Shown in pieces: positions 1 through 35,178 of a DNA stretch of 35,178 bases. The stretch is taken from positions 1 to 35,178 of the forward strand of contig NZ_CADCWD010000095.1 of the NCBI RefSeq assembly GCF_902806315.1, given 5' to 3'. Numbering within the stretch: the stretch's first letter is position 1; every line of letters starts with the position of its first letter. A model generated the notes under the pieces. That model did no database searches. It saw only the letters and a list, made by a program, of their open reading frames with translations, and was not told the DNA's origin. The position numbers and the translations under genes were made by a program. Source of the DNA: an uncultured Sphingosinicella sp. (GTDB taxonomy: Bacteria; Pseudomonadota; Alphaproteobacteria; Sphingomonadales; Sphingomonadaceae).

Positions 1-140
1 GGATGTCCTGCTCGAGCTGGCTGGTGGAGGTATGGACGCCTCGGCGCAGCTGCTTGCGGGTGAGTTCGGCAAACCAGCGCTCGACCTGGTTGATCCACGA
101 TGCCGAGGTCGGCGTGAAGTGGACATGTGTCGCGCGGCTG
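1..140 (-). mobile_element. IS630-family transposase, C-terminal fragment
   Basis: Read on the minus strand, the first ~135 bases translate to a stretch beginning HVHFTPTSASWINQVERWF, which is the classic IS630/Tc1 block around the last catalytic acidic residue (the E of QVERWF). The frame continues to the left edge through the family's usual RRGVHTS-type segment, so the C-terminus lies outside the window. Upstream of the HVHF block (above about position 135) the reading frame no longer looks like a transposase, so the N-terminal two thirds, with the first two catalytic aspartates, is missing or replaced. I infer a truncated, inactive IS copy. It lies next to an integrase remnant, which marks this edge as a mobile-DNA scar. 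Confidence 0.8.
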
Positions 141-149
141 CAGGTCGCG

Positions 150-285
150 TCGACGGATCCTGTGCGCTGGCTGCGCCGGGCCGTTGACAAACACGGGGTA
201 CCCTTCACGAACGCGCGCGGACGTCCGCGGGAGACTGAGGCGCAGTTCCGGCTGCTCCTGAACGCAATGCAATGCTCACGCTCAG
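150..285 (+). pseudogene. Excisionase/DUF4224-like small protein, remnant
   Basis: One plus-strand frame reads DPVRWLRRAVDKHGVPF followed by a GRPRETEAQFRLLL segment. This resembles the short DNA-binding proteins (DUF4224-like or excisionase-like) that sit directly before, and overlap, phage or island tyrosine integrases. No start codon or ribosome binding site for it can be seen, because the 5' side runs into the IS630 fragment, so I read it as truncated. It overlaps the start of the integrase remnant in another frame, which is the usual layout of such pairs. The family assignment is from pattern memory and only moderately sure. Confidence 0.5.
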
Positions 286-608
286 ACGGCGCGGGAAGAA
301 CGGCAACTGGTATGTCCGCCGCACGGTCGCGCTCGGCGACAGGCAGATCGACGTAAAGGAGTTCAGTTCGGGGACGAGTGACGCAGATGCTGCGAAGCAC
401 TCAGGTCCGGGTGGTTAAGGCGACGCTCGCGGACGCCTTCGACGCCTACCTGTCCAAGCCGAAGCGGCCGAACTCGTCCGACATCCCCCGCGTCGGGAAT
501 TAAACGACCTCGGGCGACATGCCTCTCTTCGAGCATCTCGAGGCAGGGCAACTGTTCCGGGCCGCCTATCTCTACGGCCACGATTCGGCCGGGCAGGATC
601 CTCGTTGA
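272..608 (+). pseudogene. Tyrosine integrase, N-terminal remnant (decayed)
   Basis: From the ATG at 272 the frame reads MLTLRRRGKNGNWYVRRTVA and then a KEFSSGTSD segment, typical of the N-terminal region of island-type tyrosine recombinases. It stops with TAA at 416-418. The similarity resumes in a different frame from about 402 (VVKATLADAFDAYLSKPKRP), is interrupted by TAA at 501-503, and continues (EHLEAGQLFRAAYL, then HDSAGQD) until TGA at 606-608. At least one frameshift and two stops separate the pieces, and the catalytic C-terminal domain with the Arg/His/Tyr residues is absent. It is a dead remnant of an integrated element. Bases 609-688 hold nothing I recognise. Confidence 0.65.
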
Positions 609-688
609 GTGTCCAATTCCCGGTTCGGCATCCCTACTCGGCCAAGACCCATGGTGCCCGGCGTCAAACTTGCCCAGTTGGCCGCTCT

Positions 689-2269
689 TCAGCGCGCCGA
701 TACCTCAGCGACGGGCGTGAATAGAAGGTCGTGGTAATCCCAGCTGAAGTCGGCGATCGGTGAAATCGCTTTCATCGTGATGCGATCGACATTGCCATCG
801 GCGTCGAGACTGAAGGTGACGAAAGCGGGCTCGATCGACTTGTCGGCGAACACGGTTCGGAACGTGTCATATTGATGATGTTCGAGCCGCGCGGTCATGC
901 CCGGCGAGTGCGGAAACGTGACGGCCAGCCCCCCGCGCTCCTGCCGCACGTCGATCGTGCCGTACCAGGGATCGTTGAATTGGCCGGCATAGCGTGCCAG
1001 CGCGAGCGACGGACCGATCTTGGCCGGCCGGGCGGCGGGTGCCTGCAGCATCTTGACGGCCGCCTCGGCACGGGACGCCTTGAAGGCTTTGAGCTTCTCA
1101 GGCCAGCGATGCTGGGGAAGATCGAGATAATGGTCGAGCAACTCGTACATCAGGCCGCGGACGAGCTCGCCTTCCTCGCTGTTGACGGCGATGTACAATC
1201 CGACGTTCCGGTCGGGCAGGAGTGCCACGGCGGCAAGCGAGCCGAGCACCGCGCCGCCATGCCAGACCAGCTTGGCGCCGCGATAATCCTGCACCGTCCA
1301 GCCGAGCGCGTAGGTCGAGAACATCGGCTGCGAAGGCTTGAGGTCGGCCGGAGCCGGCGCGATCGGCTGCAGCACCACGGGCTTCCACATCTCGGTCGCG
1401 ACGGCTTCGCTGAACAGCCGACCGGAGCCGCCCGGGATTTGCCCTTTCGCAAGCTGGATTGCCAGCCATCTGGACATGTCGTTGGCGCTGATCGCGAGGC
1501 CGCCCGCCGGGGCGGCGTTGGCGCCGAGATCGGACTGGACTTCGTCGAGCGGCACCTGGGTGCCGAGGCCGCGAATGGCGCCGTTCAGGCGCGCATGCGG
1601 GCGGCCGCGATTGACGGTCGCGAGCCGGCCGGGGCTGTCGGCGGTGGAACGAAGCATTCCGGCGGGCCGGAAGACGCGCTCCTTCATGAACTGTTCCCAG
1701 CTCTGTCCGCTGACCTCCTCGACCAGCTGGCCGGCGACCATGTAGAGGACGTTGTCATAGGCGTACCCGCTGCGGAAGCTGGTCGCCGGCTTGATGTGGC
1801 GGAGCCGCCGTACCGACTCCTTGCGCGGCAGATCACTGCGCGGGAGGAACAGCAGATCCCCGGCGCCGAGCCCGAGGCCCGAGCGGTGGACGAGCAGGTC
1901 GCGGATCGTCATTTCGCGCGTGACCCAGGCATCGTACATGCGGAAATCCGGCATGTGGTCGATCACCTTGTCGTCCCACTTGATCTTGCCCTCATCGACC
2001 AGAATAGCGAGGGCCGCGGCCGTGAACGCCTTACCGGTCGAGCCGGTGGAGAAGATCGTGTCCGCATCCACGTGTTGGGCGTCCGAGAGCCCCCGTACAC
2101 CGTAACCTCGGGCAAGGGTGGTCTGCCCGTTCTCCACGATGGCGACCGTCACGCCAGGGACGCCGAGCGAGGTCCTGAGCTGCTCCACACGTGCGTCGAA
2201 GCCGGCGGGCGGCGCCGCTTGCAGCGGCATGGCGACGAGGGCGAGCATCAGAACGGGCAAGCGGCGCAT
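689..2269 (-). CDS. Secreted serine hydrolase, beta-lactamase/CubicO family
   Basis: A 526-residue penicillin-binding-fold hydrolase. An N-terminal signal peptide (about residues 1-18, ending QAA) predicts export to the periplasm. The nucleophile motif SxxK is S77-T-G-K80, the YxN motif is Y171-D-N173, and the KTG-equivalent is H337-G-G339, so the active site is complete. Family members are D-aminopeptidases, DD-peptidases, esterases or beta-lactamases; the substrate cannot be told from sequence. The start was set at the ATG at 2269 because the signal peptide begins there and AGGAG lies 8 bases upstream (2278-2282); the frame stays open further upstream but into permease-coding DNA. It is the last gene of the minus-strand TonB receptor-dgcN-permease operon, and its Shine-Dalgarno sequence abuts the permease stop. 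A role in clipping D-amino-acid peptides is inferred from context. Confidence 0.85.
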   Translation of the reverse strand: MRRLPVLMLALVAMPLQAAPPAGFDARVEQLRTSLGVPGVTVAIVENGQTTLARGYGVRGLSDAQHVDADTIFSTGSTGKAFTAAALAILVDEGKIKWDDKVIDHMPDFRMYDAWVTREMTIRDLLVHRSGLGLGAGDLLFLPRSDLPRKESVRRLRHIKPATSFRSGYAYDNVLYMVAGQLVEEVSGQSWEQFMKERVFRPAGMLRSTADSPGRLATVNRGRPHARLNGAIRGLGTQVPLDEVQSDLGANAAPAGGLAISANDMSRWLAIQLAKGQIPGGSGRLFSEAVATEMWKPVVLQPIAPAPADLKPSQPMFSTYALGWTVQDYRGAKLVWHGGAVLGSLAAVALLPDRNVGLYIAVNSEEGELVRGLMYELLDHYLDLPQHRWPEKLKAFKASRAEAAVKMLQAPAARPAKIGPSLALARYAGQFNDPWYGTIDVRQERGGLAVTFPHSPGMTARLEHHQYDTFRTVFADKSIEPAFVTFSLDADGNVDRITMKAISPIADFSWDYHDLLFTPVAEVSAR

Positions 2270-2280
2270 GGAGGGCACTC

Positions 2281-3417
2281 CTATGATATTGCGGCGGGAT
2301 CGGCACCGGTCGGGGCAGCGGGGCCGCGCAGGATCCGCCGCATGCCGATCGTTGCGAGCGGCAGGATGAAAATGGCGAGGATTAGATAGGCCAGCGCACG
2401 ATACCCGTTGGCGATCAGCGCGACCAGGCCGAAGCGACCTGCGAGCAGCATGCAGCCGACCAGCAGCAAGAGCGCGATCACGAGCCGCGCCTTGTGCGTC
2501 AGCGCGACCCCGCGGCGGCGCTCCCAAGCGCGGTCGATCCGCTCGTTGATCGCGTGAACCGCGCTGGCGCCGCTTTCGAGGAGGGCCGAAAAGATCATCA
2601 GCTGGAACAGGAGCTGGAATAGCGGCAGGTTCAGCCGTGCGAGCAGAACATCGGACGGCAGGGTCGCCGTCTCGATGCCAGGGTAGAAGGCGACCATCGC
2701 GATGAAGAACAGCAGCGCCGGCACCATCGCCAAGGGGCCGCAGATGGCACCGGCAACGATCGCATCGCGGCTGCTGGTGAGATGCCGGACGACCGGCAGG
2801 ATCACCACGGCGCCGATCAGGTTGTAGCTCGCATAGGTCACGCCGCCGACCAGCCAGCCTTCGGAAGGTGCCGGTTGCGCGAAACCGGCCGCGATCCGGT
2901 CACCGAAGCTGGAGAAAGCCAGCACCACGAACAAAGCATAGACCGCGTAGAGGAGGTAGGAGACATATTCGAACAGATGCTCGACGGCCTTGTTGCCGAA
3001 GGTCACGAACATGAGGATGCCGGCCATCAGGGCGAGCGTGCCGGCTATCGCGGGTGCGCCGAACACGGCCTGGGCGATCGCGCCGGCGGCAGCGCCGTAC
3101 ACGGCCAGGATCAGGACGACGAACAGGATGTAGACGGCCTCGAAAGCGATCCAGCCGGGGCCGAGCAGGTCCTTGAAGAAGGTGCGGTAATCGCGCGCGC
3201 CGGTCGCGCGGGCGAACAGGAATGTGGCGATGCAGACCAGGCTGAAGGTGGTGGTCGCGACCAGGATAGCTGCGAGGCCGCCACACGGGCCGCTTGGCAG
3301 GAAGAATTCGGCGAGCTCGCGCCCCGTGGCATAGCCGCCGCCAATCACCACCGCCTTGAAGGCCAGCCCCGGCAGCAGGAAGCGCTGGAACCAGGTCGGA
3401 CGAACGGCTTCGGTCAT
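2281..3417 (-). CDS. YkvI-like membrane permease (LeuT/APC-fold type)
   Basis: A 378-residue polytopic inner-membrane protein with about ten hydrophobic segments. It opens with a FLLPGLAFKAVVIGGGYATG motif in the first membrane region, where the glycine-rich break typical of APC-superfamily (LeuT-fold) amino-acid transporters lies. It resembles the little-studied YkvI-like group of bacterial membrane proteins, for which I know no firm substrate. The ATG at 3417 overlaps the dgcN stop in an ATGA arrangement, so the two are translationally coupled. Tight linkage to a D-glutamate acetyltransferase candidate suggests it carries an amino acid or acylated amino acid, possibly D-Glu; this is inference only. 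It ends in TAG at 2281-2283, directly before the serine hydrolase ribosome binding site. Confidence 0.75.
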   Translation of the reverse strand: MTEAVRPTWFQRFLLPGLAFKAVVIGGGYATGRELAEFFLPSGPCGGLAAILVATTTFSLVCIATFLFARATGARDYRTFFKDLLGPGWIAFEAVYILFVVLILAVYGAAAGAIAQAVFGAPAIAGTLALMAGILMFVTFGNKAVEHLFEYVSYLLYAVYALFVVLAFSSFGDRIAAGFAQPAPSEGWLVGGVTYASYNLIGAVVILPVVRHLTSSRDAIVAGAICGPLAMVPALLFFIAMVAFYPGIETATLPSDVLLARLNLPLFQLLFQLMIFSALLESGASAVHAINERIDRAWERRRGVALTHKARLVIALLLLVGCMLLAGRFGLVALIANGYRALAYLILAIFILPLATIGMRRILRGPAAPTGADPAAIS

Positions 3418-4478
3418 TCGCGCGCCAGGATGGCGTCGATCATGCGGGTGAGGGGGGCTCCACCGCGCAGCGGATCGGCAACGGGCAAGCCGAGCCGGTC
3501 GGTCTCGAAGGCGATCATTCGCTCGGCCTCTTCGGACGAGAGCGCCGATGTGTTGAGGCTCACGCCGGCGCAGCGGATGTGCGGGTTCGTGCGGGCGCCG
3601 AGCTGAATATTTAGCGCAATCGTCTGTTCTATATCTGGAACTGCGTAGGCTGGGTGGCCGAGAGTGGCGGTGCGGCCAGGTTCGTGGCAGACGATGATCA
3701 GGTCGGGCTGGCTGCCGTGCAGCAGCGCTAGCGCGACGCCGGCATAGGCGGGATGGAAAAGCGAACCCTGGCCTTCGATCACGTCCCAATGATCGGGGGG
3801 CGCATCGGGGCTGAGCAGCTCGGCCGCGCCGGCGGCAAAGTCGGCAATCACCGCGTCCATCGGGATGCCCCCGCCCGCAATCATGATGCCGGTCTGGCCG
3901 GTCGCCCGGAAAGTCGCGTTAATCCCGCGGGCGTTCAATTCGCGCGCGACGGTCAAAGCCGTATATTTCTTGCCGAGCGCGCAATCCGTTCCCACGGTGA
4001 GCAGGCGTCTGCCGCTCCGTTTGCGACCGTTCGCGACTGGCAGGTCAAGCGGCGGATCACGCACCTCAATCAGCCGGATGTTGTGCTCGGCGGCGAGCAC
4101 GGCCAGGCCGGGGAGGTCATAGAGGCGATTGTGCATTCCGCTGACGATATGAAGCCCGGCGCGCACCGCCGCTTCGAGCGCCGGCCGCCAGGTCTTGGGA
4201 ATTGCGCCGCCCGAATTGGCGACACCGATCACCATCGATTGCGCGCCTTGCCGCTTGGCTTCGATTGGGGTGAGCTTCGGGAGTCCGGTGCCGACCGTCG
4301 CGCCTGGCAATGCAAACTCGCCGACGCAGCGCTCCGGCGCCCAGTCGCGCAGGCCGAAAGCGGTCTTTGCGTAGCCGGGCTCGGTCGTGTCGCCGAGGAA
4401 CAACAGGTAAGGTTGCGGCAGATCGAGCCCCGTCGCGACGTCGCGGCCGGGCTCGATTGCCAGCCCGGCTGCGCTCAA
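3414..4478 (-). CDS. dgcN: DUF1611 protein, D-glutamate N-acetyltransferase DgcN-like
   Basis: About 354 residues. The N-terminal domain contains PYLLFLGD (24-30), and the second domain has the P-loop-like GTDCALGKKYT (163-173) followed by EGQGSLFHPAY (235-245), all hallmarks of DUF1611. Members of this family were reported as DgcN, which N-acetylates D-glutamate with acetyl-CoA so that DgcA can racemise N-acetyl-D-Glu to N-acetyl-L-Glu. Here a dgcA-like gene lies about 5 kb away on the other arm of the same island. The start is uncertain: no ATG precedes the conserved block, and TTG at 4478 overlaps the TonB receptor stop (TTGA), which suggests coupling. The 3' end overlaps the permease ATG (ATGA). 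Older annotations call such proteins NAD-dependent epimerases. The family is sure; the exact reaction is inferred. Confidence 0.8.
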   Translation of the reverse strand: MSAAGLAIEPGRDVATGLDLPQPYLLFLGDTTEPGYAKTAFGLRDWAPERCVGEFALPGATVGTGLPKLTPIEAKRQGAQSMVIGVANSGGAIPKTWRPALEAAVRAGLHIVSGMHNRLYDLPGLAVLAAEHNIRLIEVRDPPLDLPVANGRKRSGRRLLTVGTDCALGKKYTALTVARELNARGINATFRATGQTGIMIAGGGIPMDAVIADFAAGAAELLSPDAPPDHWDVIEGQGSLFHPAYAGVALALLHGSQPDLIIVCHEPGRTATLGHPAYAVPDIEQTIALNIQLGARTNPHIRCAGVSLNTSALSSEEAERMIAFETDRLGLPVADPLRGGAPLTRMIDAILARE

Positions 4479-6838
4479 AAGCCTGCCCCGACGATCAGGC
4501 CGATGGTGCGAGGACGGATCGTCGACACGTTGATCAACGGCGCGGCATTGCCCCCCAAGGCGGCCGGCACCGAGAAGGGGAAGCCGCCGGCACTGACCAC
4601 GCCGTAAGTGTCGAACAGGTTGCGAGCGAAGACCTGGGCCGTGAACCGGCCGAAGTTCACGCCGGCACGGAGGTCCACCGTGTCGTAGCCGTCGATACGG
4701 ATGCGGTCCCCGTATGCGGCGCGATAGGCAGCGCTGAAGCCGGCGGTCTGCTCGCCCACGAGCCTCAGGTTGCCGCCGACAAAGGCATCAACATCCGGTG
4801 CGAGCGACCATTCATAATCCGCCGAGACGTTGAAGCTGACCTTCGGCGTGTAGGGGAGTTGATCACCGGCGAGGCCGCCCGTGAGATTGAGGCCGCCGCC
4901 GGGCGGCACCGTGTCGTCGCGAAGCTCGGCGTCGACATAGGCGAAATTGGTGACAATGCTGAAACCGCGCGTCGGCCGCATCGTGGCGGTCAGCTCCGCC
5001 CCCTTGACCCGCGCGCGGCCGCCGTTGGAATTCACGCCGACCGGACCTGCGGCGCTGTTGGCAGTGCTGAGGATCAGGATGTCGTCCCAGTCGATATAAT
5101 AGATGGAGCCGTCGACCGAGAAGCTGCGGTCTGCCGTCTGGGCCCGCAAGCCGATCTCGTAGGAGACGAGGGTGTCCGAATTGAACTCTCTCGGGAAGTC
5201 TGGGCCGGCGCCAGGCGGGATGAAGGTAGGTCCGCCCGGGCGATATCCCTTGGCGACGCGCGCGTAGAGCGACGTGCGATCGTTGATCTCGAAGCGCGGC
5301 GACACGGAGTAGGTGAACACGCCCTCCGAAGACTCGCCGGATTGCGGCGAGCCTGTGCCGAGCTGGGTCACCTGCTGCGTCGAGCTCTGCTCGTTACGGC
5401 TGTAACGGCCGCCCGCGGTGATATCGAAGCGTTCGCCAAACTTGAGCGTGGCGCTCGCGAAACCCGCAATCTCCTCATATTCTCCCGAGATGTTCGCGAA
5501 GACGAACCGGTCGAACGTGAATGGGCCGAACGTGCCAAGCGTCGGTATGAAAGCCTGAGTTGACAACGTGAAGGGAAAGAATTCCTGGGTCAGCGCCGTC
5601 TTCTCGTTGGTGTAATAGCCGCCGATCAGCCACTCAAAACGATCGTTATCGGGCGATTGCAGCCGCACCTCCTGAGTAAACTTCTCCACCTCGACGTCGT
5701 TCTCGAACGCTAACCCGACGGTGTTCGGCGCAGTCGGAGCGTAGATGACATTCGCCAGGCCGCGAGTTCCGGTCGTGCTGATGTCGCCGAGCTCGTCGCG
5801 AGTCTGCTCGCTGTAGCTGGTGATCGAGGTTAGGCTGGCAAAGCCGAAGTCATAATCGACGGTGCCCGAGAAGACCCGGTAATCGATGTTGTTAAATTCA
5901 GGGATGCGCTCGTAGCGCGTGCGGTCCGCCTTTGAAACGAAGGCGCCGGTAAGCGGGTCCACCGGCTCCAGTGTTCGTGGGTCGGCTTGGAACGTTGACG
6001 GCGAGTCGGTCTCGATATTCTGGAGCAGCGCGAACAGCCGCACCGAGAGCGCATCGGTCGGCGTGAACAGCAAGGAGGCGCGGCCGCCATAGCTTGTGCT
6101 GCCGTTGACGTTGCGGCCGCCGCGTGCCGGTGCGTCCAGATAGCCGCCAGTGTCGCGATAGAAGCCGCTGGCGCGAAAAGCGAGCGTCTGCCCAAGCGGA
6201 ACGTTGACGACGGCATTGCCGAGATAGCCTATTTCGCCATAGCGCGTATCCTCGATGCCGGCTTGCGCGCGCACCTCGAAGCGGTCGGTGCTCGGCGCGG
6301 CGGTGATGAACTTGAGCACACCTCCCAGGGAATTCGAGCCGTAGAGAGTGCCCTGCGGGCCGCGTAGCACCTCGATACGGGCCACGTCGAACGTGTCGAA
6401 ATCGCCGGCCAGGATAGCCCCGTTGGCAAGGCTGCCGCTCTGGCCGAACGGAATGTCGTCGACGTAGGTGGCGACGGTGGACCCGACGGAGCCGGTGTTG
6501 ATGCCGCGCAGAATAAGGCGCGTCTCGCCGGGATTGTCCTGCGTCACGGTGAAGCCGGGAACGAGCTGGGCATAGTCGATGAAGTTGCGGGCGACCTGGC
6601 GTTCCAGAGTTTCCTCGCCGATCACCGAAATTGATTGCGGCACATCGATCAGTGTCTGCTCGCGGCGCTGGGCGGTGACGATGATTTCGGAAGGCGCCGC
6701 ATCCTGCTGGCCGGCCTCGCTGGTCGGCGAGCCCGGATCCTGCGCGCTCTGTGCCGCAGCCGGCGCTGCCGTTAGCGCGACCAGTGCGACAGATGCCATC
6801 GCGGCGGCGCGCAGAGTAAGTGTTGTGCAGCGGATCAT
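4475..6838 (-). CDS. TonB-dependent outer-membrane receptor
   Basis: A 787-residue outer-membrane transporter. A signal peptide ends near residue 30 (PAAAQ), a TonB-box-like EIIVTAQRR lies at 51-59, then comes the plug domain (VPQSISVIG; RGPQGTLYGSNSLGGVLKF) and a long beta-barrel ending in the terminal phenylalanine needed for BAM recognition. A strong AAGGAGG (6844-6850) precedes the ATG by 5 bases. It is the first gene of the minus-strand operon and is preceded by promoter/operator copy 1 at 6911-6950. The receptor imports a ligand too large or too scarce for porins. With peptidases, a peptide transporter and D-amino-acid enzymes in the same island, a D-amino-acid-containing oligopeptide or peptidoglycan fragment is the likely ligand, but the sequence does not show this. 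Confidence 0.93.
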   Translation of the reverse strand: MIRCTTLTLRAAAMASVALVALTAAPAAAQSAQDPGSPTSEAGQQDAAPSEIIVTAQRREQTLIDVPQSISVIGEETLERQVARNFIDYAQLVPGFTVTQDNPGETRLILRGINTGSVGSTVATYVDDIPFGQSGSLANGAILAGDFDTFDVARIEVLRGPQGTLYGSNSLGGVLKFITAAPSTDRFEVRAQAGIEDTRYGEIGYLGNAVVNVPLGQTLAFRASGFYRDTGGYLDAPARGGRNVNGSTSYGGRASLLFTPTDALSVRLFALLQNIETDSPSTFQADPRTLEPVDPLTGAFVSKADRTRYERIPEFNNIDYRVFSGTVDYDFGFASLTSITSYSEQTRDELGDISTTGTRGLANVIYAPTAPNTVGLAFENDVEVEKFTQEVRLQSPDNDRFEWLIGGYYTNEKTALTQEFFPFTLSTQAFIPTLGTFGPFTFDRFVFANISGEYEEIAGFASATLKFGERFDITAGGRYSRNEQSSTQQVTQLGTGSPQSGESSEGVFTYSVSPRFEINDRTSLYARVAKGYRPGGPTFIPPGAGPDFPREFNSDTLVSYEIGLRAQTADRSFSVDGSIYYIDWDDILILSTANSAAGPVGVNSNGGRARVKGAELTATMRPTRGFSIVTNFAYVDAELRDDTVPPGGGLNLTGGLAGDQLPYTPKVSFNVSADYEWSLAPDVDAFVGGNLRLVGEQTAGFSAAYRAAYGDRIRIDGYDTVDLRAGVNFGRFTAQVFARNLFDTYGVVSAGGFPFSVPAALGGNAAPLINVSTIRPRTIGLIVGAGF

Positions 6839-6910
6839 GTGCCCCTCCTTGTGCCGGCGCGCCGCTGTTGCGGTTACGCCATTCCTGCCAAGTTTCGTAA
6901 ACGGGCAGTT

Positions 6911-6950
6911 CTGATCGGGACAGTATTAGCCTGAATAGAGAATTGTCAAA
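6911..6950 (-). promoter_or_regulatory. Promoter/operator copy 1, before the TonB receptor operon
   Basis: On the minus strand a consensus -35 TTGACA (plus positions 6944-6949) is followed 17 bases later by a poor -10 (ATACTG; TAATAC is nearby at shorter spacing). The 40 bases from TTTGACAATTCTCT to GATCAG match copy 2 (7707-7746) at 31 of 40 positions with no gap. This is far more than two sigma-70 promoters would share, so it probably also contains a regulator site. The neighbouring XRE protein is the obvious candidate to bind it. Confidence 0.65.
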
Positions 6951-6967
6951 CGATCTCGGCGCGTCTG

Positions 6968-7690
6968 TCAGGCATCTGCACTGCGAGCGCGACGGCGATC
7001 GAGGGTGCGCCGTTTGACTGGGCGCATGTCCGCTTCGCCCTCGTTAGCCGGGGCGGGAGGATTCGACTGATCGGTGCCGTGGAGGCCGAGCAGTGAACTC
7101 ATCAGGTCTTCCTCCGCACTCGAGCAGACACCGATGGTGGTCGCTTCATCGCAGCCGGGCGCGGCAAGATAGGCGTGGCCCATGTTCGAATCGATGTAGA
7201 TCGACTCGCCTTCGCCGAGCAGGACGGGATCGTAGAATTCGGTATGAACTTCGACTTGGCCCTTCAGCACATATATGTATTCCTCGCCCGAGTGGCGGAC
7301 GAGATCGCCAAATTCCGCCAGTGACTTGGCGCGGATCGTCGTGATGATCGGGATCATCCGCTTTCGACGCAGTTCCGTGCACAGATAGTGATAGTCGTAA
7401 TTGGGCGTGGTCACCCGCACCGCCCGTTCGAGCTGGCCGATGCTGCGACGCGCGGTCACTTTCGTCTCGTCCGGCTCGCTCGACTCGGCGAACAGCTCGG
7501 ACATGCGGATCCGCAGCCGCTGGCTTAGCTGCAGCAGCTTGTCATAGGTGAGCGTGAGCCGATCATGCTCGACCTTGGACAAGGTCGACATCGGGATTCC
7601 GCTGCGCGCGCTCATTTCCTTGAGCGTCCAGCCGTTTCGCGCCCGTAAGTTGCGCAGCAATTGCCCTAGTGTCGGTTGGTCGGGCTTCAT
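6968..7690 (-). CDS. XRE-family transcriptional regulator with cupin sensor domain
   Basis: A 240-residue regulator. Residues 9-64 form an XRE helix-turn-helix (TLGQLLRNLRARNGWTLKEM, then GIPMSTLSKVE), and residues ~115-190 form a cupin barrel (HSGEEYIYVLKGQVEVHTEF, H172 in DSNMGHAYL). This SutR/PuuR-like architecture commonly senses a small catabolic ligand in the cupin. The start was placed at the ATG at 7690, directly before the HTH; the frame continues upstream only through promoter sequence. A perfect TATAAT on the minus strand (7731-7736), lying inside operator copy 2, can drive it with a leader of about 35 bases and suggests autoregulation. It sits between the two arms of the island and probably controls both. 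The C-terminal ~40 residues are charged and probably disordered. Confidence 0.88.
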   Translation of the reverse strand: MKPDQPTLGQLLRNLRARNGWTLKEMSARSGIPMSTLSKVEHDRLTLTYDKLLQLSQRLRIRMSELFAESSEPDETKVTARRSIGQLERAVRVTTPNYDYHYLCTELRRKRMIPIITTIRAKSLAEFGDLVRHSGEEYIYVLKGQVEVHTEFYDPVLLGEGESIYIDSNMGHAYLAAPGCDEATTIGVCSSAEEDLMSSLLGLHGTDQSNPPAPANEGEADMRPVKRRTLDRRRARSADA

Positions 7691-7706
7691 TCGTCCGGCT
7701 TTCCCA

Positions 7707-7746
7707 TTTGACAATTCTCTGTCCAGGATCATTATAGCCTGATCAG
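7707..7746 (+). promoter_or_regulatory. Promoter/operator copy 2, before the right-arm operon
   Basis: TTGACA (7708-7713), a 17-base spacer and ATTATA (7731-7736) face the plus-strand operon. On the opposite strand the same ATTATA reads TATAAT and can serve the XRE gene. The 40-bp block matches copy 1 at 31/40 positions. It contains CAGG-N10-CCTG (7724-7741) and the palindrome CTGATCAG (7739-7746), either of which could be an operator core. The leader to the ATG at 7826 would be roughly 80 bases. Confidence 0.65.
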
Positions 7747-7825
7747 ATACAGACCCGATGCATCGTGCGAAGCATAAGCTCGATTTAACACGAAAAGCAA
7801 TCGGGCGAGCTAGGGAGGATCCGCG

Positions 7826-9841
7826 ATGCGAGGTGCGAAATTCCTGATCGCGGCTGCCCTCACGGTGGCCGGCATCGGCGCGGCGGCGCAACGGCTTAAC
7901 CCGCTCGCCCCGCCGGTTACGACTGAGGCACCCAAGGCCGAGGCCGCGGCGCCTGCCCAGCCGCAGCCCCAGCTGCCGACGCCTCCGCAGCTCACGCCAC
8001 AGGACGCGAACGCCTGGCTTGATGGCTTCATGCCCTATGCCCTCGCCGAGGCAGATATTGCCGGCGCCGTCGTGAGCATCGTGCGCGACGGGCAGATCGT
8101 CACCCAGCGCGGCTACGGCTTCGCGGACGTCGCCTCACGGCGCCCCGTCGATCCCGATCGGACATTGTTCCGCCCGGGATCGGTGTCCAAGCTCGTCACC
8201 TGGACGGCGGTGATGCAGCAAGTCGAGCAAGGCAAGATTGACCTCGACGCGGACGTCAACCGCTATCTCGACTTCCAGATACCGCCCTACCGGGGCCAGC
8301 CCGTGACGATGCGGCAGCTCCTGACCCACACGGCCGGGTTCGAGGAACAGATCAAAACCCTGATCGAGAATGTGCCTGGGCAGATCCCGCCCTATGACGC
8401 TCTACTGAAGCGTTGGGTGCCGCACCGGATCTTCGCGCCGGGGACCACGCCAGCTTATTCCAATTACGGAACCTCGCTCGCCGGCTACATCGTGGAGCGC
8501 GTTTCGGGCGAGAAGTTCGACGATTATGTCGAGCGGCGCATCTTCGCGCCCCTCGGCATGACCAACTCGACCTTCCGCCAGCCGCTCCCGGCTAGGCTCC
8601 GGCCGATGATGGCCACCGGCTACAAGCAGGCATCGGGCGATGTCGTCCCGTTCGAGCTCGTCGGGCCGGCCCCGGCCGGCTCCTTGTCCTCGACCGGCAC
8701 CGACATGGCCCGATTCATGATGGCGCATCTCGGCCGCGGCGAACTGAACGGCCAGCGCATCATGCGGCCAGAGACGGCGCAGCTCATGCACAAGAGCGCG
8801 CTGACGATGATCCCGCCGCTCGACCGCATGCGGCTTGGCTTCTTCGAGACCAACATCAACGGCCGCGAGGTGATCGCCCATCTCGGCGACACGGGCGCGT
8901 TCCATTCTTCGCTTCACCTCTGGCTGAACGAAAATACCGGCCTTTACCTGTCGCTCAGCAGCGGCGGCGACAATGGTGCGTCAAATGGCGTGCGTATCGG
9001 CTTGTTCGAGCGCTTTGCAGATCGCTACTTTCCCGGACCGCCCGAGCGCGAGGCGCTGGGCGTCTCGCAGGAGACCACAGCGCAGCACGCGCAACTACTG
9101 GCGGGCAATTGGATCCCTTCCCGCCGCGCCGAAACCACCTTTCTCAGTATCACCCAGCTACTGGGCCAGCTCAGCATGGGCGTGGGCGAGAATGGGAAGC
9201 TCGTGACGCCGCCGCAGTTCGGCCTGACCGGCAACCCGTCCAACTGGGTGGAGGTGCAGCCTTTTGTCTGGCACGATACCAACAGCCATCAGCGCCTCGC
9301 GGCGGTGGTCGAAAATGGCGAGGTGAAGCGGTTCAGCCTGTCGATCATGTCGGCCTTCACGGTGTTTGAACGGCCACCCTTCTATAAGAATTCCGCTATT
9401 GTGATGCCGCTGTTGCTGCTCGCCCTGGGCATCCTTCTGCTGACCGTTCTCCTGTGGCCGACGCGATGGCTGGTCCGGCGCCATCACGCGGCGACCTTCC
9501 CGCTCGCGGGCCGTGAGCTGCTCGGCTACCGGCTCTCGCGCGTTTTCGCCTTGCTGATCCTGCTCGTCCTGGTCGGCTGGGCGACCCTGGTCAGCCTGTT
9601 ATTCGCCGATCTATCCAATCTGGCCGGCGCCTTCGATCCGATGATCCTCACGCTCCAGCTGCTCAGCTTTGTCGTCTTCTTCGGCGGGCTGGCGGTATTC
9701 GTCTGGTACCTCCTGCAAGTCTGGCGCGGCCGCCGGCGCTGGACGGCCAAGGTCTGGAGCGTCGCGCTCGCCTTCGCCGCGATCATGGTGATCTGGGTCG
9801 GCTTCGCCTTCCACCTGCTCAGCTTCGGAACGAACTACTGA
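7826..9841 (+). CDS. Membrane-anchored serine hydrolase (beta-lactamase fold plus TM domain)
   Basis: A 671-residue exported enzyme. After a signal sequence (about 1-21) and a Pro/Ala-rich linker (to ~58) comes a complete beta-lactamase/DD-peptidase-fold domain: S119-V-S-K122, Y211-S-N213 and H352-L-G354. A second soluble segment runs to ~515. Four predicted transmembrane helices follow (about 524-544, 573-593, 606-630, 643-666), anchoring the catalytic domain on the periplasmic face. GGGAGG (7812-7817) precedes the ATG. It is the first gene of the plus-strand operon and its stop overlaps the dgcA ATG (TGATG). Its catalytic half closely resembles the hydrolase at 15004-16521 (shared NRYLDF and VEQG blocks), pointing to duplication. 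The likely role is periplasmic hydrolysis of peptides with D-residues; the substrate is not shown by the sequence. Confidence 0.88.
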   Translation: MRGAKFLIAAALTVAGIGAAAQRLNPLAPPVTTEAPKAEAAAPAQPQPQLPTPPQLTPQDANAWLDGFMPYALAEADIAGAVVSIVRDGQIVTQRGYGFADVASRRPVDPDRTLFRPGSVSKLVTWTAVMQQVEQGKIDLDADVNRYLDFQIPPYRGQPVTMRQLLTHTAGFEEQIKTLIENVPGQIPPYDALLKRWVPHRIFAPGTTPAYSNYGTSLAGYIVERVSGEKFDDYVERRIFAPLGMTNSTFRQPLPARLRPMMATGYKQASGDVVPFELVGPAPAGSLSSTGTDMARFMMAHLGRGELNGQRIMRPETAQLMHKSALTMIPPLDRMRLGFFETNINGREVIAHLGDTGAFHSSLHLWLNENTGLYLSLSSGGDNGASNGVRIGLFERFADRYFPGPPEREALGVSQETTAQHAQLLAGNWIPSRRAETTFLSITQLLGQLSMGVGENGKLVTPPQFGLTGNPSNWVEVQPFVWHDTNSHQRLAAVVENGEVKRFSLSIMSAFTVFERPPFYKNSAIVMPLLLLALGILLLTVLLWPTRWLVRRHHAATFPLAGRELLGYRLSRVFALLILLVLVGWATLVSLLFADLSNLAGAFDPMILTLQLLSFVVFFGGLAVFVWYLLQVWRGRRRWTAKVWSVALAFAAIMVIWVGFAFHLLSFGTNY

Positions 9842-10851
9842 TGCCGGTGCGGATGACGATCGCGGTCGAGCAGCTGCGGCTAAAGGCGCCGTTCCGCATC
9901 TCCGGCTATGTGTTCGAGGGCTTCGACGTCATCGTCGTAAAGCTTGAGGAGGCCGGCCATCACGGCCGCGGCGAGGCGGCGGGCGCTTACTATCTCGGCG
10001 AGACAGCCGCGACGATACGGGCCACGCTGGAAGACCACCGTGACGCAATCGAGGCAGGGATCGGCCGGGACGAGTTGCAGACGCTGCTGCCGCCCGGCGG
10101 TGCCCGCAATGCCGTGGATTGCGCCTTGTGGGAATTGGACGCGGCGCGGCTTGCCCAGCCGGCGTGGCGGATCGCCGGCGTCGATGCGCCGCGGCCGCTC
10201 GTCACCACCTTCACGTTGAGCGCCGACGATCCCGCAGCGGTCGAGGCAGGCGCGCGCCGCTACGCCACCGCGCAGGCGATCAAGCTGAAGCTCAGCGGCG
10301 AGTACGAGATCGATGCCGCCCGGGTCGCGGCGGTGCGCCGCGCCCGGCCGGGCGTATGGCTCGGCGTGGATGCCAATCAGGGCTACCGCCGCGACGGGCT
10401 CGACGCGCTCGTTGCCATGCTCGCCGGGCACAATGTCTCCCTGCTCGAGCAGCCGCTGCCGCGCGGCGCCGAGGCGGACCTGGAGCGCTTCCGTTCGCCA
10501 ATTCCAATCGCCGCTGACGAAAGCGCGCTCTCGCTCGCCGATGTCGAAGGCCTGGTCGGCCGCTTCGACGTGGTCAACATAAAGCTCGACAAGTGCGGCG
10601 GGCTCACCGAGGCGCTCAGCATAGCGCACCGCGCCCGCGAGCTCGGGCTTCAGGTCATGGTCGGCAACATGATCAGCACCAGCCTGGCCATGGCGCCGGC
10701 GTTCATCGTCGGCCAGCTCTGCGACGTGGTCGATCTCGACGGCCCTACGTTCCTAGATCGCGACCGCGAGCCATCCGTCACCTATCGACCGGACGGCACG
10801 ATCTGGTGCGACGAGGCGGTCTGGGCGGGCGGGGCGCTCACCGCCGCATGA
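9841..10851 (+). CDS. dgcA: Enolase-superfamily racemase: DgcA or dipeptide epimerase
   Basis: A 336-residue member of the mandelate-racemase/muconate-lactonising enzyme branch. The K-x-K pair is K148-L-K150, the metal ligands are D177 (VDANQGY), E203 (LLEQPL) and D226 (AADES), and the opposing lysine is K248 (NIKLDKCGG), so a two-base 1,1-proton-transfer racemase active site is complete. A DLD motif (298-300) near the C-terminus is the type that binds the substrate amino group in L-Ala-D/L-Glu epimerases, so a dipeptide substrate remains possible. Relatives paired with DUF1611 proteins were described as DgcA, converting N-acetyl-D-Glu to N-acetyl-L-Glu. It overlaps both neighbours (TGATG and ATGA). 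The fold and chemistry are certain; the choice between N-acetyl-Glu and Ala-Glu is inferred from dgcN in the island. Confidence 0.85.
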   Translation: MPVRMTIAVEQLRLKAPFRISGYVFEGFDVIVVKLEEAGHHGRGEAAGAYYLGETAATIRATLEDHRDAIEAGIGRDELQTLLPPGGARNAVDCALWELDAARLAQPAWRIAGVDAPRPLVTTFTLSADDPAAVEAGARRYATAQAIKLKLSGEYEIDAARVAAVRRARPGVWLGVDANQGYRRDGLDALVAMLAGHNVSLLEQPLPRGAEADLERFRSPIPIAADESALSLADVEGLVGRFDVVNIKLDKCGGLTEALSIAHRARELGLQVMVGNMISTSLAMAPAFIVGQLCDVVDLDGPTFLDRDREPSVTYRPDGTIWCDEAVWAGGALTAA

Positions 10852-12155
10852 CCGACGCACGCGCGCCGGAGGCGACATGGTTCGGCCAACCGCGCGGCCT
10901 CACTGTCCTGTTCCTCACCAATATGTGGGAGCAATTCTCCTACTTCGGCATGCGCGCGCTGCTGGTCTACTACATGACGACCACCTTGCTGTTCGATCAG
11001 GAAGCGGCGTCCTCCACCTACGGCTTCTACACCGCCTTTGCCTATTTCACGCCGATCATCGGCGGGACCATCGCCGACCGCTGGCTCGGCAAGCGGCGCG
11101 CGGTGACGATCGGCGCGACCGTCATGGCGGCGGGCCATTTCATGATGGCGTTCGAACCGCTCTTCTACCCCGCGCTCGCCACCATCGCGCTTGGCAACGG
11201 CCTGTTCCTGCCGACGCTGCCGAGCCAGATCAACGACCTCTACGCCGCCGGCGACCCGCGCCGGCCGTGGGCGTACAACGTCTATTATGTCGGCGTGAAT
11301 GTCGGCGCGTTCCTGGCGCCGCTCATCTGCGGGTTCCTGGGCGAAACCTATGGCTGGCACTGGGGCTTCGGCGCGGCCGGTGTCGGAATGCTGCTGGGTC
11401 TGGTCATCTATCTCGCCGGCGGTCGCTATCTGCCGCAGGAGCGGGCGCCGGTCACCGGCGAGCCGGCGGCAGAGCGGACCCATCGCGGCCGCGACACCCT
11501 GTTCCTCCTGCTCGGCATCGGCCTTGCCGTCACTGTCTTTCGCGGCGCCTACGAGCAGATTGGCAACACGGTCGCTTTGTGGATGCGTGACGACGTGAAC
11601 CGGTTCATCGGCAGCTTCGAGCTGCGTGCGACTTGGTTCTTCTCGCTGAACCCGCTGCTGGTGATGACCGTCACCCCGCTGCTCCTCGCCCGGTGGCGGC
11701 GTCAGGCCGAGCAGGGACGGGAACTCTCTGTCATGCAGAAGATGGCGATGGGTGCGGTGCTGGTCGGCCTGTCCTACGCGCTGCTCGTTGCGGCCGAGAG
11801 CGTGGCGGGGGCGGGCCAGGCGAGCTGGCTCTGGCTGCTGGCCTTCATGATCGTGTTCACATTGGGCGAGCTCTACATCCTTCCCAACGGCCTCGGCATC
11901 TTCGCCCGGCTCGCGCCGCCGAAGCTCGGTGCCAGCACGGTGGCCGCCTGGTATTTCGCGATCTTCACCGGCAGTCTCGCCGCCGGCCAGATCGGTCGGC
12001 TGTGGAGCCGGATGGACCAGGCGTCCTTCTTCATGCTGATGGCCGCGATCGCCGGGGCGGCGGCGGTCCTGCTCTTGCTTCTGGATCGACCCGCGCGCCG
12101 GATTGTGGCTGCGGGTGAGCCGGGTAAGACATTGCCTTTGGGAGAAACAAGATGA
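10848..12155 (+). CDS. POT/PTR2-family peptide transporter
   Basis: A 435-residue inner-membrane transporter of the proton-coupled oligopeptide family (MFS fold, about 12 helices). The diagnostic helix-1 motif reads NMWEQFSYFGMRALLVYYM (25-43), followed by GGTIADRWLG. The family takes di- and tripeptides from the periplasm into the cytoplasm. Oddly, the ExxER proton-coupling motif is altered to N25-x-x-E28-Q29, removing the first glutamate and the arginine. Either coupling differs or the substrate is not an ordinary peptide. The ATG at 10848 overlaps the dgcA stop (ATGA), and the 3' end overlaps the next gene in the same way. Position after dgcA and before two peptidase-like genes supports import of peptides released in the periplasm. 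Confidence 0.88.
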   Translation: MTDARAPEATWFGQPRGLTVLFLTNMWEQFSYFGMRALLVYYMTTTLLFDQEAASSTYGFYTAFAYFTPIIGGTIADRWLGKRRAVTIGATVMAAGHFMMAFEPLFYPALATIALGNGLFLPTLPSQINDLYAAGDPRRPWAYNVYYVGVNVGAFLAPLICGFLGETYGWHWGFGAAGVGMLLGLVIYLAGGRYLPQERAPVTGEPAAERTHRGRDTLFLLLGIGLAVTVFRGAYEQIGNTVALWMRDDVNRFIGSFELRATWFFSLNPLLVMTVTPLLLARWRRQAEQGRELSVMQKMAMGAVLVGLSYALLVAAESVAGAGQASWLWLLAFMIVFTLGELYILPNGLGIFARLAPPKLGASTVAAWYFAIFTGSLAAGQIGRLWSRMDQASFFMLMAAIAGAAAVLLLLLDRPARRIVAAGEPGKTLPLGETR

Positions 12156-13843
12156 TCCGCTCCGTCCGTGTTGCACTACTCGCGACATGCCTCATGCTGC
12201 CGGGCTGCGCGACCACGCCGCCCGCGGCGAGCTATGACGTGATCGTCCGCAACGGCACGATCTACGACGGCGGCGGCGGAGCACCGTTCACCGGGGATGT
12301 CGCAATCCGGGGCGACAAGATCGTCCGGGTCGCGCCGCGTGTGCCTGGCACCGCGGCCACCGAGATCGACGCCCGCGGACTCGCCGTCGCGCCCGGCTTC
12401 ATCAACATGCTGAGCTGGTCGACCGAGTCGCTGATACAGGACGGGCGCGGGCAGAGCGACATCCGCCAAGGCGTGACGCTCGAAGTGATGGGGGAGGGCT
12501 GGTCGATGGGCCCGCTCAACCCGGAGATGAAGCGCCTGCTCGTCGAGCGTCAGGACGACATCAAGTTCCCGGTCACCTGGACCAGCCTCGGCGACTATCT
12601 CGGGCATCTCGAGCGGAAAGGCGTCTCGCCCAATGTCGCGAGCTTCGTTGGGGCCGCGACGGTGCGCATCCATGAGCTTGGCGAGCGCGACATCGATCCC
12701 ACTCCCGCTCAGCTTGGCCGCATGCGCATGCTCGTCCGCCAGGCGATGAACGAGGGCGCGATGGGTGTCGGCAGTTCGCTCATCTACGCGCCGGGCAGTT
12801 TCGCGGAAACGGAAGAGCTGGTCGCGCTCACCACCGAATCCGCGCGCTGCGGCGGCATGTATATCAGCCACATGCGCTCGGAAGGCGATCGGCTGCTGGA
12901 AGCGGTCGACGAGCTGATCGAGATCGCGCGCCGCTCCGGCGGCCCCGCCGAGATCTACCACCTCAAGATGGCCGGCCGCGGCAATTGGGACAAATATCCG
13001 CAAGTGATCGCCCGCATCGAGGCGGCGCGGGCGCAAGGGCTGCGGATCACCACCGACATGTACACCTATACCGCTGGCGCCACCGGCCTCGATGCGGCGA
13101 TGCCGCTGTGGGTGCAGGATGGCGGGCTGGAGAAGTGGATCGAGCGGCTCAAGGACCCTGCAGTACGCGCGCGGGTGGCGGCCGAGATGAAGCAGCCGGG
13201 CAAGGACTGGGAGAACCTTTACCTCGGCGCAGGCCCCGACAAGATGATCCTGGCCGGCTTCAAGAACGAAGCCATGAAGCAATATACGGGCAAGACGCTG
13301 GCGCAGATGGCGCAGCTCTGGGGCAAGAGCCCGGAGGAAACCGCGATGGAGCTGGTCGTGCGCGACGGCAGCCGCGTCGGCACAGTCTACTTCCTGATGT
13401 CGGAGGACAATGTCCGCCGCCAGGTGCAGCTTCCCTGGATGAGCTTCGGTTCCGACGCCGAGAGCCGAGCGCCCGAGGGCGTGTTCCTGAAATCGAGCAC
13501 GCACCCGCGCGCCTACGGCAATTTCTCACGCCTGCTCGGCCGCTATGTTCGCGACGAGAAGCTGCTCCCGCTCCAGGAGGCGGTGCGGCGTCTGACATCC
13601 TTCCCGGCCGGCAATCTCGGCATCAAGGATCGAGGCTCGCTCAAGGCGGGCTACCATGCCGACCTCGCCATCTTCGATCCCGCTACGATCAGCGATCACG
13701 CGACCTTCGAAACGCCCCAGCGCTACGCCACGGGCATGCGGCACGTTCTGGTCAACGCCGTCCCGGTGCTCCGCGACGGCGAGCATACCGGCGCAACGCC
13801 TGGCCGGTTTGTCCGTGGGCCTGGCTGGAATCGCTGTCGATGA
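12152..13843 (+). CDS. D-aminoacylase-like amidohydrolase lipoprotein
   Basis: A 563-residue protein with a lipobox (LPGC, C19), so probably a lipoprotein facing the periplasm. The rest follows N-acyl-D-amino-acid deacylases: the urease-like N-terminal strand set (YDVIVRNGTIYDGGG), H240 (MYISHMRSEGD), H270 (IYHLK), D302, D435 (SFGSDAES) and the C-terminal GYHADLAIFDP. The metal-binding HxH that normally follows GFID is replaced by L87-S-W89 (GFINMLSW), and the usual metal-ligand cysteine position appears to be G116 (GEGW). The classical enzyme frees D-amino acids from N-acyl-D-amino acids; this branch may use a single metal site or another substrate. It is coupled to the POT gene by ATGA. The family is likely; activity and substrate are uncertain. 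Confidence 0.8.
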   Translation: MIRSVRVALLATCLMLPGCATTPPAASYDVIVRNGTIYDGGGGAPFTGDVAIRGDKIVRVAPRVPGTAATEIDARGLAVAPGFINMLSWSTESLIQDGRGQSDIRQGVTLEVMGEGWSMGPLNPEMKRLLVERQDDIKFPVTWTSLGDYLGHLERKGVSPNVASFVGAATVRIHELGERDIDPTPAQLGRMRMLVRQAMNEGAMGVGSSLIYAPGSFAETEELVALTTESARCGGMYISHMRSEGDRLLEAVDELIEIARRSGGPAEIYHLKMAGRGNWDKYPQVIARIEAARAQGLRITTDMYTYTAGATGLDAAMPLWVQDGGLEKWIERLKDPAVRARVAAEMKQPGKDWENLYLGAGPDKMILAGFKNEAMKQYTGKTLAQMAQLWGKSPEETAMELVVRDGSRVGTVYFLMSEDNVRRQVQLPWMSFGSDAESRAPEGVFLKSSTHPRAYGNFSRLLGRYVRDEKLLPLQEAVRRLTSFPAGNLGIKDRGSLKAGYHADLAIFDPATISDHATFETPQRYATGMRHVLVNAVPVLRDGEHTGATPGRFVRGPGWNRCR

Positions 13844-13868
13844 CCCGAGCTGGAAAAGGAGGCTGTTG

Positions 13869-14999
13869 ATGCCCGGGATGTCGCGGCGGAGCCTGATCGG
13901 TGGCGCCGCCGTTGCGGCAGTCGGCTTTCCGATGATCAATGCCGGCGCCTATCAATTGGGCACGGTTCGGACTTACTCGCGGCGTGCCGTGGACCTCGTG
14001 CGGCGTTCGATCGTGGTCGACATGCTGGCGCCGCTCAAGATCGAATTCGATCAGGCTTTCTACAGGGCTCCGCTGAGCGAAAAGGATGCCGCCGAGTTTC
14101 GTGCCAGTGGGATCACCGGCTTCCACCACGCCTTTGGGATCGGCGGACCGACTGCCCGCGAGCAGGCGCTGACGCAGCTCGCTACCGTGGGCAATTTCGT
14201 GGCGCGCAACAGCCATGTCTTCACCGCAGTTGGTCGCGCCGCCGACCTCGTCCGCGCCAAGCGGGACGGCAAGGCTGCGGTCATCATGGGTCTGCAGAAT
14301 GCCGATCAGTTTCAGAAGCCGGAAGACGTCGAGTTCTTCTACGGGCTGGGGCTCCGCTGCGCACAGCTCACCTACAACAGCCAGAACCGGATCGGCTCGG
14401 GTTCGACCGAGCGGGTCGACGGCGGCGTCAGCGACTTCGGCGTGTCGATCATCGAGGCGATGAACAAGGCGGGCATGCTGATCGACGTCTCCCATTCGGG
14501 CGATCGTACGACGCTGGACGCGATCGCCTCCTCGCCCAAGCCGATCGCGATTACGCACAGCAATTGCCGCGCGCTGGTCGGCCACCCTCGCGCCAAGCCC
14601 GACGAGGCCATTCGCGCGGTCGCCGCGAAGGGCGGGGTGATGGGGATTACTGGCGTGCGCAATTTCGTCAGCCGCAGCGATCCCACCACGGTCGCGCACA
14701 TCGTCGATCACATCGATCATGTCGCCAAGCTGGTCGGGATCGAACATGTCGGCATCGGCACGGATTCCGATCTCAACGGCTATGACGATGTCTCGCCCGA
14801 GATGAACAAGCGGCTGCGCGGCGCCTACAAGGACAGCTACGCCTTTCGCGAGAAGATCGACGTCGACGGGTTCGATCACCCAAGGAAGATGTACGATCTG
14901 ACGGAAGAGCTGATCCGGCGGCGCTATTCCGATGAGAATATCTCGGCCGTTCTGGGCGGCAACTTTAAGCGGCTGCTGACCTCGACATGGGGAGCTTGA
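13869..14999 (+). CDS. Peptidase M19 (membrane dipeptidase)-like protein
   Basis: A 376-residue renal-dipeptidase-family protein. The N-terminus MPGMSRRSLIGG is Tat-like (twin arginine, then a hydrophobic stretch), predicting export of a folded metalloprotein. Retained ligands are H209 (LIDVSHSGD), H230 (ITHSNC) and D299 (GIGTDSD). The H-x-D pair near the N-terminus of M19 enzymes is replaced by L53 and P55 (VVDMLAPL), and the bridging glutamate appears to be Q143 (MGLQNADQF), so one metal site looks absent. Typical members cleave dipeptides, including those with C-terminal D-residues. AGGAGG (13857-13862) lies 6 bases before the chosen ATG at 13869; a second ATG at 13878 is less well placed. 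It follows the amidohydrolase by 25 bases and precedes the next hydrolase by 4. Confidence 0.8.
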   Translation: MPGMSRRSLIGGAAVAAVGFPMINAGAYQLGTVRTYSRRAVDLVRRSIVVDMLAPLKIEFDQAFYRAPLSEKDAAEFRASGITGFHHAFGIGGPTAREQALTQLATVGNFVARNSHVFTAVGRAADLVRAKRDGKAAVIMGLQNADQFQKPEDVEFFYGLGLRCAQLTYNSQNRIGSGSTERVDGGVSDFGVSIIEAMNKAGMLIDVSHSGDRTTLDAIASSPKPIAITHSNCRALVGHPRAKPDEAIRAVAAKGGVMGITGVRNFVSRSDPTTVAHIVDHIDHVAKLVGIEHVGIGTDSDLNGYDDVSPEMNKRLRGAYKDSYAFREKIDVDGFDHPRKMYDLTEELIRRRYSDENISAVLGGNFKRLLTSTWGA

Positions 15000-15003
15000 G
15001 CCG

Positions 15004-16521
15004 GTGCGCCTGACCCGCCGCGCGCTCGCGTCCACCGCCGCCTTCCTTGTCGCCACGTCGGGGCTTTCCGTTTCAGTTCCCGCTGCCGCCCAGCCAGCCG
15101 CCTCCGGTTGGATCGACCAGGCGCAGCTTGCCGGGCTGCCGCATTTCATCGACGGCGTTCTTGCTCAGCAACTCGACAATCGCGAGGTGGCCGGCGCGGT
15201 GGTGTCCGTCGTGTCCGGCGACAGGATCCTGTTCTCGCGCGGCTACGGCTTTGCCGACGTCGATCGCGGCATCCCGGCCGACCCGGCGCGCAGCATTTTC
15301 CGTCCGGGATCGAGCTCGAAGCTATTCACCTGGACCGCGCTCATGCAGCTGGTTGAGCAGGGCCGGGTCGACCTCAATGCCGAGGTCAACCGCTACCTGG
15401 ATTTCAGGATTCCAGACACCCAGTCCAAGCCGATCCTGGTCAGGCATCTGCTCGATCACAGCCTCGGGTTCGAGGATCGCGGCGGCATCCGCGCCGAGTC
15501 TGTGTCCGGCCTGATGCCGCTCGGCAAATGGCTGGCCGAGAACATCCCGACCCGGGTTCGCGAACCAGGGATCGAGACCTCCTATTCGAATTACGGCACC
15601 GCGCTGGCCGGCTACATCGTGCAGCGCGTGTCGGGCGAACCGTTCCCCGACTATGTCGAGCGCCACATCTTCAAGCCGCTCGGGATGAACAGCACTACGT
15701 TCCGCGAACCGCTGCCCACCGCGATGGCGGCCAAGATGGCAGTCGGCTACGATTATGTGGAGGGACGCTTCGAAGCCCGGCCGTTCGAACTTTACGGCAA
15801 CATCATGCCGGCCGGATCCGGCTCCTCGACCGCAGAGGACATGGCGCGGTTCATGATCGCGCACCGTCACGAGGCCCGCGTCGGCAGCACACGAATCCTG
15901 AAGCCCGAGACCGCGCGCCTCATGCACTCCAACCTCAGCGCGAACGCGCCTTCGCTGCCCGGCTTCGCGCATGGCTTCTATGTCATTCGCGAAAACGGGC
16001 CGCGGCTGATCGGGCATGGCGGCAACACCGCTTACTTCCACTCAATGCTGCTGCTCGCGCCGGAGCAGGATTTCGGGATCTTCGTCTCGTACACCGGCGG
16101 CGACGCCGCGAGCCAAGCCAGGACCGAGCTGATCGACGCGGTGATCGGACGCCTTTTCCCGGTTGCACCGGCGGCAAAATGGACTGGCGCTCCCAGCGCC
16201 CCGCCGGTCGGATCCTATCGGACCAACCGCCGCACCTACAGCATTGCCGCCAACCCCGATAACGACGTCAAGGTAATCGCGGCGCCGGACGGTGGCCTCA
16301 TCGTCGAGAATGCCGGGAAGAAGACCCACTGGATGCGGATCGGACCCGGGCTCTACCAGCGAGTGACCGGGACACGGGCAGGGCGGCCGTTTGATCGCAT
16401 CCTCTTTCACGGCGCCGGTGCGGACAGGCTGATGTCCTTCGCATCGCAGCCGATGGTTCTTTACCGGCTGGTTGAGGACGGCGGCGCAGCCGCGTCCGAG
16501 TCTCGCCGACCCGACGGGTGA
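15004..16521 (+). CDS. Secreted serine hydrolase, paralogue of the 7826 hydrolase
   Basis: A 505-residue beta-lactamase/D-aminopeptidase-fold enzyme with a GTG start at 15004, four bases after the M19 stop; GGGGAG within the previous gene's end serves as ribosome binding site. The N-terminus (VRLTRRALASTAAFLVATSG) has twin arginines and a hydrophobic core and is cleaved near PAAAQ (~30). The active site is complete: S103-S-S-K106, Y194-S-N196, H338-G-G340. Residues ~60-340 are strikingly similar to the membrane-anchored hydrolase of the same operon, but the four-helix tail is missing and replaced by a soluble C-terminal domain (~385-495), so it is probably free in the periplasm. The substrate is unknown; context suggests peptides with D-residues. 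Confidence 0.87.
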   Translation: MRLTRRALASTAAFLVATSGLSVSVPAAAQPAASGWIDQAQLAGLPHFIDGVLAQQLDNREVAGAVVSVVSGDRILFSRGYGFADVDRGIPADPARSIFRPGSSSKLFTWTALMQLVEQGRVDLNAEVNRYLDFRIPDTQSKPILVRHLLDHSLGFEDRGGIRAESVSGLMPLGKWLAENIPTRVREPGIETSYSNYGTALAGYIVQRVSGEPFPDYVERHIFKPLGMNSTTFREPLPTAMAAKMAVGYDYVEGRFEARPFELYGNIMPAGSGSSTAEDMARFMIAHRHEARVGSTRILKPETARLMHSNLSANAPSLPGFAHGFYVIRENGPRLIGHGGNTAYFHSMLLLAPEQDFGIFVSYTGGDAASQARTELIDAVIGRLFPVAPAAKWTGAPSAPPVGSYRTNRRTYSIAANPDNDVKVIAAPDGGLIVENAGKKTHWMRIGPGLYQRVTGTRAGRPFDRILFHGAGADRLMSFASQPMVLYRLVEDGGAAASESRRPDG

Positions 16522-16568
16522 CGAAAGCAGAAGCTCCAGCCCATCCCGCCTGAACGACGAGGTCCGCC

Positions 16569-18524
16569 ATGAAATCTCTGCTCACTCTCGCCCTGCTTAG
16601 CCTCCCGGCTCCGCTGCTCGCCCAAGCCGCGGTCGCGGTCGACAGGCCGGGCAAGACCTCGGCCGGCGTCAGCTACACGCAGCCCAAGGACTGGGCGGTG
16701 ACGAGCAAGGCGCAGGCGACGGTCTTCGCTGCGCCAGAGGGCAATCTCAACATGGCTGTGGTCGATGTCGGGGAGGCGGCGGACGCGCCCGCGGCCGCCG
16801 CAAAGGCCTGGTCGATCTACAAGCCCACTGCCGGCCGCAAGGTACGGCTGGTCACGGCCGGAGCGCCGGGCGAGGGCTGGGAGGAGCGCGCGGGCATGGC
16901 TTATGAGACCTCGCCCAACGAACGCGCGGCGGTGTCGGCGCTGGCGCTGAGGAAGGGGCGGGCCTGGACCGTGCTGATCGTCGACGGCGCTGAAGCAACG
17001 CTTGGCAAGCGGTCGGCCGCGGCCTCCGTGATCCAGCAGAGCCTCCGTCCGGCCGGCTACCAGCGGGAGAGCTTCGCGGGCAAAACCGCGCACCGGCTCA
17101 CGCCCGAGCGGGTTCAGGCCCTGCGTGATTTCGTTGCCGCGTCCGCTAAGACGCTCGGCGTGCCGGGCGTCGGGCTCGCCCTCCTCGATGGGGGCAAGGT
17201 CGTCTGGCAGGGCGGCGTCGGCGTGCGCGAGCTCGGCGGCACGGAACCAGTCACCGCCGACACCAAGTTCATGATCGCGTCAAACACCAAGGGCATGGCG
17301 ACCCTGCTGCTGTCGGTGCTCGCCGACGAGGGCAAGCTGCGTTGGGACCAGCCGGTGACTGAGCTCTACCCGTCGTTCAAGCTCGGCAATCAGGCGACCA
17401 CACAATCGACCTTGGTTCGCCATCTCGTTTGCGCCTGCACAGGCCTGCCGCGCAAGGACTACGCCTTTATCCTCGGCGATCGCGGCCTGCCGGCATCCGA
17501 CACCTTCCGGCAGCTCGGCCAGACGCAGCCGACGAGCGGGTTCGGCGAACTCTTCCAATATAACAATTTGATGGCGTCTGCGGCCGGCTATCTAGGCGGC
17601 GCGCTCCTTTACCCTCGCATGGAAGTCGGCGCCGCCTTTGACCGCGCAATGGACGAGAAGATCTTCAAGCCGCTCGGGATGCGCAACACCACGTTCGACT
17701 TCGATGAAGGCATGCGCGGCAATTGGGCGCGGCCGCACGGTCTCGACGTGAACGGCAAGCTGACCGAGATCCCGGTCGACTTCAACTACACCGTCTACCC
17801 CTACCGCCCCGCCGGTGGTGCTTGGTCGACCACCGCCGACATGGTGAAATATGTTCAACTGGAGCTTTCCAAAGGGGTAATTCCCGGGGGCAAGCGACTG
17901 GTGAGCGAGGCCAACATTCTCAAGCGCCGCGAGCGCGGCGTGCCAGTCGGCGAAGACAATTGGTACGGCATGGGCCTGTTCGACCGGGTTGCCTGGGGCG
18001 TGCCGGTCGTCTCGCATGGCGGGACGCTGCTCGGCTATCACAGCACCTTTTATGCGCTGCCGGATTCCGGCATCGGCGCCGTCATCCTGACCAACTCGGA
18101 CCCTGGCGCCTCCATGCTGGCCCCGTTCCTGCGCCGGCTGCTCGAGGTCGCCTATGACGGCAAGCCGGAGGCCGTGCAGGATGTTGCCACCGCGGCCGCG
18201 CGGATCCAGGCGCAGGCGAAGGCGAAACGCGATCGACTGACGGTGCCGGGCGACCCGGCCGTTCTCGCTGCCCTGGCGCCCAGATACCGCAACCCCGAGG
18301 TCGGCACCGTTACCTTCCGGGATCAGGGCGGCACGAAGTGGATGAAGGCCGGCTTTGTTGAAGGCCCGGTCGCGACGCGCGAGAACCTCGACGGCAGCAT
18401 TTCAGTGGTGTCCGCGGGAGCTGGCGGGATCGGGGTTGAAGCGCTGGTGGGCAGTCAGGCCGGAACACGAACGCTCACCATCCGCGACAGCCAGCACGAG
18501 TATGTCTACACGGAAGTGCGCTGA
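16569..18524 (+). CDS. Secreted two-domain serine hydrolase (beta-lactamase family)
   Basis: A 651-residue exported protein (signal peptide ~1-20, ending LLAQA). Residues ~25-165 form a separate domain resembling the small alpha/beta domains appended to some sphingomonad hydrolases; I cannot name it. A beta-lactamase/CubicO domain follows: S238-N-T-K241, Y331-N-N333, H483-G-G485, so it should be active. A C-terminal extension (~550-651) is probably a beta-barrel-like tail. It differs in sequence from the other three serine hydrolases of the island and so is not a recent duplicate. It lies 47 bases after the preceding hydrolase and is the last gene of the plus-strand run; no clear terminator was found after it. 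Confidence 0.85.
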   Translation: MKSLLTLALLSLPAPLLAQAAVAVDRPGKTSAGVSYTQPKDWAVTSKAQATVFAAPEGNLNMAVVDVGEAADAPAAAAKAWSIYKPTAGRKVRLVTAGAPGEGWEERAGMAYETSPNERAAVSALALRKGRAWTVLIVDGAEATLGKRSAAASVIQQSLRPAGYQRESFAGKTAHRLTPERVQALRDFVAASAKTLGVPGVGLALLDGGKVVWQGGVGVRELGGTEPVTADTKFMIASNTKGMATLLLSVLADEGKLRWDQPVTELYPSFKLGNQATTQSTLVRHLVCACTGLPRKDYAFILGDRGLPASDTFRQLGQTQPTSGFGELFQYNNLMASAAGYLGGALLYPRMEVGAAFDRAMDEKIFKPLGMRNTTFDFDEGMRGNWARPHGLDVNGKLTEIPVDFNYTVYPYRPAGGAWSTTADMVKYVQLELSKGVIPGGKRLVSEANILKRRERGVPVGEDNWYGMGLFDRVAWGVPVVSHGGTLLGYHSTFYALPDSGIGAVILTNSDPGASMLAPFLRRLLEVAYDGKPEAVQDVATAAARIQAQAKAKRDRLTVPGDPAVLAALAPRYRNPEVGTVTFRDQGGTKWMKAGFVEGPVATRENLDGSISVVSAGAGGIGVEALVGSQAGTRTLTIRDSQHEYVYTEVR

Positions 18525-18994
18525 TCCGCTAAATAAGGGTTGGTTTCGCGGAGCATCGGAGGGTTGCTTTCGACGCGAACGAGATCGTGATCCGGCCCAC
18601 CGCGCAAGTTTCCAATCGAGTGCTTTGTAGGCGTCGGCGCCGGGGTTCACGCGAGACCCACGCCACCGATCTCTCTCAAATACGGAGACACAGCGATGCC
18701 CCGCGGTCGCGCGAGGTTCCGAGGGATCGCAGACCGCTCGGCGAACTCGCCTTCGAGAGCGGTTACTGGACTTGGTGTTGAAGCCACGACTGTGAAAGCG
18801 TTGCAGGCGCTGGCCTGCGCCCGAGAAATTGGTAGAAATACCGGCTTTTCGCGCCTAGGTTATGCATGACATTCGGAGGGTCGCAAGTTCTCCTTGCCAC
18901 GCCCACCATTTTCCATCCTCGCCCGAGAATGAGCCAGCCTCGGCTGACGTGGAGGAGAGCGGCTATAACTGACAAGCGGCAGGGATCGAGCAGC
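18525..18994. other. 470-base region without a convincing gene
   Basis: No frame here gives a recognisable protein. A 57-codon plus-strand ORF from about 18696 lacks a ribosome binding site and any family resemblance. Two small hairpins are visible: GCAGGC-GCTG-GCCTGC around 18803-18818 and GGTA-GAAA-TACC at about 18830-18841, neither followed by a T-tract. The AT-richer stretch at 18855-18870 contains TTATGCATGACATTC, where an ATG (18866) opens a frame into argH, but it lacks a Shine-Dalgarno sequence. The argH promoter presumably lies here but I cannot place it. Confidence 0.5.
18951..18967 (+). promoter_or_regulatory. Strong Shine-Dalgarno facing an ATA codon upstream of argH
   Basis: GGAGGAG (18951-18957) lies 7 bases before an in-frame ATA (18965-18967), the spacing expected for a start codon. 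Reading on gives T-D-K-R-Q-G-S-S-S and then MWGGRF, so this looks like an ancestral ATG start changed to ATA, a very rare non-canonical start, or a start lost in favour of the ATG at 18995. Confidence 0.4.
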
Positions 18995-20356
18995 ATGTGG
19001 GGCGGGCGCTTCGGCGGCGGGCCGGCCTCGCTGATGGCGGAGATCAACAGCTCCATCTCGTTTGACAAGAGGCTGTGGCGCCAGGACATTGCCGGATCGC
19101 GCGCGCACGCCGAAATGCTGGCGGCACAGGGCATCCTGACTCGGGAGGACGCCGACGCGATCCTGCGCGGGCTGGAGCAGATCGCTGCCGAGTTCGAAGC
19201 CGAAGGCGTGACGGAGGATCATGCGCTCGAGGACATCCACATGCATGTGGAGCATCGCCTCACGGAGCTGATCGGACCGGTCGCCGGTCGCCTGCACACG
19301 GCGCGCTCCCGCAACGACCAAGTCGCGACCGACTTCCGGCTGTGGGTGCGCGAGGCAATCGACGAGTTGAACGGCGCCGTGGCCGAGCTCCAGCGCGTGC
19401 TGGTGCGCCGGGCGGAGGAGCATGCCCAAAGCATCATGCCCGGCTTCACACACCTCCAGAGCGCGCAGCCCGTGACGCTCGGCCACCATCTGCTCGCTTA
19501 TTACGAGATGCTGCGCCGCGACCGCTCGCGCTTCGCGGATGCGCGGGCGCGGCTGAACGAATCGCCGCTTGGCGCCGGTGCGCTGGCGGGAACGGGCTTT
19601 CCGATCGACCGGCATGCCACGGCAGCGGCGCTGGGGTTCGACCGGCCGGCTGCGAACTCGATCGACGCGGTTTCCGACAGGGACTTCGCGCTCGAGTTCC
19701 TGATGGCGGCGACGCAATGCTCGCTGCACCTCTCGCGCCTGGCGGAGGAGATGGTGATCTGGGCGAGCCAGCCCTTCGGCTTCGTGGCGCTGTCGGACGG
19801 CTTCTCGACCGGCTCGTCGATCATGCCGCAGAAGCGCAATCCGGACGCTGCAGAGCTGGTGCGCGGCCACGCCGGCCGCATCTCCGGTGCGATGCTGTCG
19901 CTGACCATGACGCTGAAGGGCTTGCCGCTCGCTTATTCCAAGGATCTTCAGGACGACAAGCCGCCGGTATTCGAGGCGTTCGACCTGCTGATGATCTCGC
20001 TGCGCGCGATGGCCGGGATGCTTGACGAAGCGCGGTTCGAGACGGAGCGAATGCGCAAGGCGGCGGAGGCCGGTTTCTCGACCGCCACGGACCTTGCCGA
20101 TTGGCTTGTGCGGGTGGCGGGCGTGCCGTTCCGCGAGGCCCATCACATTACCGGCCGGGCCGTGAAGGTGGCGGAGGAGCAGGGCGTTCAGCTCTGGGAA
20201 CTCACGCTCGCACAGTTGCGGGACATAAACGCCCGCATCGACAAGAATGTCTTCAGTGTGCTCAGCATCGAGGCCTCCGTCGCGAGCCGCACCAGCTTTG
20301 GCGGAACCGCGCCGGATCAGGTGCGTCTCCAAGTCGGGAAGGCAAAAAGCCGCTAG
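18995..20356 (+). CDS. argH: Argininosuccinate lyase
   Basis: Last enzyme of arginine synthesis, a cytoplasmic homotetramer splitting argininosuccinate into arginine and fumarate. The 453 residues from MWGGRFGGG match the family's normal length and beginning. Signatures: SRNDQVATD, the TGFPIDR segment, and the fumarase/aspartase-superfamily loop [12 protein letters not shown] with its catalytic serine. The start is debatable: the ATG at 18995 has only AGGGA upstream, while a stronger ribosome binding site faces an ATA 30 bases earlier, and an ATG at 18866 would add 43 residues unlike the family. It precedes the argC promoter by 50 bases and is probably transcribed separately from argCJBFRG, although read-through is possible. 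Confidence 0.93.
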
Positions 20357-20364
20357 GGCTCAGA

Positions 20365-20408
20365 TTGGTTCTTGCATAATTATGCATTAATACGCATACA
20401 GATGCGAT
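20365..20408 (+). promoter_or_regulatory. argC promoter with two tandem ARG boxes
   Basis: TTGGTT (20365-20370), 17 bases, then TAATAC (20388-20393) form a good sigma-70 promoter. Two ArgR-type boxes overlie it: TGCATAATTATGCA (20373-20386), a perfect palindrome, and CGCATACAGATGCG (20393-20406), perfect in its 5-bp arms. As 18-bp sites (20371-20388, 20391-20408) they are 2 bp apart, the usual spacing for one ArgR hexamer. The second box reaches the argC ATG (20407), and no Shine-Dalgarno is visible, so the transcript probably starts at or within a few bases of the ATG. ArgR is encoded in the same operon. Confidence 0.85.
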
Positions 20409-21423
20409 GCAGGTCAGCGTCGGCATCTTGGGCGCCAGCGGCTTCGTTGGTGGTGAGCTTCTCAGGCTCCTTGCCGCGCATCCGGCGCTGCGGCCCACTC
20501 GTTTGTTCGGGGACAGCCAGGCGGGCCTTTCCGTCGACCACGTGCATCCGCACCTGGCGTTGGCTTATCCCCACCTCAAGATCGAGCAGATGCATGCGCG
20601 CGCGCCGGAGGTGGACCTCGTCTTCGCAGCGCTTCCTCAAGGTCATTCGCAGCGGCTGGCGCCCGCCATTCTCGAGAGCGGCACCGCGTTCGTAGACCTT
20701 GGCGCCGACTTCAGGCTGCGCGACCCGGAAGCTTATGCACATTGGTATGGCGAGCGGCATCAGGCCCCCGAACTTCTCGACCGCTTCGTCTATGGCATTC
20801 CGGAGCTGCACCGGGACGCGATCCGCTGCTCGCGCAGCGTTGCGGCTGCGGGCTGCTACCCGACGGCCGTCATCCTGGCGCTGAAGCCGTTGGTCGAGGC
20901 GGGGCTGATCGACCCGGGAAGCATCGCGGTCGATGCAAGCTCCGGCGTCAGCGGGGCGGGGCGGGCGGCGAAGGAAGCCACCGCCTTCAACACCGTCGCG
21001 GAATCCCTGACCGCTTATGGGCTCGTCAATCACCGTCACACGGCGGAGATGGAGGCGAGCCTCGGCGAGACATTGATCTTCACGCCTCATCTCGCGCCGA
21101 TGAACCGCGGCATCCTGGCGACCTGCTACGCCAAGGCGGCGCGGCCGATGACACCTGAAAAGCCGCTCGATGTGCTTCGCGCCGCTTATGCCGACGAGCC
21201 GTTCGTCCATGTCACAGACCGGCCGCCCGCGACCAAGTGGACGCTCGGCTCGAACGCGGTGCAGGTGACCGCCCGCTATGACGAGCGGACGGGGCGGGTG
21301 CTCGCCATCTCCGCGCTCGACAATCTGGTGAAGGGCGCGGCGGGCCAGATGATCCAGTGCGCCAACCTGATGCTCGGCCTCGAAGAGACGGCCGGGCTCC
21401 CCTTGTGCGGAGTGTATCCATGA
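20407..21423 (+). CDS. argC: N-acetyl-gamma-glutamyl-phosphate reductase
   Basis: Third step of arginine synthesis: NADPH-dependent reduction of N-acetylglutamyl phosphate to the semialdehyde, in the cytoplasm. The 338 residues begin with the nucleotide-binding GILGASGFVGGEL, and the catalytic cysteine is C150 in AAAGCYPTAVIL; the C-terminal HRHTAEMEASL region is also typical. It is the first gene of the argCJBFRG run. The ATG at 20407 directly abuts the second ARG box and has no Shine-Dalgarno, so translation may be leaderless. The stop overlaps the argJ ATG (ATGA). The product is certain. Confidence 0.96.
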   Translation: MQVSVGILGASGFVGGELLRLLAAHPALRPTRLFGDSQAGLSVDHVHPHLALAYPHLKIEQMHARAPEVDLVFAALPQGHSQRLAPAILESGTAFVDLGADFRLRDPEAYAHWYGERHQAPELLDRFVYGIPELHRDAIRCSRSVAAAGCYPTAVILALKPLVEAGLIDPGSIAVDASSGVSGAGRAAKEATAFNTVAESLTAYGLVNHRHTAEMEASLGETLIFTPHLAPMNRGILATCYAKAARPMTPEKPLDVLRAAYADEPFVHVTDRPPATKWTLGSNAVQVTARYDERTGRVLAISALDNLVKGAAGQMIQCANLMLGLEETAGLPLCGVYP

Positions 21424-22580
21424 GCGTCACCGCGGCCGAAGGCTTCGTCGCGTCCGGCCTGCATGCTGGCGTCAAGCGGCGCCGCTACGACATGGCCTTG
21501 CTCGCGACTGAGGACCGCAAGCCGGTGCCCGCGGTGGCCGTCTTCACCCAGAACAAGTTTCCGGCGCCCCCGGTGCAGCTCGATCGCAAGCGGCTGGCGG
21601 AGAATGGCGGGCAGGCGGCGGCGATCATCGTCAATTCGGGCAATGCCAATGCCGGCACCGGAGCGGCGGGAATGGCCGATGCGGAGGCGATGACCGCCGC
21701 GGCGGGGGAGGCGCTCGGCGTCGACAAGGCGGATATATTGGTGTGCTCGACCGGCATCATCGGCACGCCACTGCCGATGGACGCGATCTTGGGTGCGACG
21801 CCGAAGCTTGCGAAGAAATTGTCGGTGGACGGCGCGGGTGATGCGGCCAAGGGCATTCTCACCACCGACCACAAATCCAAGGAAGTGGTGATCCGCGGAT
21901 CGACCTTCACGATTGGCGGGATGGCGAAGGGCTGCGGGATGATCGCGCCGAACATGGCGACGATGCTCGCCTTTCTGACCACCGATGCGGAGGTGCCCAG
22001 GCACGAGATGCAGCGCATTCTGGCGGAAGCGAGCGACCGCACGTTCAACACTTTGAACGTCGATGGAGCCACCTCCACCAACGACACCGCATTCCTGCTC
22101 GCCTCGGGCCGGCGCGGGCGGGCTGACCCACGCGAGTTCGCCGATGCGGTGCATCGCGCCTGCGAGGACCTGACCTTCCAGATGGCGCGGGACGCGGAGG
22201 GCATGACTAAGATGGCACTGCTTCGCGTGACCGGCGCCGCCAGCGACGCCGAAGCGCGGATCGCGGCCAAGTCGATCGCCGAGAACAATCTCGTCAAATG
22301 CTCCTGGTATGGCGAGGACCCTTATTGGGGGCGCCTGCTGGCCGCTGCCGGATCGGCCGGCGTGGCGTTCGAGCCCGAGCGGACGAGCGTCGCTTACGGC
22401 GGGATCGTCGTTTCGCGCGAGGGCACCTCGGTTGCCCACGACGCCGATGCAGTGCGCGCACATATGAAGCAGGAGCAGTTCCAGATCGAGGTCGCGCTGG
22501 GACTGGGCTCGGGCTGCGCGCAGGTGATCGGGATCGACCTCGGCCCCGGCTACATCAAAGAGAATAGCAGAACGTCATGA
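21420..22580 (+). CDS. argJ: Ornithine acetyltransferase / glutamate N-acetyltransferase
   Basis: The enzyme moves the acetyl group from N-acetylornithine to glutamate, regenerating N-acetyl-L-glutamate (cyclic pathway); some members also use acetyl-CoA. The 386 residues carry the self-cleavage site in MIAPNMATMLAF, where T181 becomes the N-terminal nucleophile of the beta chain. Other family signs are NSGNANAGTG and STGIIGTPLP. ATGA overlaps on both sides (argC and argB) show tight coupling. Its product is also the expected end product of the DgcN-DgcA route encoded upstream, so the two systems may share a metabolite pool. Whether it is mono- or bifunctional cannot be read from the sequence. 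Confidence 0.95.
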   Translation: MSVTAAEGFVASGLHAGVKRRRYDMALLATEDRKPVPAVAVFTQNKFPAPPVQLDRKRLAENGGQAAAIIVNSGNANAGTGAAGMADAEAMTAAAGEALGVDKADILVCSTGIIGTPLPMDAILGATPKLAKKLSVDGAGDAAKGILTTDHKSKEVVIRGSTFTIGGMAKGCGMIAPNMATMLAFLTTDAEVPRHEMQRILAEASDRTFNTLNVDGATSTNDTAFLLASGRRGRADPREFADAVHRACEDLTFQMARDAEGMTKMALLRVTGAASDAEARIAAKSIAENNLVKCSWYGEDPYWGRLLAAAGSAGVAFEPERTSVAYGGIVVSREGTSVAHDADAVRAHMKQEQFQIEVALGLGSGCAQVIGIDLGPGYIKENSRTS

Positions 22581-23443
22581 GCCCCGGCGACACCGCGCGC
22601 GTCCTCGTCCAGGCGCTCCCTTATATTCGCCGCTTCGCCGGCAAGGCCGTGGTCGTGAAGCTTGGCGGCGCGGCGATCGACGCGGAAGTGGATCGCGCGC
22701 TCGCGCAGGACGTGCTGCTGCTGCGCAGCGTCGGCGTGCGGTGCGTGCTCGTCCATGGCGGCGGACCGCAGGTCGATACGATGATGCGCCGGGTGGGCAA
22801 GGAGCCGGAATTTCGCGACGGCCTCCGGGTGACGGATGCGGAGACGCTGGAGATCGTCCGAATGGTGCTGGTGGGCAAGATCAACCGCGATCTCGTCGCC
22901 ACGATCAACCGCGAGGCTTTGGACGAGCCTGTCGCCGTCGGCGTCTCGGGCGAGGATGCCGGCCTTCTCACCGTCACGCCGCGTGACACCTCGCTCGGCT
23001 TCGTCGGCGACGTGTCCTATGTCCGCGCCTCGGTGCTCCACCGGCTGCTCGACGAGGGGCTCTCTCCGGTCGTTTCCACCATAGGGGCCGACGAGACGGG
23101 TCAGCCCTACAACATCAACGCGGATGAGGCGGCGCGGGCGATTGCGGCCGCGATGGGCGCAGAGAAGATCGTCTATCTCACTGCGGCACCAGGACTTCTC
23201 GAGGACGTGAACGACCCGTCATCGCTGGTGCAGCGGCTGACCTCGGCCGAGCTTCGCGCGCGCATCGGGCATGAGAGCATCAGCGCCGGCATGATCCCCA
23301 AGCTGCGCGCCTGCGCGGACGCGGTGGACGCAGGCGTCGGAACGGCACACATCATCGATGGCCGCGTTGCACATGCTCTGCTGATCGAACTGCTGACCGA
23401 CGAGGGCATCGGCACCATGGTGAAGCGGGAGGCGAGCTGGTGA
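22577..23443 (+). CDS. argB: Acetylglutamate kinase
   Basis: Phosphorylates N-acetyl-L-glutamate with ATP, the committed step to arginine. The 288-residue amino-acid-kinase-fold protein has VVKLGGAAI (ATP phosphates) and LVHGGGPQVDTMM (substrate loop). An N-terminal helix preceding the kinase core (residues ~1-25) and the C-terminal LLTDEGIGTMV are features of arginine-inhibited hexameric forms, so feedback inhibition by arginine is likely. Start overlaps the argJ stop (ATGA); end overlaps the GTG start of argF (GTGA). N-acetyl-L-glutamate made by the Dgc enzymes could enter arginine synthesis here; this is inference. Confidence 0.96.
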   Translation: MSPGDTARVLVQALPYIRRFAGKAVVVKLGGAAIDAEVDRALAQDVLLLRSVGVRCVLVHGGGPQVDTMMRRVGKEPEFRDGLRVTDAETLEIVRMVLVGKINRDLVATINREALDEPVAVGVSGEDAGLLTVTPRDTSLGFVGDVSYVRASVLHRLLDEGLSPVVSTIGADETGQPYNINADEAARAIAAAMGAEKIVYLTAAPGLLEDVNDPSSLVQRLTSAELRARIGHESISAGMIPKLRACADAVDAGVGTAHIIDGRVAHALLIELLTDEGIGTMVKREASW

Positions 23444-24306
23444 CGGACATCCTTGCGATCCGCGACCTCGATGCGGCCGCGCTGCGCGAGATCCTCGTGC
23501 TCTCCGAGGCCGCCCAACTCGGCAAGCCGCTCGCGGGGCAGGGGGTCGCGCTTTATTTCGAGAAGCCGAGCGCACGGACGCGCAACTCGATGGAAATGGC
23601 GGTCGTGCAGCTCGGCGGTCATCCGGTCTACATCCAGCGCGACGAACTCGGGCTCGGCACGCGCGAGAGCGCCGAGGACGTTGTTCGCACGCTGCAATGT
23701 TACCATGGGCTGATCGCGGCGCGCGTGAAGGATCATTCGGTGCTGGAGCAGATGGCCGCCGCGGCCGACGCGCCCGTGCTCAACATGCTTTCGGACAGCG
23801 ATCACCCGCTGCAGGCGCTCGCCGACCTGCTGACGGTGAAGCAGGTCGCCGGCCGCATCGAAGGCGTGAGAATCGCCTATGTCGGCGATGCCAATAATGT
23901 CTGCCGCTCGCTTGCCGAAGGCTGCTCCTTGCTTGGAGCCGAACTCAGCATCGCCAGTCCGGACGGCTATGGCCTGGCCGATCCGCCGTCGGGGGTGCGC
24001 CAGCTGGTGGACCCGGCCGAAGCAGTGGCGGGAGCCCGGTTCGTCTATACGGACGTTTGGGTTTCCATGGGTCAGGACTCGGAAACGGAAGCCCGGCGGC
24101 GGGCACTGGCCGCCTATCAGGTGAACGAGGCGCTTCTGTCCGCGGCCGACGACGCCTGGTTCCTCCACTGCCTGCCGGCGCGGCGCGGCGAGGAGGTGAC
24201 GGACGCGGTGATGGACGGTCCAAGGACCGCGGTGTGGCGGCAGGCGCAGAACCGCATGCACACGGCGCGGGGGGCGATGGCGTGGATGCTCGGAGTGCGG
24301 CCATGA
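23440..24306 (+). CDS. argF: Ornithine carbamoyltransferase
   Basis: Makes citrulline from ornithine and carbamoyl phosphate. The 288 residues have the carbamoyl-phosphate loop as SARTRNS (S-T-R-T-R in most enzymes), HPLQALADLL (usually HPCQ) and the ornithine-binding HCLPARRGEEV near the C-terminus. The protein is shorter than the common ~305-330 residues, but all motifs are present. The EKPSARTRNSMEMAVVQLGG wording recalls actinobacterial-type ArgF from memory, in line with the gene order. GTG start at 23440 overlaps the argB stop; the end overlaps the argR ATG. argD, which would supply N-acetylornithine, is not in this window. Confidence 0.94.
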   Translation: MTDILAIRDLDAAALREILVLSEAAQLGKPLAGQGVALYFEKPSARTRNSMEMAVVQLGGHPVYIQRDELGLGTRESAEDVVRTLQCYHGLIAARVKDHSVLEQMAAAADAPVLNMLSDSDHPLQALADLLTVKQVAGRIEGVRIAYVGDANNVCRSLAEGCSLLGAELSIASPDGYGLADPPSGVRQLVDPAEAVAGARFVYTDVWVSMGQDSETEARRRALAAYQVNEALLSAADDAWFLHCLPARRGEEVTDAVMDGPRTAVWRQAQNRMHTARGAMAWMLGVRP

Positions 24307-24770
24307 CCGGGGCCCGCTCGCGCCGCCAGAAAGCCATCGCGGAGATCATCGGCACCGGCACCGTCGGAAGTCAGGAAGAAGTGACGGCAAGGCTCGCCTC
24401 GCTCGGCTTTTCCGTCACTCAGGCGACCGTGTCGCGCGATCTCGACCAGATGGGAGCGGTTAAGGTGAAGCGCGGCGGCGCAACCGCTTATTCGCTGCCC
24501 GATCAGATCGCGGAGAGCGACTGGGCGGCCCAGCGGCTCCAGCAGATCGTCGGCGATTGGGTGCGATCCGTGGAAGCGGCCGGCAACATGATCGTGATGA
24601 AGACGCCGCCTGGATCCGCTCATCTGGTCGGGCTCGCGCTCGACCAGGCGAAACTCCCGGAGATTGCCGGCACCGTCAGCGGTGACGACACCTTGTTCCT
24701 CGTCGTCCGGGATGGAGTGAACACGCACCAGGTCGCCTCGAACTTTCGAGCCTTGAGCGGCACCCAGTAG
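24303..24770 (+). CDS. argR: Arginine repressor ArgR
   Basis: A 155-residue hexameric, arginine-responsive repressor. The N-terminal winged helix (about 8-70) contains [20 protein letters not shown] followed by [13 protein letters not shown], the recognition region. The C-terminal oligomerisation and arginine-binding domain has [12 protein letters not shown] with the paired aspartates that bind arginine. It sits inside the operon it should control: tandem ARG boxes cover the argC promoter at 20371-20408. ArgR of this type is, to my knowledge, uncommon in alphaproteobacteria, whereas argR between argF and argG is the actinobacterial order. ATGA overlap with argF; argG begins 7 bases after its stop. 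Confidence 0.94.
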
Positions 24771-24777
24771 GATCCTC

Positions 24778-26007
24778 ATGACCCAGAACGCACCCAAGAA
24801 GGTGGTGCTCGCTTATTCGGGCGGGCTCGATACCTCGATCATCCTCAAATGGCTTCAGACCGAATATCGCGCCGAGGTGGTGACCTTCACCGCCGATCTC
24901 GGCCAGGGTGAGGAGGTGGAGCCAGCGCGGCGCAAGGCCGAGCTGCTCGGCATCCGCCCGGAGAACATCTTCATCGAGGACGTGCGCGAGGAGTTCGTGC
25001 GCGATTACGTCTTCCCGATGTTCCGCGCCAACACGGTCTATGAGGGCCAGTATCTGCTCGGCACGTCGATCGCGCGGCCGCTGATCGCCAAAAAGCAAAT
25101 CGAGATTGCGCGGGCGGTGGGCGCAGATGCGGTCTGCCACGGCGCGACGGGCAAGGGCAACGACCAGGTCCGATTCGAGCTCGGTTATTATGCGCTTGAA
25201 CCGGACATTCGGGTGATCGCACCCTGGCGGGAATGGGAGTTCGCAAGCCGCGAGCATCTGATCGACTTCGCCGAAAAGCATCAGATACCAATCTCGAAGG
25301 ACAAGAGGGGCGAGGCGCCCTTCTCGATCGACGCAAACCTCCTTCACTCCTCGTCGGAGGGGAAGGTGCTGGAGGACCCGGCGCTAGAGGCTCCGGAATA
25401 TGTCCACCAGCGCACCATCTCGCCGGAGGAGGCGCCGGACACGCCGACGGTCGTCAGCATCGATTTCGAGAATGGCGATCCGGTGGCGATCGACGGGGAG
25501 CGGCTGTCGCCCGCGACCTTGCTGGCGCGGCTCAACCAGCTCGGCCACGACAATGGCATCGGTCGGCTCGACCTGGTCGAGAACCGCTTCGTCGGCATGA
25601 AGTCGCGCGGCGTCTATGAGACTCCGGGAGGCACCATCCTGCTCGCGGCGCATCGGGGCATCGAATCGATCACGCTGGATGCCGGATCGATGCACCTCAA
25701 GGATGCGCTGATGCCGCGTTATGCGGGCCTCATCTACAACGGCTTCTGGTTTTCGCCGGAGCGGGAGATGCTGCAGGCATTGATCGACAAGAGCCAGAAT
25801 CATGTGACGGGCACCGTCCGCATGAAGCTCTACAAGGGCAACGCCACGGTGATCGGACGCGAAAGCCCACTGGCGCTCTACGACCAGGACCTGGTCACGT
25901 TCGAGGAAGGGTCGAGCTCCTACAGCCAGCGCGACGCGGCAGGCTTCATCCGCCTCAATGCGCTGCGGCTGCGCATCCTCGCCAACCGCGCGGCAAAGTC
26001 GGGCTAA
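24778..26007 (+). CDS. argG: Argininosuccinate synthase
   Basis: ATP-dependent condensation of citrulline with aspartate to argininosuccinate. The 409-residue protein opens with the ATP-pyrophosphatase loop [13 protein letters not shown] and has the [13 protein letters not shown] and GRNSPL-type (here IGRESPL) segments of the family; the length is typical. The ATG lies 7 bases after the argR stop, with AGGAT just upstream. It is the last gene of the arg run. Its TAA overlaps the TAG of the convergent histidine kinase gene (shared CTAA at 26004-26007), leaving no room for a terminator between them. Confidence 0.96.
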
Positions 26008-27359
26008 GCCGCCCCAGCCGCCGGGAGGAGGATGGAGGCTGCGAGGCCGCCCTCCGGCCGGTTGCTGAGCTCCAGTCGGCCGCCATGCGCTTCGGCGATG
26101 GTGCGGGCGATGGCAAGGCCGAGGCCGCTGCCGCCGGTGAGGCGGCTCCGCGACGGCTCCAGCCGGTAGAAGGGGTCAGTCACACGGTCGAGCTCGGCCG
26201 ATGCAATGCCGGGGCCGTCATCTTCGATCAGGATGCGCAGGGTGCCTGGCTCTTCGACGACGCCGACGCTCGCCCGCTCGCCATATTTGACCGCATTCTC
26301 AATCAGGTTGCGGACGGCGCGCTTCAGCGAATTGGGCCGGATCGTTGCAACCAGCCGCTCGGCGGGTTCGAACGCCACATCCTTGCCCAGATCGACAAAT
26401 TCCTCAGCGACGGCTTCCACGAGCGCCGCGACGTCCACCGGCCGCGCGGCCTCGCTCGGCTGGCCTGCGCGGGCAAGGGCGAGGATGTCGTCCAGCGTTT
26501 GGTCGAGATCCTCGATCGTCGCCACCATGCGCGCACGCTCCGCCTCGTCCGGCACCGACTCGGCGCGGATGCGGAGCGAGGCGAGGGGGGTGCGAAGATC
26601 ATGCCCGATCGCGCCGATCATCCGGTCCTTGTCGGCGAGCAGCTCGACCACGCGGGCGCGCATGTCGTTCAAGGCTTCGGCGAGGCGGCGGAGATCGGCA
26701 GGGCCGTGCGGGCGGATTTGGAAACCCGCGTCGCGGCCGCGAAAGCTCTCGGCGGCCGAGGTCATTTCGGCCAGAGGCCGGGCGAGGCGGCGGGCGATCA
26801 GCAGCACCGCGCCCAGTACGATCGCATAAAGGGCGAGAGTGGCGGCGAGGAGGCGCCAGGCGAAGCCGGAGTCGGGACGCCGCAGGGTGAGACGGCCGTT
26901 GAGCCAGCTACCATCGGGCAGCAAGACGGAGGCGATGAGGAGGCGGCGAACGCCGGGTGCCTGGTCGTCGGCGCGCTGACGCCTGAGTTTCGCTTCGTCG
27001 GCCATGACGGCAGCCGTTTTCACCCCAGCTTCCGTCAACGCGGCGGTGAGCCTTTGTTCGAGGTCGGCGTCGCGGGTCAGGTTCCGCCGCTCGACATTGC
27101 TGCGTTCGGCGATGTTGAAGCGCGTGCCCCCGCCGGACAATCGGCGTGCCAACATATCGCGTTGCGCGATCGGGGCGGCGGAGAGCGCCTGCGCGGCCCC
27201 GACGAGCCGTGAAAGTGCAGGCGTTTCGCTCTGGGCGAGGCGGGCGCGCTGGCCTTCGTTGAGCAGGAGGGCAAAATTGACCGCTTGCGCCGCCAGCAAA
27301 GCAAGCGCGATCAGCAGGATCACCTGGCCGACAAGGCTCTTGGGGAGCCAACGCCTCAA
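26004..27359 (-). CDS. Two-component sensor histidine kinase
   Basis: A 451-residue inner-membrane kinase: TM1 about 12-32, a periplasmic sensor region ~33-165, TM2 about 168-189, HAMP ~190-242, the phosphorylation box [13 protein letters not shown] with H253, and a HATPase domain with N355 ([10 protein letters not shown]), EDDGPGI and [10 protein letters not shown]. All catalytic motifs are present, so it should be active. The start is TTG at 27359, overlapping the stop of the upstream response-regulator remnant (TTGA), the layout of a regulator-kinase operon. The cognate regulator has lost its receiver domain (next entry), so this kinase may be orphaned. The signal is unknown. Its 3' end converges on argG. 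Confidence 0.9.
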
Positions 27360-27604
27360 AGCCGTGAGACCTCCGCCGCCAGCGTGTAACCGCCGCCCCA
27401 GACCGTCTTGATGAACTTGGGCTCTTTCGGATTGGGCTCGACCTTCTTGCGAAGGCGGCTGATCTGGTTGTCGATGCTCCGGTCGAACGCGGCCATGTCA
27501 CGCCCTTGGGCGAGGTCGAGCAGCTGGTCGCGGGTCAGCACCTGCCGCGGCCGGGTCACAAGCGCGAGGAGGAGGTTGTATTCGCCGGTCGAGAGCGGGA
27601 CGGC
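27356..27604 (-). pseudogene. OmpR-type response regulator, DNA-binding domain only
   Basis: From about 27604 to the stop at 27356 the frame encodes a nearly complete OmpR winged helix: AVPLSTGEYNLLLALVT, LTRDQLLDLAQGR, FDRSIDNQISRLRKKVEP and TVWGGGYTL. The receiver domain with the phosphorylated aspartate should lie upstream, but the DNA there belongs to a DUF1579-like gene in another frame. The open frame could start at an ATG at 27673, giving 105 residues with about 23 out-of-frame residues in front. If made, it would bind DNA independently of phosphorylation. I read this as the product of a deletion. The junction position is approximate (27600-27610). Confidence 0.8.
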
Positions 27605-27906
27605 CACTCGTAGCCCCAGACGCCGGTGCCTTGATACGGTGTGCCATCGACCGAGAAGCGGTTGAGCATCCACATCCCGCCCGAGCGCAGCTCATTCTCC
27701 TGCACGCCTCGCGCCTTGCGGTTGGGCTTGCCGGGCTCGTTGGAGGGGAAGGTGATGTCCGCGTCCCAAATGCCCGCTTCCATGGCCAGGACGGCGAGCT
27801 TGGCATCGACGGCGGCTGCAGGAGCGGCAGCTTGCTGCTGGGCCGCGAGCGGCGCGGCGACGGCGACCAGCAAAGCGGCGCCGATGGCAGCGCGTCCGAA
27901 TTCCAT
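27605..27906 (-). pseudogene. DUF1579-like secreted protein, truncated at the 3' end
   Basis: The ATG at 27906, with GGGAGGA upstream, starts a signal peptide (MEFGRAAIGAALLVAVAAPL, cleaved near LAAQ). A segment resembling DUF1579 proteins follows (ARGVQENELRSGGMWMLNRF, then DGTPYQGTGVWGYE). After GYE the similarity ends abruptly, and the same DNA in another frame is the DNA-binding domain of a response regulator. Translation would run on out of frame to a stop at 27556, giving about 116 residues. The C-terminal half of the protein is therefore lost in the same deletion that removed the receiver domain. The function of the family is not established. Confidence 0.7.
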
Positions 27907-27984
27907 GACAATCCTCCCCCTGGAGCGGCTCTTCAGCTGCAGACACAAGTTAGGCGAGCGTCGCGGCGCCGAGCCACAGACGTG

Positions 27985-28050
27985 CGACGAGGGCGCATCT
28001 TGCTCGACGAAGCGCCGCCTTAGCGACGAACGCGCAGTTCCAGCGACGAA
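27985..28050 (+). repeat. Four in-phase CGACGA direct repeats before the LytS/LytTR pair
   Basis: CGACGA occurs at 27985, 28005, 28024 and 28044, that is at steps of 20, 19 and 20 bp; the last three are CGACGAA, and the last two are AGCGACGAA. About two helical turns between copies puts them on one face of the DNA. LytTR regulators bind short direct repeats roughly two turns apart, and such a regulator is encoded just downstream, so this is a candidate autoregulatory site. The link is inferred. Confidence 0.5.
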
Positions 28051-28093
28051 GGCTGGTCGACTTCACCGGCCGTTCATGGGAGAAATCTCGTCC

Positions 28094-29282
28094 ATGCTGA
28101 TGAAGACGACCAGCGCCCAGATTGGCGAAGCCGGCCCGGATTTCCCGAGCGCCGGGCGTATGTTCGCGCTCGGCATTCCATTCTGGCTGTGCATCGTGGG
28201 CGGCGCGGCGCTCAGCCATACGATGAAGGGATGGCGCTGGCAGGTTGCGGATATCCTGCCCGACACCGCCATCGTCTTGGGCGGCGCCGCCATCGGCACC
28301 GGCATTTACAGCGTCTTGCGGCGCCTGACCCATCTGGAGTTCCATCGCCAGGTCGCCGCAACCTTGCTGCTGGTTATGGCCATCGCGATGCCGGCGGAGG
28401 CGCTGCTGCGCGGCATCCGCCTCGCCAATCCGCTCGCCGATCCCAAGCCGGCCATGCAACAGATCAGTGCCTCGCCAGGGCCCAACGGCGCCACGATCCG
28501 GAAGGTGATGATAATACCCGCCGAACCCAAAACGGCGGGCGAGCTTTTCGAGATCAAGGGGATGGTCCCGCGGCGGCCTGTTTTGGACCACCATATTCTC
28601 GCTCTGGGCAGCGGCCTGCCTCGCGCTGCTGCGCGACCGTGAAGCACGGCATCGCGAGCGACGACTGGCCCTGCTTCAGGGCGAGGCGCATGACGCGCAG
28701 GTGCGGGCGCTGCGCTATCAGGTGAACCCGCACTTCCTTTACAACACGCTCAGCTCCATCTCGACCTTGATCTTGGAAGGGCGAACGCAGCTCGCGGAGC
28801 GCATGACGATGTGCCTGTCAGCCTTCTTCCGCGCGAGCCTCGCTCAGGACCCGTTCCAGGACGTGCCGCTCGCCGACGAAATCGAGCTGCAACGCATCTA
28901 CCTTTCGATCGAGCAGATGCGGTTCGAGGACAATCTCCGGGTCGTCTACGACGTTCCGGACGAGCTCAAGCGCGCGCTCGTGCCAAGCTTGATCCTGCAG
29001 CCGCTCATTGAAAACTCGATCAAGCATGGGCTTCAAGAAGCCGGCAAGCTCACCACGCTGACCATCATCGGCCGAGCGGCGCGCGATCGGCTGGTGCTCG
29101 AAGTCGCCGACGACGGCCGCGGAACCGGCGACTGCTCCGGCACCGGAGTGGGGCTCGGCAACGTTCGACGCCGGCTCACCGCGAGGTTCGGGAGCGCCTG
29201 CCGCTTCTGGGCGGGCCCAAGGGAAGGGGGAGGCTTTCAGGTGCGCTTGGAAATGCCGTTGCAGTTCGGACGTCCGGCATGA
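28094..29282 (+). pseudogene. LytS-type membrane histidine kinase with an apparent +1 frameshift
   Basis: The 5' part (from ATG 28094, GGGAGA upstream; an ATG at 28076 is also possible) encodes three hydrophobic helices in one frame. The 3' part, in another frame, continues with a fourth helix (LFWTTIFSLWAAACLALL), a basic linker, the His-kinase motif ALRYQVNPHFLYNTLSS, LILQPLIENSIKHGL and an ATPase box ADDGRGTG. The upstream frame ends at 28642, and the downstream frame is closed by stops at 28506-28514, so the change of frame lies between 28515 and ~28578, most likely in the GC-rich CGGCGGCC near 28571-28578. Removing one base would give about 395 residues. It could be a sequencing error, a recent mutation or programmed slippage. 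The 3' end overlaps the LytTR gene (ATGA). Confidence 0.8.
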
Positions 29283-30109
29283 CCCCGCTTCGGGTCATCG
29301 CCATCGACGACGAAGCGCTGGCGCTTCGCCGGATCGAGATTGCGCTTGGCCAGATCGAGGATGCCGAGCTGGTGGCGACCGCGCGGGGCGGGCGCGAGGG
29401 GCTGGCTCTGATCGGGCAGCTGAAACCCGACGTACTGCTGCTCGACATCAACATGGCCGGGTTTGGCGGGTTTGACGTGGTCGAGGGGCTGACCCCGGAG
29501 CAGGCGCCGCTCATCATCTTCGTCACCGCCTTCGACGAGCATGCTGTTCGGGCGTTCCAGGTCAGCGCGGTCGATTATCTGCTGAAGCCGCTTGAGTTCA
29601 ACCGGCTTCGCGCCGCCCTTTCCAAGGCTCGCAACACGCTTCGCCTGATCGATGCGGAGGAGCGCGTGTCCGAACTGAAGGGGCTGCTCGCCGCACTGCG
29701 CGGAAGCAGGAATTCTCCCGAGAAGCCGCGCTTCGAGAGCGAAATCTGGGCGCCGCGTGGCAGCGGCTTCGAGCGGGTGCTCGTCTCGCAGATCGACTGG
29801 ATCGAGGCGGAGCGGGATTATGTCCATCTCCATACGCCCGAGCGCTCCTACCTGCTGCGCGAGACGATGAACCGCATCCAGGAGCGGCTCGACCCCGAGA
29901 TGTTCATCCGCGTCCACCGCTCGGCGCTGATTCGGATCGACCGCATCGGTCTTATCTGCCGGCCCGGCTATGGCCGCTTCGCCGTGCAGATGACGACGGA
30001 ACGGGAGGTTCCGGTCGGCCGCACCTATGTGAAGAAGATCAGGACGCTGATCGCGTCCGTTCCGGCGGCCGGGGTCGCCGCCCGTCAGGGCGGCGGCATC
30101 GCGACCTGA
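29279..30109 (+). CDS. LytTR-family response regulator
   Basis: A 276-residue regulator. The receiver domain (1-120) has the acidic pair D10/D11, phosphorylated D56 (DVLLLDINMAG), the conserved threonine (FVTAFDEHA) and lysine (YLLKPLEF). The LytTR DNA-binding domain (about 165-265) has VSQIDWIEAERDYVHLHT and FIRVHRSALIRIDRI. It is coupled by ATGA to the LytS-type kinase, its presumed partner. Direct repeats at 27985-28050 are a candidate binding site. In sphingomonads such pairs have no single established role. Its 3' end overlaps the convergent HAD gene by 25 bases. The gene itself is intact even though the kinase appears frameshifted. Confidence 0.93.
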   Translation: MTPLRVIAIDDEALALRRIEIALGQIEDAELVATARGGREGLALIGQLKPDVLLLDINMAGFGGFDVVEGLTPEQAPLIIFVTAFDEHAVRAFQVSAVDYLLKPLEFNRLRAALSKARNTLRLIDAEERVSELKGLLAALRGSRNSPEKPRFESEIWAPRGSGFERVLVSQIDWIEAERDYVHLHTPERSYLLRETMNRIQERLDPEMFIRVHRSALIRIDRIGLICRPGYGRFAVQMTTEREVPVGRTYVKKIRTLIASVPAAGVAARQGGGIAT

Positions 30110-30576
30110 AGCGGGAAGTAGCGGGCGAGCTCTTCCAGCGTTTCCGGCACGGTGCGATGGTGGACGAAGATGCCGCCGGCTTCTTCCCACAGGTGGCGGT
30201 GCTTGAGCGTGTCGTCGACCAGCACGTCGCCTTCCTTGGCATGGTCGCGTTTGTCGCGCGCCATGCAGGTGATGATGCGGGTGCCCGGAAAATGCTCGGC
30301 CGCCCAGCGCACCTTCTGCGGCGCCGCCCAATTTCCCCGAGGAAGCCCGGTGAGGATAACGGGATCGAGGTGCCGCACCGCTTCGAACAGCTCGCGCGCT
30401 CCGGGCATCATCGGCAGCGTGCCGTAAAAATCGGGCGCGGAGGCGAGGCGGGCCCACATCTTGCCGATATTGTGGCGCTGCTCGAAGGCGCGGGGCTTGA
30501 GGCCCAGCAGCTTCTCCGCGCCGGCATCGAAATCGGCGAGCACGCCGTCGCAATCCAGGTAGAGCTGCCTGGTCAT
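30085..30576 (-). CDS. HAD-family phosphatase, 5'-nucleotidase-like
   Basis: A 163-residue cytoplasmic HAD hydrolase. D8 and D10 in LYLDCDGVLADFD are the nucleophile and acid-base, VILTGLPRGNW holds the motif-2 threonine region, and GDVLVDDTLKH carries the metal-binding aspartates. It resembles 5'(3')-deoxyribonucleotidase-like HAD proteins, so a nucleotide is a plausible substrate. The ATG at 30576 overlaps the stop of the upstream hypothetical gene (ATGA); an ATG at 30582 would add two residues. Its last 25 bases overlap the convergent LytTR gene. The family is sure, the substrate is not. Confidence 0.85.
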   Translation of the reverse strand: MTRQLYLDCDGVLADFDAGAEKLLGLKPRAFEQRHNIGKMWARLASAPDFYGTLPMMPGARELFEAVRHLDPVILTGLPRGNWAAPQKVRWAAEHFPGTRIITCMARDKRDHAKEGDVLVDDTLKHRHLWEEAGGIFVHHRTVPETLEELARYFPLQVAMPPP

Positions 30577-30992
30577 GGCCATCTCTGCGGCGTCAGCTTG
30601 ACCGGCATCGGCAGCTCGATCGGGATCCAGCCGCGCTTGGCGATCACGTCGTTGCTCTCCTTGGCGCGACGTCCGGGGCCGAGCGACCAGGTGATGTGAT
30701 AGGTGCTGCCGTCCGGGCGGTCGGTGCTTCCCTCGATCTGGACCACCATCGCCTCCACGCCTTCGCCATCGTCGGCCCGGCCGATAATCTCTCCGCGCGC
30801 CACGTTCGGGAGGGGAGCGTCCCGGCTTGTCCGGGCGGTCAGCGTCACATGATCGGCGACGACGTTGCCGTAGACGGGCGGGAATTGGAGCAGCAGCTCG
30901 ACCCGCTCTTCACGGTCCAGCGCCCAACCGATGACGCTCTGTCCCTGGGTCTTGCGGGCGCGCTCATGAACTTGCTGAGGGGTAGGGGCCAT
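30573..30992 (-). CDS. Conserved-looking hypothetical protein
   Basis: 139 residues, soluble, no signal peptide or membrane helix. It starts at the ATG at 30992 (weak GAGCGGGA upstream) and ends in an ATGA overlap with the HAD gene, so the two form a small operon. A segment reads STDRPDGSTYHITWSL, followed by GRRAKESNDVIAKRGW. The codon pattern and coupled start support a real gene. I recognise the sequence type as one seen in sphingomonads but know no domain name or function. Nothing in it indicates catalysis. Confidence 0.7.
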   Translation of the reverse strand: MAPTPQQVHERARKTQGQSVIGWALDREERVELLLQFPPVYGNVVADHVTLTARTSRDAPLPNVARGEIIGRADDGEGVEAMVVQIEGSTDRPDGSTYHITWSLGPGRRAKESNDVIAKRGWIPIELPMPVKLTPQRWP

Positions 30993-31061
30993 TCCCGCTC
31001 AACCCGTCCCCGGCGGAGCCGTTCCGCTCGTGCGGGCGTTGCACGGGGAAAGGAGCAGGCC

Positions 31062-31199
31062 ATGGACCATCATCTCGGCGAAAAGGACGATCATCTTCCG
31101 TCCGACGACCAGGAGATTGCGAAGGAAGGCGAGAAGAACCGCAAGGATATGGACGCGGTGCCGGAGCACGGGACCGATCCGCTGCACGAGGGCCCCTAG
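31062..31199 (+). CDS. Small acidic hydrophilic protein (45 aa)
   Basis: ATG at 31062 is preceded by AAAGGAG (31049-31055) at an ideal 6-base spacing, one of the best ribosome binding sites in the window. The 45 residues are highly charged (MDHHLGEKDDHLPSDDQEIA, then EGEKNRKDMD) and probably disordered. Its TAG overlaps the glpD stop on the other strand (CTAG at 31196-31199). It lies divergent from the hypothetical/HAD pair. No family is recognised. Confidence 0.6.
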   Translation: MDHHLGEKDDHLPSDDQEIAKEGEKNRKDMDAVPEHGTDPLHEGP

Positions 31200-32626
31200 A
31201 AAAGGGCTTCCACTTCGGCGCGCTCGCCTGGGCTCATGTGCAGGCCGAGCTTGGTGCGACGCCACAGCACGTCCTCGGCGGTGCGCGCGAACTCGTTGAA
31301 GCGTAGGTAACCGAGCTCGGCGGCGTAGAGACCTGCGCCGAAGCGCTCGCCCAAAGCCTCCATGCGCTGGGCGTCTCCGACGATCCGCGAAAGGCGAGTG
31401 CCGTAGGAGCGTCGCAGGCGGTCCAGCAGCGGAACCGGCATCCATGATGCGAGTCCGGCGACATAGGCTTCGAACCCCGCCGACAGATCTCCACCCGGGA
31501 GCGGCGAGGTGGCCGTCGCACTCGTGCCCGGCGCACCCAATGTGTCGAGCGCCTCTTCTGCCAGCGCGCGGGCGGTCGTGATCTTGCCGCCGAACACGGA
31601 GAGGAGCTTGGCACCGGACTGCTCGTCGAGGTCGAGATGGTAGTCGCGTGTGACCGCCTGGGCGCTCGCCGCGCCGTTGTCGAACAGCGAGCGCACTCCG
31701 GAATAGCTCCAGACCAGATCGGCCGGGCTCGTCTGCTTGACGAAGTAGCGGTTCACCGCCGCGCAGAGATAATCGATTTCCCCGGCGGTGATCACCGCGT
31801 CTTCGGGCCGCTCCACGGGAATGTCCGTCGTGCCGACCAGGCTGTGTTCGCCATACGGAAGCGCGAAGACGACGCGTCCGTCCGGCTGCTGGAGAATGTA
31901 GGCGTGCTCGCCGGCGTAGAGCCGCGGCACGACGATGTGGCTGCCCTTGATCAGCCGCGCCTTGCTCGCGCTGTTTCCGCGCAGCTTGCCGCTCAGCACG
32001 TCCGCCACCCACGGGCCTGCCGCGTTGACGATCACGGTGGCCTTCACCGTCCTCCCGCCGGACAGGGCCGCTTCCCAAGCCTCTCCTTCGCGCCTGGCGG
32101 AGACCAACTCGGTGCGGGTGGCGATCTCGGCGCCATGCTCAGCCGCATCGACGGCGTTCAGCACGACCAGCCGGGCATCGTCCACCCACGCATCTGAATA
32201 GAGCGCCAACCTCGACTGCGTTCCGGCCCGGAGCGGGTCCCGGTAAACGGAGTCGGTGACGGTGCGGGCGTTCGGCAGGCTGCTGCCCCAGGCAAGCAGA
32301 TCGTAGAGCTTGAGCCCGGCCCGCAGCATCCACCAGGGCCGCATGCCTTTGCCATGCGGCAGCACGAAGCTCAGCGGCGTGACGATGTGAGGCGCGGTCC
32401 GCAGCAGGATCTCGCGCTCGCGCAGTGCTTCCCGGACCAGCCGGAACTCGTAATATTCGAGATAGCGCAGGCCGCCGTGGATCAGCTTCGACGAGGCGGA
32501 GCTGGTATGCTGGGCAAGATCATCCTTTTCGACCAGCAGCACCCTCATGCCTCGCATCGCCGCGTCGCGCGCGATCGCCGTCCCGTTGATCCCGCCGCCG
32601 ACGATGAGGAGATCGTACCTGTTCAC
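31196..32626 (-). CDS. glpD: Aerobic glycerol-3-phosphate dehydrogenase
   Basis: An FAD-dependent, membrane-associated enzyme oxidising glycerol-3-phosphate to dihydroxyacetone phosphate and passing electrons to quinone. The 476 residues begin with the FAD-binding LLIVGGGINGTAIARDAA and include SSKLIHGGLRYLE, VGTTDIPVE and SVFGGKITTAR, all typical. The start was set at GTG (32626), giving VNRYDLLIVGGG; the frame runs 18 codons further into the palindromic intergenic repeat, which is unlikely to be coding. No clear Shine-Dalgarno is seen. Divergent glpK completes the glycerol route; no glpF or glpR is in view. Confidence 0.94.
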   Translation of the reverse strand: MNRYDLLIVGGGINGTAIARDAAMRGMRVLLVEKDDLAQHTSSASSKLIHGGLRYLEYYEFRLVREALREREILLRTAPHIVTPLSFVLPHGKGMRPWWMLRAGLKLYDLLAWGSSLPNARTVTDSVYRDPLRAGTQSRLALYSDAWVDDARLVVLNAVDAAEHGAEIATRTELVSARREGEAWEAALSGGRTVKATVIVNAAGPWVADVLSGKLRGNSASKARLIKGSHIVVPRLYAGEHAYILQQPDGRVVFALPYGEHSLVGTTDIPVERPEDAVITAGEIDYLCAAVNRYFVKQTSPADLVWSYSGVRSLFDNGAASAQAVTRDYHLDLDEQSGAKLLSVFGGKITTARALAEEALDTLGAPGTSATATSPLPGGDLSAGFEAYVAGLASWMPVPLLDRLRRSYGTRLSRIVGDAQRMEALGERFGAGLYAAELGYLRFNEFARTAEDVLWRRTKLGLHMSPGERAEVEALF

Positions 32627-32645
32627 GAGTGGCTGATAGCAGACT

Positions 32646-32722
32646 CGTTCGTCCCGAGCGAAGTCGAGGGGCGCTGGCACTCACTCATCACTCGCGCCCC
32701 TCGACTTCGCTCGGGACGAACG
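32646..32722. repeat. 29-bp-arm perfect inverted repeat between glpD and glpK
   Basis: The arms 32646-32674 and 32694-32722 are exact reverse complements over 29 bp, around a 19-base spacer. Each arm contains GTCCCGAGCGAAGTCGAGGG or its complement, a sequence I associate with dispersed palindromic repeats of sphingomonads. Outside the arms TAGCAGAC (32637-32644) and GTCTGCTA (32728-32735) are also complementary, so nearly the whole 110-bp gap is one imperfect palindrome. It would form a very stable hairpin in either transcript leader and leaves little space for conventional promoters. Confidence 0.9.
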
Positions 32723-32736
32723 GTTAGGTCTGCTAC

Positions 32737-34203
32737 ATGCAAAGCGAGCGGGCGATCCTGGTCATCGACGAAGGCACGACCAGCACCCGCGCCATGCTGT
32801 TCGCTCCGGACGGCCGCTGCCTCGGCAGCGAGCAGCGCGAGCTCACCCAGCATTATCCGCGGCCGGGCTTGGTCGAGCATGACGCGGAGGAAATCTGGAC
32901 TCTCAGCCACGCCTGCGCCGCGACGATGGTGGAGCGGGCGGGAGGTGCGGAGCGGATCGCGGCGATCGGCATCACCAACCAGCGTGAGACAGTCGTCTTC
33001 TGGTCGAAGCGAACGGGAAGGGCGCTGGCTCCCGCAATTGTGTGGCAGGATCGCCGCACCGAGAGCCTCTGCGGCCGGTTGCGCGAGGACGGGCACGAGC
33101 CGCTGCTGCAAGAGCGCACCGGGCTGCTGCTCGATCCTTATTTCAGCGGCAGCAAGATCGCGTGGGCGCTGGAGCATTGGCCGGAGGTGCGGGAGGCGGG
33201 CGACGACCTGATGGTCGGCACGGTCGAGAGCTGGCTCGTCTATCGGCTGACGGGCGGTCTCCACATCACGGACGCGACGAACGCTTCGCGCACGGCCTTG
33301 ATGGATCTCGGGACCGGGCAATGGGACGATGAGCTTCTCGCCCTTTGGGGCGTGTCCCGGGCGGCTCTTCCCGAGATCGTTGATTGCGCCGGACACTTTG
33401 CAGAAACGAACCTGTTCGGCGCGCTTATTCCCATCACGGGAATGGGCGGCGATCAGCAGGCCGCATCGATAGGCCAAGCCTGCCTCTCGCCCCGCGAGAC
33501 GAAGGCGACTTACGGCACCGGCGCCTTCGTGCTGACGAATACCGGCGACACGCTCCAGCATTCGCGCCATCGCCTGCTTTCGACGATCGCGTGGCAGCTC
33601 GGCGGGCGCCGGAGCTACGCGCTCGAAGGCTCCGTGTTCGTGGCGGGAAGCCTCATCAAGTGGCTGCGCGACGATCTTGGGCTTCTCGCCAGCGCCGCCG
33701 AGACGGAAGCTCTGGCCCGCTCCGTCGAGGATAGCGGCGGCGTTCAATTCGTGCCTGCACTGTCCGGCCTCGGCGCGCCGCACTGGCAGCCTTCCGCCCG
33801 CGCCTCGATCACCGGTCTCAGCTTCTCAACCGGACGGGCGCACATCGCCCGTGCCGCACTTGAAGCGATGGCTCACCAGACGCACGACCTGATGACCGCC
33901 TTCGCGGCGGACGGGGCGCGCTGGCAGTGCCTGAAGGTCGATGGCGGCATGGCGGCAAACGACTGGCTGGCACAGGATCTGGCCGATATGCTGGCTCTGC
34001 CGGTGGAGCGCCCGGCGTTCGTCGAGACCACCGCCCTTGGCGCAGCGATGCTCGCAGGCATCGGCTGCGGCCTGTTCGCCGATCTGGAGGCGGCCGCCAG
34101 CATGCGATCCGACGTGCAGCGCTTCGAGCCGGCGATGGCCGCCGGCACGCGTGAGGCCCGGCTCGCCGGCTGGCGCAAGGCCCTAGACGCAGTGCTCCGC
34201 TAG
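32737..34203 (+). CDS. glpK: Glycerol kinase
   Basis: Phosphorylates glycerol to glycerol-3-phosphate with ATP. The 488-residue FGGY-family protein has the N-terminal phosphate loop VIDEGTTSTRAMLF, the GITNQRETVVFW and WQDRRT glycerol-site segments, GMGGDQQAASIGQ, TYGTGAFVL and the C-terminal KVDGGMAAND ATP motif. It is complete and of normal length. The ATG at 32737 follows the intergenic palindrome by 14 bases with only a weak AGG upstream. It is divergent from glpD, whose substrate it makes. wecB follows on the same strand 34 bases after its stop. Confidence 0.96.
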   Translation: MQSERAILVIDEGTTSTRAMLFAPDGRCLGSEQRELTQHYPRPGLVEHDAEEIWTLSHACAATMVERAGGAERIAAIGITNQRETVVFWSKRTGRALAPAIVWQDRRTESLCGRLREDGHEPLLQERTGLLLDPYFSGSKIAWALEHWPEVREAGDDLMVGTVESWLVYRLTGGLHITDATNASRTALMDLGTGQWDDELLALWGVSRAALPEIVDCAGHFAETNLFGALIPITGMGGDQQAASIGQACLSPRETKATYGTGAFVLTNTGDTLQHSRHRLLSTIAWQLGGRRSYALEGSVFVAGSLIKWLRDDLGLLASAAETEALARSVEDSGGVQFVPALSGLGAPHWQPSARASITGLSFSTGRAHIARAALEAMAHQTHDLMTAFAADGARWQCLKVDGGMAANDWLAQDLADMLALPVERPAFVETTALGAAMLAGIGCGLFADLEAAASMRSDVQRFEPAMAAGTREARLAGWRKALDAVLR

Positions 34204-34237
34204 CTGCTTATTAAATCTTGGCAGCTATTTAGCCCCC

Positions 34238-35178
34238 ATGTCCCAACGCATCCACCTCATCGCCGCAGCCCGTCCCAACTTTGTGAAGGTGGCGCCGCTC
34301 TGGCACGCCTTGAGCGCCGCCGAGGATTTCGAGCCGCTGCTAATCCACACCGGCCAGCATTACGACCCTAACATGTCGGATGCGATCTTCGCCGACCTGC
34401 GGCTCCCTCAACCGGACCATCATCTCGGCGTCGGCTCCGGCAGCCATGCCGAACAGACCGGTGGCGTGATGATCGCCTATGAAAAGATCGCATTGGCCAA
34501 CCGCCCGGATTGGCTGGTGGTGGTCGGCGACGTGAATTCCACCGCCGCCTGCGCGATGGTCGCCGCCAAGCTCCGCTTTCCGGTGGTGCATCTGGAGGCG
34601 GGCCTTAGGAGCCGCGACCGGGACATGCCCGAGGAGATAAACCGCCTCGTCACCGACGTGCTCTCGGACGTGCTCTGGACGCCCTCGCCGGACGGGGACG
34701 AAAATCTCGCCGCCGAGGGCATTCCGGCCGAGCGGATCACGCGTGTCGGCAACATCATGCTGGACAGCTTCGAGCTGGTCCGCCCCGCCATCGAGGCCGC
34801 CGATGTCGCCGGAGAACTTGGACTGGAGCGCGGCCGCTATGGCGTGGTCACGCTCCACCGCCCGTCGAACGTCGAAGATCAGGCGCAATTGGGCCGGCTG
34901 GTCGAAGCTTTGACGGCGGTTCAACGGCGCTTGCCGCTCGTCTTCCCGCTTCATCCCCGGACAGCCCAGCGCCTCAAGGCGGGCGGCCTGCACGAGGTGC
35001 TCCGCCTGACCGGCGTCAAGCTCGTCGACCCGCTCCCGTATGTCCGCTTTATGAGCCTCGTCACCGGAGCCGCCGCCGCGATCACGGACAGCGGCGGCAT
35101 CCAGGAGGAGGCGACCTATCTCGGCATCCCCTGCCTGACGCTGCGCGAGAATACCGAGCGCCCAATCACGATTAGCGA
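34238..35178 (+). CDS. wecB: UDP-N-acetylglucosamine 2-epimerase (non-hydrolysing), partial
   Basis: Interconverts UDP-GlcNAc and UDP-ManNAc, a sugar precursor for surface polysaccharides. The frame is open from the ATG at 34238 to the right edge (about 313 codons; the family is about 360-390 residues, so only the C-terminus is missing). Signatures: ARPNFVKVAPL, HTGQHYD, VVGDVNSTAA, HLEAGLRS, PEEINR, VTLHRPSNV and ITDSGGIQEEA. No clear Shine-Dalgarno is present; the gap after glpK is AT-rich and has a 7-bp hairpin (TAGCTGC 34201-34207 with GCAGCTA 34221-34227) and a TATTTA (34226-34231), so it may have its own promoter. It is functionally unrelated to glpK. Confidence 0.92.
   Translation, partial: MSQRIHLIAAARPNFVKVAPLWHALSAAEDFEPLLIHTGQHYDPNMSDAIFADLRLPQPDHHLGVGSGSHAEQTGGVMIAYEKIALANRPDWLVVVGDVNSTAACAMVAAKLRFPVVHLEAGLRSRDRDMPEEINRLVTDVLSDVLWTPSPDGDENLAAEGIPAERITRVGNIMLDSFELVRPAIEAADVAGELGLERGRYGVVTLHRPSNVEDQAQLGRLVEALTAVQRRLPLVFPLHPRTAQRLKAGGLHEVLRLTGVKLVDPLPYVRFMSLVTGAAAAITDSGGIQEEATYLGIPCLTLRENTERPITIS

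Follow-up and report, generated by a model that had tools for sequence, protein, structure and literature searches.

Our analysis identified, in a 35,178-nucleotide stretch of DNA from an uncultured Sphingosinicella sp. (the window), an island of genes at positions 689-18524 whose conservation in other genomes supports one jointly inherited system, covering every step between outer membrane and cytosol with a matching gene type and sharing a regulatory site. We lean towards reading this island as a representative of a widespread regulon for the catabolism of D-residue peptides, in which an enzyme pair related to DgcN and DgcA would acylate and invert residues with a hydrophobic side chain.

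Gene content of the island

The minus strand encodes S12a, an exported S12 serine hydrolase with a DUF3471 domain (689-2269, start chosen; motifs STGK, YDN and HGG); a permease (2281-3417); a DgcN-like (DUF1611) protein of clade 2 (3414-4439, start uncertain between 4439 and 4478); a TonB-dependent receptor (4475-6838); and an XRE-cupin transcriptional regulator (6968-7690). The plus strand encodes S12b, an S12 serine hydrolase carrying hydrophobic segments at its C-terminus (7826-9841; SVSK, YSN and HLG); a DgcA-like racemase/epimerase of the enolase superfamily with an altered pocket signature (9841-10851); a POT family oligopeptide:H+ symporter (10848-12155; TIGR00924 score = 275.4 bits, cut-off 130.2); a D-aminoacylase-type amidohydrolase with the lipobox LPGC (12152-13843); an M19 membrane-dipeptidase-like protein with a twin-arginine-like leader (13869-14999); and two further exported S12 serine hydrolases, S12c (15004-16521; SSSK, YSN and HGG) and S12d (16569-18524; SNTK, YNN and HGG). 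The hydrolases thus carry leaders and one lipobox.

The gene families named in the initial annotation were borne out by Pfam and NCBIfam profiles, including scores of 180-214 bits with PF00144 for the four S12 proteins (gathering score 27), and its catalytic motifs and overlapping genes also held: SxxK, YxN and HxG can be read by eye in all four S12 proteins, and the S12b/DgcA, DgcA/POT, POT/amidohydrolase and DgcN/permease genes overlap by 1-4 bp (4 bp at the end of dgcN). Since the permease has no Pfam match, its predicted structure (pLDDT 90.6) was used instead; structure comparison matched it weakly to LeuT-fold transporters (best E about 1e-5), many of them amino acid carriers (BasC, MhsT, AdiC), with Nramp and CodB also among them. 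We take this predicted LeuT-fold protein to be YkvI-like. The S12 and amidohydrolase families also contain esterases and other amidases, which counts against a D-peptide reading. Beta-lactam resistance was considered and rejected, as the S12 proteins score 40.8-92.8 bits against a cut-off of 415 for the class C beta-lactamase model NF033085.

Conservation and the shared regulatory site

To assess conservation, membership in a core family was set at 200 bits or more, and two sets of related loci were counted. The first comprises 54 loci with a clade-2 DgcN among the matches listed, of which 52 are full-length (the other two are L053, which is short, and L042, which stops at its contig end); the second comprises 80 named loci, 57 of them full-length. 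The sets are not independent, because they partly hold the same loci (e.g., L084/L195, L065/L216 and L076/L221). All seven core families occur together in 27 of the 52 full loci among the matches listed and in 23/57 full named loci, and none of the seven was detected at this threshold in any of 40 regions of 20 kb drawn at random from related genomes. Conserved co-occurrence had been named beforehand as the test of a single co-inherited system, and the contrast between 27/52 and 0/40 speaks for one. Among the 52 full loci of the matches listed, window-type DgcN and DgcA co-occur strongly (39), and homologues were found for the YkvI-like permease (40), the XRE-cupin regulator (40), S12b (38), S12a (31), the TonB receptor (31), the amidohydrolase (24), the M19 protein (22), POT (17), S12c (10) and S12d (7), while in 7 of these 52 every core family other than DgcN stayed below 200 bits.

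Many unrelated bacteria from soils and waters share the cluster. Related loci were found in Alpha-, Beta- and Gammaproteobacteria and in Verrucomicrobia MAGs, and the gene set, with some losses, in Sphingomonadaceae, Caulobacter, Lysobacter/Luteimonas, Steroidobacter, Massilia/Duganella and a Chthoniobacterales MAG; some genomes hold at least seven DgcN copies. Variant loci that encode a D-serine-dehydratase/alanine-racemase-fold protein and further hydrolases were counted in favor of a D-residue reading. The initial annotation had stressed that dgcN and dgcA lie on opposite arms. This layout is real in the window and recurs in L152, L174, L203 and, outside the counted sets, L138, but it is a special case and was rejected as a defining feature, as the two genes share a strand in 39/39 and 62/65 related loci with both (101/104 in total).

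A conserved site of about 36 bp precedes both arms, one copy before the TonB receptor arm (6917-6952, minus strand) and one before the S12b-dgcA arm (7705-7740, plus strand). A model for which the window was left out of training scores these operator/promoter-like sites at 43.3 and 49.9 bits, respectively, and finds no others in the whole window; the maximum in the 40 random regions was 3.0 bits. A pattern search allowing up to two mismatches likewise found only these two sites in the genome, each with zero mismatches, and a reversed control pattern gave no match in 20 genomes. One XRE-cupin regulator apparently switches both promoters. By the model, 33 of 134 loci lack a site of at least 18 bits, and 7 of 32 pattern sites fall outside the fetched loci; both observations were counted against our best explanation.

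The DgcN and DgcA relatives

The DgcN-DgcA pathway, reportedly described by Yu et al. in ISME J in 2023, is said to convert D-Glu to N-acetyl-L-Glu. PMC12363236 also describes this D-glutamate pathway, citing Yu et al. The window has a homologous pair, which would likely perform the same acylate-then-invert chemistry. Its DgcN has both DUF1611 domains (PF17396, N-terminal, and PF07755, C-terminal) and a readable P-loop (GTDCALGKK). The best NCBIfam matches of the two proteins are DgcN and DgcA, with scores below both equivalog cut-offs (NF041892, 441.2 bits versus 480; NF042940, 362.6 bits versus 400). The same genome encodes a canonical pair elsewhere (G000:C55) that exceeds both, with 506.6 bits for DgcN and 428.2 bits for DgcA (L019). 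Five of five other clade-2 DgcA proteins score below the NF042940 cut-off (345-381 bits) and five of five canonical ones above it (418-439 bits). Whereas the window pair is embedded with a receptor, hydrolases, permeases and an XRE-cupin regulator, in the 20 kb around the canonical pair an amidohydrolase is the sole representative of the families seen in the window, and six canonical-type loci hold none of these partner families at 200 bits or more, except an amidohydrolase in 5/6. The clade is well supported for DgcA (0.92) and moderately for DgcN (0.70); in L138, a DgcA of the window type is paired with a DgcN that falls outside the clade.

Most clade-2 DgcN members have replaced the canonical arginines at window positions 26, 32 and 211, the first and last of which are also absent from 7xrj. 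In the window DgcA, the pocket residues G22, F25 and Y51 correspond to native positions 21 and 24 (E. coli epimerase numbering, a feature picked from the alignment) and the loop Arg position. All 42 members of the window type (DgcA-2) have G at 21, F at 24 and Y or F at the loop position, a count in which L148, L149 and L151, from the same DgcN clade, entered the residue comparisons only. Canonical DgcA has R at 21, K or R at 24 and R at the loop position in 27/27 sequences, or 28/28 with L002 (R, K, R), with five duplicates left out and L015, L018 and L030 providing no alignable DgcA in the 4-kb stretch.

The window DgcA shares its fold, Lys and Asp/Glu residues and DxD motif with the dipeptide epimerases 1jpd, 4gfi, 3iji/3ijq, 3q45 and 3deq, and 4gfi and 1jpd, the latter an Ala-Glu epimerase, come nearest to its model in fold. 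Residues K148, K150, K248, D177, E203, D226, D298 and D300 are invariant in 34 aligned sequences and presumably represent the KxK, the second Lys, the Asp/Glu/Asp metal ligands and the DxD. In contrast to the L-Ala-D/L-Glu epimerase, the window protein has Phe for R24 and scores below the PRK15129 cut-off (251.1 versus 343 bits). R24 is kept in 1jpd (named as this epimerase), in 4gfi and in 3iji (solved with L-Ala-D-Glu), and 3q45, solved with D-Ala-L-Val, has Leu. The loss of the other two arginines is less telling, because T stands at 21 and Y at the loop position in 3iji/3ijq, a structure that binds L-Ala-D-Glu; position 24 is therefore the only one at which the window type differs from all three structures of the Glu type.

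The initial interpretation accordingly stands in part: co-inheritance and the shared site support a single system, but the sub-cut-off scores and Phe24 make a D-Glu assignment of the pair doubtful. The locus substrate is probably not D-glutamate, and the imported D-residues are probably hydrophobic.

Candidate pathway and alternative explanations

In the pathway that we favor, the TonB receptor would import the peptide across the outer membrane, its cleavage in the periplasm would fall to the exported S12 hydrolases together with the D-aminoacylase-like lipoprotein and the M19 dipeptidase, POT would import di- and tripeptides, and the LeuT-fold permease would import free residues. Once released, the D-amino acid would be acylated in the cytosol by the DgcN relative, and the acylated product inverted by the DgcA relative to yield the L-residue; alternatively, the DgcA relative may epimerise an imported dipeptide directly to the L-residue. 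Both arms would be controlled through the same site by the XRE-cupin protein, whose signal is probably an intermediate. The gene families, their conservation, the paired sites and the altered pocket residues are observed; from them we infer the direction of this pathway, its D-specificity, the binding of the regulator and a hydrophobic, not glutamate, side chain.

Two alternatives concern the enzyme pair. DgcA-2 may be a dipeptide epimerase (L-Xaa-D-Yaa to L-Xaa-L-Yaa), with DgcN-2 separately conditioning or detoxifying D-residues and no serial pathway. The invariant DxD, the nearest solved structures (dipeptide epimerases or homologues) and the dipeptides implied by POT and M19 agree with this, but canonical DgcA also keeps the DxD, which for that reason does not separate a dipeptide from an N-acyl substrate, and the co-occurrence of DgcN and DgcA on the same strand resembles the published serial pathway; we hold this alternative possible, if rather improbable. 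That the pair is authentic, and feeds D-Glu from muropeptide-like oligopeptides to N-acetyl-L-Glu and L-Glu, appears unlikely given both equivalog scores, the clade-wide replacement of Lys/Arg24 by Phe and the canonical pair already present in the genome, even though the top NCBIfam matches, the nearest folds and the likeness to Glu-binding 3iji/3ijq (loop Tyr, no Arg21) point that way.

Two others concern the surroundings and the substrate class. The arginine genes argH, C, J, B, F and G (18866-26007) adjoin the island on the same strand and include argJ, for which no second copy turned up in the genome, so the island could supply them with N-acetyl-L-Glu. We disfavor this coupling as extremely improbable: arg genes stay below 200 bits throughout the related loci (54, among the matches listed, and 80), the model finds no regulator site before argH, and the D-Glu specificity it needs is itself doubtful. 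A cyanotoxin or cyanopeptide pathway would fit a known logic of the family. MlrB is S12-like and MlrD POT-like. The mlr microcystin pathway of sphingomonads, as presented in PMC12474180, proceeds through the periplasmic peptidase MlrB, the transporter MlrD and the cytosolic MlrC, and the island would work alike, with periplasmic peptidases, an inner-membrane importer and cytosolic completion. The window locus differs in having a TonB receptor, a racemase-type pair and a regulator; its relatives reach Massilia and Verrucomicrobia MAGs, and the MlrC domain (PF07171) had no match in its own genome (95.8% complete), compared with 2/11 sphingomonad and 0/14 named control genomes. On the grounds of MlrC and the spread of the relatives, a microcystin-type system was rejected as very unlikely.

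TonB/SusCD polysaccharide utilization loci are modular and multi-copy, each with its own receptor, enzymes and regulator. The island is organized likewise, but its enzymes would act on peptides and not glycans, and no SusD was seen. Extending the catabolic-regulon reading, we tentatively suggest, as a possibility short of an even chance, horizontally spread, multi-copy "D-peptide utilization loci", in which one XRE-cupin protein and one operator at two promoters would govern a route from the TonB receptor to a cytosolic DgcN/DgcA-derived pair retuned to invert D-amino acids with hydrophobic or aromatic side chains. Such a branch, distinct from the glutamate one, would be a second route that turns D- into L-residues irreversibly.

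No description of the whole assembly was found in the openly licensed literature, among the matches listed. Peptide-bound D-residues form a pool of organic nitrogen that is broken down slowly, and to our knowledge the routes that take such peptides from the outer membrane to the cytosol are poorly defined. The locus represents a widespread, testable candidate for such a route with its own regulator sites. The labels "DgcN" and "DgcA" may hide a different substrate, and a direct test of what determines specificity can be aimed at a single position, residue 24 of DgcA.

Gene content and conservation of the island

The window is the entire contig C95 of a 2.69-Mb genome (97 contigs, 95.8% complete) and carries the island as two arms. 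The left arm (7690 down to 689, minus strand) encodes the XRE-cupin regulator, a TonB receptor, a DgcN-like protein, a permease and the S12 serine hydrolase S12a; the right arm (7826-18524, plus strand) encodes S12b, a DgcA-like protein, a POT transporter, an amidohydrolase, an M19 protein, S12c and S12d, tightly packed, with neighbouring genes overlapping by 1-4 bp or lying no more than about 50 bp apart. Every gene family named in the initial annotation was found in the window apart from the second permease (2281-3417, minus strand), for which a Pfam search gave no match; by predicted structure only, and with weak significance, this protein resembles LeuT-fold transporters. Leader peptides, with one lipobox and one twin-Arg-like leader, are readable by eye on the hydrolases, suggesting that their cleavage of peptides is likely periplasmic. 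No leader of this kind is visible by eye on the DgcN and DgcA relatives.

DgcN matches were found in 88 of 298 genomes of the family, with at least seven copies in four genomes (seven candidates scored). The window-type set (clade 2, relatives of the window pair) comprised 54 loci with 20-kb neighbourhoods, among the matches listed, with a match end at profile position 318-320. It was compared with 40 random regions from the same or sister genomes, six loci with the canonical, equivalog-like pair (L086-L091) and 20 other copies. Scanning named genomes with a DgcA query of the window type added the best 80 loci of at least 558 relatives among 597 stretches; the two sets, which overlap in part, are referred to as the 134 related loci.

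Gene presence was scored at ≥200 bits against the window proteins in 52 full-length window-type loci, revealing XRE-cupin and permease (40/52 each), DgcA (39/52), S12b (38/52), TonB receptor and S12a (31/52 each), amidohydrolase (24/52), M19 (22/52), POT (17/52), S12c (10/52) and S12d (7/52). The initial annotation had described these families as one block around a single XRE-cupin regulator, an observation now confirmed and strengthened: receptor, XRE regulator and serine hydrolases travel with dgcN-dgcA, the complete seven-gene core being present in 27/52 loci versus 0/40 random regions. The random regions contained zero core genes at this threshold, one POT, and a few weaker TonB and other matches. 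DgcN stood without any other core gene in 7/52 loci, and the six canonical-type loci encoded DgcN and DgcA, an amidohydrolase in 5/6, and nothing else at ≥200 bits. The complete core also occurred in 23/57 full-length named loci among the best 80, whose carriers include sphingomonads (most of the named relatives), Caulobacter, Lysobacter, Luteimonas, Stenotrophomonas, Steroidobacter, Massilia and Duganella, together with an Acetobacteraceae MAG and Verrucomicrobia MAGs.

The island is bordered, at the end of the contig, by a weak IS630 transposase match (2-400, minus strand; 31 bits, cut-off 100). About 340 bp past the island, on its strand, lie argH, argC, argJ, argB, argF and argG (18866-26007, plus strand), including a short argF (288 aa only) and the sole ArgJ found in the genome; none of the 134 related loci has arg genes at ≥200 bits. 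Further downstream are a histidine kinase (26004-27359, minus strand) and a histidine kinase/LytTR response regulator pair (28701-30109, plus strand).

Gene order and a site common to both arms

The placement of dgcN and dgcA on opposite arms holds in the window but is rare in relatives, where both genes share a strand in 39/39 and 62/65 loci having both. The commonest order is XRE divergent from S12b-DgcA-[POT/M19]-TonB receptor-DgcN-permease-S12a, the latter on one strand. The exceptions are L152 (DgcA 86% identical), L174 and L203, of which only L152 and L174 match the window in placing both the receptor and DgcN on the same strand as XRE; L138, outside the counted sets, is also split.

A conserved element, TTTGACAaTTtTCtaATcAGGATCATTATGtCC, is present with at least 9/11 key positions in 43/74 non-redundant XRE-S12b intergenic regions. 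A site model trained on 40 sites, window and L152 excluded, detected exactly two sites above 0 bits in the window, one before S12b (7705, plus strand; 49.9 bits) and one between XRE and the TonB receptor (6952, minus strand; 43.3 bits). The same pair is found in L152, and the maximum in 800 kb of random regions was 3.0 bits. Both arms thus have one site type in common, most simply read as a candidate operator/promoter of the XRE-cupin protein.

Across the 134 loci, the gene nearest to sites of ≥18 bits was S12b for 71 sites (some of them used in training), the TonB receptor for 37, M19 for 17, DgcN for 10, DgcA for 6 and the amidohydrolase for 1, with no matched gene for 15; 33/134 loci had no such site. 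A pattern search allowing up to two mismatches in 20 genomes returned 32 sites in 17 genomes, and a reversed control pattern returned 0 in the same genomes. In the window's genome, only the 7705/6952 pair was recovered, both with 0 mismatches. While 25/32 sites fall in the window or fetched clade-2 loci, 7/32 lie elsewhere, in three multi-copy DgcN genomes (genome:contig:position G204:C46:49321, G204:C35:34943, G230:C1:118677, G230:C2:325639, G240:C12:195586, G240:C13:140164 and G240:C13:236926), possibly marking additional members of the regulon family.

Substrate of the DgcN-like and DgcA-like pair

The initial annotation had assigned the window pair to D-Glu. A D-Glu pathway of DgcN and DgcA was reportedly described by Yu in 2023. 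Both proteins score below the NCBIfam equivalog cut-offs (DgcN, 441.2 bits versus 480; DgcA, 362.6 bits versus 400); other window-type DgcA proteins score 345-381 (n=5) and canonical ones 418-439 (n=5). In alignments, all 27 canonical DgcA proteins carry Arg21 (native numbering), Lys/Arg24 and, within the PxRYGE loop, a further Arg; so do L002, outside these 27, and the structures E. coli 1jpd and 4gfi. Window-type DgcA has Gly at 21, Phe at 24 and Tyr/Phe at the loop position (42/42), and Phe24 recurs in 81/82 DgcA copies in the best 80 named loci. The structure 3iji/3ijq, solved with L-Ala-D-Glu, keeps Arg24 but has Thr21 and the loop Tyr; therefore, only residue 24 sets the window type apart from the three Glu-type structures. 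In Ala-Glu epimerases, Arg24 binds the side chain of the glutamate residue, and 3q45, solved according to its title with D-Ala-L-Val, has Leu at 24. As for DgcN, most clade-2 proteins lack the canonical arginines at window positions 26, 32 and 211, of which 7xrj, the closest solved relative, retains only 32.

Mainly on the basis of residue 24 and the family scores, the D-residue is more likely hydrophobic or aromatic than D-Glu, and the initial assignment to D-Glu is doubtful and probably incorrect. Dipeptide epimerases are predicted to vary widely in specificity, and a Thermotoga enzyme takes hydrophobic C-terminal residues (excerpts of PMC13338154). A second DgcN/DgcA pair with an amidohydrolase, at G000:C55:47228-48205 of the same genome (L019, L086), scores above both cut-offs and is likely this organism's true D-Glu pathway.

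Variant loci and known systems

Further proteins turn up in some variant loci: a D-serine-dehydratase/alanine-racemase-fold protein, S9 peptidases, HDAC-like proteins or hydrolases resembling class A beta-lactamases. Their presence is consistent with a modular catabolism of D-peptides and does not point to one substrate. The racemase-fold protein (Pfam typing on L046, other loci by cluster membership) occurs in L046, L052, L057 and L069, with window-type DgcN and amidohydrolase present and DgcA absent nearby; in L188, alongside both DgcN and DgcA; and in L208, with DgcA and no DgcN within its stretch. Near L070, L072, L075, L076, L200 and L221 lies a histone-deacetylase-like amidohydrolase, assigned to PF00850 on L076 and by cluster membership at the other five.

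In excerpts of the literature, dgcN is described as the key gene of a pathway that irreversibly racemizes acidic D-amino acids and their amides (PMC12363236), and dgcN/dgcA expression has been reported (PMC10845958). Among openly licensed papers, searches on DUF1611 and on dipeptide epimerases in combination with DUF1611 or TonB-dependent receptors yielded no account of this assembly. The system-level reading of the island is supported, and the mlr pathway, as excerpted from PMC12474180, is its best working analogue.
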